A stretch of DNA of 64,000 nt from Burkholderiales bacterium 67-32. GTDB lineage: Bacteria > Pseudomonadota > Gammaproteobacteria > Burkholderiales > Burkholderiaceae_B. Positions 1 through 64,000 of the stretch are shown here, piece by piece (the stretch's first letter is position 1; every line of letters begins with the position of its first letter). The stretch is taken from contig MKUP01000013.1 of the NCBI GenBank assembly GCA_001898625.1, positions 62,001-126,000 of the forward strand, read 5' to 3'. The notes below the pieces were generated by a model. That model was not told the origin of the DNA. It was given only the letters and a program-made list of their open reading frames with translations, and ran no database searches. The position numbers were made by a program, and so were the translations under genes.

Positions 1-367
1 AGTAGCTGACCTCGCCATAGGTCTTGCTCTGCTTGCGGCCGGCCTCGATCACCTTGATCTTGTGCAGGATGCGGTCGCCGGGACGCACGGGCTTGTAGTA
101 GCGGATCACCTGTTCGCCGTGCAGCAGCAGCGGCAGATCGACCTCGGTCTCGGACAACACCAGGGCCGTCTTGAAATCACGGAAGCAGTTGATGAAGGTG
201 GGCGGCGCGACGATGCCGCCGTTCGCGCTGGCGCCGGCCTCGCCGGCATCCAGGAACAACGGGTTGTAGTCGCCCAGGACGCTGCACAGGGCGTCGATCC
301 TGTCCTGGGTCACCACGGCCTCGGACCAGGGCGTCTCGGCGCCCAGGGCATTCAGGTTGATAGGCAA
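1..367 (-). CDS. MaoC-like hydratase, N-terminal part (cut by window start)
   Basis: This is the first 122 codons of a gene that runs off the left edge. The translated start reads PINLNALGAETPW, followed by a region with DYNPLF, GGIVAPPTFINCF and HGEQVIRYYKPVRPGDR. That pattern matches the FAS1-like / MaoC N-terminal hot-dog dehydratase domain, which hydrates or dehydrates acyl-CoA thioesters. I chose a TTG start because AAGGAGG lies about six bases upstream and the reading frame is only open from there. The nearby ATG at 372 gives six codons and a stop. It lies 18 bases downstream of the IclR gene on the same strand and is probably co-transcribed with it. The C-terminal half and the exact substrate cannot be seen. 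Confidence 0.75.
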   Translation of the reverse strand, partial: MPINLNALGAETPWSEAVVTQDRIDALCSVLGDYNPLFLDAGEAGASANGGIVAPPTFINCFRDFKTALVLSETEVDLPLLLHGEQVIRYYKPVRPGDRILHKIKVIEAGRKQSKTYGEVSY

Positions 368-385
368 AGCATCCTCCTTGTTGGA

Positions 386-1180
386 TCAGGCGAAAGTCCG
401 TTGCGGAAATTGCGCGACCTTGACCGAAAGCTTCTCGGCGCAGGCCTTGGTGCTCTTCTCGATCAAAGAGCGTTGCCCCGCGTCGACGACGTGGAGCGGA
501 AACACGCAGGAGACGGCGGCGATCACCTCGCCCGTGCGCGACATCACGGGGGCGGCCACCGCGCCTGCCCCCAGCGTGTTCTCGCCCCGGTTGTGCGCGG
601 CGCGTTCACGGCGGATGCGCGCGAAGCCGCGCTCCATCTCCGCCATCGTGGTGATGGTCTGGGGCGTCAGGGCCTTGAAGCCGCTCGCCCGATAGGCGGC
701 GCGCATCAGGCCGGGCTCGGACAGTGCCATGAAGAGCTTGCCGGCGGCGGTCGCGTGCAGCGCGCGCTCGTCGCCGACGCGCATGATCACCCGCAGCGCG
801 CTGGGGCTCTCGACGGTGGCCACCACCAGGATCCGCTCGCCCTTGCGCACGCTCAGGTGCACCGAGTGATGCGTCTGGGCGACCAGGTCGGCCAGCGACG
901 GGCCGGCGACGTCCGCGAGGCTGTTCGGATGGTGCGAGAACAGCGAGCCGATGCGAAAAGCCGCCGACCCCACGCGCAGGCGGCCGGTGACCGGATTGCT
1001 TTCGACCATGCCCCAGGCCTTGAGCGTCGCGGCGATGCGCGAGACGACGCTCTTGTGCATGCCCAGGCGCTCGGCCAACTCCGTGACTCCGAGCTCAGGG
1101 CGGTCCTGCGTGAACGCCGTCATGATCTGCATGGCCTTGTCTATCGTCTTGCGATGGCTGGCCGGCGAGGTGCTGTTCAT
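386..1180 (-). CDS. IclR-family transcriptional regulator
   Basis: A 264-residue protein of the usual IclR length. The N-terminal winged helix-turn-helix contains LGVTELAERLGMHKSVVSRI. The C-terminal two thirds is the effector-binding domain, with the typical AAGKLFMALSEPGLMRAA stretch and a late AAVSCVFPLHV segment. The ATG at 1180 has AGGG upstream at good spacing. The open frame extends further upstream, but those codons lie in the intergenic operator side and look non-coding. The gene is divergent from the RidA/Bug operon and shares a 212-base intergenic region with it that holds a near-perfect dyad, so it probably controls both itself and that operon. The effector is unknown, possibly an aromatic or organic acid. 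Confidence 0.9.
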   Translation of the reverse strand: MNSTSPASHRKTIDKAMQIMTAFTQDRPELGVTELAERLGMHKSVVSRIAATLKAWGMVESNPVTGRLRVGSAAFRIGSLFSHHPNSLADVAGPSLADLVAQTHHSVHLSVRKGERILVVATVESPSALRVIMRVGDERALHATAAGKLFMALSEPGLMRAAYRASGFKALTPQTITTMAEMERGFARIRRERAAHNRGENTLGAGAVAAPVMSRTGEVIAAVSCVFPLHVVDAGQRSLIEKSTKACAEKLSVKVAQFPQRTFA

Positions 1181-1323
1181 ACGAAGCCCTGTCTGGATAC
1201 GCCGGCGACCATCCGGTTGCGATGGACGGGATACTAAGACTCGCGCCGCCGGCTGTAGACGTGAGTTGCCCATATGGCAACCGACTTTGGACGGCCCGTC
1301 TGCCTTGCGTAAACCCTGATTCA

Positions 1324-1362
1324 ATTTATCTTTACATTAAGATTCTTAATGATAAGATAAAT
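1324..1362. promoter_or_regulatory. 39-bp symmetric operator with overlapping promoter
   Basis: An AT-rich island between the divergent IclR and RidA genes. The outer arms ATTTATCTT (1324-1332) and AAGATAAAT (1354-1362) are exact reverse complements. The inner arms ATTAAG (1336-1341) and CTTAAT (1345-1350) share the same centre at 1343. A candidate sigma-70 promoter for the rightward operon lies inside it, TTTACA (1331-1336) and TAAGAT (1353-1358) with 16 bases between. A bound dimer or tetramer would block it. The regulator assignment to the adjacent IclR protein is inference. Confidence 0.7.
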
Positions 1363-1392
1363 ACACATTCCACCCGCCACAGGACATGCATC

Positions 1393-1788
1393 GTGCAAGC
1401 CAGGATCACCCGCCTAGAAGGCACCCCTTTCCAGCAGCAACGCGCCTTTTCGCCCGCCGTCGTCTCGGAAGGCGGCCGCACCATCTGGCTCGCGGGACAG
1501 ACCACCACCGAGGACGCGCAGGGCCGCGACATCTCGGGCCAGTTCGAGGCCCAGGTGCGCGCCTGCTTCTCGCTGATCCAGGGGACCCTGGCCCGCTGCG
1601 ACGCGGACCTGCGCAACCTGGTCTGGATGACCGTGTTCATCGACGATCCCCGGCACGGCGACCGCTTCGTCGACATCCGCGCCGAACTGCTCGGCAGCAC
1701 CGGTTTTCCCGCCAGTACCCTGATCACGGTGTCGCATTTCGCCCGTCCGGGCATCGTGGTCGAAATCCAGGCCATCGCCGTGGTCTGA
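1393..1788 (+). CDS. RidA/YjgF-family protein
   Basis: A 131-residue protein of the small RidA (YjgF/YER057c/UK114) family, whose members hydrolyse reactive enamine/imine intermediates or act on related substrates in the cytoplasm. Family features seen are IWLAGQT near the start, the RACFSLIQGTLA helix, LVWMTVFIDD, and the end segment FARPGIVVEIQAIAVV containing the conserved RPG-x-x-VEI pattern. The GTG start at 1393 has AGGA eight bases upstream. An ATG farther upstream in the same frame would pass through the operator and is unlikely. It is the first gene of a rightward operon with the Bug receptor, an NMT1-like protein and MarR. The actual substrate is unknown. Confidence 0.85.
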   Translation: MQARITRLEGTPFQQQRAFSPAVVSEGGRTIWLAGQTTTEDAQGRDISGQFEAQVRACFSLIQGTLARCDADLRNLVWMTVFIDDPRHGDRFVDIRAELLGSTGFPASTLITVSHFARPGIVVEIQAIAVV

Positions 1789-1823
1789 CCCCCACCCCGC
1801 CCCGCGCCATCCAGGAGACTTCC

Positions 1824-2783
1824 ATGTCAGGCCGCGTCTTGCTTGCCCTGTTCGCCAGTTCGCTTTGCCTTGTCGCTCACGCGGATACCTATCCCAGCAG
1901 GAACGTCACGCTGGTCGTCACCAGCGGCCCCGGCTCCTCGGCCGACATTCTGTCCCGCATCATCGGCGTGGATCTGTCCCGCCGCCTGGGGCACACCGTC
2001 GTCGTCGACAACCGGCCGGGCGCGGGCGGCAACATCGCCGGCGAACTGGTCGCCAAGGCGCCCGCCGACGGCCATACGCTGCTGCTGGCCTCGATCAGCA
2101 CGCACGGCATCAACCCCTGGCTGTATGCCCGCATGCCCTTCGACCCCGTCAAGGACTTCAAGCCCATCGGCACGGTGGCCTCCAATCCCAACGTGCTGGT
2201 GGTGGCGGCCAAGTCGCCCATACGTTCCATTCCCGATCTCGTCGCCGCGGCCCGCAAGACGCCGGACCTCGCCTACTCGTCCGGCGGCAGCGGCACCTCG
2301 CAGCACCTGGCCGGCGAGATGTTCGCGTCGCAGGCCGGCATCAAGCTGATGCACGTGCCCTACAAGAGCGCACCGCAAAGCATGAACGCGGTGCTGGCGG
2401 GCGACGTGGCCATGACCTTCCTCAGCGTCCCGGTCGCCGCCGGCCAGATCCAGGCCGGCCAGTTGCGCGCGCTGGGCCTGACCTCGGCCCGGCGGCTGGC
2501 CAGCCTGCCCGACGTGCCCCCCATCGCCGAACAAGGCCTGCCAGGCTTCGACGTCTCGGCATGGTTCGGCCTCGTGGCGCCCGCGGGCACGCCGCAGCCC
2601 GTGGTCGACAAGCTCAACCGCGTGTTGCAGGAAACCCTGCGGGAGCCGGCCGTGCGCGAGAAGCTCGAAGGCCAGGGCATGGAAATCCTGGGTGGCACGC
2701 CGGAGGCGTTCGCGCGCCTGATCCGCAGCGAGATCGACCGCTGGGGACCCGTGGTCCGCGCCTCCGGCGCCGCCGTCAACTGA
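1824..2783 (+). CDS. Bug-family tripartite tricarboxylate receptor
   Basis: A 319-residue periplasmic solute receptor of the Bug (TctC) family. A Sec signal peptide is clear at the N-terminus, with a hydrophobic LLALFASSLCLVAHA core and cleavage after AHA-D. The mature start YPSRNVTLVVTSGPGSSADI is the family hallmark, with the downstream VVVDNRPGAGGNIAGE motif and the PDGHT-like ADGHTLLLAS segment. AGGAG lies at 1813-1817. No TctA/TctB membrane partners are nearby, which is common for the expanded Bug family in Bordetella. The ligand is unknown, usually a carboxylate. It lies 35 bases after RidA and 8 bases before the next gene. Confidence 0.93.
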   Translation: MSGRVLLALFASSLCLVAHADTYPSRNVTLVVTSGPGSSADILSRIIGVDLSRRLGHTVVVDNRPGAGGNIAGELVAKAPADGHTLLLASISTHGINPWLYARMPFDPVKDFKPIGTVASNPNVLVVAAKSPIRSIPDLVAAARKTPDLAYSSGGSGTSQHLAGEMFASQAGIKLMHVPYKSAPQSMNAVLAGDVAMTFLSVPVAAGQIQAGQLRALGLTSARRLASLPDVPPIAEQGLPGFDVSAWFGLVAPAGTPQPVVDKLNRVLQETLREPAVREKLEGQGMEILGGTPEAFARLIRSEIDRWGPVVRASGAAVN

Positions 2784-2791
2784 GGTCCGCC

Positions 2792-3706
2792 ATGGCAATC
2801 GCTCCCCTGCGCGTGGCCGTGTTCGACGGCGGATGGAACCTGCCCCTGTGGGCCGGCATCGACCAGGGCTTCTTCGCGAGCCATGGGGTACCCATCGAAC
2901 TTCGTTACGTCGGCGGGTCGGCCGAACTGGTCGAGAGCCTGCTGCGCGACGAGGTCCAGGTCGCCATCGCGGGCATCGACAATCTCGTGGCCTACCAGGA
3001 GGGCCACGCCCGCATCCCCGGCACCCGTTCCGACCTGGTGGCCTTCCTGGGGGGCGACCGGGGTTTTCTGAGCCTGGTCGCGGCGCCCGGCATCCATGGC
3101 TACGACGACCTGCGCGGCCGGACCCTGTCGGTGGACGCGCTGTCCACCGGTTTTGCCTTCGTGCTGCGCGAGCTGCTGGCCACGCACGGCATCCCGGCCG
3201 ATGAAGTGGAAATCGTGCCCGCCGGCGGTACCAGCCAGCGCTACGCGGCCCTGCTGGCGGGTCGGCATGCGGCCACGCTGCTGCGCACCCCCTACGAATT
3301 GCTGGCGCGGGAGGCCGGCTGCCGCATCCTGCCGGGCGCAGACTGGCTGGACGACTACATGGGATCGGCCGCCTTCTGCCAGCGCGCCTGGGCCGCAGCA
3401 TCGAGCGATACGCTCAGGGCGTTCGCGCGCGCCTACCGCGCCTCGCTGGACTGGCTCGTCCGGCCGGACACGGGCCCGCGCGCCGCCGCCCTGCTGCGCG
3501 AGCACGCGCCGGATCTCGATCCAGCACTGAGCGAGCGCGCCCGCGACGTGCTGCTGGCACCCGCCACCGGCCTCATCCGCGACCTGCGCCCCAGCATGGC
3601 CGGCATCGCCACCGTGCTGGCGCTGCGCAACCGCTACGCGGGCCAGGCCAAAGCGCTGGACGACCCGGCCCGCTACGTGGACCTGAGCCACCTGCCGCCG
3701 GCGTGA
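2792..3706 (+). CDS. NMT1/THI5-like substrate-binding protein without signal peptide
   Basis: A 304-residue protein with the periplasmic-binding fold used by NitT/TauT/THI5-type binding proteins. It shows GIDQGFFASHGVPIELRYVG at the start, a small-ligand cleft region with VQVAIAGIDNLVAY, and DDLRGRTLSVDA. ATG 2792 follows GAGG, which overlaps the stop of the Bug gene. The protein begins MAIAPLRVAVFDGGWN with no hydrophobic leader, so unlike its relatives it should stay in the cytoplasm unless the true start lies elsewhere. No in-frame upstream leader was found. It overlaps the MarR gene by four bases and could be a ligand sensor or enzyme-like THI5 homologue. Confidence 0.8.
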   Translation: MAIAPLRVAVFDGGWNLPLWAGIDQGFFASHGVPIELRYVGGSAELVESLLRDEVQVAIAGIDNLVAYQEGHARIPGTRSDLVAFLGGDRGFLSLVAAPGIHGYDDLRGRTLSVDALSTGFAFVLRELLATHGIPADEVEIVPAGGTSQRYAALLAGRHAATLLRTPYELLAREAGCRILPGADWLDDYMGSAAFCQRAWAAASSDTLRAFARAYRASLDWLVRPDTGPRAAALLREHAPDLDPALSERARDVLLAPATGLIRDLRPSMAGIATVLALRNRYAGQAKALDDPARYVDLSHLPPA

Positions 3707-4305
3707 ACCAGCCGCGCGCGCCGGTGGCCGCGCGGCTCGTGATAGAGTTCGACGCAACCGAAACGGCGTCGAGAGTCAGTCCCTTGCCCCCTGCGTCTCC
3801 CCCTCCTCCGCGGCGCGACTCCGTCCAGCAACTGCTGGACGATTGGAAACGCGAACGTCCCGATCTCGATCCCTGGCCGCTGGGCATCATCGGCCGCCTG
3901 TCGCGCCTGTCCACGCACATGGTGCGGCACGCCGAGGAATGGCTGGCGCCCATGGGGCTGACCTGGGAGACCTTCAGCCTGATCGTCACCCTGCGCCGCT
4001 GCGGCCCGGAGTTCGCGCTCAAGCCCTCGGACCTGATCAAGGTGTCGCTGCTGACCTCGGGCGCGGTCACCAACCGCATCGACCGCGTGCAGGAACGCGG
4101 CCTGGTGGTGCGCGAACCGGATCCCAACGACCGCCGCGGCGTGATCGTGCGGCTCACGCCCGAGGGCAAGGCGCTGGCCGACGAGGCCATCGCCCGCCAC
4201 TTCGAGGCAATGGCGGAACTGCTGCGGCCCCTCGGCCGCCAGGAAGCGGACAAGCTGGCCGCCATGCTGAGCACCCTGCTGTTCGCCATCGAGGCGGGCG
4301 ACTAG
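3703..4305 (+). CDS. MarR-family transcriptional regulator
   Basis: A 200-residue MarR protein with a long N-terminal extension. The winged-helix core contains LKPSDLIKVSLLTSGAVTNR as recognition helix region and the wing VVREPDPNDRRGVIVRLTPE, the most diagnostic MarR stretch. The listed GTG start overlaps the stop of the preceding gene (GTGA), implying translational coupling. A TTG at 3784 would give a shorter, more typical product. The first 30 residues are proline-rich and weakly supported. It probably regulates this operon in response to a small aromatic or carboxylate ligand. It converges on xdhC with four bases between the stops. Confidence 0.85.
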   Translation: MNQPRAPVAARLVIEFDATETASRVSPLPPASPPPPRRDSVQQLLDDWKRERPDLDPWPLGIIGRLSRLSTHMVRHAEEWLAPMGLTWETFSLIVTLRRCGPEFALKPSDLIKVSLLTSGAVTNRIDRVQERGLVVREPDPNDRRGVIVRLTPEGKALADEAIARHFEAMAELLRPLGRQEADKLAAMLSTLLFAIEAGD

Positions 4306-4309
4306 GGCT

Positions 4310-5152
4310 TCAAGCCCGCACCTCCACCGCCTGCGCGGCCAGCAGCAGTTGCGCCGCCACCGAGACCGCGATGATCCCCGGCAGCTTGCCCGGAATCGCC
4401 GGCAGCCCGACCGGACACACCAGCGATTCGATGTCCGCCTCGGCCATGCCTCGCACGCGCAGGCGCCGCTCGAAGGTCACGCGCTTGGTGGCCGAACCGA
4501 TCAGCCCGCAATAGGCCGCATCGCCGCGCTCCAGCACCGCGCGCACGATGTCGAAATCCAGCGCGTGGCTATGGGTCATGACCAGGTGCATGACGCCGGG
4601 CGCGGCATCGGCGACCTCGGCTGCGAGGTCGTCGGTCTGCACCGTCTCGACCTGTCCGGGCAGAGGCTGGGGAAAGACATTCTCGCGGATGTCCAGCCAC
4701 CGTATCCGGAACGGCAGCGGCAGCATGACGTGCACCAGCGCCCGCGCCACGTGCCCGGCGCCATACAGCCAGAGTTCGTACGGCCGTGCCTCCAGCCCTT
4801 GCAGCCGCGGCATGGCCTCGTCCGCATCCGCCATCACCGAGAAGCGCAGCTCCACGCTGCCGCCGCAGCACTGGCCCAGCGAAGGACCGAGCGCGAAGCG
4901 GCGCGTCTGCTCGACCGTGGAGCCGGCCTCGGCCTGCCGCAGCAGCGACTGCGCATAGGCGATGGCTTCGTACTCCAGGTGGCCGCCGCCTATGGTGCCG
5001 GCAAAGCCTTCGGCGCCCACCAGCAGCGCCGCATCGGTGCCGCGCGGGGCGCTGCCCCGCACTTCCAGCACACAAACCAGGCACACGGCCCGGCCGCGCG
5101 CCGCGCGGGCGAAATCGGCCAGCCCCTGGGGCAGCAGCGCGGTATGCGTCAT
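4310..5152 (-). CDS. xdhC: XdhC, xanthine dehydrogenase molybdenum cofactor insertion protein
   Basis: A 280-residue XdhC-type chaperone that sulphurates and inserts the molybdenum cofactor into XdhB. The N-terminal XdhC/CoxI domain carries GTIGGGHLEYEA (about residues 53-64) and the CCGG cysteine motif (95-98). The C-terminal half is a Rossmann domain with LYGAGHVARALV (129-140) and ends with a CPVGLP segment. Its ATG overlaps the xdhB stop (ATGA), so the three xdh genes form one coupled operon in the order A, B, C. The start choice is fixed by this overlap. It acts in the cytoplasm with no catalytic role of its own. Confidence 0.92.
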   Translation of the reverse strand: MTHTALLPQGLADFARAARGRAVCLVCVLEVRGSAPRGTDAALLVGAEGFAGTIGGGHLEYEAIAYAQSLLRQAEAGSTVEQTRRFALGPSLGQCCGGSVELRFSVMADADEAMPRLQGLEARPYELWLYGAGHVARALVHVMLPLPFRIRWLDIRENVFPQPLPGQVETVQTDDLAAEVADAAPGVMHLVMTHSHALDFDIVRAVLERGDAAYCGLIGSATKRVTFERRLRVRGMAEADIESLVCPVGLPAIPGKLPGIIAVSVAAQLLLAAQAVEVRA

Positions 5153-7473
5153 TGCTCCACGGCCCGCAGCACGGCCTCGGGCGTGGCGGGCGCCGACAAG
5201 GGCACGAGCGGGGCACGCCCCTGTTCGCGCCGGGCAGCCGCCACCGCGTCGCGTATGGCGAAGAACGCGGCGAAGCTCAGCATGAAAGGCGGTTCGCCCA
5301 CGGCCTTGGAGCCGTAGACATTGTCCTCGCGGTTGGGCTCGGGCCAGAGCGCCACGTGGAAGTCGGCCGGCACGTCGCCCGAGGTCGGGATCTTGTAGGT
5401 GGACGGCGCATGCGTGGCCAGCGTGCCGTCCGGCTTCCAGACCAATTCCTCGGAGGTCAGCCAGCCCACGCCCTGCACGAAGCCGCCTTCGATCTGGCCC
5501 AGGTCGATCGCGGGATTGATGGACCGGCCCACGTCGTGCAGGATGTCCACGCGCAGCACGCGCGTCTCGCCGGTCAGGGTATCGACCGCGACCTCCGTGG
5601 CCGCCGCGCCATAGGCGAAGTAGTAGAACGGACGGCCGCGCATGGTCTTGTGGTCGTAGTGGATCTTGGGCGTGGCGTAGTAGCCGTCCGACCACAGCGA
5701 CACGCGGGCGGCGTAGGCCGCCTTGGCCACGGCCACGAAATCGAGTTCGGCGCCGGGCACGAGTACCTTGCCGCCGCGTATCGACACCTGCGCCACGTCC
5801 AGGCCGCGCGTGCCGGCCACATGGGCGCGCAGGCGGTCGCGCACCTCGCGCGCCGCGAACTCGGCCGCCCGGCCGTTCAGGTCGGTGCCGCTGGAGGCGG
5901 CGGTGGCCGAGGCGTTGGGCACCCGGCCGGTATCGGTGGCGGTGATGCGCACCCACGCCAGCGGCACGCCCAGGGTGTCGGCCACGACCTGGCACACCTT
6001 GGTGTGCAGCCCCTGCCCCATCTCGGTTCCGCCGTGGTTCACCGTGACCGAACCGTCGGTATAGACGTTCACCAGCGCGCCGGCCTGGTTGAACATCGTG
6101 GCCGTGAACGAGATGCCGAATTTCACGGGCGTCAGGGCCAGGCCGCGCTTGATCACCGGACTGGCGGCATTCCAGCGCGCGATGGCCTCGCACCGGCCGG
6201 CGTAGCCGCAGTCGGCCTCCAGGCGTTCGATCAGCGCGGGAAGAATGTTGTCGGTAACCTGCATCCCGTAGGGCGTGCGATCGCGGGGTGCATCGCCGTA
6301 CAGGTTGATCCGGCGCACGGCCAGCGGGTCCAGGCCGAGGTGGCGGGCGATGTCGTCCAGGGCCGCCTCGATCATGCCCACGCCCTGGGGCCCGCCAAAG
6401 CCCCGGAAAGCCGTATGGGACTGGGTATGGGTCTTGCAGCGATAGCTGTGGATAGCGGCGGCCGGCAGGTAGTAGGCGTTGTCGGCATGGAAGATGGCGC
6501 GATCGGCGATCGGCCCCGACAGGTCGGCCGAGAAACCGCAGGCCGCGGCCTGCACCAGGTCGATCGCCAGGATGCGCCCCTGGCCGTCGAAGCCCACGGT
6601 CCAGCGGCCCCAGAAGGGATGGCGCTTGCCGGTGATCAGGAAATCGTCGTCGCGGTCGAGCCGCATCTTGCACGGCGCCCCGGCGATGCGCGCCGCCACC
6701 GCGGCCCATACCGCGATATGGCCGGCCTGGGTTTCCTTGCCGCCGAACCCGCCGCCCATGCGGCGGCATTCGACCTGTACCGAATGGGCCGGCACGCCCA
6801 GCGCGTCGGCCACCCAGTGCTGCACTTCGCCCGGGTGCTGGGTGGACGACAGCACTTTCATCGTGCCGTCCTCGCCCGGCATGGCCAGCGCGATCTGCCC
6901 CTCCAGGTAGAACTGTTCCTGCCCGCCCATCGCGAATTCGCCTTGCAGTCGATGCGGCGCGGCGGCCATCTCCGCCTCGACGTCGCCCTCGACCAGATGC
7001 ACCGGGGGCAGCACCCAGGATTCGGCCTCCAGCGCCTCGGCTATCGTCAGGATGGCCGGCAGCGGCTCGACCTCCATTCGCACCGCCCGCGCGGCCACGC
7101 GTGCCGCCTTGGCCCCGGTGGCGACGACCAGCGCCACCGGCTGGCCCAGGTATTCGATCAGGTCCGCGGGCAGGATGGGTTCGTCGTGCCCCGCCCCCAC
7201 CACGTTGACGGCGGGCAGGTCGGCAGCGGTCACCACGCGGCGCACGCCGGGCACCGCCAGCGCGGCCGAGGCATCCAGGCTCATCAATCGCCCGTGCGCG
7301 ACCTTGGACAGCACGGGGGCGACGAACAAGGTGCCGCGCGGTTCGGGCACATCGTCCACGTACAGCGCGCGGCCGCTGACGTGCAGGTGCGCGGCTTCGT
7401 GCGGCGCCGCCACGCCGCAGGCCTGCGGCTCGGCCTCGACGTTCAGGATGCCGGGATGGTCGGGCGCGTTCAT
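5149..7473 (-). CDS. xdhB: XdhB, xanthine dehydrogenase molybdopterin-binding subunit
   Basis: A 774-residue large subunit that binds the molybdenum cofactor and hydroxylates hypoxanthine and xanthine to urate. Seen are the Ald_Xan_dh_C hammerhead start (ALYVDDVPEPRGTLFVAPV), the Moco-binding GGGFGGKET loop, the FRGFGGPQG motif, GTEMGQGLHTKV, and the near-C-terminal GSKAVGEPPFML segment with the catalytic glutamate. The ATG at 7473 overlaps the xdhA stop. A slightly longer frame reads upstream but has no ribosome site. With XdhA it forms the bacterial two-polypeptide xanthine dehydrogenase. Confidence 0.95.
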   Translation of the reverse strand: MNAPDHPGILNVEAEPQACGVAAPHEAAHLHVSGRALYVDDVPEPRGTLFVAPVLSKVAHGRLMSLDASAALAVPGVRRVVTAADLPAVNVVGAGHDEPILPADLIEYLGQPVALVVATGAKAARVAARAVRMEVEPLPAILTIAEALEAESWVLPPVHLVEGDVEAEMAAAPHRLQGEFAMGGQEQFYLEGQIALAMPGEDGTMKVLSSTQHPGEVQHWVADALGVPAHSVQVECRRMGGGFGGKETQAGHIAVWAAVAARIAGAPCKMRLDRDDDFLITGKRHPFWGRWTVGFDGQGRILAIDLVQAAACGFSADLSGPIADRAIFHADNAYYLPAAAIHSYRCKTHTQSHTAFRGFGGPQGVGMIEAALDDIARHLGLDPLAVRRINLYGDAPRDRTPYGMQVTDNILPALIERLEADCGYAGRCEAIARWNAASPVIKRGLALTPVKFGISFTATMFNQAGALVNVYTDGSVTVNHGGTEMGQGLHTKVCQVVADTLGVPLAWVRITATDTGRVPNASATAASSGTDLNGRAAEFAAREVRDRLRAHVAGTRGLDVAQVSIRGGKVLVPGAELDFVAVAKAAYAARVSLWSDGYYATPKIHYDHKTMRGRPFYYFAYGAAATEVAVDTLTGETRVLRVDILHDVGRSINPAIDLGQIEGGFVQGVGWLTSEELVWKPDGTLATHAPSTYKIPTSGDVPADFHVALWPEPNREDNVYGSKAVGEPPFMLSFAAFFAIRDAVAAARREQGRAPLVPLSAPATPEAVLRAVEQ

Positions 7474-9071
7474 GCTTGTATCGCCGCGAGTTCGCCCAGG
7501 CACGTGGCCGGCGCCTGCCGCGCCAGTTGCAGGCAGGAACGCAGCAGCAGGTTGGCCGCGGCCTGGCGCCGATAGGCCGCGCTGGCGCGCAGATCGTCCA
7601 GGGGATCGAATTCATCGTGCATGGCCTGCCAGGCCGCCCGCATGCCGGAACTGTCGCGCAGTGCCACCACAGGCAGGTCCACGAGCAGGCCCAGCAGCAC
7701 CTGCTCGGTCCGCACGGCGCGGCTGGACACCGCGGCCATGCCGCCCACCCCCACGCCGGCGGCCACGATACGGCCCTCTTCCACGCGCAGCGCGGTGGCC
7801 AGGGCCACCGCGCTGATGTCCTGCTCGACCCGCTTGGACAGCTTCCAGGCATGGACCTCGACATCGGCGCCGAGCAGCGGTACACGCACCGCGCGGATGA
7901 ATTCGCCCGGACGCAGGTCGTTCTTCTGGTAGCCGTGATAGAAATCGGTCAGCGGCAGGATCCGCTCCCGGCCCTGCCGGTGCAACACCACCGAACCGCC
8001 CAGCGCGATCAGCAGCGGCGCGGTGTCGCCGATGGGCGAACCGTTCGCGACGTTGCCGACCAGCGTGGCGCTGTTGCGCACCGGCACCGAGGCGAACCTA
8101 TCGAAATAATCGCCACAGGCGGCAAAGTGCGGCGCCAGCGCCCGCCACGCGTCCTCGACGGTGACAGCCGCGCCGATCTCCAGGCACGGAACCTCGCCAT
8201 CCCAACGCGTCGATGCCAGCGCGTCCCGGTCGATGCGATCGATCGCCGCCAGGTCGGACACGCCGCCTATCCACAGCACATCGCCCAGCGCGCGATGCTG
8301 TTTGGTAACCCACAGGCCGACGTCGGTCGCGCCGGCCACGATGCGGCTGTCCGGATAAGCCGCGCGCAGCGCCGCCAATTGCGCCAGCGTGCGGGGCGCC
8401 AGGAAGCGCCCGCGCGCATGGCCATCGAAACCCTCGGCCGCTTCCCCCGGCATCCAGGCCTGCGGCCCGGGTGCCACCTGCGCCAGGCGCTCGCGCATCC
8501 CGTCGGCCGTCTCGCCCTGCCAGTCCGGCGTGCACATGGCCTGCGCGGCATCCAGGATGGGGCGATACCCCGTGCACCGGCACAGGTTGCCGGACAACGC
8601 CCGCACTGCCTCCCCCCGGCTTATCGCCGCGTCATCCGCCAACCGCCGGCCCTCGTACAGGGCGTACAGCGACATCACGATGCCCGGCGTGCAGAATCCG
8701 CATTGCGAACCATGATGCGCCACCATGGCCTCCTGCACGGGATGCAGGGCCTCGGGCTCGCCGATGTCGCCGGCGGTCGCCAGCAGCTTGCCGTCCAGCG
8801 CCGCCACCGGCTGGATGCAAGCGTTGATGGCGCGCACACGAAGATTGCCGGCGTCGTCCAGGTCGGTTACCGCCACGGTACAGGCGCCGCAGTCGCCTTC
8901 GGCGCAGCCTTCCTTGGCCGCATGGCAGCCGGCCTCTTCCCGCAGCCATTCCAGCACCGTAAGGGCGGGCGGCAAGCTGCCCAGCTCGACCAGCTTGGGG
9001 CCATGCCAGAAGCGCACGGGGCGAACCCGCAGCCCGGGCGGCGTATCGGGGGAGGAAGGATCGGAAGCCAT
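7470..9071 (-). CDS. xdhA: XdhA, xanthine dehydrogenase iron-sulfur/FAD subunit
   Basis: A 533-residue small subunit that passes electrons from the molybdenum site to NAD. The plant-type [2Fe-2S] domain has EGCAEGDCGACTVAV with ligands C56, C61, C64 and C85. The all-helical second [2Fe-2S] domain has QCGFCTPG (C124, C127) and NLCRCTGYRPI (C164, C166). The FAD-binding part begins near residue 230 with FLAPRTLAQLAALRAAYPD and includes VPVRNSATLVGNVANGSPIGD. It is the first gene of xdhABC and diverges from a LysR gene across a region with stacked inverted repeats. Length is slightly above typical because of an N-terminal extension of about 12 residues. Confidence 0.95.
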   Translation of the reverse strand: MASDPSSPDTPPGLRVRPVRFWHGPKLVELGSLPPALTVLEWLREEAGCHAAKEGCAEGDCGACTVAVTDLDDAGNLRVRAINACIQPVAALDGKLLATAGDIGEPEALHPVQEAMVAHHGSQCGFCTPGIVMSLYALYEGRRLADDAAISRGEAVRALSGNLCRCTGYRPILDAAQAMCTPDWQGETADGMRERLAQVAPGPQAWMPGEAAEGFDGHARGRFLAPRTLAQLAALRAAYPDSRIVAGATDVGLWVTKQHRALGDVLWIGGVSDLAAIDRIDRDALASTRWDGEVPCLEIGAAVTVEDAWRALAPHFAACGDYFDRFASVPVRNSATLVGNVANGSPIGDTAPLLIALGGSVVLHRQGRERILPLTDFYHGYQKNDLRPGEFIRAVRVPLLGADVEVHAWKLSKRVEQDISAVALATALRVEEGRIVAAGVGVGGMAAVSSRAVRTEQVLLGLLVDLPVVALRDSSGMRAAWQAMHDEFDPLDDLRASAAYRRQAAANLLLRSCLQLARQAPATCLGELAAIQA

Positions 9072-9157
9072 GTCGCTCTGCCAGGAGTACGCCCGCCGCG
9101 TCCGTCACCGGACGCCAGGGACCATATCCGAAACATACGCGTCCTGGCGGGGGTTGT

Positions 9158-9200
9158 CATCTTCATCAGAAGATGAGCATTATTCATTTTCATGAATGAT
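9158..9200. promoter_or_regulatory. Stacked inverted repeats between xdhA and LysR gene
   Basis: Two adjacent hairpin-type dyads sit in the divergent gap. CATCTTC (9158-9164) and GAAGATG (9169-9175) are exact reverse complements with a 4-base loop. ATTATTCAT (9179-9187) and ATGAATGAT (9192-9200) match with one exception, again with a 4-base centre. The region is notably AT-rich for this genome. The layout fits a LysR regulator binding one site tightly and a second site near the xdh promoter, though the binding protein is inferred from position only. Confidence 0.55.
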
Positions 9201-9215
9201 TATCCGGAGACCGCC

Positions 9216-10202
9216 ATGCCCCCCTCCCCGCCCGCCGCGGCCCAGGGCAGCCCCGACCTGTCCCGCCTGAGCCTGACCGATATCCAGGCCTTCGTCACGC
9301 TGCTGGATACGCTGCACGTCTCGCGCGCCGCGATACGGCTGGGCATGGGCCAGCCCCAGCTGTCTGGCCGGTTGGCCCGGCTGCGCCGCCTGACCGGCGA
9401 CCTGCTTTTCGTACGCGGGCCGGGCGGCGTCGTCCCCACCGCCACGGCCCTGTCGCTGGAAACGCCGGCGCGGGAAATGCTGGCGCAGGCCGAGCACTTC
9501 CTGGCACCACCGGACGAGTTCGATCCGCGCAAGGCGCGCGGCACCCTGCACCTGGCCGCGCCGGACTATCTCGACCCCATGCTGTTGCCGCGCCTGGCTG
9601 GCCGGCTGCGTACGGCCGCGCCCGCTCTGGCGCTGAGCGTGCACCCGCTGACGGACGACCTGGACTACGCGCAGAAGCTGGGCGACGGCCGCCTGGACCT
9701 GGTCATCGCCAACTGGCCCGATCCGCCGGCGCAGTTGCATCGGCTGCCGCTGATGGAGGACGAACTGGTGGTGATGATGGGCAGCCACCATCCCCTGGCG
9801 CGCCGCAGCCTGACCGCGCAGGCTTATCTGCAGGCGCGCCACGCCGCGCCCACGGCGATGCGGCCCGGCCTGCGCAGCACGGTCGACGCCATGCTCGCGC
9901 GGCTGGGACACACGCGCCACATCGCGCTCGAATGCCCCGTATTCAGCCTGATTCCCTATGTGCTGACGCAGACCGACCTGCTGCTGACCACCGGCAGGCG
10001 TTTCACCGATTTCTTCGCCAGCTCGCTGCCGGTCTCGGTGATGCCGCTCCCCATTGCGCTGCCGTCATTGCAGTACTACCTGCTATGGCACCCGCGCGCG
10101 CGGCGCGACGGACCCGTGCGCTGGCTGCGCGAACAGATCGCCGCCAGCGTGCGCGCGCCGGCCGTCAGCTCCCCCGATACGTACTCCAGCTCCAGGGGCT
10201 GA
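9216..10202 (+). CDS. LysR-family regulator, probable xdh/purine regulator
   Basis: A 328-residue LysR regulator. The helix-turn-helix is LTDIQAFVTLLDTLHVSRAA followed by LGMGQPQLSGRLARLRR. The effector domain starts near residue 90 and the ligand-binding part contains GTLHLAAPDYLDPMLLPRLA. I prefer ATG 9216 because GGAG sits six bases upstream. The ATG at 9192 lies inside an inverted repeat and lacks a ribosome site. It is divergent from xdhABC and its last 38 bases overlap the end of the convergent hydroxyisourate hydrolase gene. Its position makes it the likely controller of the purine genes on both sides. Confidence 0.88.
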   Translation: MPPSPPAAAQGSPDLSRLSLTDIQAFVTLLDTLHVSRAAIRLGMGQPQLSGRLARLRRLTGDLLFVRGPGGVVPTATALSLETPAREMLAQAEHFLAPPDEFDPRKARGTLHLAAPDYLDPMLLPRLAGRLRTAAPALALSVHPLTDDLDYAQKLGDGRLDLVIANWPDPPAQLHRLPLMEDELVVMMGSHHPLARRSLTAQAYLQARHAAPTAMRPGLRSTVDAMLARLGHTRHIALECPVFSLIPYVLTQTDLLLTTGRRFTDFFASSLPVSVMPLPIALPSLQYYLLWHPRARRDGPVRWLREQIAASVRAPAVSSPDTYSSSRG

Positions 10203-10518
10203 CCAGCAGCGGCACGTGGTAGTGCTGGCCGGGCTGCGCGATGCCGAAGTCGAGCGCGACGCGATCGACGAAGCGCGGTTCGGGCAGCGCCAGCCCGCGC
10301 GCGGCGAAATAGTCGCCGGCCTCGAACACCAGGCGATAGGCGGCGGCGACGAGCTCGTCGCCTTCGAGCAGCGCCCCGTCCACGCGTCCATCGGCATTGG
10401 TGGATAGTTGCCGCAGCAGGACCGCCTGGCCGTCATCCATGCGGAACAGTTCTATCCTCAGGCCCGCGGCCGGACAGCCATGGGCGGTATCGAGAACGTG
10501 GGTGGTCAGCTTTCCCAT
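10165..10518 (-). CDS. uraH: 5-hydroxyisourate hydrolase (transthyretin-related)
   Basis: A 117-residue transthyretin-related enzyme that hydrolyses 5-hydroxyisourate to OHCU after urate oxidation. The family signatures are all present: the start MGKLTTHVLDTAHGCPA, the central LSTNADGRVDGALL, and the C-terminal HYHVPLLVSPWSWSTYRGS with the invariant YRGS end that closes the active site. There is no signal peptide, so the enzyme is cytoplasmic. ATG 10518 has AAGGA upstream. It diverges from puuE over a 170-base gap and runs into the convergent LysR gene with a 38-base coding overlap. Confidence 0.95.
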   Translation of the reverse strand: MGKLTTHVLDTAHGCPAAGLRIELFRMDDGQAVLLRQLSTNADGRVDGALLEGDELVAAAYRLVFEAGDYFAARGLALPEPRFVDRVALDFGIAQPGQHYHVPLLVSPWSWSTYRGS

Positions 10519-10561
10519 GGGGATCCTTTGATGGAACGCGATGGCGCGGCGCGCGCCGTCC

Positions 10562-10600
10562 GGCGCGAGGACAAAAGTGTATATAGTTTCGCTAGCGGCC
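10562..10600. promoter_or_regulatory. AT-rich patch in the uraH/puuE divergent gap
   Basis: The 170-base divergent gap between the hydroxyisourate hydrolase and allantoinase genes is GC-rich except around ACAAAAGTGTATATAGTTTC. That patch contains TATATA and could hold back-to-back promoters or a regulator site. No clear -35 was found and no long dyad is visible. I record it as the only candidate control element in the gap. Confidence 0.3.
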
Positions 10601-10688
10601 ACATCCCCGGCCGCGGCCCATCCGCCCGGCATGGGAGAATGGCCATGCGTGTCCGTTCCGTTTCCACTCCTGACTCGTTGCCCGCGCC

Positions 10689-11630
10689 ATGACAGCATAT
10701 CCCCGCGACATGATCGGCTACGGCCGCCATCTTCCCGACGCACGCTGGCCCAACCGCGCCCGCGTGGCCGTGCAGTTCGTCCTGAACTACGAGGAAGGCG
10801 CCGAGAACCACGTCCTGCACGGCGATCCCGCCTCCGAGCAGTTCCTGTCCGAGATCGTGGGCGCGGCCGCCTACCCGGCGCGGCACATGAGCATGGACTC
10901 CATCTACGAATACGGCTCGCGCGCGGGCGTCTGGCGCATCCTGAACGAGTTCGAGCGGCGGCACCTGCCGCTCACGGTGTTCGGCTGCGGAATGGCGCTC
11001 GAGCGCAACCTGGAAGCCACGGCGGCTTTCCTGGAGCATGGCCACGAGATCGCCTGCCATGGCTGGCGCTGGATCCACTACCAGAACCTGGACGAGGCCA
11101 CCGAGCGCGAGCACATGCATCGCGGCACGGAAATCCTGCGCCGGCTGACCGACGGCGCCTGGCCCCTGGGCTGGTACACGGGACGCGACAGCCCCAACAC
11201 GCGCCGCCTGCTGGTCGAACAGGGCGACTACCTGTACGACAGCGACTACTACGGCGACGACCTGCCGTTCTGGACCGAAGTCGAGACCTCCTCCGGCGCC
11301 CGCAAGCCCCACCTGATCGTCCCCTACACGCTGGACGCCAACGACATGCGCTTCGCCACGCCGCAGGGGTTCAACACCGCCGACCATTTCTTCCACTACC
11401 TGCGCGACACCTTCGACGTGCTGTACACGGAAGGCGCCGACAAGCCACGCATGATGTCGGTGGGCATGCATTGCCGGCTGCTGGGCCGGCCCGGCCGCTT
11501 CACGGCCCTGCAGCGCTTCCTGGACCACGTCGAGAAACACCAGGACGTCTGGGTGTGCCGCCGCGTCGACATCGCCCGCCACTGGAAGCAAGAACATCCG
11601 TACACGCCGGCCGCCGGCTCCGCCTCCTGA
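10689..11630 (+). CDS. puuE: Allantoinase, PuuE (polysaccharide-deacetylase fold)
   Basis: A 313-residue protein of the PuuE branch of the carbohydrate esterase 4 / polysaccharide deacetylase superfamily, which opens the allantoin ring to allantoate without a metal. Typical segments are YPRDMIGYGRHLPDARWPN at the start, VQFVLNYEEGAEN, YEYGSRAGVWRI, CHGWRWIHYQ, and GWYTGRDSPNTRRLL. Length agrees with described PuuE proteins. It starts the rightward purine operon and is eight bases upstream of the fused decarboxylase-amidohydrolase. This is a different protein family from classical AllB allantoinase. Confidence 0.95.
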   Translation: MTAYPRDMIGYGRHLPDARWPNRARVAVQFVLNYEEGAENHVLHGDPASEQFLSEIVGAAAYPARHMSMDSIYEYGSRAGVWRILNEFERRHLPLTVFGCGMALERNLEATAAFLEHGHEIACHGWRWIHYQNLDEATEREHMHRGTEILRRLTDGAWPLGWYTGRDSPNTRRLLVEQGDYLYDSDYYGDDLPFWTEVETSSGARKPHLIVPYTLDANDMRFATPQGFNTADHFFHYLRDTFDVLYTEGADKPRMMSVGMHCRLLGRPGRFTALQRFLDHVEKHQDVWVCRRVDIARHWKQEHPYTPAAGSAS

Positions 11631-11638
11631 TCCCCGCC

Positions 11639-13411
11639 ATGACCTCCTCGCTCACGCTCGACGTCCTGAATACCGCCGATCCCGTCCGCTTCGTCCAGTT
11701 CCTGGACGGGCTGTACGAACACAGCCCCTGGGTGCTGGAACGGACCGTTGCCCAGCGCCCCTTCGCCTCGGCCGCCGCGCTCAAGTACGCGCTGGCGCAG
11801 ACCGTGCGGCGGGCCAGCCGGGACGAGCAACTGGCGCTGATCCGCGTCCACCCCGAGCTGGCGGGCCGCGCCGCCGTGGCGGGCCAGCTGACCGAGGACT
11901 CGGCCGGCGAACAGGCGCGCGCCGGACTCACCCAGTGCTCGCCCGAGGAATTCGAGCTGCTGCAACAACTGAACGCGGCCTACAACAGCCGCTTCGGCTT
12001 TCCCTTCATCATCGCGGTGCGCGGCCCCACCGGCGCCGGCCTGAGCCGCTACGACATCATCGCCGCCCTGGAGCGCCGGCTGCGCCACGCGCCCGACCAG
12101 GAGTTCGCCGAAGCCTTGCGGCAGATCGACCGGATCGCCGAGATCCGCCTGGCGGACCGGCTGTCGCTGGCGCGGCCCTATGGCGACACCGTCATGGGCT
12201 GGGCCGAGACGCTGGCCGGCTATTCCGACTCGCCCGACCACCTGACCTGCACCTACCTGTCCGCCGCCCACCGCGCGGTGGCCGCCCGCATCCAGGCCTG
12301 GATGCTGGAGGCCGGATTCGACTCGGTCTACCAGGACGCGGCCGGCAACATCGTGGCCCGCTACCGGGCCGCGCCCACGGTGGCCCAGCCGCCGCTGGTA
12401 GCCACCGGCAGCCACTACGACACGGTCCGCAACGGCGGCAAGTACGACGGCCGCCTGGGAGTCCTGCTGCCCATCGCCGTGGTGGCCGACCTGAAGCGGC
12501 GCAACCGCCGCCTGCCGTTCGACCTGGACGTGGTGGCCTTCGCCGAAGAGGAAGGCGTACGCTACGGCAGCACCTTCCTGGGCTCGTCGGCCTACATCGG
12601 CCGTTTCGATCCCAGCGTGCTGGACGCCCTGGATGCGTCCGACATCAGCATGCGCGAGGCCATGCAGCTCGCGGGGCTCGACCCGGAACAACTGGGCAAG
12701 GCGGCCGCCGAGGCGGCACGCCTGCGGCACTACTTCGAGATCCACATCGAACAGGGTCCGGTGCTGCTGGAACGCAACCTGCCCGTGGGCGTGGTCACCT
12801 CGATCGCCGGCAGCGTGCGGCGGCTCATGACCCTGGGCGGCGTGGCCAGCCATGCCGGCACCACCCCCATGGACATGCGCCGCGACGCCGCCTGTGCCGC
12901 GGCCGAGATCGTGCTGGCGGTGGAGCGGCGCTGCGCCCGGGTGCCGTCGCTGGTCGGCACGGTGGGGATACTGAACGTGCCCCACGGATCGGTGAACGTC
13001 ATTCCCGGCGCCTGCACCCTGTCGCTGGACCTGCGCGCCGCCGACAACACCGTGCGCGACGCGGCCCTGGCCGACATCGAACGCGAGGTCTCGGCCATCT
13101 GCTCGCGGCGCGGCATCTCGGTCACGACCGAGGAACTGATGCGCGCCGCCGCCGCGCCCTGCGCCCGTGAACAGATGGCCCTGTGGTCCCGCGCCATCGC
13201 CGACCGCGGCCTGCCGGCCTTCGAGCTGCCGTCGGGCGCCGGCCACGACGCCATGAAGCTGGCCGAAGCCACGTCCATCACCATGCTGTTCACCCGCTGC
13301 GGCAATGGCGGCATCAGCCACAATCCGCTCGAGACCATGACCGCCGACGATGCCCAGTTGGCCGGCGAACTGATGCTGGACTTCCTGGAACAGATGGCGG
13401 CCGCCTCGTAG
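11639..13411 (+). CDS. OHCU decarboxylase fused to allantoate amidohydrolase
   Basis: A 590-residue bifunctional protein. Residues 1-165 form the UraD domain that decarboxylates OHCU to S-allantoin, with HPELAG (H71) and the conserved LNAAYNSRFGFPFIIAVRG. Residues 175-590 form an M20-family allantoate amidohydrolase (AllC) with metal-binding GSHYDTV (H259), GGKYDGRLGV (D270), FAEEEGVRYGSTFLGS, HIEQGPVLLE and the late SHNPLE. The product of the first domain is converted by PuuE, encoded just upstream, into the substrate of the second domain. Both halves look intact. ATG 11639 follows the puuE stop by eight bases. Confidence 0.93.
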   Translation: MTSSLTLDVLNTADPVRFVQFLDGLYEHSPWVLERTVAQRPFASAAALKYALAQTVRRASRDEQLALIRVHPELAGRAAVAGQLTEDSAGEQARAGLTQCSPEEFELLQQLNAAYNSRFGFPFIIAVRGPTGAGLSRYDIIAALERRLRHAPDQEFAEALRQIDRIAEIRLADRLSLARPYGDTVMGWAETLAGYSDSPDHLTCTYLSAAHRAVAARIQAWMLEAGFDSVYQDAAGNIVARYRAAPTVAQPPLVATGSHYDTVRNGGKYDGRLGVLLPIAVVADLKRRNRRLPFDLDVVAFAEEEGVRYGSTFLGSSAYIGRFDPSVLDALDASDISMREAMQLAGLDPEQLGKAAAEAARLRHYFEIHIEQGPVLLERNLPVGVVTSIAGSVRRLMTLGGVASHAGTTPMDMRRDAACAAAEIVLAVERRCARVPSLVGTVGILNVPHGSVNVIPGACTLSLDLRAADNTVRDAALADIEREVSAICSRRGISVTTEELMRAAAAPCAREQMALWSRAIADRGLPAFELPSGAGHDAMKLAEATSITMLFTRCGNGGISHNPLETMTADDAQLAGELMLDFLEQMAAAS

Positions 13412-13426
13412 CGGGACGCGCCGCCC

Positions 13427-14209
13427 TCAGCCGCTGACCTGCCGCGCCAGCACCGGCGCGCCGTCGACGAACACCATCAGCTCACCCGGCTCGAAGCGGC
13501 GCCAGACCTCGTTGGTGGTCAGGGGCTCGGTCACGATGACCGCGATGCGGTCGTCGGGCGTGGTCACCTGGGCGAAGTCCACGCTGACCTCCTCGTCCGA
13601 CAGGCTGGCGGTGGCGAAGGGGTGCTGGCGCACCAGGTAGTGCAGGCGCGTGGAGCAATGGACGTACAGGGCTTCGCCGTCCGACAGCATGAAATTGAAG
13701 GTGCCGTGCGCGGCGATCCCCGCGCTCAGTTCGCCCAGCGCGTCGGCCAGGGCCTCGACGCCCGGATGGCAGGCGAAGCGCGCCCGCAGGCATTGCAGCA
13801 TCCAGCAGAAGGCCCGCTCGCTGTCCGTGTCGCCCACCGGCCGGTAGGGGCCGTCCAGCTCCGGCAGATAGTTCACCAGGTCGCCGTTGTGCGCGAACAC
13901 CCAATATCGCCCCCACAGTTCGCGCACGAACGGATGGCAGTTCTCCAGCGCCACGCGCCCCACGGTAGCCTTGCGGATGTGCGCGATCACGTTCCGCGAC
14001 TTGATCGGATAGTGCCGGATCAGGTCCGCCACCGGCGACAGCAGGGCCGGCTCGTGGTCCACGAAGTGGCGCACTCCCGCTCCCTCGAAGAAGGCGATGC
14101 CCCAGCCGTCCACGTGCTCGCCGGTGCGCCCCGCGCGGGTGGCGAAGCCGGTGAAGCTGAAGACGATGTCGGTCGGCGTGTTGCCGTTCATGCCTAGCAA
14201 TTGGCACAT
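13427..14209 (-). CDS. Class II glutamine amidotransferase (YafJ-like)
   Basis: A 260-residue protein with an N-terminal nucleophile glutamine amidotransferase domain and little else. It begins MCQLLGMNGNTPTDIVFSF with the catalytic Cys2, followed by VDGWGIAFFEG, VIAHIRKATVGRVALENCHP and VFAHNGDL, which are the standard class II motifs. Such stand-alone domains cleave glutamine to provide ammonia, but the physiological acceptor is not known. It is convergent with the fused ureide gene, with 15 bases between the stops. Its link to purine breakdown is suggested only by position. Confidence 0.9.
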   Translation of the reverse strand: MCQLLGMNGNTPTDIVFSFTGFATRAGRTGEHVDGWGIAFFEGAGVRHFVDHEPALLSPVADLIRHYPIKSRNVIAHIRKATVGRVALENCHPFVRELWGRYWVFAHNGDLVNYLPELDGPYRPVGDTDSERAFCWMLQCLRARFACHPGVEALADALGELSAGIAAHGTFNFMLSDGEALYVHCSTRLHYLVRQHPFATASLSDEEVSVDFAQVTTPDDRIAVIVTEPLTTNEVWRRFEPGELMVFVDGAPVLARQVSG

Positions 14210-14320
14210 GGGGAACCTTCGCGGTGCAAGAAAACAGGCATGGATCCTGCTTTTGATACGGGTTGAAACCGGAGCGCCCCAGACCGGTGAAACGCCGCAC
14301 CAATGCGGGTTTACCTAGCG

Positions 14321-14350
14321 TTGTTGGGGTGCAAAACCGGGATGTATTCT
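14321..14350 (+). promoter_or_regulatory. Candidate sigma-70 promoter for the ABC importer operon
   Basis: TTGTTG (14321-14326) and TATTCT (14345-14350) are separated by 18 bases and lie 55 bases before the binding-protein gene, in the only AT-richer part of the 196-base gap. The match is moderate. Confidence 0.35.
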
Positions 14351-14405
14351 CCCCACAAAACCCAGGACGGCACAACCGTCCCCACTCACCCGAGGAAACC
14401 CCAGC

Positions 14406-15467
14406 ATGAAGACGACATCTCGCACCCCGGATCGCCGTGCCGTGCTCGCCGGCCTGGCGCTGTCCCTGGCCGTGGTCTGGGCCGCTCCCGCCGCCCACGC
14501 CCAGGATACCAAGATACGCTTCCAGCTCGACTGGCGTTTCGAAGGGCCGAGCGCGATCTTCCTGGTGGCGGCCAAGAAAGGCTATTTCAAGCAGGAGAAG
14601 CTGGACGTGACCATCGACGCCGGCAGCGGCTCGGGCGCGGCGGTGAACCGGGTGGCCTCGGGTTCGTACGAGATGGGTTTTGCCGACCTGGCGGCGCTGA
14701 TGGAGTTCCAGGGCAACAACCCCAGCGCGCCCAACCAGCCCACCGGCGTCATGATGGTCTACAACAACACGCCGGCGGCGGTATTCTCGCTCAAGAAAAG
14801 CGGCATCAAGACCCCCAAGGACCTCGAAGGCAGGAAACTGGGCTCGCCCTCGTTCGACGGCGGCCGCCGCTCTTTCCCGATCTTCGCCCAGGCCAACAAG
14901 ATCGACGACGCCAAGGTCACCTGGGTCAGCATGGATCCGGCGCTGCGCGAGACCATGCTCGCGCGCGGCGACGTCGACGCGATCACCGGCTTCTACTTCA
15001 CGTCGCTCTTGAACCTGAACGCGCGCGGCGTCAAGGACCAGGACATCGCCATCATGTCCTACCCCGAATACGGCGTGAAACTGTATGGCAACGCCATCAT
15101 CGCCGACCGCAATTTCGCCAGGAACCATCCCGAGGCCGTCAAGGGCTTCCTGCGTGCGGTGGCCAAGGCCACGCGCGACGTGCTGGCCGATCCGGCCGCC
15201 TCGATCGCCACCGTAAAGGAACGGGACGGCATCATCGACGCACCGCTGGAGCTCAAGCGCCTGCGGCTGGCGATCCAGACCGCCATCGACACGCCCGATG
15301 CACGCGCCGACGGCTTCGGCGACATCGAGCCCGCCCGCATGGCGCTAATGGCCGCCCAGGTCACCCGCACCTACGGCACCAAGACCTCGGTCAATCCCGA
15401 GGCGGCGTTCGACCGTTCGTTCCTGCCGGAAAAATCGCTGACGGCTTCCGTGCTGCGCGGCAAGTGA
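14406..15467 (+). CDS. NitT/TauT-type ABC transporter substrate-binding protein
   Basis: A 353-residue periplasmic binding protein. The N-terminus MKTTSRTPDRRAVLAGLALS has a Tat-like twin arginine followed by a hydrophobic core and an AHA-Q cleavage site near residue 33. The mature protein starts with DTKIRFQLDWRFEGPSAIF and YFKQEKLDVTIDAGSGSGAA, typical of the NMT1/SsuA family. It is the first of three genes for a complete importer and lies one base before the ATPase gene. The family carries sulphonates, nitrate, pyrimidines or thiamine precursors. The neighbouring purine genes hint at a nitrogenous ligand, but the substrate is not readable from sequence. Confidence 0.92.
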   Translation: MKTTSRTPDRRAVLAGLALSLAVVWAAPAAHAQDTKIRFQLDWRFEGPSAIFLVAAKKGYFKQEKLDVTIDAGSGSGAAVNRVASGSYEMGFADLAALMEFQGNNPSAPNQPTGVMMVYNNTPAAVFSLKKSGIKTPKDLEGRKLGSPSFDGGRRSFPIFAQANKIDDAKVTWVSMDPALRETMLARGDVDAITGFYFTSLLNLNARGVKDQDIAIMSYPEYGVKLYGNAIIADRNFARNHPEAVKGFLRAVAKATRDVLADPAASIATVKERDGIIDAPLELKRLRLAIQTAIDTPDARADGFGDIEPARMALMAAQVTRTYGTKTSVNPEAAFDRSFLPEKSLTASVLRGK

Positions 15468-15468
15468 C

Positions 15469-16251
15469 ATGGCGGCCTTCGTCGATTTCCAGCGGGTCTC
15501 GCTGGCCTACAACGCTGCCCTGGAGCGGGCGGGCGACTACGCGGTCGAGGACATCAGCCTCTCCATAGACAAGGGTGAGTTCGTTGCCATCGTCGGCCCC
15601 TCGGGCTGCGGCAAGTCCACCTTCATGAAGCTGACCACCGGCCTGAAATCGCCCACCCGCGGCACCGTGACCGTGGGCGGCAACCAGGTCACCGGCCCCC
15701 TGAAGATCGTGGGCATGGCGTTCCAGGCCCCCAACCTGCTGCCCTGGCGCACCACGCTCGACAACATCCTGCTGCCGCTGGAGATCGTCGAACCCTACCG
15801 CTCCAGCTTCCGGGCCCGGCGCGCCGAATACACCGAACGCGCGCGGGCCCTGCTGGCGACCGTCGGGCTGGACGGCTACGAGCACAAGTTCCCGTGGGAG
15901 CTGTCGGGCGGCATGCAGCAGCGCGCATCGCTGTGCCGGGCGCTCATCCACGAACCCGAGATGCTGATGCTGGACGAACCCTTCGGCGCGCTGGACGCAT
16001 TCACGCGCGAGGAGCTGTGGTGCGTGCTGCGCGACCTCTGGAGCGCGCGCCGCTTCAACGTGGTGCTGGTCACCCACGACCTGCGCGAGGCCGTGTTCCT
16101 GGCCGATACGGTATACGTGATGAGCAAGCGCCCCGGCCGCATCCTGTCCCGCCGGGACATCGAACTGCCACGGCCCCGGCAACTCGAGACCACCTATGCC
16201 GACGACTTCAACGCCCTGGTGCTGGAACTGCGCGCCCAGATCGGACATTGA
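15469..16251 (+). CDS. ABC transporter ATP-binding protein (NitT/TauT type)
   Basis: A 260-residue cytoplasmic ATPase that drives the importer. Walker A is GPSGCGKST (residues 43-51), the signature is LSGGMQQRAS (from residue 145), Walker B is MLMLDEPFGALDAF (from residue 165), and the H-loop is VLVTHDLREAVFLAD. The Q-loop AFQAPNLLPWR is the form typical of nitrate/taurine-type importers. It follows the binding protein gene directly and precedes the permease by 45 bases. Confidence 0.95.
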   Translation: MAAFVDFQRVSLAYNAALERAGDYAVEDISLSIDKGEFVAIVGPSGCGKSTFMKLTTGLKSPTRGTVTVGGNQVTGPLKIVGMAFQAPNLLPWRTTLDNILLPLEIVEPYRSSFRARRAEYTERARALLATVGLDGYEHKFPWELSGGMQQRASLCRALIHEPEMLMLDEPFGALDAFTREELWCVLRDLWSARRFNVVLVTHDLREAVFLADTVYVMSKRPGRILSRRDIELPRPRQLETTYADDFNALVLELRAQIGH

Positions 16252-16296
16252 CCGGCGCCCCGCGCGCTTTCCAGCCTCCCCACGCCGACTCGCCCG

Positions 16297-17064
16297 ATGA
16301 ACAACAAACTCGCAGAACGTCTCGCCCCGATCACGCTGCTGATCGCCGTCATCATCCTGTGGGAGATCATCTGCCGGGTCTTCGAGGTGTCCGAGTTCAT
16401 CTTCCCCAGCCCCTCGCAGATCCTGCAGGCCACCATCGACTACGCGCCGGTCATCGCCATGCACGCCTGGCGCACCTTCTGGGTCACGATGGCCGGCTTC
16501 GGCATCTCCATCGTGGTGGGTGTGGTGCTGGGCTTCGTCATCGGCAGCTCGCGCCTGGCCTACACGGCCGTGTACCCCTTGATGACGGCGTTCAACGCCC
16601 TGCCCAAGGCGGCCTTCGTGCCCGTGCTGGTGGTGTGGTTCGGCATCGGTATCGGCCCCGCCGTGCTGACCGCCTTCCTGATCTCGTTCTTTCCCATCAT
16701 GGTCAATATCGCCACCGGGCTCGCGACGCTCGAGCCCGAGCTCGAGGACGTGCTGAGGGTGCTGGGCGCCAAGCGCATGGACGTACTGCTCAAGGTCGGG
16801 CTGCCGCGGTCGCTGCCGTATTTCTACGCCTCGTTGAAAGTGGCGATCACGCTGGCCTTCGTCGGCTCGACCGTATCCGAGATGGCGGCCTCGAACGAGG
16901 GCATCGGCTACCTGCTGGTGTCGGCCGGCTCGGCCATGAAGATGCCGCTGGCCTTCTCCGGCCTGATGGTGATAGGCGTGATGGCCATGGCCATGTACGA
17001 GTTGTTCGCGCTGGTGGAAAAACGCACCACGGCCTGGGCCCACCGGGGCAACCAGGGCACCTGA
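16297..17064 (+). CDS. ABC transporter permease (NitT/TauT type)
   Basis: A 255-residue inner-membrane permease with about six hydrophobic segments, the first at about residues 11-29. The cytoplasmic EAA loop that docks to the ATPase is visible as LEDVLRVLGAKRMDVLLKVG, followed by LPRSLPYFYASLKVAITLAF. As usual for this family one permease gene is present, so the transporter would use a homodimer. It is the last gene of the operon and is followed by degenerate kinase sequence. Confidence 0.93.
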   Translation: MNNKLAERLAPITLLIAVIILWEIICRVFEVSEFIFPSPSQILQATIDYAPVIAMHAWRTFWVTMAGFGISIVVGVVLGFVIGSSRLAYTAVYPLMTAFNALPKAAFVPVLVVWFGIGIGPAVLTAFLISFFPIMVNIATGLATLEPELEDVLRVLGAKRMDVLLKVGLPRSLPYFYASLKVAITLAFVGSTVSEMAASNEGIGYLLVSAGSAMKMPLAFSGLMVIGVMAMAMYELFALVEKRTTAWAHRGNQGT

Positions 17065-17109
17065 GGCCGCGCCGTCTCCAAGATCGAGACGCGCGGTGCG
17101 ACCCGGCGG

Positions 17110-17240
17110 TGATCGGGATCGCCGCCGAACCGCGCCACGGCGCCTACGTCATCCATGTGCGCGACAATGGCGTAGGTTTCGACATGAAATACGCCGGCAA
17201 ACTGTTCGGCGTATTCCAGCGTCTGCACCTCATTGAAGGA
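17110..17240 (+). pseudogene. Relic of a phytochrome-like histidine kinase C-terminus
   Basis: One frame reads VIGIAAEPRHGAYVIHVRDN and continues GVGFDMKYAGKLFGVFQRLH. This is the ATPase N-box/G1 region of bacteriophytochrome-type histidine kinases, where DNGVGFDM binds ATP and KLFGVFQRLH is the following helix. The expected G2 motif is missing, because the frame runs directly into unrelated codons after LHLIEGV. No start, no dimerisation domain and no upstream kinase sequence remain. It is a fragment left by deletions next to an intact hybrid kinase. Confidence 0.75.
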
Positions 17241-17254
17241 GTGAGACCCCCGCC

Positions 17255-17317
17255 ATGCTCAAGCCCATTCTGCTGGTCGAAGACAGCCACCGCGCCTCCC
17301 TGAGCCTGTCCACGTGA
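17255..17317 (+). pseudogene. Truncated response regulator start
   Basis: An ATG opens the reading MLKPILLVEDSHRASLSLST and then a stop. The first ten residues are a classic receiver-domain start with the acidic pocket, and the remainder has been lost. The stop overlaps the GTG of the following hybrid kinase. The relic therefore looks like the head of a response regulator gene joined by deletion to its downstream neighbour. Confidence 0.65.
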
Positions 17318-19254
17318 ACCCGCCCGCCATGCGCGTCCTGCTTGCCGAGGACGATCCCCACGATGCGGAACTGACCCTGGAACGCCTGTCGATCTCGGGA
17401 CTCAGCGTGGAGAGCGTCATCGTCAACAACGAGGCCGACTTCACCCGGGCCCTGGACAGCGGCAACTTCGACCTCGTGCTGTCCGATTTTCACATGCCGG
17501 GCTTTCCCGGCAGCGACGCGCTGCGGATCACGCGCAGCCACCCCACCGCCCTGCCTTTCATCTTCGTTTCCGGCGTGCTGGGCGAAGAACACGCGGTCGA
17601 CATGCTGAAGGAAGGCGCGACCGACTACGTGCTCAAGCAGCGCCTGGAGCGTCTGCCCATCGTCGTGATGCGGGCCCTGGACGAAGCCCGCGAGCGGCGG
17701 TCCCGGCACGATGCCGAGCGCCGGCTGCGCGAGAGCGAAACCTATTTCGGGCAGTTGATCGACGCGCTGCGCGATTACTCGGTGGCCACGCTGTCGCTGG
17801 AAGGCACGATAGAAAGCTGGAACCGCGCCTCGGAATGGCTGTTCGGCTATCCCGCCGAAGAAGTGATCGGGCGCCCCGGCGACATGTTCAACCTCCCTCC
17901 CGAACCGGGCCAGCCCGAAGCCGGCTCGCTGCGCGAGCAGCTCGCCGACATCGGCACCGGCAACAGCCTGGCCGAGGAACGCTGGCTGATGCGCAAGAAC
18001 GGCGCCACCTTCTACGCCTCGGTGGTGACCACGGCCATTTTCGGCAACGCCGGCGCCGTGCGCGGCTTCTCGCGCATCGTGCGCGACATGACCGACAGCC
18101 GGGTCGCCGCCGACCTGCTGCAGGTGGCCAAGGAACAGGCCGAGGCCGCCAACCGCGCCAAGGACCGCTTCCTGGCCGTGCTCTCGCACGAGCTGCGCAC
18201 GCCGCTGGGCCCCATCTATGCGGCGGCGCAGGCGCTGGACCTGCGCCAGGACCTGGCCCCCGAATGCCGCCGCAGCGTCGAACTGATCAAGCGCAACGTC
18301 GAGGTCGAGGCCCGCCTGATCGACGATCTGCTCGACATCTCCAAGATCGTCAACGACAAACTGAGCCTGCGCCTGGAACCCACCGATCTCGTGGGCATCC
18401 TGAACGGGATCGCCGAGATCTTCCGCGAGGAAGCCGCCGCCCGCCACATCGATCTGCACTACACGCCCCTGCCCTACCCGGTCATCGTGCAGGCCGACCC
18501 GGCCCGCCTGCAGCAGATCGTCTGGAACCTGCTGAAGAACGCCATCAAGTTCACGCCGCGCGGCGGCGAGATACGCGTCACCGTGTACCAGCCGGTGCCG
18601 GGCAGGATCGCGGTCGACGTCTCGGACACGGGCATAGGCATTCCCCCGCAGGCGCTCAAGCGCATTTTCAATGCCTTCGACCAGGGCGAGGAAGACGCCG
18701 CCCAGTCGCGCGGCGGCCTGGGACTGGGGCTGGCCATCGCCAGCTCGCTGGCGCAGCGCCACGGCGGCACGCTGAGCGTGCGCAGCGACGGCCAGGGCAA
18801 GGGCACGACCTTCACGCTGACGCTGGACGACCCGGCCAGCGGCACCCTGCACGCCCCCACCGAGGAGGTCCTTCCCGTGTCCGCTCCCCTGGTCCGTCCC
18901 GCCAGCATCCTGCTGGTCGAGGACAACATCGATACCGCCGAAGCCATGCAGTTCCTGCTGACCGAGTACGGCTACGAGGTCGAGGTCGCGGAAAACGTGG
19001 CGGCGGCCTGCCGCCGCGTCGACGCCAGGCGCTACGACGTCCTGGTCAGCGACATGGGGCTGCCCGACGGCGACGGTATCGACGTGCTGCGCCGCTATGC
19101 TCCCCAGCCCGACCAGATCGCGGTCGCGCTCACGGGCTATGGCATGGAATCCGACGTGCGCCGCTGCCTGGACGCGGGCTTCGCGTTCCACCTGACCAAA
19201 CCGCTGGACATCGACCAGTTGATCCGCGTCCTACAGCGGGATCCCCAGGCCTGA
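17314..19254 (+). CDS. Hybrid sensor: REC-PAS-histidine kinase-REC
   Basis: A 646-residue soluble phosphorelay protein without membrane segments. An N-terminal receiver has DLVLSDFHMPG with phosphoacceptor D58. A PAS sensor follows at about residues 145-270 (YSVATLSLEGTIESWNRASE). The HisKA helix has RFLAVLSHELRTPLG with H292, and the HATPase part has LLKNAIKFTPRGG, DTGIGIPP and GGLGLGLAIA. A second receiver at the C-terminus has VLVSDMGLPDGDG with D580. The GTG at 17314 overlaps the relic stop, and the ATG at 17329 gives a more standard receiver start. The signal and output are unknown. Confidence 0.9.
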   Translation: MNPPAMRVLLAEDDPHDAELTLERLSISGLSVESVIVNNEADFTRALDSGNFDLVLSDFHMPGFPGSDALRITRSHPTALPFIFVSGVLGEEHAVDMLKEGATDYVLKQRLERLPIVVMRALDEARERRSRHDAERRLRESETYFGQLIDALRDYSVATLSLEGTIESWNRASEWLFGYPAEEVIGRPGDMFNLPPEPGQPEAGSLREQLADIGTGNSLAEERWLMRKNGATFYASVVTTAIFGNAGAVRGFSRIVRDMTDSRVAADLLQVAKEQAEAANRAKDRFLAVLSHELRTPLGPIYAAAQALDLRQDLAPECRRSVELIKRNVEVEARLIDDLLDISKIVNDKLSLRLEPTDLVGILNGIAEIFREEAAARHIDLHYTPLPYPVIVQADPARLQQIVWNLLKNAIKFTPRGGEIRVTVYQPVPGRIAVDVSDTGIGIPPQALKRIFNAFDQGEEDAAQSRGGLGLGLAIASSLAQRHGGTLSVRSDGQGKGTTFTLTLDDPASGTLHAPTEEVLPVSAPLVRPASILLVEDNIDTAEAMQFLLTEYGYEVEVAENVAAACRRVDARRYDVLVSDMGLPDGDGIDVLRRYAPQPDQIAVALTGYGMESDVRRCLDAGFAFHLTKPLDIDQLIRVLQRDPQA

Positions 19255-19343
19255 TCCCCCGGCGCCACCTTCGGCTTTTAAGGATGGGCTAAAATCGGGC
19301 GCAAATTATTTACTATTTTGCATAAATCACCCGCGCCCGTTCC

Positions 19344-20240
19344 ATGGACCGCTTCAAGCAGATCGAATCCTTCGTCTCGGCCGTCGTGCGCGGGAGCCTG
19401 TCGGCCGCGGCGCGCAGCGAAGGCGTCGCGCCCGCGGTCATCGGCCGGCGCATCGATGCGCTGGAAGCCCGGCTGGGCGTCAAGCTGCTGATCCGCACCA
19501 CGCGCAAGATCTCGCTCAGCGCCGAAGGCACGGAATTCTTCGAAGAATGCCAGCAGATCCTGCAAACGCTCGAGAACGCAGAGAACAGCGTGGCGGCGGG
19601 CGGCGAGCATCCCAAGGGGCACTTCCGCGTCACCGCGCCCGGCGGCTTCGGCCGGCGCCACGTCGCCCCCCTGCTGCCGCGGCTGCTGGATGCCTACCCC
19701 GGCATCACCGTGACGCTGGACCTGAGCGACCGGCTGGTGGACCTGGTCAACGAAGGCTATGACTGCGCCATCCGGATCGGCGACCTGGCGGACTCCAGCA
19801 TGGTCAGCGTGCGCCTGGCCGACAACCGCCGCATGGTCGTCGCCGCGCCCGCCTACCTGCGCCGGCACGGCACCCCGCAGCACCCCACCGACCTGGCGCG
19901 CCACAACTGCCTGTCCTTCGGCACCGGCGTCAACCAATCGCGCGGCTGGCTCTTCGCCATCGACGGCAAGACGACACCGCAGCGCGTATCGGGTACGCTG
20001 GAGTGCACCGACGGCGCCGTGCTCCATGCCTGGACGCTGGACGGACGGGGGCTGGCATGGCGATCGCTGTGGGAAATCGAGGACGACCTCAAGGAAGGCC
20101 GGCTGGTGACGGTGCTCGACGAATTCGCCGCGCCCCCCAACGCCATCTACGCCGTGTATCCTCAGCGCAAGCACCTGCCGCTGCGCGTCCGCGTCTTCAT
20201 CGACATGCTGCGGCAAAGCTACGCCAAGCGCCTGCCCTAG
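19344..20240 (+). CDS. LysR-family regulator
   Basis: A 298-residue LysR regulator beginning MDRFKQIESFVSAVVRGSLS, with the helix-turn-helix SAAARSEGVAPAVIGRRIDA and LEARLGVKLLIRTTR. The effector half includes GHFRVTAPGGFGRRHVAP and ERLVDLVNEGYD-like DRLVDLVNEGYDCAIRIGD, which places it in the CrgA/AaeR-like subgroup. Upstream, 19303-19323 is AT-rich with an imperfect dyad GCAAATTATTTACTATTTTG, a plausible autoregulatory site. No target is obvious because no catabolic genes adjoin it. Confidence 0.9.
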   Translation: MDRFKQIESFVSAVVRGSLSAAARSEGVAPAVIGRRIDALEARLGVKLLIRTTRKISLSAEGTEFFEECQQILQTLENAENSVAAGGEHPKGHFRVTAPGGFGRRHVAPLLPRLLDAYPGITVTLDLSDRLVDLVNEGYDCAIRIGDLADSSMVSVRLADNRRMVVAAPAYLRRHGTPQHPTDLARHNCLSFGTGVNQSRGWLFAIDGKTTPQRVSGTLECTDGAVLHAWTLDGRGLAWRSLWEIEDDLKEGRLVTVLDEFAAPPNAIYAVYPQRKHLPLRVRVFIDMLRQSYAKRLP

Positions 20241-20298
20241 CCTTCCCGGGCCGGCGCCCGCCCAGGCCGCCGCGGCCGGCCCAGAACAAAGACAAGCC

Positions 20299-21024
20299 AT
20301 GACCAAACGCATTCCAGTTACCCCAGACTCCGTACGCTGCTCGACCTGCGGGCTGGGACAGTTCTGCCTGCCCGTGGGCATGGCCGCGGAGGACGCCGGC
20401 CGCATGGACGAACTGGTCCAGCAGCGCGTGCGGCTGGCGCGGGGCGAGTCCCTCTTTCGCTTCGAGGACGGCCTGGATGCCGTCTACGGCATCCGCTTCG
20501 GCACCCTGAAGACCTATCTCGAACTGGCCGACGGCCGCCAGCAGATCACCGGCTTCCACCTGCCCGGCGAGATCGTGGGGCTGGACGGCCTGGGCCGCAG
20601 CAGCCATGCCTCGACCGCCATCGCACTGGAAGACAGCGAGGTCTGCGTGATCCCGGTGCGCGACCTGTCCTCGCTGGCCAACCACCTGCCTTCGCTGCAG
20701 CGCCAGCTCATGCGGCTGATGAGCCGCGAGATCGAACAGGACCAGCAGATGCTGTTGTCCCTGGGCACCATGCGCGCCGAGGAGCGGCTGGCCGTGTTCC
20801 TGGTCAGCCTGTCGGAACGCCTGGCCGCGCGCGGCTATTCCTCGTCCGCCTTCGTGCTGCGCATGAGCCGCGAGGAAATCGGCAACTTCCTCGGGCTGAC
20901 CCTCGAGACCGTGAGCCGGCTGTTCTCGCGCCTCGCCAAATCCGGCGTGCTGCGCATCCAGCAGAAGCAGGTCGAGATCCTCGACATGCCGGCGCTGCGG
21001 CGTGTGGCCGGCCCCCATTGCTAG
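20299..21024 (+). CDS. fnr: FNR-type oxygen-responsive regulator
   Basis: A 241-residue Crp/Fnr protein. The N-terminal cysteine cluster VRCSTCGLGQFCLP supplies C14, C17 and C23, and C116 in EVCVIPV is the fourth [4Fe-4S] ligand, as in E. coli FNR. The cyclic-nucleotide-type beta barrel contains QQITGFHLPGEIVGLDGLG. The C-terminal helix-turn-helix is EEIGNFLGLTLETVSRLFS, whose E-x-x-S-R contacts match FNR sites. It controls anaerobic gene expression in the cytoplasm. In Bordetella the orthologue has been called Btr. An 11-base gap separates it from the SapC-like gene. Confidence 0.95.
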   Translation: MTKRIPVTPDSVRCSTCGLGQFCLPVGMAAEDAGRMDELVQQRVRLARGESLFRFEDGLDAVYGIRFGTLKTYLELADGRQQITGFHLPGEIVGLDGLGRSSHASTAIALEDSEVCVIPVRDLSSLANHLPSLQRQLMRLMSREIEQDQQMLLSLGTMRAEERLAVFLVSLSERLAARGYSSSAFVLRMSREEIGNFLGLTLETVSRLFSRLAKSGVLRIQQKQVEILDMPALRRVAGPHC

Positions 21025-21034
21025 CAGGACATCG

Positions 21035-21766
21035 ATGACCACTTCCCCCCAGGCGGGCGCCAACGCCCCCATGTTCGCCCAGGCCCGCGCGCTGGATCCG
21101 CAGCGCCACGCCCATCTGCGGTTCGACCGCCAGGCCGGCTACGCCTTCGCGCGCGGCCAGACCGCGGTGCCGCTGGTGGCCACGGAGTTCGCGATGGCGG
21201 CGCGGGACCTGCCCATCGTGTTCGCCGGCGAGGAACAGATGCCCATGGCGGTGCTGGGCCTGCGCAACGCGCAGAACCTGATGGTGGACGCCGCCGGGCA
21301 ATGGCGGTCCGCCCGCTATATTCCCGCCCACCTGCGACGCTATCCGTTCATCCTGCAGGAAGACCCGGCCAGCCAGCGCTACGCGCTGTGCGTGGACGAG
21401 GACGCCGAACACCTGCGCAGCCCCGCCGCCGATGCCCAGCCCCTGTTCGAGGGCGGACAGCCTTCTCCCGTGGTCGGGGAAATGCTGCAATTCCTGGGAG
21501 AACTCCAGGCCGGCCTGGCCATGACGCGCGACTATGTCGCCGCCCTACGGGCCGAGAACCTGCTGATCCCGCGCCAGGTGGCCGTGGACCTGCAAGGCGG
21601 CGAGCGCGTCACGCTGGACGGCTTCCTGGTCGTGGACGAGACCCGCTTCGACCAGTTGCCCGACGCCACGGCCACCGCGTGGATGCGCAAGGGCTGGCTG
21701 GCCATGACCTACTTCCATCTGCAATCGCGGCTGAACTGGGGCCACCTGGTCGCGCTGGCGGGCTAG
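21035..21766 (+). CDS. SapC-family protein
   Basis: A 243-residue SapC-like protein, a family named after an S-layer-associated Campylobacter gene and widespread in proteobacteria with unknown role. It shows the family pattern FARGQTAVPLVATEFAMAAR, DLPIVFAGEEQMPMAVLGL, RYIPAHLRRYPFIL and the late LDGFLVVDETRFDQLPDAT. No signal peptide is visible. ATG 21035 has AGGA upstream. An in-frame ATG at 21002 lies inside the fnr coding end. It is probably co-transcribed with fnr. Confidence 0.85.
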   Translation: MTTSPQAGANAPMFAQARALDPQRHAHLRFDRQAGYAFARGQTAVPLVATEFAMAARDLPIVFAGEEQMPMAVLGLRNAQNLMVDAAGQWRSARYIPAHLRRYPFILQEDPASQRYALCVDEDAEHLRSPAADAQPLFEGGQPSPVVGEMLQFLGELQAGLAMTRDYVAALRAENLLIPRQVAVDLQGGERVTLDGFLVVDETRFDQLPDATATAWMRKGWLAMTYFHLQSRLNWGHLVALAG

Positions 21767-21781
21767 CCGCGGCACGGCGCC

Positions 21782-22741
21782 TCACGCCGCTTCGGGACAC
21801 GCCGGCGGCGTCGGACCGGCGCCCACCTTGCGCAGGCTCGCGCCTATGTGCAGGTCGGCGATCTGCCGGCGCAGCCAGGTGTTGGCGCTGTCGTGGTGGT
21901 AACGGGCATGCCAGAACTGGCGCATGTGCGTATGGGGCGTCTGGAACGGCAGACGCGACCATGTCGCCCCGGCGGCATCGTCGGTGATGGCCTGGGCGAT
22001 GACCTCGGGCACCGTGACGATCAGATCCGTCTGCGCCAGGATCTTGGGCAGTACCAGGTAGTTCGGCACGCGCAGCGCCACCTCGCGCCGGCGCCCCTGC
22101 TTGCCCAGCTCCTTTTCGATCTGCAGGTCGGTCTTGTTGGCCGTCACCACCAGGTGCCGGGCCGCGAGGTATTCGTCCAGCGTGATCGCCTCGCCCGCCT
22201 TGCGAAAGCCGCTGCCCATCACGCAGACATGCTGGTCGACGAACAGGCCCTGCTGGTAGAAGCCGCTCTGCAACTCCTGCAGGTTGCCGACCGCGAGATC
22301 CGCGTCACCGCTCTCCAGTGCCGCCCGATAATGCTCCCGGCTGAGGCTGCTGACCTCCAGGCTGATGCCCGGCGCCGACGACTTGAAGCGTGCCACGAGC
22401 TGCGGCAGCACCAGGAACTGGGAAAAATCGGACATCAGCAGCGTGAAGCTGCGCTGGCTGGAGGCCGGATCGAAGCCGCTGGCCTGCTCGAAGCCGTTGC
22501 GCACCAGTTCCAGCGCCCGCAGCACGCTGCCCGCCAGTTCGGACGCATACGAGGTGGGCTCCATGCCGCCCTGCGTGCGCACGAACAGCGGGTCGTTGCA
22601 TTGGTTGCGCAAACGCAGCAAGGCATTGCTCATGGACGGCTGCGACAGGCCCACCCGTTCCCCCGCCCGCGTCACGTTGCGCTCGAGATAGAGCGCCTCG
22701 AAGACCAGCAGGAGATTCAGGTCGAGCTTGTTGATGTCCAT
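21782..22741 (-). CDS. LysR-family regulator of the catabolic operon
   Basis: A 319-residue LysR regulator that begins MDINKLDLNLLLVFEALYLE, with the helix-turn-helix NVTRAGERVGLSQPSMSNAL. The NodD/LinR-like effector domain follows, with SFTLLMSDFSQFLVLPQLV. It is the last gene of the long minus-strand operon and its start overlaps the end of the hydroxyacid dehydrogenase gene by 25 bases. That makes it part of the transcript and a likely feedback regulator. It converges with the SapC-like gene with 15 bases between the stops. Confidence 0.9.
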   Translation of the reverse strand: MDINKLDLNLLLVFEALYLERNVTRAGERVGLSQPSMSNALLRLRNQCNDPLFVRTQGGMEPTSYASELAGSVLRALELVRNGFEQASGFDPASSQRSFTLLMSDFSQFLVLPQLVARFKSSAPGISLEVSSLSREHYRAALESGDADLAVGNLQELQSGFYQQGLFVDQHVCVMGSGFRKAGEAITLDEYLAARHLVVTANKTDLQIEKELGKQGRRREVALRVPNYLVLPKILAQTDLIVTVPEVIAQAITDDAAGATWSRLPFQTPHTHMRQFWHARYHHDSANTWLRRQIADLHIGASLRKVGAGPTPPACPEAA

Positions 22742-23790
22742 GGCAGCATGACTATATCCGCCGGGTCACGAATAGACAATGCGCGGTCCGGCCGCCCTTC
22801 GAGCTTGGCGATGGCGTCGCGCACCGCGGGGTTCACCATGGCGCGAGGCTGCCGTCCTCCCAAGGCATCCAGCAGGTTGGCCACCGCCAGTTCCATCATC
22901 GCGCGCCGCGTCTCCACCGTGGCGCTGCCCGCATGCGCCTGCAGCACCACATTGGACAGCGCGCACAGCGGGCTGGCGGGGTCCAGCGGCTCGCGCTCCA
23001 TCACGTCCAGTCCGGCTCCCGCGATACGGCCGTCCCGCAGCGCCTGCACCAGCGCCGCCTCGTCCACCACCGCCCCGCGCGCGGTATTGATCAGATAAGC
23101 CGAAGGCTTCATGGCCTCGAACTCGCGCATGCCCACCGAGCCGCGCGTCTCGGCGGACAGCGGGATGTGCACGCTCAGGAAGTCGGACTCGGCCAGCAGT
23201 TGATCGCGCGAGCGGTAGGCCGCCAGCCCCTCTTGCTCGGACGGCGTGTCGCGGTTGCGGTTGTGATAGATCACCCGCATGTCAAAGGCCTGCGCGCGCC
23301 GGGCCACCATGCGGCCAATGCGGCCCATGCCCAGCAGCCCCAGCGTCTTGCCCGCCAGGTCCGCGGTCAACGGTGCGGGGCCCCGCAGCCAGGCGCCCTG
23401 GCGCACGTAGGCGTCGCCTTCCACCATGTCCCGCGCCAGGCAGATCACGAAGCCCATCGTCAGGTCGGCTACCGCGCGATCGAGCACGCCCGGCGTATTG
23501 CAGACCAGCACGCCTCCCTGCGTGGCACGCGGCACATCGACGTTGTCGTAGCCCACGGCGAAGTTGGACACCACCTTGACGGCCGGCAGCGCCTCCAGCG
23601 TGGCGGCGTCCACCGGAGTGCGCACCGTGCACAGCACGCCGCGCGCCACGGCGCGGTCGGCGGCGGATACCGCCTCGTCCAGCCGCTGGCCCGTGGGTAC
23701 GTCGACGATCCTGCTGGCCGCCTCGATGGCCTCGCGCAGGTCGGGCGGCACGGGAGCGCTGACGATGACAGTGGGTAGGGATTGCGGCAT
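22717..23790 (-). CDS. D-2-hydroxyacid dehydrogenase (NAD-dependent)
   Basis: A 357-residue member of the D-isomer specific 2-hydroxyacid dehydrogenase family, interconverting 2-keto acids and D-2-hydroxy acids. The Rossmann motif is LGLLGMGRIGRMVARRAQAF. The catalytic triad is visible as the arginine of LINTARGAVVDE, the glutamate of MEREPLDP and the histidine of LQAHAGSATVETR. ATG 23790 has GGAGAAG upstream. The last 20 residues form an extra tail after the normal end of the fold and overlap the LysR start. The role in the operon is probably reduction or oxidation of a keto-acid intermediate. Confidence 0.92.
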   Translation of the reverse strand: MPQSLPTVIVSAPVPPDLREAIEAASRIVDVPTGQRLDEAVSAADRAVARGVLCTVRTPVDAATLEALPAVKVVSNFAVGYDNVDVPRATQGGVLVCNTPGVLDRAVADLTMGFVICLARDMVEGDAYVRQGAWLRGPAPLTADLAGKTLGLLGMGRIGRMVARRAQAFDMRVIYHNRNRDTPSEQEGLAAYRSRDQLLAESDFLSVHIPLSAETRGSVGMREFEAMKPSAYLINTARGAVVDEAALVQALRDGRIAGAGLDVMEREPLDPASPLCALSNVVLQAHAGSATVETRRAMMELAVANLLDALGGRQPRAMVNPAVRDAIAKLEGRPDRALSIRDPADIVMLPWTSTSST

Positions 23791-23827
23791 GGCACTTCTC
23801 CGGATCGGCCCGGCGCTCATCCAGCGC

Positions 23828-25258
23828 TCAGGCCAGGGTGTACGCCGTCTTCACGGTGGTATAGAACTCGGCCGCGTAGGTCCCCTGCTCGCGCGGACCG
23901 TAGCTCGATCCCTTACGGCCGCCGAACGGCGCATGCGGGTCCACCCCCGCCGTCGGGCAGTTCACCATCACCATGCCGGCCTGGGCATGCCGCTTGAAAT
24001 GCGTAGCGTGCTTGAGCGAGGCCGTGCAGATGCCCGCCGACAGGCCAAACTCGGTATCGTTGGCCAGCGCCAGCGCCTCGTCGTAGTCCGCCACCGGAAT
24101 CACCGCCGCCACCGGCCCGAAGATTTCCTCGCGGCAGATGCGCATGCCGTTGGAGCAGTCGGTGAACAGCGCCGGCTCCAGGTAATGGCCGTCCTTGGCG
24201 CGCGCCACCCGCCGGCCGCCGCAGGCCAGCGTGGCGCCCTCGTCCCGGCCGATGCGCAGGTATTCCTCATCCTGCTGCAACTGGCGCGCATCCACCACCG
24301 GGCCGATGTCGGTGCCCGGCGTCAGCGCGTCGTCCACGCGCAGCGCGGCCATGCGCTCCTTCACCGCGCGCACGAAGCGATCGTGGATGCCGCGCTGGAC
24401 GATCAGCCGGCTCGATGCGGTGCAACGCTGTCCGGTCGAGAAAAAGGACCCCTGGACGGCGCACTCGACCGCCTGGCTCAGGTCGGCATCGTCCAGCACG
24501 ATCAGCGGATTCTTGCCACCCATTTCCATCTGCACCTTGGCGAACCGGCGCGTGGCGGCCTGCGCCACCTGTCTGCCGGTCGCCACCGATCCGGTAAAGC
24601 TCAGCGCGTCGATGCGCGCATCGTCCAGCATGGCCTGTCCGACCACGCTGCCGCGCCCCATCACGAGATTGAAGACGCCCTCGGGCAACCCGGCGCGGCT
24701 GATGATCTCGGCCAGCGCCCACGCGCTGCCGGGCACCAGGTCAGCCGGCTTGAAAACCACCGCGTTGCCGTACGCCAGCGCCGGAGCAATCTTCCAGGCC
24801 GGGATGGCCAGTGGAAAATTCCATGGCGTGATCAGCCCCACGACGCCCACGGGCTCGCGCGTGACCTCCACGTCCACGCCGGCCCTGGCCTGGGGCAAGC
24901 GGTCGCCACGCACCCGCAACGCCTCGCCGGCGAAGAAGCGGAAGATGGCAGCCGCGCGCGCCGCCTCGCCCACCGCCTCGGGCAGGGTCTTGCCCTCTTC
25001 GCGGGCCAGCAGCCGACCCAGTTCGTCCTTGCGCCGCAGAAGCTCGATGCCGATGGCATCCAGGCATTCGGCGCGCTGCGTCGCGCTGGCCAGGCCCCAC
25101 CGGTCGGCGGCGTCGCGCGCCGCGCCTATCGCCCGGTCCACCTGCGCCGGCGTGGCGTGCGCATATTCACCGACCAGATCGGTCACGTCGGAAGGATTGA
25201 TGTCGCGCGTGGCGCCCTCGCCCTCCAGCCATTGTCCCGCTATGTAGTTCGCATGCAT
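23828..25258 (-). CDS. NAD(P)-dependent aldehyde dehydrogenase
   Basis: A 476-residue aldehyde dehydrogenase that oxidises an aldehyde to the acid. It has TPWNFPLAIP (N147), FTGSVATGRQVAQ for the nucleotide, MEMGGKNPLIV (catalytic base E245), and STGQRCTASSRL with nucleophile C279. The end contains the family PFGGRKGSSYGPREQG. The closest general type is the alpha-ketoglutarate-semialdehyde or succinate-semialdehyde group. It lies 29 bases after the ThDP enzyme stop, so it could oxidise the aldehyde that enzyme makes, or the semialdehyde from the aminotransferase. Confidence 0.93.
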   Translation of the reverse strand: MHANYIAGQWLEGEGATRDINPSDVTDLVGEYAHATPAQVDRAIGAARDAADRWGLASATQRAECLDAIGIELLRRKDELGRLLAREEGKTLPEAVGEAARAAAIFRFFAGEALRVRGDRLPQARAGVDVEVTREPVGVVGLITPWNFPLAIPAWKIAPALAYGNAVVFKPADLVPGSAWALAEIISRAGLPEGVFNLVMGRGSVVGQAMLDDARIDALSFTGSVATGRQVAQAATRRFAKVQMEMGGKNPLIVLDDADLSQAVECAVQGSFFSTGQRCTASSRLIVQRGIHDRFVRAVKERMAALRVDDALTPGTDIGPVVDARQLQQDEEYLRIGRDEGATLACGGRRVARAKDGHYLEPALFTDCSNGMRICREEIFGPVAAVIPVADYDEALALANDTEFGLSAGICTASLKHATHFKRHAQAGMVMVNCPTAGVDPHAPFGGRKGSSYGPREQGTYAAEFYTTVKTAYTLA

Positions 25259-25287
25259 GTCGTCGATTCTTCCGTGGCTGGTGCCGC

Positions 25288-26853
25288 TCAGGGCAGCATG
25301 ACCTCGATCAGGCGCGGCCCGCGTTCGGCCATGGCGCGCCGGAACGACCGTCGCAGTTCGCTCACCGTCGTCGCGCGTTCGGCCTGCACGCCGAAGCCCG
25401 CGGCCATGCCCAGCCAGTCCAGCTCGGGGCGCGACAGTTGCAGCAGGTCGCGCACCGGCGGCGAGGCAAGCTCGTAGCCGTTGCGGCGCATCTCGTCGAT
25501 CAGAATGTTGTAGCGGCGGTTGGAGGCGATGAGGATGGTTGCGTCCACATTCTCGCGCGCCATGGACCACAAGGCCTGCACGGTGTAGAGCGCGCTGCCG
25601 TCCGATTGCAGGCCCACGACCTTGCGGTCCGGCGCGGCGATGGCGGCGCCGAACGCGGCCGGAATGCCCTGGCCGATCGCGCCGCCGGTCAGCACGATGC
25701 TGGCATGGCGCGAGGTCCGCGCGGCAATGGCGTTGAAAGGAAAGGCCAGGGTCTTGCCCTCGGCCGAAATGATGGCCTGGTCCGGCAGCCAGGCGGCCAC
25801 CACACGCGCGGCGCTCTCGGGCGTCAGGTTCTCGCCCAGGTCCTGGTCGGTCACGCGCTCGACCGGCTCCAGGCCGCGCCGGGCCAGCTTCAGGTCGTCG
25901 GCCAGAGCCGCCAGCGTAGCGGCGCCCCCCCTTCCCTCCTGGCATAGCTCGACCATGCGCGCCGGATCGCCCAGGTAGCTGGGGTAGCCCTCCACGCCGA
26001 AGAACGCCACCGGACGCCGGGCGCCGACCAACGCCACCAGGTCGAAGCCCAGCAGATAGGCATGGGCTTGTTCGGCCGCGGGGTTGAAACGGCGGATGGC
26101 CGGCAGGCCGCCGCCGTGTTCGCTGCGCGCGGGAAAAGTCTCGCCCACGACTTCGACGTTGGCCAGGCCCCGGAACCGCAGCGCCTCCATCAGCGCCGGC
26201 TCGTGCAGGGCATCGCCGCCCAGCAGCAGCAAGGTCTTCCTGCCCGCGGCGACATGGGCCGCCACCTGTTCGACCAGGCAGGCCTCCAGCACCGCCGGCG
26301 CGTCCGACACGCGGGCGGCGAAGACGGGCTCGTCCATCGCCGTCGCCTGCAGGTCCATCGGCAGGATCAGGGTATGGATGCCGCCCTGAGGCGCCATGGC
26401 GTTGGCCAGCGACTGGCGCACCGACATCACCAGCGAGGCCGGCGAATCGGCCCGGTAGACGCCGGCCGACACGGGCCGCGCCAAGGACTCGATATCGCTG
26501 GCCAGCGGCGGATCGGCCTCCACATGCCACGACATGTGTTCGCCGATCACGTTGTAGACCGACGAACCGGCGCGCCGGGCGTTGTGCAGGTTGGCGATGG
26601 CATTGGCGAAGCCCGGCCCGAGATGGGTCAGCGTCATCGCGGGCGTGCCGCGCATGCGGTAGTAGCCGTCGGCCGCGCCCGAGCACACACCTTCGAAGGC
26701 ACACAGGATGGGCCGCACCTGCGGCACGGTATCCATCGCGCCGACGAAGGGCAGTTCGGTCGTGCCGGGGTTGGCGAAACAGACCTCGATGCCCGAGGCG
26801 GCGGCGCTGCGCAGCAGCCACTCGGCACCGGTCTGCCGGTCGGAAGCGTTCAT
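25288..26853 (-). CDS. Thiamine diphosphate-dependent enzyme (benzoylformate decarboxylase / ALS-like)
   Basis: A 521-residue member of the ThDP superfamily with the three usual domains. The N-terminal PYR domain has CFANPGTTELPFVGAMD and CAFEGVCSGAADGY, whose glutamate activates the cofactor. The middle domain has LLLLGGDALHEP. The C-terminal PP domain has VLTGGAIGQGIPAAFGAA and the Mg/ThDP motif SDGS followed about 29 residues later by NRRYN. The first residue of the usual GDG motif is serine here. Annotated relatives are called acetolactate synthase large subunit or benzoylformate decarboxylase. No small subunit gene is near, favouring a decarboxylase. ATG 26853 overlaps the aminotransferase stop. 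Confidence 0.88.
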   Translation of the reverse strand: MNASDRQTGAEWLLRSAAASGIEVCFANPGTTELPFVGAMDTVPQVRPILCAFEGVCSGAADGYYRMRGTPAMTLTHLGPGFANAIANLHNARRAGSSVYNVIGEHMSWHVEADPPLASDIESLARPVSAGVYRADSPASLVMSVRQSLANAMAPQGGIHTLILPMDLQATAMDEPVFAARVSDAPAVLEACLVEQVAAHVAAGRKTLLLLGGDALHEPALMEALRFRGLANVEVVGETFPARSEHGGGLPAIRRFNPAAEQAHAYLLGFDLVALVGARRPVAFFGVEGYPSYLGDPARMVELCQEGRGGAATLAALADDLKLARRGLEPVERVTDQDLGENLTPESAARVVAAWLPDQAIISAEGKTLAFPFNAIAARTSRHASIVLTGGAIGQGIPAAFGAAIAAPDRKVVGLQSDGSALYTVQALWSMARENVDATILIASNRRYNILIDEMRRNGYELASPPVRDLLQLSRPELDWLGMAAGFGVQAERATTVSELRRSFRRAMAERGPRLIEVMLP

Positions 26854-28133
26854 GCCACCAGTTCCTGTCGCGTCGCCTCGGTCAGCGCCGCGTCGATGGT
26901 GTCCAGGCCTTGTTCGAACAAGGGCATGGGGGTATTGAGCGGGAACAGGAAACGGATCACGTTGCCGTAGCTGCCGCACACCAACAGGATCAACCCACGC
27001 GCCAGCGCGTGCTCGCGCACGGCCTGCGCCAGCACCGCCGAGGGCCGTCCCTGCTCGTCCTGCAGCTCCATGGCCAGCATGGGCCCGAGACCTCGCACCA
27101 GGCCGATGCAGCGATGCCGGGCGCGCGCCGCCTCCAGCCGCTCGCGCATCGCGCGGGCCAGCCGGTTGCCGGTCTCAAGCAGTCCTTCCTGTTCGAACAC
27201 ATCCAGGACGGCATGCGCGGCGGCCACCGCCAGCGGCGCGCCGGCATAGGTGCTGCCCAGGCCGCCCGGCGCCACCGCGTCCATGACCTCCGCCCGCCCG
27301 ACCACGGCCGACAGCGGCATGCCGCCGGCCAGACTCTTGGCCACCGTGGTCAGGTCGGCCGCCACGCCGAAATGCTCCATGGCGAACATCGCGCCGGTAC
27401 GCCCCATGCCGCACTGGATCTCATCGGCGATCAGCAGCATGCCATGCCGGTCGCACAGCGCGCGCAGGCCACGCATCAGCGCTTGCGGCGCGGGCAGGAA
27501 CCCTCCCTCGCCCTGCACCGGTTCGATCACGATGGCCGCTACGCGCGCGGCCTCGACGTCATAGCGCAACAGGTCGTCCAGCGCGGCCAGGGAACGGGCC
27601 ACCGCCTCCGGCGTGTCGGCGGACGGGAACGGCACGCGGTAGACATCTCCCGGGAAAGGGCCAAAGCCGGTCTTGTAGGGCGCGACCTTACCGGTCAGCG
27701 CCAGGCCCATCATCGTGCGTCCATGGAAAGCGCCGGTGAAACCGATGATGGCGGTCCTGCCGGTGGCCGCACGGGCGATCTTGACCGCGTTCTCCACCGC
27801 TTCCGCTCCGGTGGTGAAGAAGACCGTCTTCTTCGCGAAGTCGCCCGGCACCAGCGCGTTCAGGCGCTCGGCCAGCGTCACGTAGGAAGCGTAGGGCACC
27901 ACCTGGTAGCAGGTATGCGTGAAGCGCCGCGCCTGCTCGACGATGGCGGCCTCCACCCGGGGATGCCGGTGGCCGACGTTCAGCACGCCTATGCCGCCGG
28001 CGAAATCGATGTAGCGGCGGCCCGCCTCATCGGTCAACTCGCTGCCCGCCGCCTGCGTGGCATAGATTTCGGTCACCAGGCCCACGCCCCGCGGGCAGGC
28101 CGCGTTCTTCCTGTCGGTCCAGTTGGCGGTCAC
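26850..28133 (-). CDS. Class III (GabT-like) aminotransferase
   Basis: A 427-residue PLP enzyme of the omega-aminotransferase class. It shows TTGAEAVENAVKIARAAT, FTGAFHGRTMM, IVIEPVQGEGGF, LIADEIQCGMGRTG (D237 contacts the PLP nitrogen) and TTVAKSLAGGMPLSA with K266 as the Schiff-base lysine. Closest by pattern are 4-aminobutyrate aminotransferases. D-phenylglycine aminotransferases also belong to this class. The start is a GTG that overlaps the stop of the small upstream gene, and its own stop overlaps the next start, so translation of all three is coupled. Confidence 0.92.
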   Translation of the reverse strand: MTANWTDRKNAACPRGVGLVTEIYATQAAGSELTDEAGRRYIDFAGGIGVLNVGHRHPRVEAAIVEQARRFTHTCYQVVPYASYVTLAERLNALVPGDFAKKTVFFTTGAEAVENAVKIARAATGRTAIIGFTGAFHGRTMMGLALTGKVAPYKTGFGPFPGDVYRVPFPSADTPEAVARSLAALDDLLRYDVEAARVAAIVIEPVQGEGGFLPAPQALMRGLRALCDRHGMLLIADEIQCGMGRTGAMFAMEHFGVAADLTTVAKSLAGGMPLSAVVGRAEVMDAVAPGGLGSTYAGAPLAVAAAHAVLDVFEQEGLLETGNRLARAMRERLEAARARHRCIGLVRGLGPMLAMELQDEQGRPSAVLAQAVREHALARGLILLVCGSYGNVIRFLFPLNTPMPLFEQGLDTIDAALTEATRQELVA

Positions 28134-28363
28134 GCCCCTTCTCCCTGTTGATAGCCATCGGCCAGGCCAACGATGTCCTGCGCGAATACGGTCTGTTCGT
28201 CATCGCCGACCAGTTCCGGTTCGGACGGATGTTCGACGTAGCGGCAGATCAGCCAGACGCCGTCCTGCGGGTTCTCGATCAATTCGACGACGGCGCCGTC
28301 GTTGGTCCGCAGCCGGGCTCCCGGCTTGATGTCGATCAGATTCAACGCGTTGTGTCCGCTCAT
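28130..28363 (-). CDS. Small acidic protein of the catabolic operon
   Basis: A 77-residue protein beginning MSGHNALNLIDIKPGARLRT, followed by NDGAVVELIENPQDGVWLIC. The beta-rich, SH3/KOW-like pattern (parameter-setting glycine after a strand, then alternating hydrophobics) suggests a small barrel, but I do not recognise the family. It has no signal peptide or membrane segment. It lies three bases after the Bug receptor stop and overlaps the aminotransferase start by four bases. The tight coupling suggests a role linked to the aminotransferase or the oxygenase, for example a stabilising subunit. Confidence 0.7.
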   Translation of the reverse strand: MSGHNALNLIDIKPGARLRTNDGAVVELIENPQDGVWLICRYVEHPSEPELVGDDEQTVFAQDIVGLADGYQQGEGA

Positions 28364-28366
28364 GCT

Positions 28367-29344
28367 TTACCCTTCGGCGCGGATGTTCGCCAGCCGCGCC
28401 ACGTCCTTCCACCGCGCCAGCTCGGCCCGGTTGAAGGCGGCATAGGCGGCCGCATCCTTGGTCGAGACTTGGAAGCCCACGGTCTCGAAGCGCTGTACGT
28501 TCTCGGGCTGCTGCGCGCCGCGCACGATGATTTCGCTCAGTTTCCGGATGACGTCGGGCGGGGTGCCGGCGGCCGCGTAGGCGCCCAGCCAACTGGTCAC
28601 GACGAAGTCCGGCATGCCCGACTCCACCATGGTGGGTACGTCTGGGAGGTCCTTGGTGCGCTGGGCGCTGGTCACCGCGATGGCGCGCAGCGTGCCGGCC
28701 TTGACCAGGGCGTTGACGGCGGGCGCGTTGGCGAACGCCATGTGCACGTCGCCGTTGCGCAGACCCGAGATGACCTCGCCGCTGGACCGGTACGGAATGT
28801 GAATCACCTTCGTGCCGGCCTGGAGGTTGAACAGTTCCGAGGTGAAGTGCGCCGAGGTGCCCACGCCGTTGGTGGCGTAGTTCAGCTTGCCGGGATTGGC
28901 CTTGGCATGCTCGATCAGTTCGCTCACGTTGCGCGCCTTCACGTCGCGCCCCACCAGCAGCACGTTGACGAACTCCGCCACCTGCGCCACCGGCGTGAAG
29001 CTGGCCTGGGGGTCCACCGGCAGGTTGGGATTCAGGATGACGGGCAGGATCAGGCCGCCCAGGCCGCCCGACAACAGCACGTGGCCATCGTGCGGCTGTT
29101 GCAGCACGTACTGCTGGGCGATCGTGCCCGTGCCACCGCCCTTGTTCTCGACGATGGCCGGCTTGCCCAATTCCTTGCTCAGGATTTCCGCCATCAGCCG
29201 TCCGGCGATGTCGGTCACGCCTCCTGGCGGATAGGCGACCACGACCTTCATCATGCGCGACGGGAAACCGTCCTGGGCCCACGCGGGACAGCCGCCCAGC
29301 GCCGCGGCGCCGGCCAGCATCTTCAGCACATCTCGACGATCCAT
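28367..29344 (-). CDS. Bug-family tripartite tricarboxylate receptor
   Basis: A 325-residue periplasmic receptor. The leader MDRRDVLKMLAGAAALGGC has a double arginine of Tat type, with cleavage near AWAQ-D. The mature part has FPSRMMKVVVAYPPGGVTDI, then IVENKGGGTGTIAQQYV and PHDGHVLLSG, the normal Bug motifs. No TctAB partner is encoded nearby. Its place inside the catabolic operon points to capture of the compound degraded by the operon, likely an aromatic or aliphatic carboxylate. Confidence 0.92.
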   Translation of the reverse strand: MDRRDVLKMLAGAAALGGCPAWAQDGFPSRMMKVVVAYPPGGVTDIAGRLMAEILSKELGKPAIVENKGGGTGTIAQQYVLQQPHDGHVLLSGGLGGLILPVILNPNLPVDPQASFTPVAQVAEFVNVLLVGRDVKARNVSELIEHAKANPGKLNYATNGVGTSAHFTSELFNLQAGTKVIHIPYRSSGEVISGLRNGDVHMAFANAPAVNALVKAGTLRAIAVTSAQRTKDLPDVPTMVESGMPDFVVTSWLGAYAAAGTPPDVIRKLSEIIVRGAQQPENVQRFETVGFQVSTKDAAAYAAFNRAELARWKDVARLANIRAEG

Positions 29345-29360
29345 GTTTCGATACCCCCCA

Positions 29361-29903
29361 TCAGAAGAAGACGGTCAGCGCCTTGCCCAGCAGCACGGTC
29401 TGGTCCAGCAAGATCTCTCGCCGCAGGACCTTCCAGCCTGATTCGGTGCGGCGCAGCGTGTCGTTGCGCTTGCCGACGAACCAGGCCACCTCGGTGTCCA
29501 GGCGGTTCTGGTAGACGATGAAGCGCGAACGTGTCCGGATTTCCTCGTCCGGCCCCGTGCCGGACGTTTCCAGGATGCGTACGTTGGTCAGCAGGTGCGA
29601 GGTGCGCGAAGCGGGCTCCTCGGCCCAGTGCATACCGGTGTTGATCTGTTCGACCCGCTGGCGCAGCGTCGGCAGGCCTTCGTCGAACCACGCGGCCTCA
29701 ACGCCCTCCCGGGTCCGTTCGCGCTCGCGGTTGTCGCGCCTGACGTTGCGCGCGATGGGCATCCAGTAGCGGATGTCCTCGTGCAGCAGCGTCAGCCATT
29801 CGTCGAAGCGGCGCTCGTCCAACAGGTCGGCCTCGCGGTAGAAGAACTGTTCGACCTCGCGCAACAGGAAGGCATGGTCGGAATTCAGGTGAGTGTCGGT
29901 CAT
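29361..29903 (-). CDS. Ring-hydroxylating dioxygenase beta subunit
   Basis: A 180-residue beta subunit of an aromatic-ring-hydroxylating dioxygenase, a cystatin-like/SnoaL fold that packs with the alpha subunit. Family features are EVEQFFYREADLLDERRFDE, WLTLLHEDIRYWMPI, and the late SRFIVYQNRLDTEVAWFVGK followed by RNDTLRR. The size is normal. It lies 12 bases after the alpha-subunit stop and 16 bases before the Bug gene. Together the pair would form an alpha3beta3 oxygenase. No ferredoxin or reductase gene is present in this window. Confidence 0.92.
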   Translation of the reverse strand: MTDTHLNSDHAFLLREVEQFFYREADLLDERRFDEWLTLLHEDIRYWMPIARNVRRDNRERERTREGVEAAWFDEGLPTLRQRVEQINTGMHWAEEPASRTSHLLTNVRILETSGTGPDEEIRTRSRFIVYQNRLDTEVAWFVGKRNDTLRRTESGWKVLRREILLDQTVLLGKALTVFF

Positions 29904-29915
29904 GGCGCGCTCCGC

Positions 29916-31259
29916 TTATTCGTCGTAGGTGGGCATGAGGTCGTCCCACGAGCGCCCTTCCATGAACTGCGCCCATCTCGCGTAGTAGTTCCGGTTGTTC
30001 TCTTCGGTGAACTCGCCCGTCGTCACCGCGCCGCGCAGGCCTGGCACCGGCTTGGCGTGCCCGATGCCCATCTGGTAGTTGTAGTGCAGCGTGCGGGCGA
30101 TGGTGCCGGTGCTCGACTCGGTGGCGTAGCACCAGTTCTCCATGTCGTCGGACTCGGTCATGCCGCCCGGCCCCGAATAGCGCAGGTAGTAGGCGCGCGC
30201 CGCGTCCTTCACCTCCTGCGGGGCGTCCTTGTCGACGAGATAGATGCGCCACATCTCGGTCTCGGTCGCGCTGACCGGATGGAACACCGCGATGGTGCGC
30301 GGCTGGCGGCCGTGCACCGCCATGTTGGGGAACACGGTGCCCACGCTGTGCAGCACGCGCATGGTGCCGGCCAGGTTCTTCTCGCGTTCCTCGTACACCT
30401 TGCGGTAGTACTGCTCCACCTCGGGATAATTGGCGAAGATGGGCGTATAGGGGCTTTCCTCGTAGTACGGCGCTCGTCCAACCAGCCCGTGCCCCAGGTC
30501 CTTGAACGAGATCGACACACGGTTCGGCGTGGGATCGCGCCGGCCCTTGCCGCCGGGCCCGATGCCCACGACGTCCACCGAGCGGTGGCTGATGTCGTGG
30601 TAAAGATCGGCGTTGAAGTTCTCGGCCGCGGTCTTCCAGTTGCAGGGAATGCGCCACTTCTGCACGCCGCCTATCATCTCCGACCCGCCCGGGCTGCCGT
30701 CGCGATGGTCCAGGGCGAAGTCCAGGTACAGCTTCATGTCGCCCAGGTACTCTTCGAACGACGGTGCGTTCTCATCCCAGGTCGCCCAGATCGTGCCCTT
30801 GTAGTTCACCAGTTTCGCCACCGACTTCAGGCCCCAGTTCTTCTTGTCCAGCTCGCCGAAGTAATGGGTCTTGAAGCCCGGCACGCCCACCAGTTCGCCG
30901 GCCCGCTCGACCAGCTTGCCGTCGGTGGAATAGCTCCAGCCGTGATAGGGACAGGTGAAGGTGCGGTTGTTGCCCTGGTCGTAGCGGCACAGCCGCATGC
31001 CGCGGTGCAGGCAGCTGTTGAGCAGGACCTGGAGCTGACCCTGGCGGTCGCGGGTCAGGATGACCGAATCGTTGCCCATGCGGCTGACGAAATAGTCGTC
31101 GGGATTGGGCACCATGCTCTCGTGCCCGACGAACAGCCAGGCGCGGGAGAAGATCTGTTCCAGTTCTTCCTGGAAAATGTCCTGATTGACGTAGACTTCG
31201 CGACTGACCGTGCCCAGCTCGGCATCGACCAGCTGCTGCGGGGACCACTTCCGACTCAT
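29916..31259 (-). CDS. Ring-hydroxylating dioxygenase alpha subunit (Rieske)
   Basis: A 447-residue catalytic subunit. The Rieske [2Fe-2S] domain has NSCLHRGMRLCRY (C83, H85) and FTCPYHGWSYS (C103, H106). The catalytic domain has NWKTAAENFNADLYHDISHR, with mononuclear iron ligands H221 and H225 and bridging D218. The length and the CLHRG/CPYHGW spacing match the biphenyl/toluene/benzoate-type group. GGAGAA precedes the ATG at 31259. It is the first gene of a nine-gene operon. The 183 bases upstream, to the next gene, are the only room for its promoter. The substrate is not readable. Confidence 0.94.
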   Translation of the reverse strand: MSRKWSPQQLVDAELGTVSREVYVNQDIFQEELEQIFSRAWLFVGHESMVPNPDDYFVSRMGNDSVILTRDRQGQLQVLLNSCLHRGMRLCRYDQGNNRTFTCPYHGWSYSTDGKLVERAGELVGVPGFKTHYFGELDKKNWGLKSVAKLVNYKGTIWATWDENAPSFEEYLGDMKLYLDFALDHRDGSPGGSEMIGGVQKWRIPCNWKTAAENFNADLYHDISHRSVDVVGIGPGGKGRRDPTPNRVSISFKDLGHGLVGRAPYYEESPYTPIFANYPEVEQYYRKVYEEREKNLAGTMRVLHSVGTVFPNMAVHGRQPRTIAVFHPVSATETEMWRIYLVDKDAPQEVKDAARAYYLRYSGPGGMTESDDMENWCYATESSTGTIARTLHYNYQMGIGHAKPVPGLRGAVTTGEFTEENNRNYYARWAQFMEGRSWDDLMPTYDE

Positions 31260-31442
31260 GTATCGTTCTCCGGATTGCGTGAACGGCGGCGGGGATGCGG
31301 GCGCGGCCGGATGGCGCGCCAGCGTCCTGCCGGACATGTGTCTAAGGTAGAGGTGGGGCCTTCGGGTGTCTACGCAGGCCCAGCCATACCGGGTATGGCT
31401 GACGTGAATATCGGGCCCGCGCGGCCGGGACGGCGGAGGTCG

Positions 31443-31877
31443 TCAGCGCAGGGAATGGGCCATCTGCGCCCCATAGCGGGACAGCAGTCCACGCGCGGCG
31501 CGCACCTCCCACAACCGGTCGCCACCCTGCACGCGCGCCACCATGCGGGCCATCAGCGCCATGTGGTCGGAGCTGGGGATGGGGCAGGCATAGCGCACCA
31601 GGTTGGTCAGCGCGCGCAGCGCCAACGGCGGGGAATCCAACGCGCAGGCCGTGGCCAGCGCCCGCTCCAGCCAGGGCCGGAACACACTGGCCGGCTGCCC
31701 CTGGCGAAACAGCTGCTTGCCCCGGATGCGCTCGAATTCGGACTGCACGTAGCGGGCCTGGGTCTGCGTGACCTCGCGCAGCCCGTGCGCGGTGGCGTCG
31801 AGCCCCGCGCCCACATCCTCGACCAGGTCGCAGGCGTCCGTCCAGCGCGCGACCAGCAGCGGCGCGATGCCCTTCAT
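31443..31877 (-). CDS. Hypothetical helical protein beside the prophage
   Basis: A 144-residue protein of mainly helical make-up beginning MKGIAPLLVARWTDACDLVE. I do not recognise its family. The segment VTQTQARYVQSEFERIRG is phasin-like in spacing of glutamine and charged residues, but the match is weak. The reading frame upstream has a stop within about 70 bases, so it does not look like the tail of a larger gene cut by the prophage. It is the last host gene before the prophage and is on the same strand as the dioxygenase operon, 183 bases upstream of it. Confidence 0.5.
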   Translation of the reverse strand: MKGIAPLLVARWTDACDLVEDVGAGLDATAHGLREVTQTQARYVQSEFERIRGKQLFRQGQPASVFRPWLERALATACALDSPPLALRALTNLVRYACPIPSSDHMALMARMVARVQGGDRLWEVRAARGLLSRYGAQMAHSLR

Positions 31878-31971
31878 GATGGCGGGTGAAGCGCGCCGCG
31901 ATATTTGCGACGCCGGAAGCGTGATAAATAGGTGATCGTATCGCTTTCACCCGGCGAAATAGAATTATCCG

Positions 31972-32763
31972 TCAGAAAAGACCAGCAGGCTCTGCGTCCC
32001 TATCCCAGCTGTAAATGATCAGCTCTCGGCGATCCGCTGACTTGCCCCCACCCGCTACGGTGTAGGAGATATCCACATTCTCCATCTGGAAGCCTGCAAA
32101 CGCCGCTCGGATGTCAGGGTGGTCGTTCAGGCTCACCAGGGCCTTCCCCTTGATCGAGCGCAGTGTGCTGGCCATCAGCTCGTACTGCTCGAATGGAAAC
32201 GGGACACCATAGCCCTCGGTCTCCCAGTACGGCGGATCCAGGTAGAAGAAGGTATGAGCACGGTCGTAACGTTGGATGCAGGCTGCCCAGTCGAGCTGCT
32301 CGATGTAGGCGCTGGTCAAACGCAGATGAGCGGCGCTCAGATTCTCTTCAATGCGCAGCAGATTCACCGGGGGCGCGGTGGTGGCCGTGCCCCACGTCTG
32401 GCTTTCCACACGGCCACCGAAGGCATTGTGCTGCAAGTAGAAAAATCTGGCGGCCCGCTGGATATCGGTGAGAGTGGCCGGCACGGTCAGCTGCAGCCAC
32501 TTGAACATTTCGCGGCTGGACAATGCCCACTTGAACTGCCGGATGAACTCCTCCAAGTGGTGCTTCACCACCCTGTAGAGATTCACCAGGTCTCCGTTCA
32601 CATCGTTGATGACCTCGACCTCGGCGGGATGACGCAGGAAATACAGGGCGGCACCACCGGCAAACACCTCGACGTAGCAGGTATGCGGGGGGAACCGGGT
32701 AAGCAAAGTGTCGGCGAGGCGACGCTTGCCGCCGAGCCAGGGGATAATGGGTTGAGGGTTCAT
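31972..32763 (-). CDS. Phage Dam-type DNA adenine methylase
   Basis: A 263-residue D12-class N6-adenine methyltransferase. It has the N-terminal PIIPWLGGKRRLA, motif I VEVFAGGAALYF for S-adenosylmethionine, and motif IV FYLDPPYW for the target adenine. The order of motifs is that of GATC-type Dam enzymes. It is the last phage gene before the left end and is separated from the tail-tip gene by a hairpin. It may protect phage DNA from host restriction or alter methylation-controlled genes. The usual Mu Mom modification protein is absent here. Confidence 0.92.
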   Translation of the reverse strand: MNPQPIIPWLGGKRRLADTLLTRFPPHTCYVEVFAGGAALYFLRHPAEVEVINDVNGDLVNLYRVVKHHLEEFIRQFKWALSSREMFKWLQLTVPATLTDIQRAARFFYLQHNAFGGRVESQTWGTATTAPPVNLLRIEENLSAAHLRLTSAYIEQLDWAACIQRYDRAHTFFYLDPPYWETEGYGVPFPFEQYELMASTLRSIKGKALVSLNDHPDIRAAFAGFQMENVDISYTVAGGGKSADRRELIIYSWDRDAEPAGLF

Positions 32764-32866
32764 TTTGCAAGCCTATTTCGTGCGGTGAAACATTTCTGGT
32801 AGGCTTGGCTCGCTCTGTACAGGGTGGCGGGCCTCGCCTAGCTTGCAGCTTGCTCTGCAATCTGGG

Positions 32867-32900
32867 GACGCGACCAGGTGTTCCAGCACCTGGCCGCGTC
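32867..32900. terminator. Strong hairpin after the tail operon
   Basis: GACGCGACCAGGTG (32867-32880) and CACCTGGCCGCGTC (32887-32900) pair over 14 positions with a single A-C mismatch and a 6-base loop TTCCAG. It lies 10 bases beyond the tail-tip stop and about 100 bases before the Dam start. No clear T-run follows on either strand, so it may be a Rho-assisted terminator or an RNA-stability element. Confidence 0.6.
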
Positions 32901-32909
32901 GCCTGTCTT

Positions 32910-35900
32910 TCATACTGTGACTTCGAGCGTTCCGCCTTCGATCGCAACAGGGGTGCCCGCCGCCTTTGGCAGAACGTGGATGCTCAGTTGAGTGCCCGCG
33001 GGGTACGGTGGCAGCAGCAGCTCACGACCGGCCACAGTGATCGAGCCACTGATCGGCACCTGCTCGAAGGGACCGTGATTGGCAGAGACTGATACTTCAG
33101 CGCCGTACGCATTCTCCAGTTCCCACACCAGGACATAGCCACCGGCCGGACCGGAATCGAGGGCCAAATTGAAAGCCCGCGCGACTAGACCATCGTCGGC
33201 TGGGATGGCGGGGGGCACCTCCCAGCCATGCTCCAGCGGGTAGTACTCGTCGTACTCATCACGGGCGGTGAACCGCACTCGACCTCGCTCTGCTGGCTCC
33301 ATGCCCATGATGCGCACGCGCTTTCCCGGCGTGGCTGTAGGGCCCGCGAAGAGGGTCCAGTCCTCGGGCACCGACTTCGGAAAGGTGCTGGCCAGGTTCT
33401 TCGAGGCGAGCGTCATATCCAGTACGCCCGGTGCGTCGTCCACCGGCCATTCGCTGACCACGTCGAGGTCGTGGCTGCGGCCGGCCGGCGGCGTGCATTC
33501 CACGCTCAGCCAGGTATTGTTGGGCCGCCTGACCCAGATATAGAACCTGGCGTTGCCGGTGGAGTTCTCGACTGAGCACGACAGCGAGACCCGCCGAATC
33601 AGCCCTTCTTCGGCCACCAGGGCCACCAGGCGGCCGCTGTGCGCCCATTGGGTCAGGTCATGAGCTAGCGCGACCACGTCCCCACGTTGAACCAGCGCCG
33701 CCTCCCAGCCGCTTTGCCAGATGATGCGGCGCCGATGAAAGCACTTGGAGGCAGCCGCCAGATTCAACTGGCGTTGAGCCTGCGAGGCCGGCATCGCATA
33801 CTGCGCATTGCTGGATTTTTGGTTAACCGGCTGGGGCACTCCGGGCACGGCTGCGTAAACCGTATCGGCGGAATAGTCCGTGTCGCTATTGGTGAAGCCG
33901 AGAACATACTCGTCGATGGATTCATCCGTGTCGTAGCTGATCTGGAAGCTTCCGGCAATGATGTTGCCCATGCCGAAGGAGCCTACGGTGGGCTGCCCAG
34001 GCGCTTCCCACACGACTCCAAGCTTGCCAGTCGCCCAGGTCTTAGATGCGCGGCCAGCACCAGCGATGATGTCCAAGATCTCGCCGGTCGACATTTGCTC
34101 GGTGATCACCATCCGGCACTCGAGGTTATTGGCCTGACAAAAATGGCCCCAGGCGACGATGGCGGCGTAATCGATGCGATTGTTGCTCAGCCCTGCGCCG
34201 AAGAGCCGCGCCCCATTGGTGGGATCCGGCCGATCAAGCCAGCCTTGGCCGCCACCGAGATAGCCGGGGGTAACCGTGCTGTTGAGGAACCCCCCTCTGG
34301 CGTAGTAGAGGAACAGCCAGGCCGGATTCGTGGTGTGGCCCCACGTCCAGGGCGCAGCGGCATCGTCCGGAAACACACCAGGCGTCCAGGGCGCGGCGCT
34401 GTCCCAGATCCAGTGCTTCGCCCGTACGAACGCCGAGAGTCGGTCCAGGCGACCGCTGAGCTGCCCCGACGCCCGAATTAGCAGCGCGACACGCCGCTGT
34501 CCGGGGTACAGAGAGGGGTCGATGCGAAAGAACTTGATACGGGAGAGTTCGAGTTCGCTGATGTCGTTCGCTTCGGTAGGATCGGGCGTGGTGCGGCGAA
34601 CTCGCACGTCGTAATGGGCTGACTCGGGTAGAAAGTGTCGGAAGGTCTGGCGCACCGGCGTCGTGCTCCCGCTGGAGACAGAAACCGGGAACGGAAAATC
34701 CGTCCAATCAGCGGCGCCGACCTGACGGAACTGTGCACCGAAATCGCACGTGAGCGTCTCAATGCCCCCGCCGGCCGAGCGAAACAGACGCCCGGCGATG
34801 TCGAACTGGACGTAGTTGCAGCCTGCACCACTGCTGCGCCGTTCGATCCAGCCCTCATTGTCAACGCCTTCGTGTTGCTCGAGCTTACCGCCTTCGGCGA
34901 CCTGAACGTTGGTCGGAAAATCGTCTCCCACCCATCCGTCTGTCGTGTAACCCGTCAGGCGAGTGCGGTCGTACTGGCCAGGGGGCACGAAACTGTCGTG
35001 GCGCGACCAAGCCGAATACTGATCAATCGTAGTTGCGCCGATGCGCAGGTTCGTAACTTCGAGGTCACCGAAGCCCACGCTGAAAATGCTGCACAGCCGC
35101 TCAGAGTTGAACGTTTCGTAGTAGCCATATCCGATGACAATGTCTCGGTAGGTGCCTGGCGAGTACCAAGTGGGCACAGGCCCCAGCGTCTCGCCGCCGT
35201 TCTGCCAATTAATGTAGGCGTCGTACGGGGTGATCCGCTCATCGGGGATCGAGGGGTTGAACCGCGTCACAAAGGTGTGGGGCTGGGTTACCGTGCCCCC
35301 GACCCTCTCGTATTGTCGCTCCTGTCCATCCCCGTAGTAGCCATACCCGAAGCCATCGGGCGGCATCAGCTCAACCCAAGGCGCCTCTGGTGCGCCGGAT
35401 ACAGCATCCCAGACGAAGGGGATAGCGGTTTTCGACTCGTACCGCGGCGTGTTGTTTACTACCAGGTGTGTGGTGCTCGGGTCAGGCACATTTTCGGACC
35501 AAGGGCGAGACGCATAGTCCGGAAAAACCTGATGTTCCCCGAGCACTACCATGAGCGGACTGTACGGCCGGACCTGATTGCCCCCTCCCTCCAGAGAATA
35601 GTTGGACGGATCGTTTCTTGCCGTAGCGGCTGTCGCACGCTTGGGGCCGAACAGGGCTTGAGCGACAAAAGACAGGGCGAGGCCGATGGCCAGATTTACC
35701 GCAACTGTCACAGCGAACTGGATGGCGGCGGCTGTGGCCGCGGTCTTCCCCGCCGCCAGCGCGGCGGCCCCGGCCGCCTCGCCGACCCCCGTGCCCATGA
35801 CGGCCTGGCGCAACACCAGGACATCCGTCGTGTGAACACGCGATCGCTTCCAGCGGCGCCGAGGCACCGAACGGCCATTCAGCGTCGCCTCAAGCGGGGT

Positions 35901-36062
35901 AGCCTGCAGCGCCAAGCGCCGCACTAGGCTGTCGATAGTGTCGCTGCCTGTACCCAATACCCGCTTGACGATACGCTGGCTGGCAGGCAGCAGCGGGTTG
36001 GGCAAATAGATGACCTCGAGCGCAGCGGCCTTACAGCCACGCGTAATAGCCTTGGACGACAT
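32910..36062 (-). CDS. Tail tip / host specificity protein (TipJ-like)
   Basis: A 1050-residue central tail-fibre protein of the lambda J / TipJ type that forms the tail tip and recognises the host. The start has a basic segment RRRWKRSRVHTTDVLVLRQA. A hydrophobic stretch at residues 95-138 (Ala/Leu-rich, including AVNLAIGLALSFVAQALFG) is the membrane-like segment usual in this family. Fibronectin-like beta-rich sequence follows, and the C-terminus ends in a small domain TPVAIEGGTLEVTV. It overlaps the NlpC/P60 gene by 32 bases and is the last gene of the tail operon. Confidence 0.88.
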   Translation of the reverse strand: MSSKAITRGCKAAALEVIYLPNPLLPASQRIVKRVLGTGSDTIDSLVRRLALQATPLEATLNGRSVPRRRWKRSRVHTTDVLVLRQAVMGTGVGEAAGAAALAAGKTAATAAAIQFAVTVAVNLAIGLALSFVAQALFGPKRATAATARNDPSNYSLEGGGNQVRPYSPLMVVLGEHQVFPDYASRPWSENVPDPSTTHLVVNNTPRYESKTAIPFVWDAVSGAPEAPWVELMPPDGFGYGYYGDGQERQYERVGGTVTQPHTFVTRFNPSIPDERITPYDAYINWQNGGETLGPVPTWYSPGTYRDIVIGYGYYETFNSERLCSIFSVGFGDLEVTNLRIGATTIDQYSAWSRHDSFVPPGQYDRTRLTGYTTDGWVGDDFPTNVQVAEGGKLEQHEGVDNEGWIERRSSGAGCNYVQFDIAGRLFRSAGGGIETLTCDFGAQFRQVGAADWTDFPFPVSVSSGSTTPVRQTFRHFLPESAHYDVRVRRTTPDPTEANDISELELSRIKFFRIDPSLYPGQRRVALLIRASGQLSGRLDRLSAFVRAKHWIWDSAAPWTPGVFPDDAAAPWTWGHTTNPAWLFLYYARGGFLNSTVTPGYLGGGQGWLDRPDPTNGARLFGAGLSNNRIDYAAIVAWGHFCQANNLECRMVITEQMSTGEILDIIAGAGRASKTWATGKLGVVWEAPGQPTVGSFGMGNIIAGSFQISYDTDESIDEYVLGFTNSDTDYSADTVYAAVPGVPQPVNQKSSNAQYAMPASQAQRQLNLAAASKCFHRRRIIWQSGWEAALVQRGDVVALAHDLTQWAHSGRLVALVAEEGLIRRVSLSCSVENSTGNARFYIWVRRPNNTWLSVECTPPAGRSHDLDVVSEWPVDDAPGVLDMTLASKNLASTFPKSVPEDWTLFAGPTATPGKRVRIMGMEPAERGRVRFTARDEYDEYYPLEHGWEVPPAIPADDGLVARAFNLALDSGPAGGYVLVWELENAYGAEVSVSANHGPFEQVPISGSITVAGRELLLPPYPAGTQLSIHVLPKAAGTPVAIEGGTLEVTV

Positions 36063-36405
36063 ATCTGGTACTCAAACGGTTGACGGGCTCCAATACCGAC
36101 GCACCGAACCAATCGTCGCTGTGGAGAATGTAGCCCTGCGCGATCGCGCAATACAGGCCGATATGTGCCGCGCGGCCACGGGCGAGGATCAGCACGCCAG
36201 CGCCATCAAAAGGTGCCGCCACGGGCGTGGCGTAGTCTTTCGCACTGCGGGTGATCAGGCGGGCACGGTGCAGCAGGCTGTCTGACTGCTTGCGCGGGAA
36301 AGTGACTTCGCGGCCGAATACCTCGCGCAGCACTTTCTCGACCAGCTCCCCGCAGTCGAGCTGGTCGTGAGGGATGTCGACGTACCGTTCAGCCCAGTGC
36401 GCCAT
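36031..36405 (-). CDS. NlpC/P60-type tail peptidase
   Basis: A 124-residue cysteine peptidase domain of tail-assembly type (lambda K-like without the Mov34 part). The nucleophile C18 lies in QLDCGELVEKVL and the histidine H81 in RGRAAHIGLYC. It probably cuts peptidoglycan locally during DNA entry. It precedes the tail-tip gene, as in siphophages, and overlaps both neighbours (1 base upstream, 32 bases downstream). Confidence 0.85.
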   Translation of the reverse strand: MAHWAERYVDIPHDQLDCGELVEKVLREVFGREVTFPRKQSDSLLHRARLITRSAKDYATPVAAPFDGAGVLILARGRAAHIGLYCAIAQGYILHSDDWFGASVLEPVNRLSTRYVVQGYYAWL

Positions 36406-36881
36406 CAGAAAAGCCCCGCCGCAGTCTCCGGCCGGAACGTGTACGGCGTGCCAGGTTGATTGAGCACGTCGTCGTAGCCCAGATCTGCGGTGACGGTTGG
36501 CGAAGCCACCACCACATTGCGCATATCGAGAGTGATGTCGTCTTCAATAAAGTCAGGAACGCTTCGCAGGATCTGGCGCAACGTCAGCACGGCGCCACGC
36601 CCACCGTGCGTGCGTTCCAGGAACGCAGAGATATCGCCGCCCAGTGTGTCGATCGCCAGCTGCGCGCGCGGCGTCGTACGGTCCTGATCGGATGGAAGCT
36701 TGATTGAGAAGCCGCAGGAAACGTAGTTCTGGCCGTTGCTGACGATATCCTGGGCGTCGGCGACGAAACGTAGGGGTGCCTCTGCCAGCGCGTGCGAGAT
36801 TTCCAGTAGAAAAATCGGAACCTCATCCGCCGCCAACGCGAGTGCGTTCTCAGTGAAGCGTGTTGATTTCGGACGCGCCAT
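36405..36881 (-). CDS. DUF1833-like tail protein
   Basis: A 158-residue protein with the pattern of the phage DUF1833 family: FLLEISHALAEAPLRFVADA near the start, VSCGFSIKLPSDQD, and IPFIEDD-like VPDFIEDDITLDMRNVVV. The family sits between the tape measure and the NlpC/P60 genes and is thought to belong to the distal tail hub (comparable in place to lambda L). ATG 36881 is favoured because it gives the conserved start, and it leaves one base between genes. Confidence 0.75.
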   Translation of the reverse strand: MARPKSTRFTENALALAADEVPIFLLEISHALAEAPLRFVADAQDIVSNGQNYVSCGFSIKLPSDQDRTTPRAQLAIDTLGGDISAFLERTHGGRGAVLTLRQILRSVPDFIEDDITLDMRNVVVASPTVTADLGYDDVLNQPGTPYTFRPETAAGLF

Positions 36882-36882
36882 C

Positions 36883-37245
36883 TCAGCCCCAGTACTCGAT
36901 AGTGAAGGCGACGGTCCATTCGTCAAAGCGATCGGTCAGCGGGGTGTAGTCGACCTTGCCTTGTTCGATGCGGGCACGGCGCTCGACGTGGTAGACCGGG
37001 TCATACCACTGGAACCACAGTGCACCGAAACGCAAGTCGCTCACCCTCCAGGTTTCGAACGCGAGCTGCTCGGCCAACGTGTGCAGCCGGTATCGGACTG
37101 GTGAGCGATATCGCTGGCGCGAGTTGATCGGGTCCTGCTTGATGTAGCCGTCCTCGAATTCGGTGCGATCGATATTGGTGACAGGGTCGATCTGGTAGTC
37201 GTCGAGAAGGAACTCTGCATAGTCTGGGAACACCGGATATGCCAT
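36883..37245 (-). CDS. Minor tail protein (lambda M position)
   Basis: A 120-residue protein beginning MAYPVFPDYAEFLLDDYQID, with a central ETWRVSDLRFGALWFQWYDP and ending VAFTIEYWG. Families in this place (directly after the tape measure, before DUF1833) are minor tail proteins of the lambda M type. The TWxV...WYDP...W pattern supports that. It starts one base after the tape-measure stop. Confidence 0.7.
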   Translation of the reverse strand: MAYPVFPDYAEFLLDDYQIDPVTNIDRTEFEDGYIKQDPINSRQRYRSPVRYRLHTLAEQLAFETWRVSDLRFGALWFQWYDPVYHVERRARIEQGKVDYTPLTDRFDEWTVAFTIEYWG

Positions 37246-37246
37246 G

Positions 37247-40200
37247 TCAGGCTCCGCCGCGGTTGAAAACGGACGGCATGGCTTGGCTGATTGGCCCGCC
37301 GCGCTCGAAGTCTTCCAAGATCAGCGAAACAACCAAGTCGCGGCCCTGGAGTTCCTCACTGCGCTTGGTTACGCGCTGCGGCGTTCCCTGGTAGATGGTG
37401 TTGATGATGACGTTGGGCATGACCAGAGCCGCCTGGGAGCCCTGAGATGCAGCGCCACCGTCGGCAAATCGGGCGATCGATCGCGATGCCTGCACGAGAC
37501 CACCAAACGCGAACTTGGGTCGTGGGAACCGCAGCGCCCGAATCGACTCCATGAATTGGCGGCCGTAATGTCGGACCGCGCGTGCGGGCTGCACGAACTC
37601 GTTGTCAGACAGCATGGCCGGGATGCTGTCGCTGGTTTCAGTGCCTGGGCCACGGATATGGCCACCGTCCGCTGCGAACATGACCGAATTGCCGACAGCC
37701 GGAGCGACTGTCGGCGTCGAGGGCACAGACGTGCCTCCGCCGCCGAAAAGCGCACCGCCCACAGCGCTGAAGAGCGAACTCCAGAAGCCACCGCCGCTGC
37801 CGCCACCGACGTCAACCGAGAAGGCACGAATGATCGCCTCTCTTACGCCGGACGAGACGATGTCGCCGGCCAGGCGGGTGAAGACGTTCTTGATCGCCTG
37901 ACCGGCATTCTCCCAGTTCGCCACAGCATTGCCGGCGGCGCTGGAGAACCCGTCAATCAGGTTGTTCTTGACCATTGCGCCGGCATCGACGATCACCGGA
38001 GTTGTGGTCTTGACTTGGTTGCCCAGCTCGACGATCGCGGCATTGGCATCGTCGAGCGCCTTGGCCGCGTCCTGGGGAAGCGCGCCGCGCAGCTCCCGCA
38101 GTTTGGCAAGGATGGCTTCCAGCGCCGGAATCTGTGCTTGACGCGCCGTGCGGATGCGGGCTTCGCCCTCGAGTTGGCTGATTTGGCCGCTCTGCACCTC
38201 GGCGTTGACAGACGCCTCCTGCGCCGCCAGATCCCGCTGAATTCTCTGTGCTTCAGCCAGCTTCGCGTTGAACTCTGCCTGGGCCACACCAGCCTGGACC
38301 AGCATATCAATGCGCTCACGATCCGCCTTCGCTTGCGCGGGATCGCTGCTGGCGCCAGCCAACCGATAGTCATCGCGGAACCGATCCAGCAGTTGGCGTT
38401 CGACTGCGCCTCGGTCGAACACTCCAGTCAGGTCTGCAACCTGCACTCGAATATTCGCGCTGATCGTTGAAAGTCGCTGCTCGGTATCTCGCTTCCAATT
38501 ATCCAGCGTCCGCGTTGCATCGGCCAACGACGCATCCAGAAGCTGCCTGTCAGCGATGATCTGGATCTTGCGCTGCTGGAGCGGGGCACGTTCCCCAGGT
38601 GTTCGCGCCTGTGCAATCGCCGCGGTGACAGCCGCCAGTTGCTGGTCGAGGAACTTGCGTTGTTCCTCGGTCTCGGTCTGCATCTGTGACAGCCGCGCGT
38701 CGTAAGCTGCCTGGATGCTGACGTTACCCTCCGTCACGGCCTGGACGATGATGGCGTCGCCGGATTTGATGGAGGCCTGCAGCAGCCGCAGGGAAGCCTC
38801 GCTCTGAGCAGCTCGCACCTGCTGGGTGGCTTTGGCCGCCTCCAGGCCGATGTTGGTCCCCGACCGCGCTGCGCGCTCAGTCGCGCGCTTCAGCGCTTCG
38901 TCATACTCGGATTGTGTGATCGAGCCGAAGTCGAGCGCCTGCTTGAGCTTTGCCTTTTCTTCGGTGAGCTTTTCGGCACCCGTTTTCATCGAGTCCGTGT
39001 AGGACTTGAACCAGGTCTCGAGATCCTTCTTTTCGCGTTTGCGCTGGGCTTCCCGAGATTCCTCGGCCGCCTTCGCGCTTTCCTGCTCGGCGGCGGCCTG
39101 ACGTTCGGTGAGTTGGGCGTTCGCGGCAGCCAGTTGCGCCTGCAGGCGGCCAAGCGCCAGGCCAGACTCCTCGCGTTGCTTGATCTGAGCCGCCAGGGTA
39201 TCGACCACCTGCTGCTGCTCAGCGACCAGTTCAGCTGGAGTTTTTTTCCTCCCGACATCCCAGATCGCGTTCCAGGCCTTTCCCGCGGCCTGCGCCAGTG
39301 AATCCCAGGCGCGCTGCAGCGTTCCGAGATTTTGCGCAAACGCGCCGCCCATGTGATCAGCGAAAGCTTTGGAAACCAGCAGCCTGGCATCCTCAACCCG
39401 CCCCTGCTCGACCAGCTGTCGCAAGTACTTCTGCTGCTCAAGCGTCAGAAAGTTGAACTGCTTGTCGAGCTGCTCGGCCGCCCTGGCGGGGTCGACAAAG
39501 AGCTTTGCCAGAGAAGAGCCGGCCGCATCGGTCGACTGGCCGGTGACCGCGGCGTAGGTTTTTACCGACTTGGTCAGGTTCTCGATCGTCCCCATGCCAA
39601 TCTGGCCGGTCTGCACCATGCCGGAGACCATCGACCGAGCCGCCGCCAGACTCAACTCTGAAGCCTCGGCCGTGGCAGCGGCCAGGCTTTCGACTTGGCT
39701 GCGCGTGGCGCCCGCATAGTTGCCTGTCGTCTGGACGGCGAGGTTGTACTGCTGGGTGTCGCGCTCCGCGTCGGCCAGCATTTTCACAACAGCCAGGCCG
39801 GCGACCGCCAGGCCGGCCAAGCCGACGCGTACGGGAGTGATCAGCGTCGCCAAGGCGCGGAAGGTGGCGCCGACACCACCGAACGAATCCTTGATCTGCC
39901 CGCCCTGCTGTATCGCCACCAGCCAAATGGGCATTCCGCTGGCCACGCTGGTCGTGATGTCGGTGATTTGCGCCGGCAGCATACGCATCGCCGCAGCGGT
40001 CTGCTTCGCCGATATACCTCCGGCAGCCACTACCGCATTGGCATTTCGCTGGGAAGTCGCCGCCGCTTGGCTCGATGCAGCCAGAGCTTGGTTCTGCCGG
40101 GTGGCCTCTGCGACAGCGGTGTTCAATGTGCGCATCGACGCGGCGGTCGTCTGGGCAGCTTCGCTCTGCGCGCGTTGCGCAGCGGCTGCTTGCGTGCTTG

Positions 40201-40342
40201 ACGATGCCTGCGCCTGCTGGGTTTGGCTAGCGCCTTTGACCGCCGTCATCGCCTGCGCCAAGTCGCTGCGCAGCTGCTGCAGCGCTGCGCGGGCTTCTTG
40301 GAATTTCGCCTGGATGGCCAGGCCGACGACGATATCGGTCAT
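37247..40342 (-). CDS. Tail tape measure protein
   Basis: A 1031-residue protein that sets tail length. It begins MTDIVVGLAIQAKFQEARAA and has long Ala/Gln-rich coiled-coil runs, a hydrophobic section around residues 165-190 (VRVGLAGLAVAGLAVVKML), further coiled coils, and a Gly-rich C-terminal part with GGGSGGGFWSSLFSAVGGAL. At about 1.5 angstrom per residue it predicts a tail near 150 nm, a family rule and not a measurement. It directly follows the frameshifting tail chaperone gene as expected. Confidence 0.9.
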   Translation of the reverse strand: MTDIVVGLAIQAKFQEARAALQQLRSDLAQAMTAVKGASQTQQAQASSSTQAAAAQRAQSEAAQTTAASMRTLNTAVAEATRQNQALAASSQAAATSQRNANAVVAAGGISAKQTAAAMRMLPAQITDITTSVASGMPIWLVAIQQGGQIKDSFGGVGATFRALATLITPVRVGLAGLAVAGLAVVKMLADAERDTQQYNLAVQTTGNYAGATRSQVESLAAATAEASELSLAAARSMVSGMVQTGQIGMGTIENLTKSVKTYAAVTGQSTDAAGSSLAKLFVDPARAAEQLDKQFNFLTLEQQKYLRQLVEQGRVEDARLLVSKAFADHMGGAFAQNLGTLQRAWDSLAQAAGKAWNAIWDVGRKKTPAELVAEQQQVVDTLAAQIKQREESGLALGRLQAQLAAANAQLTERQAAAEQESAKAAEESREAQRKREKKDLETWFKSYTDSMKTGAEKLTEEKAKLKQALDFGSITQSEYDEALKRATERAARSGTNIGLEAAKATQQVRAAQSEASLRLLQASIKSGDAIIVQAVTEGNVSIQAAYDARLSQMQTETEEQRKFLDQQLAAVTAAIAQARTPGERAPLQQRKIQIIADRQLLDASLADATRTLDNWKRDTEQRLSTISANIRVQVADLTGVFDRGAVERQLLDRFRDDYRLAGASSDPAQAKADRERIDMLVQAGVAQAEFNAKLAEAQRIQRDLAAQEASVNAEVQSGQISQLEGEARIRTARQAQIPALEAILAKLRELRGALPQDAAKALDDANAAIVELGNQVKTTTPVIVDAGAMVKNNLIDGFSSAAGNAVANWENAGQAIKNVFTRLAGDIVSSGVREAIIRAFSVDVGGGSGGGFWSSLFSAVGGALFGGGGTSVPSTPTVAPAVGNSVMFAADGGHIRGPGTETSDSIPAMLSDNEFVQPARAVRHYGRQFMESIRALRFPRPKFAFGGLVQASRSIARFADGGAASQGSQAALVMPNVIINTIYQGTPQRVTKRSEELQGRDLVVSLILEDFERGGPISQAMPSVFNRGGA

Positions 40343-40348
40343 AAGTGG

Positions 40349-40573
40349 TCAAAAATCGTTGATGCGGGATCCTTGAGAGGCGAGCATGGTCGCCTCCAGT
40401 TGCTGGGTCTTCTCGTGCCCTATGGCGCGGAGATAGCCTCGGAGTTCGGCAAGGGAGTAATGTCGGATTCGCTCAGGCTGGTGGCCGGCGCTGATGAGCT
40501 GCTGAACGATGAGAAACCAGTCGGGCTGCCCATCATCAGCTTCTGCAGCGTCGGCTGGATCTGGGTAAAAAAA
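40349..40573 (-). CDS. -1 frameshift extension of the tail chaperone (T-like domain)
   Basis: After the run of seven T residues on the minus strand (plus-strand 40567-40573), the -1 frame is open to a stop at 40349. It reads FFYPDPADAAEADDGQPDWF, followed by LIVQQLISAGHQPERIRHYS and AELRGYLRAIGHEKTQQLEA, ending GSRINDF. This is the conserved C-terminal segment of tail assembly chaperone T partners and has no start codon of its own. Its stop lies six bases before the tape-measure start. The zero-frame tail after the slip site is low-complexity, which favours the -1 frame as the conserved one. Confidence 0.82.
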   Translation of the reverse strand, partial: FFYPDPADAAEADDGQPDWFLIVQQLISAGHQPERIRHYSLAELRGYLRAIGHEKTQQLEATMLASQGSRINDF

Positions 40574-40908
40574 TCGAGGTTGTCCTCCAAGATCGCCAGG
40601 GCGATTGCAACTAGCGTAGTGATTGGCATGAAGGCAGCCCCTTCAGCCCCCAGTCGAGAACCCGCTGGATCATCTCCCAAGCTCACACATCCACCAATCA
40701 CGGTTAGTGCAGCCTTCCGTACAGGCCCACCTTCCCTGAATAGGCTGACCAGATCCGCACTGTTCAATGTGGTCGGGCCTAGGTACTGTGCCGCCTCTAT
40801 GGCGGCGTCGAACTGTTCGAGTCCGATCTTGTATAGCTTGAGATCCACCCCGTCGAAGGACTTCAGACGTGGTTTGTTGAACAGTGCTGCAAGGCTTTGA
40901 GCTGTCAT
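40420..40908 (-). CDS. Tail assembly chaperone (G-like, zero frame)
   Basis: A 162-residue protein in the lambda G position, beginning MTAQSLAALFNKPRLKSFDG. The zero-frame end is Ser-rich. The slippery sequence A TTT TTT A lies at about codon 113 (plus-strand 40566-40574), where a -1 shift gives the longer product. Such pairs coat the tape measure during tail assembly and are made at a fixed ratio. It lies just before the tape-measure gene and eight bases after the fibre gene. Confidence 0.8.
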   Translation of the reverse strand: MTAQSLAALFNKPRLKSFDGVDLKLYKIGLEQFDAAIEAAQYLGPTTLNSADLVSLFREGGPVRKAALTVIGGCVSLGDDPAGSRLGAEGAAFMPITTLVAIALAILEDNLDFFTQIQPTLQKLMMGSPTGFSSFSSSSAPATSLSESDITPLPNSEAISAP

Positions 40909-40916
40909 GGTTTTCC

Positions 40917-43900
40917 TTAAATAGCTCGAGCTGATACTCGATAGATCTCAATGAGCCGGCTGTCGGCTCCCTTTACTGTGAGTCTGCGGGTGTTGCCGTC
41001 GGCGGGGCGCACGTACTCGCTTCCGATGTGGAAACGTCGCTTCACTTCGATATAGCCCAGCCCAACCGGGCAAACGACTCTAGCGCTATGCGCGAGATCA
41101 TCCGTAGCTCTACCCAGGTAGAGCTCCAATGTCGCGTTGTCATAGGTGTCTGCGGTGATGGGGCTGGTGGAAATATCGGCGTCAGGATCGAATAGCGGCT
41201 CCCAACGGCGGCACCAAACCGTCACTTCGATTTCGATGGGCTGCGGCCGTGGAGTCGGTAGCGCGATCGCCTGCGCGATATACGCCGAGTCATTGATGCG
41301 CACGCACTTCGTCGTTCCCGCGGGGGGATCACCGCTTCCAGCGGCCGGGGCCACCCCGTTAAGGCTTCCTGTAACCGTCCACGCAGCCAACTCGGCCGGC
41401 TCGCCGACATTGGTCTGCGCCAACAATTCCGAGCCGGTCGCGCGGGAACGCGCGGTGCGGACCTGCGCCGGCTTGCCAGCGGAGGCTTCATACTCAACCG
41501 ACACGTCCGTCAGATTGAAGTCTCCCGCGGCCTCCAGCAGGAAGACCACCCTGTCTTCCTGCATGTATTTCGCGATAGATGAGCCGGTGATCTGACCACC
41601 TGCCACTGCTTCCCACGCCCCCTTGGGCGCGGCGTAGCGGTCGTAGTACGCGGGGTCGAACGCGTTGCTTGTTCCCGTGTACGTAATCGACGCGGGGCCG
41701 GTTCCGCTCACCCGGGTCAGCGTGCCAGCCACGTTCGGGCTGGTCGCCGTGCTGGTCATCACGATCATCGAGCCGTAGTTGCCAGCGACCGTGAAGGCCG
41801 TCGTACCGTCCGAGTAGGTGTCGCCTATCGTTGCCGCTGCGGAGGCCCCAACGAAGCCACGACCGCGCAGCGTTGAAAACCCGGGTGCGGCCCTGCGGTT
41901 CAAGGCATAGATCGCCGCTACTCCGCCGGTGACATTCAACTTGACCCGGCCGGTATCCCGTGCCAGTGCAGGTAGGATGACCTCGACCAGCGCAAACCGA
42001 TTGAACGCTACCGCAATGTTCTTCTGCAGCGCGATGTACTCGCTGTCGTAGTACTGGCGGTCGGCCTCGACCTGGGGGTTGGGTCCAGCGGCGATCGCAT
42101 CGTACTTCGACGACGACGCCAGTTTTAAACCCATGTGACCGGTTGTGAGCTCTTTCCAGATCGTGGCGCGCTCGTCGTTTGTGTCGTAAACAAGATCAGC
42201 AGGCACCGCCGCCGAGAACGCTGGCCGGGGCCGGAAAAGACGCAGGCTGGTGCGGGGCCGGGGTAGCGTGTTCACGTACTCCAGAATGGGCGCCCACAAC
42301 ACGGAGTTCGTGCGCGTGCCGGGGTGCGACGAACCGTCCCAGAGGAACTGGGTGGTAGCGAACTCAAATTTCTGTGCGTCTGAAGCGACGTCCACGAAGT
42401 CAATCCCCATCCTGTCGGCCACCGCTTTGAACTGCGCCAGCTCCACCGATCCCCACGATTTCGGGTGTTCGGATGCAATGGCTGCGCGGCTGCCGAAGGC
42501 CATTACCGACTGCACGAGGCGCTGCATGTCGGCTTGCCACATACGCCACGAGACGCCCCGCGTGAAGTTGTCGTTCGTCTCGCTGATGATGATCGTCTGG
42601 CTTGGATTGATGTCCGCGAAGGTCGTGCCGTAGCGGTTCACGTTCGAGAGCAGTACGTCGTTCAGCTCGATGCAGTCGTAGCCGCTGAACCCGAAGCTCT
42701 CGATGCGCCAATCAGCCAGCTCCGCGACTTTCGCGGCCGGGTGTTTGTCTTTCAACGGATAGACTGCCTGGGTATAGCTGTCGCCGAGCTGGCAGACCTT
42801 GTCGCTGTTCTTGAGCGTGATCGTCCCGGCCAGGGCGCCGGCACCGCCGGAGGCCGCGGCCGGTGGATTGCGGTACTTCGGGTTCGAACCTTCCGCCATC
42901 AGCATCTCGCGGAAGGAAACCTCGCTGGCAGAGTTCGTGATGCCGCTCTGGACCCAGAACCGAAGCTTTACCGCGTCCGGATGAAGGCCCAGGCCGGCGA
43001 TTTCGAATGGATCCTTGGGAAGAGAGAAGTCGGTCGTACCGAAGAGCTTGGTGCCACGCGCCGCTGTAATGGGTGCTCCGGCGGCATCGATCTGCTCGAT
43101 GAGGAAGCGACTGTTCGCAGTCGCCCCGATCAGCTCTTCGACAATGAGAGATCCAGAAGCTCGTCCCATCTCTTCAAAGTACGACCGAGGAAAATCCCGA
43201 TACGCCGCGCCCCCATGCACGGTAAGAACGCGGCGACCGTTCTTGATCGACCTTGTGATCGCCACGCTCGACTGCCATTGGGACAGGTCGTCGAACGCGA
43301 GTTCGTCGGGAGAAAATCGGTTCGGCTGGTCGTATGTGAGCCCGATAGCGCGCTTTGCATCGTTCGCGGTCGTCGGATCGACCGCCGGCACGGGAATGTC
43401 TTTCGCCGGGTACAGGACATCGTAAGCGACGTCCCTTGGCTGGATGAACGAATCGGAGACGAAGTACCCAAGACCAGTCACCAAGCGATTGGTCACTCCC
43501 GATTCCTGAAGCCCCTGCTTCCCGATTACCAGATAGGCGGCGTTCGAGGGAATCTTCCCCCAGGACAGGAACAGACGAACGTTGGCGCTGATCGCGACCG
43601 TCCGATGGCTCAAGCCCGTCGTCACTTCGGTCGCCCCGTTGGCGGCCAGGTAGAGGCTGTTCACCGTACCTGTTGGCCATTGCCCATCGGCCGAATATCC
43701 ATAGGCGGACATCACCACGAATTTGCCAACCACGTCAGTCGGAATGGCCAAGCGCACCTGCACATTGGCGCTGGCAGTGCCCGTCGGCCGAAATCCTCGA
43801 ACCGCTCCCAGCCCTGTCAGGAACGTGTCGCTGATCGCGTCGAGTACTGCCGTGCCAGCGCGGAGCGTCGGAAGGTCACCCGTTTTGAACCCGGCGTCTG

Positions 43901-45266
43901 GATACCGGTTCGGCAGTTTTGCGTAGATCATCTCCGATTGGGCTGGGGGAGAGCGGAACTTGGCGTTGCTGCCCGACCCGATCATCGGTTCGGTGATCCA
44001 AACCGTACCGCCACCGGCGGTAATTGCGGTTTGCACGATGAACTCGACGTCGTGGCATCCGGCCAGCCTCTCGACGTCCTGCACCTCGAAGTACCGCCGT
44101 TCGGTGAACGGGGCGGTGCCGAAGTAGCTCTCGCTGTACCCCAGCGATACACCGGCCTGGTCGCGTTGGTTGATGCGCAGGCGTGACAAGACCGTGGGAT
44201 CGGCCAGTTCTTCTACCTGCAACGATGCGGAAATTCTGCCAGTGTCATCGAAGGCGGATGCGAGGAACCGTGCGACCGCGCTGCCGTTGGCCACTCTGAG
44301 AGCGCGCCGGCCGTGCTTGATTTCTACCGTCGGGGGAACGGTTCTCGTCCAGTTGCTGAGATCGTCGAACGCAACCTGGGCAGCCGTAAAGAGGTTGGGT
44401 TGCTCATTCCGCAGTGACGCTGCATCTTGGAACGCCGTCACTCGCTCGGAGCTGGGTAGTCGCGACTTCTCCACGGCAGCGGACCCTACACGCTGATAGA
44501 GGATCGCGGCGTCGTTGTCGGCCGACGAAGGGGTGGAGAACATGCCACCGTCAGGCACTAGGTCGCCGATCACCGCGGTTGCCGACGCTCCCGTCAGGCC
44601 AGACGATGCTGCGAAGCTCATGGCCGGAGCCGAGGTATACCCGCTACCGCGCGCCTGCAGCTGGATCGCTACGACCTTCCCAGCATTCACGACGAACTTG
44701 CCGGCCGCTCCGGTTCCGCCCCCGCCCGAGAATGCAATGGCGAATGTACCGTCCGTTCCACCTGACCCGGCAACGAGATTCGCATACCCGGTCACCCCGG
44801 CCGAGAGTGCTGTAGGCACACTTTGGTAGCCGTTTGCCGCGCCCAGCGCAGTATATGCGCTGGTCTGTGCAGCCTCTAGGATCGGCGTGACGATCTCGAC
44901 CGCTTCAGCGGTGACTTGCCCAGCAAGATGTTCGCTGTATTGAATCCAGGCCGCACCAGTGTTGATCCATTCGTCGGTGCCGCTTGCCAGGGTAGCGCGC
45001 ACGCCACGGCGAGCCTCGTACGTTTTCCACGTCCCGCCATTGAAGGTGGCGTAGGTGCCGTTCGTGTAGATCTGGCCTTGGCCGTCGATAATGTCGATTG
45101 GGAAAGGAGTCCCTGGAGGGACGGGCGCTGACATCGTATAAAGACCGATATGGTCGTCCCACCGGCGGATGTTCTCGTTCATTCCGTTCGGGTCCGCAAA
45201 GGGATCCTCAAGCGACGAGAAGCCGATAAAGCTCCCACGGGCAAGCTGTTCACGCATAGTTCGCAC
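40917..45266 (-). CDS. Tail fibre with SGNH hydrolase domain and duplicated module
   Basis: A 1449-residue fibre. The N-terminal 130 residues carry ENIRRWDDHIGLYTMSAPVP and look like an attachment part. A Gly-rich section is near 165-240. A module at about 289-441 (QPNLFTAAQVAFDDLSNWTR ... SNAKFRSPP) recurs at about 647-801 (QPNRFSPDELAFDDLSQWQS ... SNPKYRNPP). Next is an SGNH hydrolase domain with VCQLGDSYTQ (S830), ISETNDN (block III) and WDGSSHPG (D977, H981), likely an acetyl esterase acting on surface polysaccharide. Beta-rich sequence follows to the end. It sits between tail-tube and chaperone genes, an unusual place for a fibre. Confidence 0.85.
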   Translation of the reverse strand: MRTMREQLARGSFIGFSSLEDPFADPNGMNENIRRWDDHIGLYTMSAPVPPGTPFPIDIIDGQGQIYTNGTYATFNGGTWKTYEARRGVRATLASGTDEWINTGAAWIQYSEHLAGQVTAEAVEIVTPILEAAQTSAYTALGAANGYQSVPTALSAGVTGYANLVAGSGGTDGTFAIAFSGGGGTGAAGKFVVNAGKVVAIQLQARGSGYTSAPAMSFAASSGLTGASATAVIGDLVPDGGMFSTPSSADNDAAILYQRVGSAAVEKSRLPSSERVTAFQDAASLRNEQPNLFTAAQVAFDDLSNWTRTVPPTVEIKHGRRALRVANGSAVARFLASAFDDTGRISASLQVEELADPTVLSRLRINQRDQAGVSLGYSESYFGTAPFTERRYFEVQDVERLAGCHDVEFIVQTAITAGGGTVWITEPMIGSGSNAKFRSPPAQSEMIYAKLPNRYPDAGFKTGDLPTLRAGTAVLDAISDTFLTGLGAVRGFRPTGTASANVQVRLAIPTDVVGKFVVMSAYGYSADGQWPTGTVNSLYLAANGATEVTTGLSHRTVAISANVRLFLSWGKIPSNAAYLVIGKQGLQESGVTNRLVTGLGYFVSDSFIQPRDVAYDVLYPAKDIPVPAVDPTTANDAKRAIGLTYDQPNRFSPDELAFDDLSQWQSSVAITRSIKNGRRVLTVHGGAAYRDFPRSYFEEMGRASGSLIVEELIGATANSRFLIEQIDAAGAPITAARGTKLFGTTDFSLPKDPFEIAGLGLHPDAVKLRFWVQSGITNSASEVSFREMLMAEGSNPKYRNPPAAASGGAGALAGTITLKNSDKVCQLGDSYTQAVYPLKDKHPAAKVAELADWRIESFGFSGYDCIELNDVLLSNVNRYGTTFADINPSQTIIISETNDNFTRGVSWRMWQADMQRLVQSVMAFGSRAAIASEHPKSWGSVELAQFKAVADRMGIDFVDVASDAQKFEFATTQFLWDGSSHPGTRTNSVLWAPILEYVNTLPRPRTSLRLFRPRPAFSAAVPADLVYDTNDERATIWKELTTGHMGLKLASSSKYDAIAAGPNPQVEADRQYYDSEYIALQKNIAVAFNRFALVEVILPALARDTGRVKLNVTGGVAAIYALNRRAAPGFSTLRGRGFVGASAAATIGDTYSDGTTAFTVAGNYGSMIVMTSTATSPNVAGTLTRVSGTGPASITYTGTSNAFDPAYYDRYAAPKGAWEAVAGGQITGSSIAKYMQEDRVVFLLEAAGDFNLTDVSVEYEASAGKPAQVRTARSRATGSELLAQTNVGEPAELAAWTVTGSLNGVAPAAGSGDPPAGTTKCVRINDSAYIAQAIALPTPRPQPIEIEVTVWCRRWEPLFDPDADISTSPITADTYDNATLELYLGRATDDLAHSARVVCPVGLGYIEVKRRFHIGSEYVRPADGNTRRLTVKGADSRLIEIYRVSARAI

Positions 45267-46083
45267 TCATGATCCGATACCAGCGCGGCCGCACCTGCAG
45301 CGGCGCTAAGACTGGTTCTATGTTGAAGTTCAAATTCACAACGGAGATACCGTCGCTCAACAGATCTGCCGCTTGAACGGGATTGAGCTGTGCGCGATAG
45401 ATGTCTGCACGCACATGACGGCTGCTAACTGCATTGACTCCGTGGTAGACGATCCCCAGTGTGCGGCTGGGACGGATAAGCCCTTCGACGACGTCGACCC
45501 CGCTTGCGCTTCGATAGGAAATATCTACGTATGCACCAAGCGGTGCGGAAAATCCCTTCATTAAGCGGACGCCGAACGCGTCTGCTGTCCAGTGCTCGCC
45601 CTCGATCCAAGACGCCCAGCTCGGAATGACCTGAACCGGCTGGCTAAGGTCAATCGGTTCCGCGGTAAACAACATGCTGTCAGATACCAGGCGGGCACCA
45701 CCGGCAAAGATCCGATTTGTAACTGTGCGCCCCACTGACTCTGACCAGACACCGCTTAAGTAGTCGGCCATGTTTGCCGCGCCCAATCCATACAGCGTCA
45801 CGGTCGCAGCGATCGACTGCACAATCGGTCCACCACGAGCTTGGCCAGGCCGCGGGTATGCCGCGACCCTCGGCAGGACCAGTTGCTGGGTGATCACCAG
45901 CCCACTTGCATTGCCGACATATCGTCCCGGGGGCATTTCAAGTGATGCCGGGTTCAACAGCGCCGAAGGCCAGTTGGTCCCGGCACCAGGTGCGGCCGAC
46001 GAGTCCACCGCTCCGTTAGAACGCAGCGGTGCCGTGAAATGCACTCGGCCACGTCCAACGTAAGCGATTGATTGTCGGTTCAT
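45250..46083 (-). CDS. Phage tail protein (virion tail, family uncertain)
   Basis: A 277-residue beta-rich protein beginning MNRQSIAYVGRGRVHFTAPL, with VTLYGLGAANMADYLSGVWS and a late VVNLNFNIEPVLAPLQVRPR. The pattern fits phage tail structural proteins, and it lies directly after the predicted tail-tube gene. It might be a second tube-like or an adaptor protein. The stop overlaps the start of the fibre gene by 17 bases, so the fibre is translationally coupled to it. Confidence 0.6.
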   Translation of the reverse strand: MNRQSIAYVGRGRVHFTAPLRSNGAVDSSAAPGAGTNWPSALLNPASLEMPPGRYVGNASGLVITQQLVLPRVAAYPRPGQARGGPIVQSIAATVTLYGLGAANMADYLSGVWSESVGRTVTNRIFAGGARLVSDSMLFTAEPIDLSQPVQVIPSWASWIEGEHWTADAFGVRLMKGFSAPLGAYVDISYRSASGVDVVEGLIRPSRTLGIVYHGVNAVSSRHVRADIYRAQLNPVQAADLLSDGISVVNLNFNIEPVLAPLQVRPRWYRIMSANYA

Positions 46084-46090
46084 GCCAAAC

Positions 46091-46888
46091 TCAGTACCGC
46101 AGCGTGCCGTACTGGCTCAGCGGATCGGCTGCAGTTCCAAGCGGTCGACTCTTATCGCACTCGGCCGTGCCGGTGAGCTGCAGCGTCAGCGAGTTTTCAT
46201 CGATCAGTGCGACGGAAGACGCCGGGCCGAACTTCACTTTGTACAGATCGAAGTAAGCCGGCCGAGGCGTGCCATCCATGACGTTGAACCCGTCGAAATG
46301 CAGATGAACCGGCGCCGATGGCCTGTTGAACAGCTGGATCTGAGTGTGGGTGGACTTCGTATACCCGACCGTGATGTTTGGCTGTCCGACGCCCGAGGTA
46401 ACCGTGGGCGCGGGGATGTCGCCACCTTCCAGAATGCGGATCGAGCCCGCCGTGGTGACTTCGTAGTCTTCGCCTGCAACATACGTGGTCTCGCCGTCGG
46501 AACTTTTGACGACGTACGCAACGCTGCGGTCCGGTAGCGCATCCAGCGGCACAGTCGCACCAGGCCACGCCACGTGGGGCTCGGCGACGACCACGGCGGT
46601 CGTGACATTGTCCTCGGAGCCCGTACCGTAGAAGGCAAGCGCCATATTGCGCGGGTAGGCGCACTTGAGCTGCAGGCTCACGTCGACACGTTGAATCTCA
46701 CGGTGCTGGCAGTGCAATCCACCGACGGCCGACGTGAAATCGCGTACGTCCTCGGTGGTCTCGGTCGCGTTGACCTGGAACTGCGGCGCGTTGCCGACGG
46801 GCATCAAGCCGACGGTCCTGGCGGCGTAGGCCAGGTAATCGGCCAGCGTAACGTCGCCACGGCCTTTGAAGCAGCATTTGGTGGGCAT
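46091..46888 (-). CDS. Putative major tail tube protein
   Basis: A 265-residue protein beginning MPTKCCFKGRGDVTLADYLA, with VNATETTEDVRDFTSAVGG, SLQLKCAYPRNMALAFYGTG and HLHFDGFNVMDGTPRPAYFD. The repeated short beta strands and the FYGTG / VHLHFDGFN elements are those of siphophage tail tube proteins. I chose ATG 46888, because the frame further upstream runs into the previous gene. It follows the tail terminator gene, in the usual order. Confidence 0.7.
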   Translation of the reverse strand: MPTKCCFKGRGDVTLADYLAYAARTVGLMPVGNAPQFQVNATETTEDVRDFTSAVGGLHCQHREIQRVDVSLQLKCAYPRNMALAFYGTGSEDNVTTAVVVAEPHVAWPGATVPLDALPDRSVAYVVKSSDGETTYVAGEDYEVTTAGSIRILEGGDIPAPTVTSGVGQPNITVGYTKSTHTQIQLFNRPSAPVHLHFDGFNVMDGTPRPAYFDLYKVKFGPASSVALIDENSLTLQLTGTAECDKSRPLGTAADPLSQYGTLRY

Positions 46889-46898
46889 GGTGGGCTCC

Positions 46899-47351
46899 CT
46901 ATCGATAGTTGGGGGTGTGGCAGCGGATGCGCTCGGTCGAGAACGCAAAGGGGTAATAGGCGTACCCAGGGCTGTAGTACGCACGGCCGGCAGTCTGTGC
47001 TACCAGGGCCGAGTGTCCCGTCGGGACGAAGCCTTCAAGCGCGGCCAGCATGCGGTTGGCGACGATGCCGGCGCGCTCGTCCGCAACAACGACTTCCTTG
47101 TCATTCGCCTTGTTGGCCACAGCGATCGTGATGAACCACAGCAAGCTGTACTTGGTGCTCCACTCGTCGCTGCTGACTACCTGATGGCCACCGGAAACGA
47201 CGTAGATTGCTGGGACGATCTGCCGCTCTTCACCCAGGTCGGCCATCTCGCCGCGCGAAAGCACGCGCTTAACCGTTTGGTCCTCGACCAGTGCTTCTCG
47301 CAGTTGGGCGATGATCTCGGCGCCGGACGCATAAAAATCTTGTTCGAGCAT
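46899..47351 (-). CDS. Tail terminator-like protein
   Basis: A 150-residue protein starting MLEQDFYASGAEIIAQLREA, with IVPAIYVVSGGHQVVSSDEW and a late PFAFSTERIRCHTPNYR. Position (after gp36-like, before the tube) and size match siphovirus tail terminators of the lambda U or Mu gp37 type. Its start overlaps the stop of the previous gene by one base. Confidence 0.68.
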   Translation of the reverse strand: MLEQDFYASGAEIIAQLREALVEDQTVKRVLSRGEMADLGEERQIVPAIYVVSGGHQVVSSDEWSTKYSLLWFITIAVANKANDKEVVVADERAGIVANRMLAALEGFVPTGHSALVAQTAGRAYYSPGYAYYPFAFSTERIRCHTPNYR

Positions 47352-47830
47352 CAGAACTCCCGCATCACGTCGTCGGTGATCTGCCGCGGCGAAAAGCAGT
47401 ACTGGACGCGGTCACCGGTCTGCGCCGTGCTGGCGACCAGGTCGCCCGGTTCCCCGCCCCAAGGGCAGGCAAGTTGCGTCTTTCCCGCGGCGATGCTGTC
47501 CAGCTCGACCAGTGCGGCCTTGTAGCGTCGGGCTACCTCGTTTTCCGGCGCCAGATCGTCGTAGAGGTAGAACCGCGCCAGGTCGCACGAGAGGCGCACG
47601 AGCTGGGGCGGCGCGACATACTCGACGCCGCCGCCCGTGCTGGGCTTGGCGCAGCCGCGTAGCGGCAGCCGGTACACCTGGCCGACATAGCCGTCGACGA
47701 ACGCAGCCGCATCGGACAGCGCGGTCTCGATGCGTACTGGATTCAGCGTACCGTCGTCGTCTGGCGACAGCTCAGCGAGTTCAGGCTCGCCAAAGCGCTG
47801 GATCATGTCCTGGGCGGTTGCGTAGGCCAT
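47351..47830 (-). CDS. Mu gp36-like head-tail connector (DUF1320)
   Basis: A 159-residue protein with the family start MAYATAQDMIQRFGEPELAE, then ALSDAAAFVDGYVGQVYRLP and a late CPWGGEPGDLV...QITDDVMREF. These are the DUF1320 landmarks (Mu gp36), a connector that joins the head to the tail. It lies nine bases after the decoration gene. Confidence 0.88.
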   Translation of the reverse strand: MAYATAQDMIQRFGEPELAELSPDDDGTLNPVRIETALSDAAAFVDGYVGQVYRLPLRGCAKPSTGGGVEYVAPPQLVRLSCDLARFYLYDDLAPENEVARRYKAALVELDSIAAGKTQLACPWGGEPGDLVASTAQTGDRVQYCFSPRQITDDVMREF

Positions 47831-47839
47831 TGCTGCGCC

Positions 47840-48226
47840 TTATGCGGCCGGATGAACGTGCGTGAGCGGCTGGATCTCGATGATGTCGCCCGCAGCGGTG
47901 GCGGCACCGAGGGCGCGGCCGCAGTAATCGTCCGCAGCACCGACCGCGGCGCGGCCTGTGCCATCAGCGGCGGGCTTGACGAACGCTCCGAAGGCGATCG
48001 CCTCGGACGCGACGACCAGGCCGGAGTAGGCGGTGATGGCGGACACGGCCTCGCCGATTGCACCGGCGGTCTCGGTGATGCCCTGCGAGTCCTTCGTGCC
48101 GCCGGCCGACGTAGCATGAGTGCCGTCGTAGGCGATGAACCGATACTGCTCCACGGCCGCGGTCGCGACGATGGTGACCGCGTGCGTCTTGTTGTACTGA
48201 CGCCCGGTGTTGTTCTGCGAAGCCAT
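47840..48226 (-). CDS. Capsid decoration-like protein (DUF2190 type)
   Basis: A 128-residue Gly/Ala-rich protein with a compact beta-barrel pattern: AAVEQYRFIAYDGTHATSAG, SGLVVASEAIAFGAFVKPAA and DYCGRALGAATAAGDIIEIQ. This is typical of the small proteins that bind the outside of the capsid and stabilise it. It lies between the repeat protein and the connector gene. Confidence 0.7.
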   Translation of the reverse strand: MASQNNTGRQYNKTHAVTIVATAAVEQYRFIAYDGTHATSAGGTKDSQGITETAGAIGEAVSAITAYSGLVVASEAIAFGAFVKPAADGTGRAAVGAADDYCGRALGAATAAGDIIEIQPLTHVHPAA

Positions 48227-48297
48227 GATGGTGCTCCAGGTGGGTTGATTCGAAGGCCGCCGGCCAGCTCACCACTGCGCAGGTGACGCTTCCACCG

Positions 48298-48966
48298 TCA
48301 GGTGTTCTTGCGGCCGGGCGATTTGGCGGCGCGTTTGGGGGACTGCTTCAGGATGGGCTTGGCGCCGCCAGGCGGCGCCCCGGTTTGTTGCGCGCCGTCG
48401 GCACCGGAGCCGGTCGTGGCACTACCTTCTGCGCCGGTCGGTGCGATGTCCTGGGTCAGCGATTCGTTCTGCGCTTGTTGCGTGCCGTCGGCACCGGAGC
48501 CGGTCGTGGCACTACCTTCTGCGCTGGTCGGCGCGATGTCCTGGGTCAACGATTCGTTCTGCGCTTGTTGCGTGCCGTCGGCACCGGAGCCGGTCGTGGC
48601 ACTACCTTCTGCGCTGGGCGGTGCGATGTCCTGGGTCAGCGATTCGTTCTGCGCTTGTTGCGTGCCGTCGGCACCGGAGCCAGTCGTGGCACCACCTTCT
48701 GCGCCGGTCGGTGCGACACCCTGGGTGAGCGATTCGTTTTGCAGCTGGACGTACCGGCGAGCGCCTTGAAAGACCTTCGCGGCCTCGCCTTCCTTGAGCC
48801 GCGCGAACTCCGCCTCCTCGGCGATTTCCTCGGTGTCCACGATCGCACCACTGGCTTTCAGCGCGATCTCGTCGGACAGATGCAGTCCGAACACCGTCTC
48901 GCCCGGTTCGAAGCGCGTGCGCTCGCCCTCGATGAAGGTCTCGATGGCAATCTTGGCTTTGAGCAT
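48298..48966 (-). CDS. Capsid-module protein with 30-residue tandem repeats
   Basis: A 222-residue protein. Residues 1-72 form a small domain (MLKAKIAIETFIEGERTRFE, FGLHLSDEIALKASGAIVD) of a kind often next to capsid genes. The middle has nearly four copies of a 30-residue unit (QNESLTQDIAPTSAEGSATT, then GSGADGTQQA). The C-terminus is basic (PKRAAKSPGRKNT). The repeats are likely a flexible linker between the folded part and a basic tail that could bind DNA or the capsid. It follows the capsid gene after a 128-base gap with a large palindrome. Confidence 0.72.
   Translation of the reverse strand: MLKAKIAIETFIEGERTRFEPGETVFGLHLSDEIALKASGAIVDTEEIAEEAEFARLKEGEAAKVFQGARRYVQLQNESLTQGVAPTGAEGGATTGSGADGTQQAQNESLTQDIAPPSAEGSATTGSGADGTQQAQNESLTQDIAPTSAEGSATTGSGADGTQQAQNESLTQDIAPTGAEGSATTGSGADGAQQTGAPPGGAKPILKQSPKRAAKSPGRKNT
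48391..48742. repeat. 90-bp tandem repeat, about 3.9 copies
   Basis: Copies start at 48391, 48481, 48571 and 48661, each opening CGYGCCGTCGGCACCGG. The first three are near identical and the fourth diverges only at its end. The period of 90 keeps frame, giving 30-residue repeats. Copy number is likely variable by slippage. Confidence 0.95.
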
Positions 48967-48993
48967 GTTCTCTTCCTTGCTTGGCCTGCTACG

Positions 48994-49015
48994 CCCCGGG
49001 CCGGCCGGCCCGGGG
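48994..49015. repeat. 22-bp perfect palindrome after the capsid gene
   Basis: CCCCGGGCCGG followed by CCGGCCCGGGG is an exact inverted repeat without a loop, about 80 bases beyond the capsid stop. As RNA it would form a very stable stem. There is no T-run, so it may attenuate or protect the abundant capsid message instead of ending transcription. Confidence 0.6.
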
Positions 49016-49094
49016 GTTCGTCAGACGCTACGGTCGCCGGCTTCAGGTGTTCGGCCGGCCTGCATACGCGGGCTCTACGTCTCCCGCTCGAAAA

Positions 49095-50054
49095 TCACTT
49101 CGGGTTGGTGAAGAGGAAGCCGGCCTCGCCGTAAGCAACGTTGGGCTTGCGCTCGAACGTGCCTCCATAGATCCAGCTCTTCGACGAGTTCTCGTAGTAC
49201 GGCGCCTCGGCGAACGGGTGGCCTTCGATCACGTTGGTGAAGCCGAAGGCGGGCTGCGCCAGGCTGACGTTGGCACCCGTCGACGAAATCTCGGGCACGT
49301 AGGCCAGGATCGCGTTGTTGCCCCAGACGTCCTGGCCCACGCCGGCTTCGTTCTTCCAGATCGCGTCGCCGATGTAGATGTTCTTGACGTTCAGTTGGAC
49401 CTTGGCTTGGTCGACCGTTGCAGGACCGGTCTGAGTGCTCGGCAGATAGCCCTTGACCTCGGCGTTGCCTTCGTACGCCGCCCAGGCATCAGCCGAGAAG
49501 ATCATCGTGTTGGGACGTACACCGGCCTTTTTGCGAATGACCTCCGCGGCGGCCCGGATATCGGTCACAGGCGTGCCCGTCGCGGCCGACCACTTCGTGC
49601 CGCCGGCTAACGCCAGGGTATTGCCCGCCGCATAGGAGCCCGAGGCGGTGGCAACCGCCGCAACGTCCAGCTCGTAATCGAGGTTCAGGATGTCCATCGC
49701 CGTCGTCATCGCGATGGTGGATACCGGCAGGAACCTGCGGACCTCCAGGGGCTGGCGCTCGTCGGCCTCGCGCAGCAGCTCACGGGGCATCGGTACTTCG
49801 ACGGCATACTGCTCGACGGTGTACACCTTGCCCTCGAACATAATGTCGACGCGCTTGGTGGCAGCGCCCGGCGCGCGCCGCAGGTTGTAGCGGCGGAAGC
49901 GCTCGTCGCCGAGCTTGGCGATCACGACCGAGGACAGCGCGTGCGGCAGGCGGGGAAACAGGCGTTCCGCGATCATGGTTCCCGTTCCCATACCCAACAG
50001 GATGTTGGTCAGGATCGGGTTCTGCTTGAGGCGGATTTGTTCGAGGGTCATCAT
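49095..50054 (-). CDS. Major capsid protein
   Basis: A 319-residue protein beginning MMTLEQIRLKQNPILTNILL, with GNGTMIAERLFPRL-like GTGTMIAERLFPRLPHALSS, a spine region ELLREADERQPLEVRRFLPV, and GVRPNTMIFSADAWAAYEGN. The end holds HPFAEAPYYENSSKSWIYGG, typical of phage major capsid proteins of this group. AAGGAA lies upstream, and either of two adjacent ATGs could serve. It follows the protease/scaffold gene, as in Mu (I-Z-T). Confidence 0.88.
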   Translation of the reverse strand: MMTLEQIRLKQNPILTNILLGMGTGTMIAERLFPRLPHALSSVVIAKLGDERFRRYNLRRAPGAATKRVDIMFEGKVYTVEQYAVEVPMPRELLREADERQPLEVRRFLPVSTIAMTTAMDILNLDYELDVAAVATASGSYAAGNTLALAGGTKWSAATGTPVTDIRAAAEVIRKKAGVRPNTMIFSADAWAAYEGNAEVKGYLPSTQTGPATVDQAKVQLNVKNIYIGDAIWKNEAGVGQDVWGNNAILAYVPEISSTGANVSLAQPAFGFTNVIEGHPFAEAPYYENSSKSWIYGGTFERKPNVAYGEAGFLFTNPK

Positions 50055-50097
50055 GATGATGGGTTCCTTGGAGTCTTGGGGAATCGGTGCGTGGCGG

Positions 50098-50565
50098 TCA
50101 GACCGAGAAGCGCGCGGAAACCGCGTTCATCGCTTCCGCGTAACTCACCTTGTGCGCCGCCATGTGCTCACCGACCAGACGGTCGAAGTCGGCATCGCTG
50201 GCGACCTGGCTGGACGCAGCGGTCGGATCGGCACCACCCTTGAACTCGCCGAACTGCACCAGTGGCTTGGCCTGGCCGAATAGGTTCATGAGCCAGGTGG
50301 CCGGCGCCAGCGTCTCGGTCTTGCCGCCCTCGCTGAACTGGATGGGCTGTGCCTCGGCAGCGCCCGCGAGGGTATCCAGCACGGCGACCAGGCCATCCTT
50401 GGCGTTCGGCGGCAGCTTGGCTGCCTTGACCTGCCCTTCGGCAAAGGCGACGTGGGCCGCGTGACGCTGTTCCTTCTCGCGCTTCTGGGATTCGGCGAAC
50501 TTCGCCTCCCACTCGGCGTTCTTGCGGTTCGCCGCTTCCAGTTGGTCCTGCAGTTCCTTGCTCAT
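50098..50565 (-). CDS. Nested in-frame scaffold protein (gpZ-like)
   Basis: An internal ATG at codon 218 of the protease gene opens MSKELQDQLEAANRKNAEWE and gives 155 residues. The preceding CCAAGGAAGAAGAC contains a strong ribosome site, and the 20 residues before it are Pro/Glu-rich linker. This matches the in-frame protease/scaffold arrangement of Mu I/Z and lambda C/Nu3. The scaffold is predicted to be made in excess over the protease. Confidence 0.75.
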   Translation of the reverse strand: MSKELQDQLEAANRKNAEWEAKFAESQKREKEQRHAAHVAFAEGQVKAAKLPPNAKDGLVAVLDTLAGAAEAQPIQFSEGGKTETLAPATWLMNLFGQAKPLVQFGEFKGGADPTAASSQVASDADFDRLVGEHMAAHKVSYAEAMNAVSARFSV

Positions 50566-51216
50566 GTCTTCTTCCTTGGTAGGGTTTTTCGGTTCGGAGA
50601 ACGGAACCGGCGTTTGCTCGGGGGAAGGCCGCACCTCGCGTTCGAGGTCGTCCAGCACGTATTCGGGAATGACGCGATCCGCCTCGACCAGACCGCCGCC
50701 GTTGGCGATCATCCATTCACGAAAGCGTCGGAAAAGGCCGGTCAGCACGCCAGCGACGATCGGTTCGGCGAATGACACAGCCTGGTCGTGTTCGGCGAAA
50801 GAGACGTCCTGCAGACCCTTGACCGCGGGGGGGTGAGCGCCGAGCCAGCCCACATCACGCAGATAGAGCGTGCCGGGCTTGGGGTTGTTGGGATCACCGG
50901 CCAGATACCAGGTCGGGCTTCGCTTCTTGAAGCGGCCAGCCTGAACCAGCTCGGCGAACTGGGGCTCGACCTGCTTGCTGATCGCCTCGACCGCGTTGGT
51001 CGCTTCGTTGAACCGCAGCTCCGCCACCCAGCCGTAGGCAGGCGCAGTGGAGTCCGGGTGGCCGATCACGTGCGGAGCTTCGTGCAGGGCCGGGTTGTAG
51101 GCGGCGCAGGCGGCGCGCAGCTGCTCGGGCGTGAAATCGAACGTCCGGCCATCGACCGACGTGTGGCGGCCGGCGCGGAAGATTTCGATCGGTTGTGCGG
51201 TGGCTGGTGTGCTCAT
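50098..51216 (-). CDS. Head protease with C-terminal scaffold (Mu gpI-like)
   Basis: A 372-residue prohead protease. Residues 1-150 form the Mu gpI-type peptidase region with ALHEAPHVIGHPDSTAPAYG and GRFKKRSPTWYLAG, giving the likely histidine and serine. Residues 215-372 are charged helical scaffold (LEAANRKNAEWEAKFAESQK) and end SYAEAMNAVSARFSV. A nested ATG produces the scaffold alone (see separate entry). It is the first gene of the left late block, 36 bases after the TAAAGCGCTTTA box. Confidence 0.85.
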   Translation of the reverse strand: MSTPATAQPIEIFRAGRHTSVDGRTFDFTPEQLRAACAAYNPALHEAPHVIGHPDSTAPAYGWVAELRFNEATNAVEAISKQVEPQFAELVQAGRFKKRSPTWYLAGDPNNPKPGTLYLRDVGWLGAHPPAVKGLQDVSFAEHDQAVSFAEPIVAGVLTGLFRRFREWMIANGGGLVEADRVIPEYVLDDLEREVRPSPEQTPVPFSEPKNPTKEEDMSKELQDQLEAANRKNAEWEAKFAESQKREKEQRHAAHVAFAEGQVKAAKLPPNAKDGLVAVLDTLAGAAEAQPIQFSEGGKTETLAPATWLMNLFGQAKPLVQFGEFKGGADPTAASSQVASDADFDRLVGEHMAAHKVSYAEAMNAVSARFSV

Positions 51217-51252
51217 GCCGCTATCGTGGCGATGCGGCAGGTGGCGGCACAG

Positions 51253-51264
51253 TAAAGCGCTTTA
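51253..51264 (-). promoter_or_regulatory. Left late-operon activator box TAAAGCGCTTTA
   Basis: A perfect 12-base palindrome, followed on the minus strand by CTG, so the shared string with the right late box is TAAAGCSCTTTACT. It lies 36 bases before the protease start and 167 bases beyond the mor stop. The rest of the 214-base gap (51217-51430) shows no ORF. A likely Mor-family binding site, by position and dyad symmetry. No clear -10 was found. Confidence 0.65.
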
Positions 51265-51430
51265 GAGTTTTTGCTTTGTTCTGGGCTCGCGCGCGGGCGA
51301 AAGTGCTTAATGCGGGTGGCCGGACGGATTAGACCCCGTTCCAAATCGTTCCAAAGGGGCCTAGAAGCGACGAACGGGCGCGGCTGCGGCCGCTGGCACC
51401 ACCCATCCCCCTAAAAGCGGCGCTACGGGC

Positions 51431-51847
51431 CTAATTTCCAGTCCCGACTTGTTCAGCATCGACCTGAGCGAAGAGGTCCGACTGACGCTTGCGCAGTTCA
51501 GCCGTGCGGACGCGCTTGATGATCTGTCGAATGCGCATGGTGCTGAGCCCGTGCTCGATCGCGAGTGCGTCGTAATTGTCGCCGCGGAACTGCTGCCAGA
51601 TCTGCCGGTCTCGGCGGGAAACCTCGTACTGCTGGCCCTTGGCAATATACAGGTTGGTGCCGCCCACGGAGCTGCGGACCTGTTCGGTCACCCGGAAGCA
51701 CATCGCAGCAAGGCGGTCCTCGCCCAGGGCTTTGAGCGAGGGATCCTCCATCAGCGACACGAAGATCTCTGTCCCGATCAGCTGTAGCAGCTCCGGGTAT
51801 TCTGGCCCGAAGTAGCGGTCGATATAGAGTTCGGTCGCATCAGCCAT
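51431..51847 (-). CDS. mor: Mor/C-family late transcription activator
   Basis: A 138-residue member of the Mu Mor/C family. The N-terminal dimerisation part has EYPELLQLIGTEIFVSLMED, and the C-terminal helix-turn-helix has YDALAIEHGLSTMRIRQIIK. Mor-type proteins activate phage promoters that lack a good -35. It overlaps the GemA gene by eight bases and closes the early operon. It probably activates both late blocks through the paired TAAAGC boxes. Confidence 0.9.
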   Translation of the reverse strand: MADATELYIDRYFGPEYPELLQLIGTEIFVSLMEDPSLKALGEDRLAAMCFRVTEQVRSSVGGTNLYIAKGQQYEVSRRDRQIWQQFRGDNYDALAIEHGLSTMRIRQIIKRVRTAELRKRQSDLFAQVDAEQVGTGN

Positions 51848-52313
51848 GTTCCACCTGTATCTTCAGTCGCCTGCACCAACGTTTGAGGCTCTCGATCACA
51901 GTGTTGATCTGGTAGCCGTTTAAGAAGCGCCAGGCATCAACCTGGGTTTGGCGCTGGACGTAGGCCATCAGCGCGGCATCGGTGTTGTGTTGGATTGCGC
52001 CAGCTTCGGCGAGCAGCGTCCAGAGCGCCCGAGCTTTGTCCCAGCGCTCGGCGTGCCGATCATCCGGAGACCGCGCGATCGGCGCCTGGCGCTTCCTGCC
52101 TGTTCCTGAAGTCTTCGGCTTGAACCCGAGTTTCTTGAGATGATCCAGGAACCGCTTGCGCTGGGTCCAGTCCAGTTCCGTCGACGAACGCTTCCCCGTG
52201 ACCGTCTGCATCAGGTCGCGGTATTCGTCGTCCTGCAGCTGCAGGTCGCGCTTGGCGATCTGAATGAGGCGGATCTCACGGCGGCGAAGATCGTCGGCGG
52301 TGACTGGCTGCAT
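51840..52313 (-). CDS. gemA: GemA-like regulatory protein (DUF1018)
   Basis: A 157-residue protein with the DUF1018 pattern: IRLIQIAKRDLQLQDDEYRD followed by LMQTVTGKRSSTELDWTQRK, and LGFKPK then a late ALWTLLAEAGAIQHNTD. Mu GemA modifies host gene expression and gyrase-related functions during lytic growth. It is always close to mor in Mu-like phages, as here (8-base overlap). Confidence 0.9.
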   Translation of the reverse strand: MQPVTADDLRRREIRLIQIAKRDLQLQDDEYRDLMQTVTGKRSSTELDWTQRKRFLDHLKKLGFKPKTSGTGRKRQAPIARSPDDRHAERWDKARALWTLLAEAGAIQHNTDAALMAYVQRQTQVDAWRFLNGYQINTVIESLKRWCRRLKIQVEHG

Positions 52314-52315
52314 GG

Positions 52316-53014
52316 TCAGCCCTCCAGCAAGGCCGGAGCGCCGGAGCGGCCGAGACCACGGTGGAGCTGCGCAGACCGGCCCGCGGCAAGCCCGGACGCA
52401 TAGTCGTCGGATGTGTCCGTCTTGCGACTGACCTTGCGCTCCCTGGGCTGTAGCGATCCCAGTTGCGGATAGTGAATGCCCTTGTACGCTTCCACCTCCG
52501 CGTCCTGGTCGTCGGTGCGAACCATCGGCGGCACCAATAGCCGGACTTGGTTCACCCAGCCTTCACAAAAGGCATCAGCCTTCGCAATCTTGTTTTTCTT
52601 GCCATAGCGCTTGAGTGCCGCTTTGCTGTACGCCTTGCGGGCGCGCTGCAACTGGGTGTAGAGCACATCCAGACTGTAGGAGGCGACATCGGGACCAGGC
52701 TCGTGGCCGATCATGACCCAACTGCCAACGTGGCCGACACCAGGTCGCCAGCCGGCAGAGAACACGAGATCGCAACCGAACGACCGGGCTACCGCGCTTG
52801 CCAAGCTGGTTTCGTAGATTGTGGGCTTGAGGTTGCCGCTGGCGAGCGCTGCCTTTTGCACGACGCCCGCCGCCAGCACCTCGGGATGGCTCACGCCATA
52901 TTCGCGCATCAGCGCCTGCGCCTGGCGAAGTGCCGTCGCTGCTTCGTGCTCAGTGCTCGACTTGGCGAGCGCCAGACACTTATGGATCTTATCGATCGCG
53001 GTTTTCTTGTCCAT
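52316..53014 (-). CDS. DUF2786 domain protein
   Basis: A 232-residue protein. The first 45 residues, AIDKIHKCLALAKSSTEHEA followed by AALRQAQALMREYGV, are the DUF2786 motif found in many phage early genes. The remainder contains RARKAYSKAALKRYGKKNKI and is basic, suggesting nucleic-acid binding. The function is unknown. It lies two bases before the GemA gene and one base after the ASCH-like gene. Confidence 0.85.
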   Translation of the reverse strand: MDKKTAIDKIHKCLALAKSSTEHEAATALRQAQALMREYGVSHPEVLAAGVVQKAALASGNLKPTIYETSLASAVARSFGCDLVFSAGWRPGVGHVGSWVMIGHEPGPDVASYSLDVLYTQLQRARKAYSKAALKRYGKKNKIAKADAFCEGWVNQVRLLVPPMVRTDDQDAEVEAYKGIHYPQLGSLQPRERKVSRKTDTSDDYASGLAAGRSAQLHRGLGRSGAPALLEG

Positions 53015-53015
53015 G

Positions 53016-53417
53016 TCATTGCACCCGGTAGTAGGTCGGCGTGAACTTCCAGCAGATCAACAACCCGCTGAACGGAAGTCCGTAACGCTCGTCGAGGAAC
53101 GCAAGCAGTTCCCCGGTGTCGGCGAAGCCATCGGCCCGGGAGAACGCATCCGCTTCTTCCGGTATGAGCAGCTCGCCGCCCAAGTAGATTTGCGGGATCG
53201 GACCTAACGGGGGAAGCACGAGGACGTCTGCGACCTTCTCGCAGACCTCGGTGCCTATGCGCCGGCTCAGCTTTGACCGATGGTGCGCGTAGAGGTAAAG
53301 CGTGTCGCCCGGTTCGGGATTCTTGCCATCGGCACGGCGGCGACGAATCGTATGCAGCTTCGCCCCGGCCTCGACCAACGGCACGAAGCGCGGCTGGAAG
53401 CCCAGGATGCAGTTCAT
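53016..53417 (-). CDS. ASCH-like domain protein
   Basis: A 133-residue protein beginning MNCILGFQPRFVPLVEAGAK, followed by HTIRRRRADGKNPEPGDTLY. Those pieces (FQPRF..LIxxGxKxHTIR..R..PGD.L) are the start of the ASCH beta-barrel fold, which binds RNA or modified nucleotides. The late SGLLICWK ends the barrel. In phages such proteins occur in early operons with unknown role. Its start overlaps the stop of the previous gene (ATGA). Confidence 0.72.
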   Translation of the reverse strand: MNCILGFQPRFVPLVEAGAKLHTIRRRRADGKNPEPGDTLYLYAHHRSKLSRRIGTEVCEKVADVLVLPPLGPIPQIYLGGELLIPEEADAFSRADGFADTGELLAFLDERYGLPFSGLLICWKFTPTYYRVQ

Positions 53418-53941
53418 GCGTCCTCCGCCGCGTCGTCGGCCACGCCCTTGAGTAGGGCATCGACCAGCTTATTGACCTCGCTGTCGGCAGCACGGACGAA
53501 TACCACGTCGCCGGTATCGCGCACTGTGCAGCCGATCTTCTTCAGGTCCTCGACGGACAGCTGCTCGATGGCCTCCTTCGCCGGCTTTTCCTTGGTCTGG
53601 ACCAGGATGTCGGCCTGGTCGGGGAAGTGCTTGCGAATCAGCTTGATGACGCGCTCGGGATCGTCGAAGTCGATCCCGCCTTTGCCCTTCTGGTAACCCA
53701 GCTTGATCCCGTGGAAAACCTTGGACTTCGGCTTGATGAAGAGTTGCGGGGCGGCGGTGACCGCCTCACGCAGGATCGCCTCGGATTCGGCCGCGCGCTG
53801 GACGGCTCGCTTCAGCGCCACTAGGTGCTGACGCTTTGCAGCCTCGATCATGTCGTTCAGGCTGGTGGCGATGGCGGAAAGCTTTTCCCGGTCCGCCGCG
53901 TAGGCTTTCGCCTTCAGTTCGATGTCGACTATGGTGGTCAT
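53414..53941 (-). CDS. Gam-like host-nuclease inhibitor (tentative)
   Basis: A 175-residue protein with an N-terminal coiled coil (DIELKAKAYAADREKLSAIA, LVALKRAVQRAAESEAILRE) and a C-terminal part KVFHGIKLGYQKGKGGIDFD, RVIKLIRKHFPDQADILVQT. This resembles the Gam family of Mu-like phages, DNA-end-binding proteins that protect linear DNA from exonucleases and are related to Ku. The match is by pattern only. ATG 53941 overlaps the stop of the preceding gene by four bases. Confidence 0.6.
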   Translation of the reverse strand: MTTIVDIELKAKAYAADREKLSAIATSLNDMIEAAKRQHLVALKRAVQRAAESEAILREAVTAAPQLFIKPKSKVFHGIKLGYQKGKGGIDFDDPERVIKLIRKHFPDQADILVQTKEKPAKEAIEQLSVEDLKKIGCTVRDTGDVVFVRAADSEVNKLVDALLKGVADDAAEDA

Positions 53942-54213
53942 GCGTTTTCCTTGTTCAATGCGATACCGCGGTGCGGCTTGCTGCCCAGCCAGGTCAGGAA
54001 CCGGGCGAGCGCGTCGCCGGCAACCTTTTGGTTCTCGGCCTCGGGAATACCAGGAACAAGCAACGTGGTGTTGTCGTAGGCCAAGCGGGCGGTGGCGTCT
54101 ATCAGATGACGGACGGAGGTATCCCTGCCGCGGACGATCCAGATCGCGCCTTCCGGAACTTGCGTCCCGAATTCGATCTGACCGGACGCCCAGCAATAGG
54201 CGTAGGTAGGCAT
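53938..54213 (-). CDS. Hypothetical early phage protein
   Basis: A 91-residue protein beginning MPTYAYCWASGQIEFGTQVP, with IWIVRGRDTSVRHLIDATAR. I do not recognise it beyond frequent occurrence of the opening pattern in phage early genes. It has no membrane segment. It is coupled by overlap to the Gam-like gene. Confidence 0.6.
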   Translation of the reverse strand: MPTYAYCWASGQIEFGTQVPEGAIWIVRGRDTSVRHLIDATARLAYDNTTLLVPGIPEAENQKVAGDALARFLTWLGSKPHRGIALNKENA

Positions 54214-54567
54214 TCAGGTCTCCAGGTTGATTTGCCCCAGCAACTGAGGCAAAGAGATCTTTCGAAGCCGGGCTTCCAGGTGCAGGCTGTGCATCGCCCG
54301 CGCCCGCAAGAACCGGCAGCAGTCTTCGAGTTCCGTCGCGGTCTGCGCGACGTAGTAGCCGGTTTCAGGCGTGCCGACGATCGGCACCCCTTCGTTTCGG
54401 GCTTCCGAGATGAGCCGGCGCAGCGAGCGCTCCGCCAGCCCGGTCTCGGCCGCGAGATGCAGAGCCTTGATGCCGCGCGCTTGGCCGCGATGGCGCGTGG
54501 CCATGACGTGGATCAGCAGCGCCAGCATGACGGGCCGATCCTGGCGCAGCGGCAGCTCGGCCTGCAT
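54214..54567 (-). CDS. Small winged-helix phage protein
   Basis: A 117-residue protein with a helix-turn-helix near residues 33-60 (IKALHLAAETGLAERSLRRL then ISEARNEGVPI) and a wing GTPETGYYVAQT. This is the layout of a small winged-helix DNA-binding protein in the early operon. The target is unknown. The gene immediately follows the 35-residue membrane protein gene, with one base between them. Confidence 0.7.
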   Translation of the reverse strand: MQAELPLRQDRPVMLALLIHVMATRHRGQARGIKALHLAAETGLAERSLRRLISEARNEGVPIVGTPETGYYVAQTATELEDCCRFLRARAMHSLHLEARLRKISLPQLLGQINLET

Positions 54568-54568
54568 G

Positions 54569-54676
54569 TCAGCGCCCCAGCGAGACAGCCAGCACGAAGC
54601 CGGCAGCGATCATCAGGGCAGTCCAGAGCAGCGCCGCGGCGCGGCTATGCCGGAATTTCGGGTTGACGTCTCTCAT
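54569..54676 (-). CDS. 35-residue membrane protein
   Basis: A very short gene that begins MRDVNPKFRHSRAAALLWTA and ends with a hydrophobic helix LMIAAGFVLAVSLGR. GGAGGGG lies right before the ATG, and the ATG overlaps the preceding stop (ATGA), both strong signs of translation. The topology is a positive N-terminus followed by one transmembrane helix. The role is unknown, possibly superinfection or host-takeover related. Confidence 0.65.
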   Translation of the reverse strand: MRDVNPKFRHSRAAALLWTALMIAAGFVLAVSLGR

Positions 54677-54927
54677 AACCCCTCCTTGGACATGTCGGCG
54701 AGTTTGCGCAGGACGTACATCTTTTCGTCGTAGTGCTGGCTGGCCCAGCGCTTGTATTCGGTCTCGTCCTCGGCCATATGGCGGCGGGCGGTTGCCATGT
54801 GCCGCTCAACCTGGGCTTTCTGGCAGGCCAGGACGCGAAGGCGGTTCAGCAGGCAGGCGCGCTTGATCGCGGCGCGCAGGACGTCCCACATGCGGATGCT
54901 GGATGCGAAGTCTTGTTCGGTCTGCAT
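54673..54927 (-). CDS. Hypothetical coiled-coil early protein
   Basis: An 84-residue protein beginning MQTEQDFASSIRMWDVLRAA. Most of it is helical and charged (QVERHMATARRHMAEDETEY). No family is recognised. It follows the transposition ATPase gene by one base and overlaps the small membrane protein gene by four bases. Confidence 0.6.
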   Translation of the reverse strand: MQTEQDFASSIRMWDVLRAAIKRACLLNRLRVLACQKAQVERHMATARRHMAEDETEYKRWASQHYDEKMYVLRKLADMSKEGL

Positions 54928-54928
54928 G

Positions 54929-56113
54929 TCAGCAGCTCCCTACGACGTCGCCGTCGACAATCGGGTATGCGTTGGCCGCGCACGCGTTCATCGCCCGACA
55001 AATCAGGTTGTTGACTACGAGCGGATAGCAGATGGAGACGGCGTCCGACGCCTTGCCTCCGCGGGGTATCCGCACCAGCCGTGCGCGGATGGCGTCGAAC
55101 GCATCCGGCGCGAAGACCTCCTTGGGCTTGCAGCCGACGCGCTCGAACTTGTGCTCGATGTACGCTTCCAGATCGTTATCCAGAGGCGGCAGGTCGTAGA
55201 CTTCGCACCGCTGCACTACCTCGCGGACTTCGGAACTCTGCTCGGATAGCAGGGTGTGCAGCTCCGGCTGACCGATCAGAGCGACGCCGAGCAGGCGCTG
55301 CAGCCCGTTCTTCAGTTCGGTGAACCGCTTCAGGTGTTTGAGCGTGGCGATGGGCATGCAGTGTGCCTCCTCGATCGCCAAAAGGTGGGTATAGCCGGCC
55401 TGACGCGAGGACTTGAGCAGATCGTGAATCTGCTTGAAGCGGGCATCCGGGCTGGACTTGATCTGCACGTTGGGTGCCAGAGTCCGCATGATCGACTCGG
55501 CGATCTGGCCTGACTTCAGCACCTTGCCGCGCTGGTCGTTCGACTCCATCGCCAGCACATACGGCCGGATAATGATGACCGACCGCGACTCATCCTGGAT
55601 GCGCTGTTCCAGTTCCTCGAGCAGCGTGGACTTACCCGAGCCGGACTCTCCGACGACGGCGATGAAGCCGTGGTGCAGCGCCGCGTCCATCATGGCCGTG
55701 CGAACGTAGCGATTTGTGGGCGACGAGAACACGTCGGCGCGAGACTGGATATCGTCTGTGAAAGGCGACCGGGGCAGCTTGAAGTGCTCGCGCGCTGCGC
55801 GAGTCAGCGTCTGATTTCGTAGTAGCATGGATTCCTCCAGGGGTTCGACTGACGGTTGTGCTGCTGGAACGCCCCCGGCCGATTCGTACTCGACCGGGGG
55901 TTTTTCTTGGGAAAACAGGGCGCGCAGCTGCAGGGGTTTGGCGCCCCGACTGCGCAGGTACTGCGAAACGCGCTGACGGACCTCGCTGGTGCGGCGCTTG
56001 GGCCACTCTCCCGTCTTGACCAGGCGATTGACGGCCGCGCGCGAGAGCGCGGCTACACGGGCCAGGTCAGCCTGGGAGACCTCGAGATCAGTCAAGACAT
56101 GCTGCATGGACAT
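54929..56113 (-). CDS. Transposition target-selection ATPase (MuB-like)
   Basis: A 394-residue protein. A small N-terminal helix-turn-helix has SQADLARVAALSRAAVNRLV. The AAA+ core has Walker A GESGSGKS (residues 155-162), Walker B HLLAIEEAH, and a sensor region VALIGQPEL. MuB-type proteins bind target DNA, deliver it to the transposase and give target immunity. It lies 12 bases after the transposase gene. In the related BcepMu/B3 group this pair is called TnpA/TnpB. Confidence 0.9.
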   Translation of the reverse strand: MSMQHVLTDLEVSQADLARVAALSRAAVNRLVKTGEWPKRRTSEVRQRVSQYLRSRGAKPLQLRALFSQEKPPVEYESAGGVPAAQPSVEPLEESMLLRNQTLTRAAREHFKLPRSPFTDDIQSRADVFSSPTNRYVRTAMMDAALHHGFIAVVGESGSGKSTLLEELEQRIQDESRSVIIIRPYVLAMESNDQRGKVLKSGQIAESIMRTLAPNVQIKSSPDARFKQIHDLLKSSRQAGYTHLLAIEEAHCMPIATLKHLKRFTELKNGLQRLLGVALIGQPELHTLLSEQSSEVREVVQRCEVYDLPPLDNDLEAYIEHKFERVGCKPKEVFAPDAFDAIRARLVRIPRGGKASDAVSICYPLVVNNLICRAMNACAANAYPIVDGDVVGSC

Positions 56114-56125
56114 GCGTAAGCCTCC

Positions 56126-57877
56126 TTACTGGTCGCCCACCACGCGCAAGGTCGCGCGCACGGTCAGGCGGTGCTTGAGATCGGGGATTGCAGATTCGGG
56201 CACGCCGTCGGGATACCAGGCAGCGATCTGCGCGTTTCGTTCGACGGTGAGCTCGACGCCTAGGCGGCGTAGCTCGCTGGCCGCTTCGAATCGCGTCAGA
56301 ATGCGGTCTTGGGTATGGACGCCTGCGCCGGCCTCGAGCGCTGTACCGCGCTTGGGTAGCCAAGTCGTCGCCGGCACCTGGTCGAGATCCTTGTAGGGGT
56401 CGATTTGCCCGCCGAAAGGGATAGCCTTGGCCTTGCGCGCGGCCTTCGCCGCTTCTACCGAATCGGCGCCTGTGGCTACAGCTTCGGCGGCGCGACGGTT
56501 CGTGTCAGCTCGTGTAGCCTTGGGGCGCTTGTACTCTTGGGTGATCACCGCAGCATCGGCGAAGAATCCGCTGACGTCATCGCGGGTGACATGTGGGATC
56601 TCGATCAGGACTTCGCGGCCATCTGCAGCGCGCTCAACCACGTAGGCGGCATCGGCCCGATACGGGTTGTAGGTGACCAGAACCTTTTCGCCGACCATGA
56701 CATTGGGCACAGCCTGCACGCTCCATGTCTTGCCGGAGAACTCCACATGCAGGAACCCATCCACCTTACGGGTTGCCGGTTCGTGGGTTAGCAGCTCGCG
56801 ACACAGGTCGGGGCCCGGCGCCAGCCGCAACTGAGCCTGGGTGATCGTCTGCCAGACCTCATAGCGGGATTTGCCGTGGCGGGAGTGCCGCTGCGTGCTG
56901 TTGAACCAGCGCATCCATCGCTGGGCTTGGCTGTTGAGGTATTCGATGCCAGGCACATGGGCAAATTTGAACTTGTGCTCGAAACTGGTCTCGACGATGT
57001 TGTGCGCGTTCTCGACCTGCCCCTTGGCGCGTGGGTTGCCCGCTTCGTTGACGATCAGATCCATCTGCAAACGGCGTGCCAGATTCTTGAATGCGCCAGC
57101 GGTGCCCGCACTGCCAGGGTCCAGCATCAGATTCAACGGCACGCCGTGGAACGGTTGGCCCGAGCGCTGCTGAATCGCCTGCAGGAACGATTCCGCCATG
57201 TTGGCCGTGGACTCGCCACCGGCCACGTAGTGCACGAAAATCGTGCCGCTAAAATGATCCGTCAGCACATAACGAGTGAGGCGCTGCCGTGCGATTTTGA
57301 CGAAATTGGCAGGCTTGTTCTTGTAGAACTCGGCCGGCGACATGTCGGCCAGACCGTCCTGTGGCACATAAAATAATGTGGAAATCGATGCGTCGATCTG
57401 CCACACATGGTTCGGATGCAGGCTGGCGAGCGACGTTGCCGGGGTCGGCGCGCGCAACTGATCGGGGTGCAAGCCTGCAGCTCGCAATGCGCGGATGCAC
57501 GCAGATTCGCTAAGCTGGCGGACCTCGCCGGTGGCCGGGTCGATCCATTCGGCCTGAATGGCGCCATTGGCGCGCAGTTCGCGCAGCGCGTCCTTCACAG
57601 ACAGGATCTTCTTGTTGTTGGCCCGGTAGCCTTCCATCAAGTATGCGGAGAGCAGATGGGCTTCGTCGATGTTCAGGCGCGCACTCCCTGCGTCGGCGCG
57701 GCGTTTGCGCTCGGGTGTCACGGCGACCTCCTTCAGGTAGCGCATCAGGGTAGGAAGGGATACGCCCAGGTGCGCCATCGCGGCGTCGTAGATGGGTTGC
57801 TTCTGCCCATGTCCGGCGGCGCGGGCACGGGCATGGACTTCGACCAGGTACTCAACGGTGGCGGGCGAAAGGCGCAT
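56126..57877 (-). CDS. DDE transposase (MuA-like)
   Basis: A 583-residue transposase. The N-terminus has a helix-turn-helix region (MAHLGVSLPTLMRYLKEV). The rve catalytic domain carries VWQIDASIST (D162), MLDPGSAGTA (D253) and GQVENAHNIVE (E289), the complete DDE triad. A beta-barrel Mu-C-like domain follows, and the C-terminal part is lysine/arginine-rich. ATG 57877 has AGGAG upstream. The enzyme would cut the phage ends and join them to target DNA. It is of the B3/BcepMu type more than of the Mu A type. Confidence 0.93.
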   Translation of the reverse strand: MRLSPATVEYLVEVHARARAAGHGQKQPIYDAAMAHLGVSLPTLMRYLKEVAVTPERKRRADAGSARLNIDEAHLLSAYLMEGYRANNKKILSVKDALRELRANGAIQAEWIDPATGEVRQLSESACIRALRAAGLHPDQLRAPTPATSLASLHPNHVWQIDASISTLFYVPQDGLADMSPAEFYKNKPANFVKIARQRLTRYVLTDHFSGTIFVHYVAGGESTANMAESFLQAIQQRSGQPFHGVPLNLMLDPGSAGTAGAFKNLARRLQMDLIVNEAGNPRAKGQVENAHNIVETSFEHKFKFAHVPGIEYLNSQAQRWMRWFNSTQRHSRHGKSRYEVWQTITQAQLRLAPGPDLCRELLTHEPATRKVDGFLHVEFSGKTWSVQAVPNVMVGEKVLVTYNPYRADAAYVVERAADGREVLIEIPHVTRDDVSGFFADAAVITQEYKRPKATRADTNRRAAEAVATGADSVEAAKAARKAKAIPFGGQIDPYKDLDQVPATTWLPKRGTALEAGAGVHTQDRILTRFEAASELRRLGVELTVERNAQIAAWYPDGVPESAIPDLKHRLTVRATLRVVGDQ

Positions 57878-57896
57878 GGGTGCTGGTGCTCCTGGC

Positions 57897-58820
57897 TCAG
57901 CCCTCGGTGCCCGACTCGTCGGGCGACCAGCCAGCGTCAGTGGGGGAGTCAGGCAGGCCGAACTCGCCACGCAGGCGGTTGAGCGTGTCCTGCAGCATGG
58001 CCGCGATGCCCGCCATGAAGGCCGTGCTATCGCCGCCTTGCTGCTCGTGGTGGTCTGCGATCGCGACGAATCCCTGCCGCAGATGGCCTTCGATCTGAGC
58101 GGCCGCGGCATGCCCCAGCGAGGTTGTTTCCTTGAGCAGTTCGCCCAGCACTTCATCGGGCGGAACCGTCTTGATACGCCGGTTCTTCTTGCGCAGCTCG
58201 TCCAACTGCCCGTTCTTGTCGGCCAGCAACTGCTCGGCGGCCTCTTTCTCAGCACGCTCTTCACGCAGCGCGGCCCGCAGTTCCTTGACGGACATCGTGG
58301 CGATGTCGTCGAGCTTCAGTTCGCCGGTTTGGCCGGTCAGTTCCAGTTCCTCTATCTGTTCGTCGTCGAGGACGAGCATTTCAAACAACTTGGTCTGGTT
58401 GCCCGCAGCCAGCAAAAGCGGCGTTGACGACGCATTTGCGAACTTGACGGCAGTCGCCATGAACTTCTGTGCCACTCGAGGCTCGAGTCCCAACGTTTCG
58501 AGGCGGGGCAGGAACTGTCCGTGGGGGCACGCTTCCTTGAGTACACGCAGACCCCGGCCTACTTCGAGGCACGCCTCGACGCTGCGTCGCATGTTGGCCG
58601 CGATATCGCGCTGGATCAGATCCGGATCGATGCTGTCAGCTGGCAGGCTGTATCCCAGCTGCTCCGCGACGGCCCTTACCATCGACTCCTGCTGGGCGTT
58701 CGCCAGGGCGAGCTGCTTGGCTTCGGAGCGCATGCTATCCATTGCCCCGTCCACCCGTTCTTGGTCGAGAACGATGTCCTCTACGACTTCCGCACTGCGC
58801 GGTTTACGGCCTTTTGTCAT
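57897..58820 (-). CDS. DUF3102-like early phage protein
   Basis: A 307-residue protein. The central SVEACLEVGRGLRVLKEACP and HGQFLPRLETLGLEPRVAQK sequences match the DUF3102 pattern found in mobile elements (a ParB-KorB-like helical fold). A coiled coil at about 185-225 (LREERAEKEAAEQLLADKN) follows. The role is unknown. It precedes the transposase gene by 19 bases, as in B3-like phages. Confidence 0.75.
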   Translation of the reverse strand: MTKGRKPRSAEVVEDIVLDQERVDGAMDSMRSEAKQLALANAQQESMVRAVAEQLGYSLPADSIDPDLIQRDIAANMRRSVEACLEVGRGLRVLKEACPHGQFLPRLETLGLEPRVAQKFMATAVKFANASSTPLLLAAGNQTKLFEMLVLDDEQIEELELTGQTGELKLDDIATMSVKELRAALREERAEKEAAEQLLADKNGQLDELRKKNRRIKTVPPDEVLGELLKETTSLGHAAAAQIEGHLRQGFVAIADHHEQQGGDSTAFMAGIAAMLQDTLNRLRGEFGLPDSPTDAGWSPDESGTEG

Positions 58821-58831
58821 GTTCTGATCTC

Positions 58832-59146
58832 TCAGTCAGCGTTACGGGAAAAACGAGCGCGGGCATCTGCCAACCTGCGCTCGGCGCGATCGATTGACGT
58901 CCAGACCTTGATGGCTTGTTGGGGAAGCCGTGCTGTCAGGCGCCAAACGCCTGCTTCCTCATCGCGCTCGGCGAAGCCGGCGGTTCGAAGGTTGTCCAAG
59001 TCGCGAATGGCATTGGGAGCCGAACAATCGGCTGCCTTTGCCACCTGGGTGACCGTCAGGCCGTTCACCACATCGGAGAACAGAGCCAAGATCACCCGAA
59101 GTAGGCGCTGCTGGGCTTGGTTGGTGTAGTCAGTCTTTCGGCTCAT
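58832..59146 (-). CDS. Small winged-helix regulator
   Basis: A 104-residue protein beginning MSRKTDYTNQAQQRLLRVIL. The helix-turn-helix is GLTVTQVAKAADCSAPNAIR, with a wing near AERDEEAGVWRLTARLPQQ. This MarR/IclR-like fold is common in early regions. It probably binds the phage early control region. The 69-base gap upstream contains CTCAC and GTGAG arms separated by five bases (59190-59204). Confidence 0.75.
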   Translation of the reverse strand: MSRKTDYTNQAQQRLLRVILALFSDVVNGLTVTQVAKAADCSAPNAIRDLDNLRTAGFAERDEEAGVWRLTARLPQQAIKVWTSIDRAERRLADARARFSRNAD

Positions 59147-59215
59147 GTTTTGTGAGTTGCAAAAAAGTTTAAGGATGCAAAACTCGTCTCACATTTCGTG
59201 AGAAAATCCGGCGAC

Positions 59216-59419
59216 CTAGACATACAGCCCAGGCCACAGTTCGTTCAGTGACTTTCCGGTGATGGCGGCGATAGTCTTAGCTATGCGCTTCGACTTGGAG
59301 TTCGAGTCCCCGCGGACGACATAGGTGACGGCCGTCCGGCTAACCCGAAGCTTCCTGGCGATTGAGGCTTGGCTGTGCCCGGCCTTCTTGATCGCCGCCT
59401 GTATGTCGTAAGGATTCAT
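59216..59419 (-). CDS. ner: Ner-like repressor of the early operon
   Basis: A 67-residue helix-turn-helix protein: MNPYDIQAAIKKAGHSQASI followed by ARKLRVSRTAVTYVVRG. Ner/Nlp proteins are small lambda-Cro-like regulators that turn down the early promoter. It is the first gene of the leftward early operon, opposite the repressor gene, with the shared operator region between them. Confidence 0.88.
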   Translation of the reverse strand: MNPYDIQAAIKKAGHSQASIARKLRVSRTAVTYVVRGDSNSKSKRIAKTIAAITGKSLNELWPGLYV

Positions 59420-59483
59420 GAGTTAGTTTTCGTTAACTTGTTACCTTTACACGTATACTAACTCACGATTTATGAGCAATCAA
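59420..59483. promoter_or_regulatory. Divergent early switch: ner promoter and operators
   Basis: The leftward promoter is visible on the minus strand as TTGATT (59478-59483) and TAGTAT (59455-59460), 17 bases apart. Inverted arms GAGTTAGT (59420-59427) and ACTAACTC (59457-59464) flank it, and GTTAAC (59432-59437) is a palindrome between them. The -10 of the leftward promoter lies inside the right arm, so repressor bound there would block it. The rightward promoter is less clear. TATACT (59454-59459) could be its -10, with no strong -35. Confidence 0.65.
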
Positions 59484-59496
59484 CAGGTGAATACTC

Positions 59497-60174
59497 ATGG
59501 AGCCTGAGCTGGACTTCGACCAGGTCATAGGCAGGGCAAAAACGGCTTTTGGGGTGAAGACGGACGCGGAGCTATGCGAGCTGATCGGCTTCAGCACTAG
59601 CCGTTTCGCCAATAGAAAGCGGACGGGCTCTATCCCGTATGCCGAACTGATCGCGGTGGCGGCCGAGCGGAAGGTGAGCTTGGATGTTGTTTTTTTTCAC
59701 GATCCACCTTTACAAGTTAAGTCGCGCGACGGCGTGAAAAGCACACCGGGAGCCGAGGAAGACCTAGTGCCAATCCCGCACTACGATGCAATCGGATCGT
59801 GCGGCCACGGCAGTTGGATCGAATCAGCCAGGGTGATCGAGATCGTTCCCGTGGCGAGAAGCTGGTTGCTCCGCGAAGGGCTCGTCCCTGAACAGACGGT
59901 TATCATCGGCTCGCGGGGCAATTCGATGTACCCAGTAATCAAGAGCGGTGAACGATTGATGCTGGACCGATCGAAGACGGATCCTTCTCTTGGAGGCATA
60001 TTCGCGTTCGTGTATCAGGGTGAGATGTCGATCAAGTACCTGCAACGCCTGAATGGCGGGCTGCAGATAAGCAGTGAAGACTCGGTAAGTTTCCCAGCGC
60101 GCTACTTTCCCGAAGAGGAAGCGAAGGACATCGTGATTGAAGGTCAGGTCAGAATAGGAATCTCACGGCTATGA
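59497..60174 (+). CDS. CI-like phage repressor with S24 peptidase
   Basis: A 225-residue repressor. The N-terminal DNA-binding part has TDAELCELIGFSTSRFANRK. The C-terminal LexA/S24 domain has S143 in RGNSMYPVIKSGE and K180 in EMSIKYLQRL. The likely self-cleavage site is C102-G103 in GSCGHGS, a Cys-Gly bond as in UmuD. AGGTGA lies six bases before the ATG. RecA-stimulated cleavage would induce the prophage. Its stop overlaps the lipoprotein start by four bases. Confidence 0.92.
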   Translation: MEPELDFDQVIGRAKTAFGVKTDAELCELIGFSTSRFANRKRTGSIPYAELIAVAAERKVSLDVVFFHDPPLQVKSRDGVKSTPGAEEDLVPIPHYDAIGSCGHGSWIESARVIEIVPVARSWLLREGLVPEQTVIIGSRGNSMYPVIKSGERLMLDRSKTDPSLGGIFAFVYQGEMSIKYLQRLNGGLQISSEDSVSFPARYFPEEEAKDIVIEGQVRIGISRL

Positions 60175-60596
60175 GTAAGCTGTCTTCCTCCGGGCTGGTC
60201 CTGGCGGCATTCGCGTCGGTGGCCGCATTGGCGCTGAGCGGATGCGCAACATCCGAATCGCGGCGCACGTGGGTTGATCCTGCAAGCATCGGTGACCAGG
60301 CCAAGTACGACTTGGACCACGAGCAATGTCGAAAGGAAGCGATGGTTACCTACCATCGCGAGGCCGAAGCCCGAAACGCCGAGATGCCTGGTGCGGTAGT
60401 GGCCGGCGCTGTCGGTGGTGCGCTGCTTGGAGCTGCCATCATGCCGGTCGGCGTGGGGATCGGTGCGGGCACCGTTGTGGGTTCATCTGCCGCAGAGTCG
60501 GCAACGGCCAACGTATCCGAGAGGCGGCCAATCGATTCGATGATGATGTCGATGCGAGAGTGCCTTCAAGAGCATGGCTATACCCCCATCCGATAA
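60171..60596 (+). CDS. Glycine-zipper lipoprotein coupled to the repressor
   Basis: A 141-residue lipoprotein. Lys3 and a hydrophobic core (LVLAAFASVAALALSGC) end in the lipobox LSGC, with lipidation at C24. A glycine-zipper stretch (VAGAVGGALLGAAI) follows near residues 75-110. The ATG overlaps the repressor stop, so the gene is likely expressed in the lysogen along with the repressor. Possible roles are superinfection exclusion or host-surface change. No specific homologue is recognised. Confidence 0.8.
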   Translation: MSKLSSSGLVLAAFASVAALALSGCATSESRRTWVDPASIGDQAKYDLDHEQCRKEAMVTYHREAEARNAEMPGAVVAGAVGGALLGAAIMPVGVGIGAGTVVGSSAAESATANVSERRPIDSMMMSMRECLQEHGYTPIR

Positions 60597-60600
60597 AGAG

Positions 60601-60612
60601 TAAAGCCCTTTA
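60601..60612 (+). promoter_or_regulatory. Right late-operon activator box TAAAGCCCTTTA
   Basis: Lies five bases beyond the lipoprotein stop and 59 bases before the endolysin start. It is followed by CTT, giving the same TAAAGCSCTTTACT as the left late box, with one change in the palindrome centre. The distance to each first gene is similar. Likely Mor-responsive. Confidence 0.65.
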
Positions 60613-60635
60613 CTTAGTCCTCTCACGCGCGCGCG

Positions 60636-60671
60636 GAGACACTGGCACCGTCCTTTCACCGACGGTGTCTC
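60636..60671 (+). promoter_or_regulatory. Bulged hairpin on the endolysin start
   Basis: CACCGTC (60646-60652) and GACGGTG (60661-60667) pair with an 8-base loop. The outer GAGA (60636-60639) and TCTC (60668-60671) extend the stem with a 6-base bulge. The stem ends exactly at the ATG of the amidase gene, and no Shine-Dalgarno sequence is visible there. It could hold back lysis protein synthesis until late. Confidence 0.5.
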
Positions 60672-61235
60672 ATGCGCACAATCAATCGAATCGTCCTTCA
60701 TTGCTCGGCGACGAAGAACGGCAAATCGCTGTCGCCGACGCAATCCCCCGCTGCCGTCATCGACGGCTGGCACAAGGAACGCGGCTTCCGTCGCGACCCT
60801 TCCGCAGTCTCCCGCTTCAATCCCGAACTGCCGTCGATCGGTTACCACTTCGTCGTCGACCTCGACGGGCACGTCCATACGGGTCGAGCAATCGCTGAAG
60901 TGGGAGCGCACGTCGCAGGCTACAACAGCGATTCGATCGGGATATGCCTGATCGGCTACGACAAGTTCACCGTCTCCCAATGGGATGCGGCCGCGCAGCT
61001 GGTCACCGCACTTGCAGATCAGTTTCAGGTCCCGCTGGCATTCGCCAATGTCGCGCAAAACGCCAAGGCTCGCGGCGTACTCGGTCACCGCGACTTCTCT
61101 CCCGATAAGAACGGCAACGGTCGCATCGAACCGTTTGAATGGTTGAAGACGTGTCCGGGCTTCTCGGTGGAGTCCTGGTTCAAGGGCGGCATGCTGCCGA
61201 TCGCATCCAGCCTGCTGGAGCGTCTCGATGCGTAA
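60672..61235 (+). CDS. Endolysin: N-acetylmuramoyl-L-alanine amidase with EF-hand-like loop
   Basis: A 187-residue amidase_2 (T7 lysozyme/PGRP) enzyme that cleaves the amide bond between muramic acid and the peptide. Zinc ligands are H10 (RIVLHCSAT), H139 (GVLGHRDFS) and C161 (LKTCPGF), and Y58 lies in SIGYHFVV. Residues 145-156 form DKNGNGRIEPFE, a perfect EF-hand-type calcium loop between two zinc ligands. There is no signal peptide, so it needs the holin. It is the first gene of the right late block. Confidence 0.92.
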   Translation: MRTINRIVLHCSATKNGKSLSPTQSPAAVIDGWHKERGFRRDPSAVSRFNPELPSIGYHFVVDLDGHVHTGRAIAEVGAHVAGYNSDSIGICLIGYDKFTVSQWDAAAQLVTALADQFQVPLAFANVAQNAKARGVLGHRDFSPDKNGNGRIEPFEWLKTCPGFSVESWFKGGMLPIASSLLERLDA

Positions 61236-61503
61236 CTCCAAAGCGTGGATGATCGCGGCCGCGTTGGGCGTGGGCCTAGCTTTCGGGGCAACCCCTGCCG
61301 AGACCAAAACTGCGCCAGTGCAACGCATCACGCCGCGCGTCGAAGCCAAGCGCCGCCGGTTGGTGGGCAGCCAATGGGGGTCGGTGTTCTTCACCAAGCG
61401 CGGCCCTGGCTGGACCGCCGCACATGTGCAGCGCATGGCACGCAAGCACCGCAATCAATTGCGACACAAACGCGCCGTGCGGCGCGCGAGGTGCCGCCCA
61501 TGA
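61228..61503 (+). CDS. Small basic exported protein of the lysis cassette
   Basis: A 91-residue protein beginning MRNSKAWMIAAALGVGLAFG, a signal-like hydrophobic segment. A very basic rest follows (VEAKRRRLVGSQWGSVFFTK, AARKHRNQLRHKRAVRRA-like). No family recognised. Its start overlaps the amidase stop by eight bases and its stop overlaps the holin start. Could be an anti-holin-like or pilot protein. Confidence 0.6.
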   Translation: MRNSKAWMIAAALGVGLAFGATPAETKTAPVQRITPRVEAKRRRLVGSQWGSVFFTKRGPGWTAAHVQRMARKHRNQLRHKRAVRRARCRP

Positions 61504-61730
61504 AGCTGATCGACAACTGGCACCGCTGCTGGCGGCTGACCAGCGTACAGGCGGCGGTCGTGCTGGCCCTGCTATCCCTCATACAGGCAGAAGTACTGCC
61601 CCTGTTCCAGTTCGCCATTTCGCCGCGCGTTTGGCCGTGGCTGACGGGTTGCCTTGGCCTGGTCATCGTCATCCTACGCGTCATTGCGCAGCCCGGCGCG
61701 CTGGATCCGCGCGAAAGGAGGCGCTCATGA
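61500..61730 (+). CDS. Holin-like membrane protein
   Basis: A 76-residue protein beginning MKLIDNWHRCWRLTSVQAAV, with two hydrophobic helices (VQAAVVLALLSLIQAEVLPL, WPWLTGCLGLVIVILRVIA) and a basic end DPRERRRS. This fits a class II-type holin. The pattern NWHRCWRLTSVQ is common in Mu-like lysis cassettes (DUF7940-like). It overlaps both neighbours by four bases. Confidence 0.75.
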   Translation: MKLIDNWHRCWRLTSVQAAVVLALLSLIQAEVLPLFQFAISPRVWPWLTGCLGLVIVILRVIAQPGALDPRERRRS

Positions 61731-62281
61731 TCGGCGACTTCATCAAGCGGTGGGAATGGCTGCTCTGGATCCTGCTGATAGCAGTCGCCGCTTTGGGGGC
61801 TCGGCTCGGCTACGAGGCGATTCAGGAAAGCGGGCGAGCGGAGGTGCGAGCCGAGTGGCAGCAAGAAAAGGACCGCCAAGCCGCTGCAGCGAAGGAACAA
61901 CAGGCCGAGCGAGAGCGGGCAGCTCGTGCCGAAGATTCCTCCCGCGCAACCGAAGCCGAAAGGATCGCCAATGAACAAGCCGAACGTGAAGAGGCTGACA
62001 AGGCTCGCGCTGCCGCTACTGCTGCTCGCGAGCGCAGCCTGCTCAACACCATCGCCGCCCTCAACCAACGCGCTGCTGAGCTGTCCAGCGGCGCCGAGGA
62101 TCCCCGCGTTGCCGCCTTCGCTCGCGAAGCGACCACCGCCCGTGGACTACTCGGCGAATGCACAGCTCGATATCGAGCTGTGGCAGACGACGCTAATCAA
62201 CTCCGCGGCCAAGTGATCGGCTTGCTCGACTTCGACAGAAACGCCGTGCGTGACGCGGCCGCAATTGGGGCAGCGGAATGA
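61727..62281 (+). CDS. Inner-membrane spanin (Rz-like)
   Basis: A 184-residue protein with one N-terminal membrane helix (WLLWILLIAVAALGARLGY) and a long periplasmic coiled coil rich in Gln, Ala, Glu and Arg. This is the i-spanin that helps fuse the inner and outer membrane in the last step of lysis. The ATG overlaps the holin stop. The Rz1 partner gene is fully embedded in another frame. Length is a little above lambda Rz. Confidence 0.85.
   Translation: MIGDFIKRWEWLLWILLIAVAALGARLGYEAIQESGRAEVRAEWQQEKDRQAAAAKEQQAERERAARAEDSSRATEAERIANEQAEREEADKARAAATAARERSLLNTIAALNQRAAELSSGAEDPRVAAFAREATTARGLLGECTARYRAVADDANQLRGQVIGLLDFDRNAVRDAAAIGAAE
61971..62216 (+). CDS. Outer-membrane spanin lipoprotein (Rz1-like), nested in Rz
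   Basis: An 81-residue lipoprotein in another frame inside Rz. It begins MNKPNVKRLTRLALPLLLLA with the lipobox SAAC and then a Pro-rich segment (CSTPSPPSTNALLSCPAAPR, IPALPPSLAKRPPPVDYSAN). Basic start, hydrophobic core, Cys and Pro-rich linker are the marks of o-spanins. Fully embedded like lambda Rz1. Confidence 0.82.
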   Translation: MNKPNVKRLTRLALPLLLLASAACSTPSPPSTNALLSCPAAPRIPALPPSLAKRPPPVDYSANAQLDIELWQTTLINSAAK

Positions 62282-62625
62282 TCATCGGAATGGAAGAAGT
62301 GAAGTTTGCTGTGCTGCTCTTCAGCAGCGTCGGTCTGCCTCTGGCCTCCATCGCGTACACGTGGGTCGCTACGCGCGACAAAGACAACACCGCCCATATC
62401 AAGGCGGTCGAGGCCACGATGGCGGAAGCGCTCGCCAAGCATGCCAGTCGGCTAGACAGCCTGGAGACCACCGTTCGTTACCTGCCGGCACCGGAGAAAT
62501 TCGCCGAGCTGCAGGGCGACATGAAGGCAGTGAAGGCGAACCAGGAATCGACCCAACGCGAGATGCACGGCGTTCGTAGCTCGCTCACCCGCATCGAGAA
62601 TTTTCTGTTGAGCCAAAAGCAATGA
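62278..62625 (+). CDS. Mu gp25-like membrane protein (DUF2730)
   Basis: A 115-residue protein with one N-terminal membrane segment (FAVLLFSSVGLPLASIAYTW) and a coiled coil (AEALAKHASRLDSLETTVRY). This is the DUF2730 pattern (Mu gp25), next to terminase genes in Mu-like phages. Role unknown. It overlaps the Rz stop by four bases. Confidence 0.85.
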   Translation: MIIGMEEVKFAVLLFSSVGLPLASIAYTWVATRDKDNTAHIKAVEATMAEALAKHASRLDSLETTVRYLPAPEKFAELQGDMKAVKANQESTQREMHGVRSSLTRIENFLLSQKQ

Positions 62626-62924
62626 GCACTCCCTACGAAGCCATTCAAACCGAAGACCGGCGCCTGGTCGTTCTGCGCAGTCTGAAGGAAAGCGGCGGCT
62701 ACAAGGCCAGCGAATACGTGCTGCTGCAGCTGCTGGAGTACTGGGGGCATGCAGTCGCAACAGACCGGCTGCGGACGGATCTGGCGTGGCTGGCCGAGCA
62801 GGGGCTGGTGACCGTTGCCGACGTTGCTGGTGTCCAGGTCGCCACGCTCACCGGCCGCGGACTGGACGTGTCTCTGGGGCGAGCCGTGCAGCCGGGCGTG
62901 AAGCGCCCGATGCCGGGGGCTTGA
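62622..62924 (+). CDS. Small winged-helix protein (gp26-like)
   Basis: A 100-residue protein beginning MSTPYEAIQTEDRRLVVLRS, with LLQLLEYWGHAVATDRLRTD and LAWLAEQGLV. A winged-helix repressor-like fold, found next to the small terminase in Mu-like phages. Overlaps the previous stop by four bases. Confidence 0.8.
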   Translation: MSTPYEAIQTEDRRLVVLRSLKESGGYKASEYVLLQLLEYWGHAVATDRLRTDLAWLAEQGLVTVADVAGVQVATLTGRGLDVSLGRAVQPGVKRPMPGA

Positions 62925-62925
62925 A

Positions 62926-63462
62926 ATGGCACGCCGGTCCAGCATCGAGCGGCTCGACCCCGCTATTCGAGACGCCTGCAATGAACTGATTCGTTCGGGG
63001 CACACGATCGATGAGATCGTCCAGACGCTACGCGACCTGGGAGCCAACGTCTCGCGGTCGGCCGTCGGCCGCTTTACGAAGTCGGCCCGCGCGTCGATGG
63101 AGAAATTCCGCGAGGCACAGGAAGTCGCCAAGGTTTGGATCGACAAGCTCGAAAGCGAGCCCAACGGAGACGTTGCGCGGCTGCTGCCGGAGATGCTGCG
63201 CGCCGTCGCGTTCCAGACGCTGTCGACGATGGGGGAATCGGAGAGTCCCGTCGAGAGCCAGGAGCTGATGTTCCTGGCGAAGGCATTGAAGGACGTGTCC
63301 GGGGCCTCGAAGCTCAACATGGATATCGAGCTGAAGCTGCGCCAGGAGCGCGAAAAGGCCAAGGTGGAATCGGCCGACGCAGTAGAGAAAGCCGCGCGCG
63401 CCCAGGGCATGGATGAAGACCAAGTCATGTTCTGGCGTCAGCAGGTGCTGGGGCTGAAATGA
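62926..63462 (+). CDS. Small terminase-like protein (Mu gp27, DUF3486)
   Basis: A 178-residue protein with a helix-turn-helix at the start (DEIVQTLRDLGANVSRSAVG), SSIERLDPAIRDACNELIRS, and a late helical part (QEREKAKVESADAVEKAAR). This is the DUF3486 family (Mu gp27), which acts as the small terminase. It begins one base after the previous stop and overlaps the large terminase start. Confidence 0.9.
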   Translation: MARRSSIERLDPAIRDACNELIRSGHTIDEIVQTLRDLGANVSRSAVGRFTKSARASMEKFREAQEVAKVWIDKLESEPNGDVARLLPEMLRAVAFQTLSTMGESESPVESQELMFLAKALKDVSGASKLNMDIELKLRQEREKAKVESADAVEKAARAQGMDEDQVMFWRQQVLGLK

Positions 63463-64000
63463 CCGCCAAGCTCAAGCCGCGTTCCGACACCCAACGTATC
63501 GTCGAGTGGGACGAGCTGCCGCCCTCGGTGAAGGAGATTCCCGAGGGGTTAAATCCGCTCGACGAAGGCGTGCTGATGAAGCACCAGCGTGACTGGCTCG
63601 AGCTGACCGGCCAGGCCGACCTGGCGGTTGCGGGTAAAGGGCGCCGAACCGGCATCACGTTCGCCGAGGCACTCGGCGACACGCTGATCGCCGCGGCGCG
63701 GAAGTCGGCCGGTGGTGACAATGTCTACTACATCGGCGACACGAAGGAGAAAGGCCTCGAGTTCATCGGGTACAGCGCCCATTTTTCGCGTGTGATCGCA
63801 CGCGCTCAGGCGTTCGGCATCAGCGATATCGAAGAGTTCCTGTTCGACGATCAGCAGGACGACGGCACCACGCGCAAGATCACCGCGTACCGGATCCGAT
63901 TCGCATCGAGCTTCGTCATCACGGCGCTTTCGTCGCGCCCAGCTAACATTCGCGGCCTGCAGGGCATTGTGGTGCTGGACGAAGCCGCCTTTCATCCGAA
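63459..64000 (+). CDS. Large terminase subunit (Mu gp28-like), partial
   Basis: The first 180 codons of the packaging ATPase, running off the right edge. The start MTAKLKPRSDTQRIVEWDEL leads to the Walker A-like AGKGRRTGIT (about residues 58-67) and Walker B IVVLDEAAFHP (from residue 170). The nuclease half is outside. Portal and further head genes are expected next. Confidence 0.92.
   Translation, partial: MTAKLKPRSDTQRIVEWDELPPSVKEIPEGLNPLDEGVLMKHQRDWLELTGQADLAVAGKGRRTGITFAEALGDTLIAAARKSAGGDNVYYIGDTKEKGLEFIGYSAHFSRVIARAQAFGISDIEEFLFDDQQDDGTTRKITAYRIRFASSFVITALSSRPANIRGLQGIVVLDEAAFHP

Follow-up and report, generated by a model that had tools for sequence, protein, structure and literature searches.

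Gene content and ends of the prophage

A complete Mu-type (transposing) prophage of the B3/Mu family, with a KS10-type layout, begins at position 31887 of the window (the whole 64,000-nt stretch that was analysed) and extends to 70128, i.e. 6,128 bases beyond the window end at 64000. Its length is 38,242 bp. Genes were called from PHROG and Pfam scans of the window and of the contig sequence past 64000; coordinates above 64000 continue the window numbering. The features are:

31887..31940 (+): R-type prophage end, TGAAGCGCGCCGCGATATTTGCGA..., similar to the R-end sequences in B3 and RcapMu
31972..32763 (-): Dam-type DNA adenine methyltransferase (phrog_56, 1.7e-87; PF02086)
32910..36062 (-): central tail protein, J-like (phrog_31, 1.4e-55)
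36031..36926 (-): two minor tail proteins (phrog_329, phrog_396)
37247..40342 (-): tape measure protein (phrog_24, 4.4e-104)
40917..45266 (-): 1449-aa protein in the tail block (best PHROG matches without assigned function; no Pfam)
45250..46984 (-): major tail proteins with Ig-like domain, two copies in tandem (both phrog_807)
46899..48226 (-): neck, head-tail adaptor and head scaffold/decoration genes (phrog_209, phrog_195, phrog_673)
49095..50054 (-): major capsid protein (phrog_1005, 5.3e-71)
50098..51216 (-): head maturation protease/scaffold of Mu I/Z-like type (phrog_976, 4.8e-100; none in Pfam)
51251..51264 (-): candidate late box for the protease-to-tail operon, TAAAGCGCTTTACT (dyad search)
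51431..51847 (-): transcription activator of the Mor family, which would read both late boxes (PF08765, 5.7e-21)
51840..52313 (-): GemA (PF06252)
53414..54196 (-): Mu Gam-like end protection protein (PHROG/Pfam)
54929..56113 (-): transposition ATPase B (phrog_296, 1.4e-64)
56126..58264 (-): transposase A, B3 type (phrog_310, 9.9e-108; Pfam rve below its cutoff only)
57897..58820 (-): conserved early gene, in the same place as the DUF3102 gene of the B3 record
58832..59146 (-): ner-like regulator (phrog_1368)
59497..60174 (+): CI-like repressor (phrog_4)
60601..60614 (+): candidate late box for the lysis-packaging operon, TAAAGCCCTTTACT (dyad search)
60672..61235 (+): amidase endolysin (PHROG/Pfam)
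61424..62281 (+): Rz-like spanin (PHROG)
62278..62924 (+): gp25/gp27-like small genes (phrog_736, phrog_436; no function assigned)
62926..63462 (+): small terminase (PHROG)
63459..65087 (+): large terminase, window part to 64000 (PHROG/Pfam)
65080-66603: portal, past the window end
68061-69380: gpF-like, past the window end
69377-70000: gpG-like/neck protein, past the window end, followed by the phage end at 70128 and the remainder of the host gene

The true start of the transposase A open frame may lie further in.

The marks of a transposable phage are present: a DDE transposase A (phrog_310) with ATPase B (phrog_296), GemA, Mor and Mu-type head genes. An L-type end at 70128 adjoins gpG, and the R-type end adjoins the tail genes. 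The prophage ends read TGAAG; the TG...CA type together with a target duplication of 5 or 6 bp is that of Mu/B3-type transposable phages, and here the duplication has 6 bp. The duplication, GGCGGG, is at 31881–31886, with its second copy directly after 70128. A 6-bp repeat is described as the footprint of B3/Tn552-family transposases (PMC8705779).

The prophage splits a host regulator gene, and the two flanks rejoin into one reading frame. This gene was matched in 9 of 11 genomes of the genus: five carry it as an uninterrupted open frame (G190, G192, G195, G196 and G197, 79%–97% identity), the window's own copy is in two pieces, and three matches are at 44%–58%. An Rfam scan of positions 31800–64000 gave no match, and a sigma-70 consensus scan near the switch gave one match versus 2.2 expected.

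One prophage with divided late genes

The original prediction was that of one Mu-like phage with its late genes in two divergent blocks around the early region, and the gene map and ends confirm it. Following its proposal to read on past 64000, the contig displays the large terminase, portal, F-like and G-like genes, then the phage end at 70128 and host DNA. A second head/tail set beyond 64000, or a phage end in 51217–51430, had been named as signs of two adjacent prophages. A search with 26 phage-gene profiles over the window and the next 15 kb yielded a single set of head and packaging genes and no second set up to 79000; the major tail protein is the sole duplicate, in tandem. No phage end was found at positions 51217–51430, which hold a late-promoter-like dyad.

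It is thus scarcely credible that one split phage is mimicked by a deletion remnant or by two prophages that lie side by side or are fused. Nothing was found in favor of this reading other than the unusual gene order and the existence of shortened copies in the group, e.g. L035, where the portal gene lies directly before GemA. Against it, each profiled head or packaging gene was found once over the window and the next 15 kb, the identical order recurs in many clusters, and the host frame rejoins; two adjacent prophages are ruled out by the one pair of ends, the single 6-bp duplication around the whole, and the lack of a second head set to 79000.

An assembly artefact is also unlikely. The IMG/VR contig L012 (8,338 bp), which is 100% identical and covers transposase A to capsid, may share the sample of the window, but because it spans the Mor–protease junction, this junction is not an assembly error of the window contig alone. 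Related contigs carry the same junction.

Gene order relative to B3, Mu and KS10

Read from the L end, the order in the window is L – gpG ← gpF ← portal ← terminase ← lysis ← repressor (the divergent arm), followed by the R-ward arm, ner → A → B → GemA → Mor → protease → capsid → tail → Dam – R. The B3 order is L – Mor ← ... A ← ner, then repressor → lysis → terminase → portal → F → G on the L side, and protease → capsid → tail – R on the R side. On comparison of these maps, the window order differs from the B3 order by a single apparent inversion that spans the L-side half, from Mor to gpG. The breakpoints relative to B3 are L end/Mor and G/protease promoter, both between transcription units; the polarity of the ends is kept, and the protease-tail operon still lies beside R. 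The original prediction correctly placed the lysis-terminase block on the other side of the switch, but it is not that block alone that is displaced, as the ends show the whole L-side half to be inverted. The ends thus explain the KS10-type order as one simple inversion relative to B3.

The same arrangement, an R-end beside the tail and an L-end beside gpG, is found in the window and in 10 same-layout relatives with a matching 6-bp duplication (L028, L032, L037, L039, L043, L086, L089, L116, L120 and L132; the L-side end of L120 fits the motif loosely only). Three relatives have the B3 order (L042, with a similarly loose L-side fit, L049 and L119); their R-type end likewise adjoins the tail genes, whereas their L-side end is beyond Mor.

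As part of the best explanation, the inversion would have started from a B3-like ancestor. An origin from the Mu order by moving and inverting the lysis-packaging block alone, or derivation of the B3 order from that of the window, is unlikely though it deserves consideration: early genes point towards R in the Mu order as they do in the window, and the block can evidently turn by itself because L047 has it on the L side yet rightward. However, the window transposase is of B3 type, and one inversion is enough from the B3 order but not from the Mu order. In BcepMu-type phages, lysis, terminase, capsid and tail genes all run in one direction.

The layout was rejected as a clade marker, as 2 (Mor) to 8 (TerL) changes are needed on gene trees; these had 45–50 rows, were quick builds with several long branches, and include a B3 capsid pick on an abnormal branch of 8.84. 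Because the gene trees are mosaic, the number of order changes is not countable from one tree. Such repeated changes, together with the nearly identical capsid protein of L028/L020 (KS10 order) and L062 (B3 order), would be compatible with a programmed switch whose orientation still changes back and forth in present-day phages. This is very improbable. Among the window proteins scanned there is no match to an invertase family, and the early genes of the near-pair are strongly different (transposase identity to that of the window is 32% in L062 and 57% in L020), so that module exchange explains these cases. Inverted repeats are also absent at the breakpoints: phiSHP3 and B3 are not above shuffled values, and in the G+C-rich sequence of the window the best inverted 18-base match is 14, versus 12–13 in five shuffles. 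On these comparisons inverted repeats were rejected as the cause of the inversion.

The original prediction cautioned that relatives with such a layout may have been described. The divided layout is indeed not new: it is present in Burkholderia phage KS10 (NC_011216), where it was published by Goudie et al. 2008 (PMC2628397), and in Curvibacter phage TJ1 (MH766655). The KS10 authors knew of no other phage with such a divided head module, did not settle why it exists and guessed at a coordinating protein (PMC2628397). As in the window, the F, portal, terminase, lysis and repressor genes of KS10 are leftward and its early, GemA, Mor, protease, capsid and tail genes rightward; by eye, its L-type and R-type ends also lie on the sides where the window has them. 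This order is viable because KS10 forms plaques. Unlike the window, KS10 has genes for a contractile tail (sheath) and a MuG-like gene annotated in the tail-side block; its transposase, portal and protease are distant in sequence, and its shared late box is weak. TJ1 has the same layout as the window and carries a clear dyad common to its two late operons, but it has contractile-tail genes and distant sequence. No sheath match was found among the window proteins scanned; the tail is instead of the J/tape-measure type. The transposase, portal and protease trees set KS10 and TJ1 apart as a pair (support 100) and do not support common descent of the window phage with the KS10 lineage. The two are not grouped together in the Mor tree.

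Pseudomonas phage B3 and Stenotrophomonas phages phiSHP3 and Bhz63 share with the window a similar gene set, a B3-type transposase, siphovirus tail genes and a protease-tail block beside R; the L and R ends match in B3. They differ in the opposite L-side half, with Mor adjoining the L end and gpG adjoining the protease gene, and this gene order of the B3 genus (Beetrevirus) is absent in the window. A nucleotide search with positions 31887–51216 found no similarity to Beetrevirus members; it yielded five Escherichia phage records with a 66–69-base piece of a tape measure gene. The transposable prophages of Leptospira TG1 are also among the closest known systems; unlike for the window, PMC8705779 reports no Mor/C genes for them.

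Among siphovirus-type prophage relatives, the early-to-protease junction is present in 54 of 73 sequence clusters. Of 46 records, 44 gave a portal match in a profile search. Portal and capsid genes are on opposite strands in 38 of these (for L033 and L073 the match is partial, at a contig end) and share a strand in six (L042, L049, L097, L119, L047 and L051). The whole G-to-gp27 arm is divergent in 32 of 33 mapped records, which include three phages counted twice (two collections). Seven clusters with the same capsid type have packaging genes before the protease gene, as in B3. The KS10-type order is thus common in prophages of mostly Betaproteobacteria, and occurs also in the lineage of the window. 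Natural lysogens of this group include isolates of Diaphorobacter, Roseateles and Thauera. Tools that expect a single head-gene cluster may misjudge such phages. In the open-access literature searched, no paper was found that deals with end polarity, with a shared late box or with this layout in siphovirus-type phages. An earlier description may exist, for example in the 2015 classification of transposable phages by Hulo et al.

A proposed shared late box and Mor as its probable activator

A dyad of the TAAAGCGCTTTA type is present upstream of both late operons in the window. The two copies form a 14-base dyad with one difference, and there are only two box-like sites in the 64-kb window, 51251–51264 and 60599–60614 (0.14 expected).

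The regions upstream of the protease and lysis genes were compared in 37 phages:

At least 16/18 bases in common: same phage 17/37; different-phage pairs 6/185; shuffled 0/185; one region reversed 2/37
15/16 criterion: same phage 12/37; different 5/185; shuffled 0/185; reversed 1/37
13/14 criterion: same phage 15/37; different 14/185; shuffled 3/185; reversed 6/37

No common element reaches the threshold in 20 of the 37; on the 18-base criterion the window is one of these. The KS10 upstream regions have at best 13/14, 13/16 or 13/18 bases in common. TJ1 gives 17/18 with one region reversed versus 15/18 in the same orientation, as is possible for a palindrome. Pasteurella phage AFS-2018a has no shared element at its two late upstream regions. 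A shared element also precedes both late operons in isolates of B3 and Mu order (phiSHP3, Bhz63, RR1-B).

With capsid identity held constant, box similarity tracks Mor identity (partial rank correlation 0.29, a value reached by 1 of 2000 permutations). The reverse partial correlation, with the capsid side, is –0.01 (1048 of 2000 permutations). It should be noted that this analysis used 19 of 35 phages, counted the near-identical isolates phiSHP3 and Bhz63 both, and kept at least four elements that are not dyad-like (L069, L086, L032 and L119). By these comparisons the putative late element follows Mor rather than capsid relatedness, and Mor probably drives both late arms.

Upon induction, the early operon from ner would yield Mor, which would bind the same putative dyad before the lysis-packaging operon and before the protease-tail operon, so that both are switched on together. 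Binding of Mor, activation of both operons and viability of the phage are predictions from sequence. The shared Mor-linked box offers a testable explanation for the synchrony of the two arms. In Mu, C activates separate lys and I promoters (PMC4461284), and in the B3-type phage Fc02 the lysis-packaging and structural clusters are transcribed apart from the mor operon (PMC9936078).

Coordination by another regulator, e.g. a DksA/TraR-like protein as suggested for KS10, where gp7 was proposed (PMC2628397), is rather improbable, and the same applies to a protease-tail arm fed mainly by read-through from the early operon, which leads directly into it. Such read-through is possible because the gap between the Mor and protease genes is short, with a median of 126 bp in 78 loci. 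Both are at odds with a phage-specific element that lies before both operons in many phages and tracks Mor. A complete B3/Mu-family prophage of KS10 layout, with one L-side inversion relative to B3 and with both late operons switched on by Mor, is as a whole the likely reading.

If Mor reads a common dyad before each late operon, expression would not depend on the order or direction of the genes, and relatives would therefore tolerate several orders. There is about an even chance that in transposable phages two cassettes, an early one (repressor/ner to Mor) and a lysis-packaging one (lysis to gpG), can be permuted freely on the L side while the protease-tail block stays fixed, and that this freedom comes from a single Mor-family activator, which recognises a phage-specific palindrome in front of each late cassette. 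If so, regulator and boxes would co-evolve, and gene order would be freed from selection. Four of the eight signed cassette orders have been observed: Mu/RcapMu, B3, KS10/window, and L047, with all cassettes rightward.

Extent of the prophage and its insertion site

The window encompasses bases 62001–126000 within a 291,909-bp contig. The earlier gene calls on both strands are borne out by PHROG and Pfam scans, and the sequence beyond 64000, which the original prediction had asked for, carries portal and F-like genes and a G/neck gene, after which there is host DNA with a SARP/AAA-type regulator. Features of the plus-strand packaging arm and the host locus are (numbering continued past 64000):

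Ends 65087: large terminase
65080–66603: Mu portal
67171–67509: gp49/66-like gene
68061–69380 (positions 5061–6380 of L002, the contig piece past the window): F-like gene
69377–70000: G/neck gene
31443–31886 and 70129 onwards: interrupted SARP/AAA-type regulator (host)

A second head/packaging set had been named as a finding that would speak against one prophage with split late genes; profiles of 26 phage genes show a single set over positions 1–79000. The observation that the late genes are split into two divergent blocks, and the way it was read, are right.

When 31700–31980 was searched against 69990–70500 for TG...CA ends whose 5- or 6-bp flanks are equal, one pair emerged, 31887 and 70128, with flanks GGCGGG. 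The prophage is 38,242 bp in length, and a single host frame re-opens across the site when both flanks are joined. The host protein is matched in nine of eleven genomes of the genus: five (G190, G192, G195, G196 and G197) have the gene as one uninterrupted open frame (79%–97% identity), three further genomes match at 44%–58%, and the window's own genome has the gene in two pieces. The regulator in relatives is about 1,260–1,300 aa long. Because the prophage interrupts its gene, the host has probably lost this regulator.

The F-like head protein displays a PBECR2 nuclease-like domain at its C-terminus. Two adjacent genes at 45250–46984 each match the family of Ig-like major tail proteins and represent a tandem duplication; such a pair was also detected in the related records L042, L046/L110, L115–L117, L119, L120, L122 and L132.

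End polarity and relationship to known phages

By eye, the end that adjoins Dam/tail, TGAAGCGCGCCGCGATATTT, is like the right end of B3 (TGTAGCGCGGCGCGAAATTT) and that of RcapMu, and the end that adjoins gpG, TGAAGGGGGGTGAGATAAAT, is like their left ends. With L placed at left the order is L, gpG-to-lysis leftward, repressor, ner-to-Mor rightward, protease-to-tail rightward, R. In B3, by contrast, Mor runs leftward adjoining L, and lysis-to-gpG runs rightward ahead of the protease. A single inversion of the L-side half turns either arrangement into the other. The same end polarity, with own 6-bp duplications, is found in ten other prophages of this layout (L028, L032, L037, L039, L043, L086, L089, L116, L120 and L132). 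In the controls of B3 order (L042, L049 and L119) the R-type end again adjoins the tail and the L-side end lies beyond Mor. Some duplications in relatives matched other TG sites by chance, and the pair with the L-type motif was taken; a looser version of this motif was accepted for L120 and L042. In the remaining relative records the TG-end search did not find one or both ends.

A tblastn search with the protease as query, run over 50,697 phage records, yielded 64 matches. Among the matches listed are Curvibacter phage TJ1 and Burkholderia phage KS10, both annotated with the gene order of the window prophage. The KS10 description (PMC2628397) places its capsid genes ~11 kb apart, states that relative to Mu the initial ~17 kb seems to be inverted, and calls the arrangement unique to the authors' knowledge and its reason unknown. 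Other papers describe KS10-like phages of B. thailandensis (a 2026 paper, PMC12860723) and a separated TerS-TerL-Portal block in Leptospira TG1 prophages (PMC8705779). KS10 and TJ1 pair apart from the window's relatives in transposase, portal and protease trees (support 100 each), but this grouping is not recovered in the Mor tree. The closest capsid protein in named phage records is 35% identical, and megablast of window positions 31887–51216 matched only a short piece of a tape measure gene, in five records. The layout is already known from KS10, and the window prophage is a new siphovirus-type member; what is usefully added here is how the ends are oriented, how widespread the layout is, and that the shared boxes are linked to Mor.

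Distribution and evolution of the layout

A capsid profile was built from seven proteins (the window, four relatives of this layout and two with packaging before protease). It identified 27 loci in genome contigs; judging only by the junction of early genes and protease, 24 of these have this layout, two have packaging before protease and one could not be told; for the best 80 of 125 loci in viral contigs the numbers are 55, 7 and 18. Of these loci (viral, best 80 of 125) together with 16 from the protease search, those that have a nearly full capsid gene were clustered at 95% nucleotide identity and gave 73 clusters: 54 of this layout (including L047 and L051, despite their differing far arms), 8 with packaging before protease, of which 7 have the window's capsid type, 10 untold, and one in which the early genes as well as the packaging genes lie upstream, on a single strand. 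Many of the records are metagenome bins, and the ratio should not be read as an unbiased frequency. Named hosts are mostly what we take, from record titles, to be Burkholderiales and Rhodocyclales.

The portal was matched in 44 of 46 longer records. It is on the strand opposite to the capsid in 38 of the 44 (L033 and L073 being counted on an incomplete portal match at the edge of the contig); four are of B3 type, and in L047 and L051 portal and capsid share a strand. When whole records were mapped, the divergent arm was complete in 32 of 33; three of the phages enter this count twice, from two collections. Among the relatives with packaging before protease, L042, L049, L062 and L119 have the full B3 order; L061 and L097 have early genes leftward as in B3, with Mor not reached.

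Phages of different layout exchange modules, since on each gene tree the layout has to change more than once: 8 changes for TerL, 7 for capsid, 6 for protease, 5 each for portal, F and head-tail adaptor, 4 each for transposase, GemA and ner, 3 for B and 2 for Mor. With full support, the transposases and B proteins of L097 (B3 type) are sisters to those of L043, which has this layout, and L062 (B3 order) has nearly the same capsid as L020/L028 (this layout). An active inversion switch is unlikely, since inverted repeats were looked for at the inversion breakpoints and not found.

L047, from a Zoogloeaceae MAG (G282:C121), displays a fourth order, lysis-to-gpG, ner-to-Mor, protease-tail, with all three modules on one strand of one contig and the repressor alone reversed. 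An R-type end was looked for in L047 and not found.

39436–40905, minus strand: L047 portal
28231–29979, minus strand: L047 transposase
Near 23837, minus strand: L047 capsid

In L051, lysis, TerS and TerL lie directly behind the major tail gene, and portal/F/G are ahead of the repressor; in L035 the portal adjoins GemA with neither terminase nor transposase between. These two are possibly misassembled or decayed copies.

Proposed late boxes and Mor

The lys and I promoters of Mu are separate, and both are activated by C (PMC4461284); in the B3-type phage Fc02 the lysis-packaging and structural genes are separate clusters, switched on after an early operon that ends in mor (PMC9936078). The layout breakpoints in the window prophage coincide with such transcription-unit boundaries. 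A dyad, the proposed late box, is present 34 bp before the protease start (TAAAGCGCTTTACT) and 57 bp before the endolysin (TAAAGCCCTTTACT). Sites with two or fewer mismatches occur at these two places only in the 64 kb (four strand matches against 0.14 expected).

The two late upstream regions were compared in the same orientation in 37 non-redundant phages that have both. At least 16 of 18 bases are shared in 17/37 own pairs, against 6/185 different-phage pairs, 0/185 shuffled pairs and 2/37 with one region reversed. The corresponding numbers are 12/37, 5/185, 0/185 and 1/37 at 15/16, and 15/37, 14/185, 3/185 and 6/37 at 13/14. RR1-B, a phage of Mu order, shares 18/18; TJ1 shares a dyad at 15/18 (17/18 with one region reversed), KS10 shares the element weakly, and AFS-2018a displays no shared element between its two regions. 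Of 35 phages, 19 have a shared element. In these, similarity of the element tracks Mor identity once capsid identity is given (0.29, 1/2000 permutations), but given Mor it does not track capsid identity (−0.01, 1048/2000). The 19 elements include four or more that are not dyad-like, and the set contains two near-identical isolates. Because element similarity follows Mor and not capsid identity, these correlations point to Mor as the putative reader of both boxes.

The annotated protease start (51200–51225 in the window) is set in a GCGGCATG context, as are those of phiSHP3, Bhz63, B3 and L062; a ribosome site is not obvious, and in the window the late box ends only 34 bp upstream. Translation may really begin further in, or the protease mRNA may have almost no leader.

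The gap between Mor and protease is 247 bp or less in 54 of 78 loci and carries 1.5–5.2 kb of cargo in 10 of the 78. The cargo in L103 and L040 encodes large proteins whose matches to lectin-like domains are weak (Laminin_G_3, below cutoff). L123 has a diversity-generating retroelement in this position (5450–8470), with a 114-base repeat pair (6705–6818 and 7267–7380) followed by a reverse transcriptase; 12 of the 13 differences between the repeats are at template adenines.
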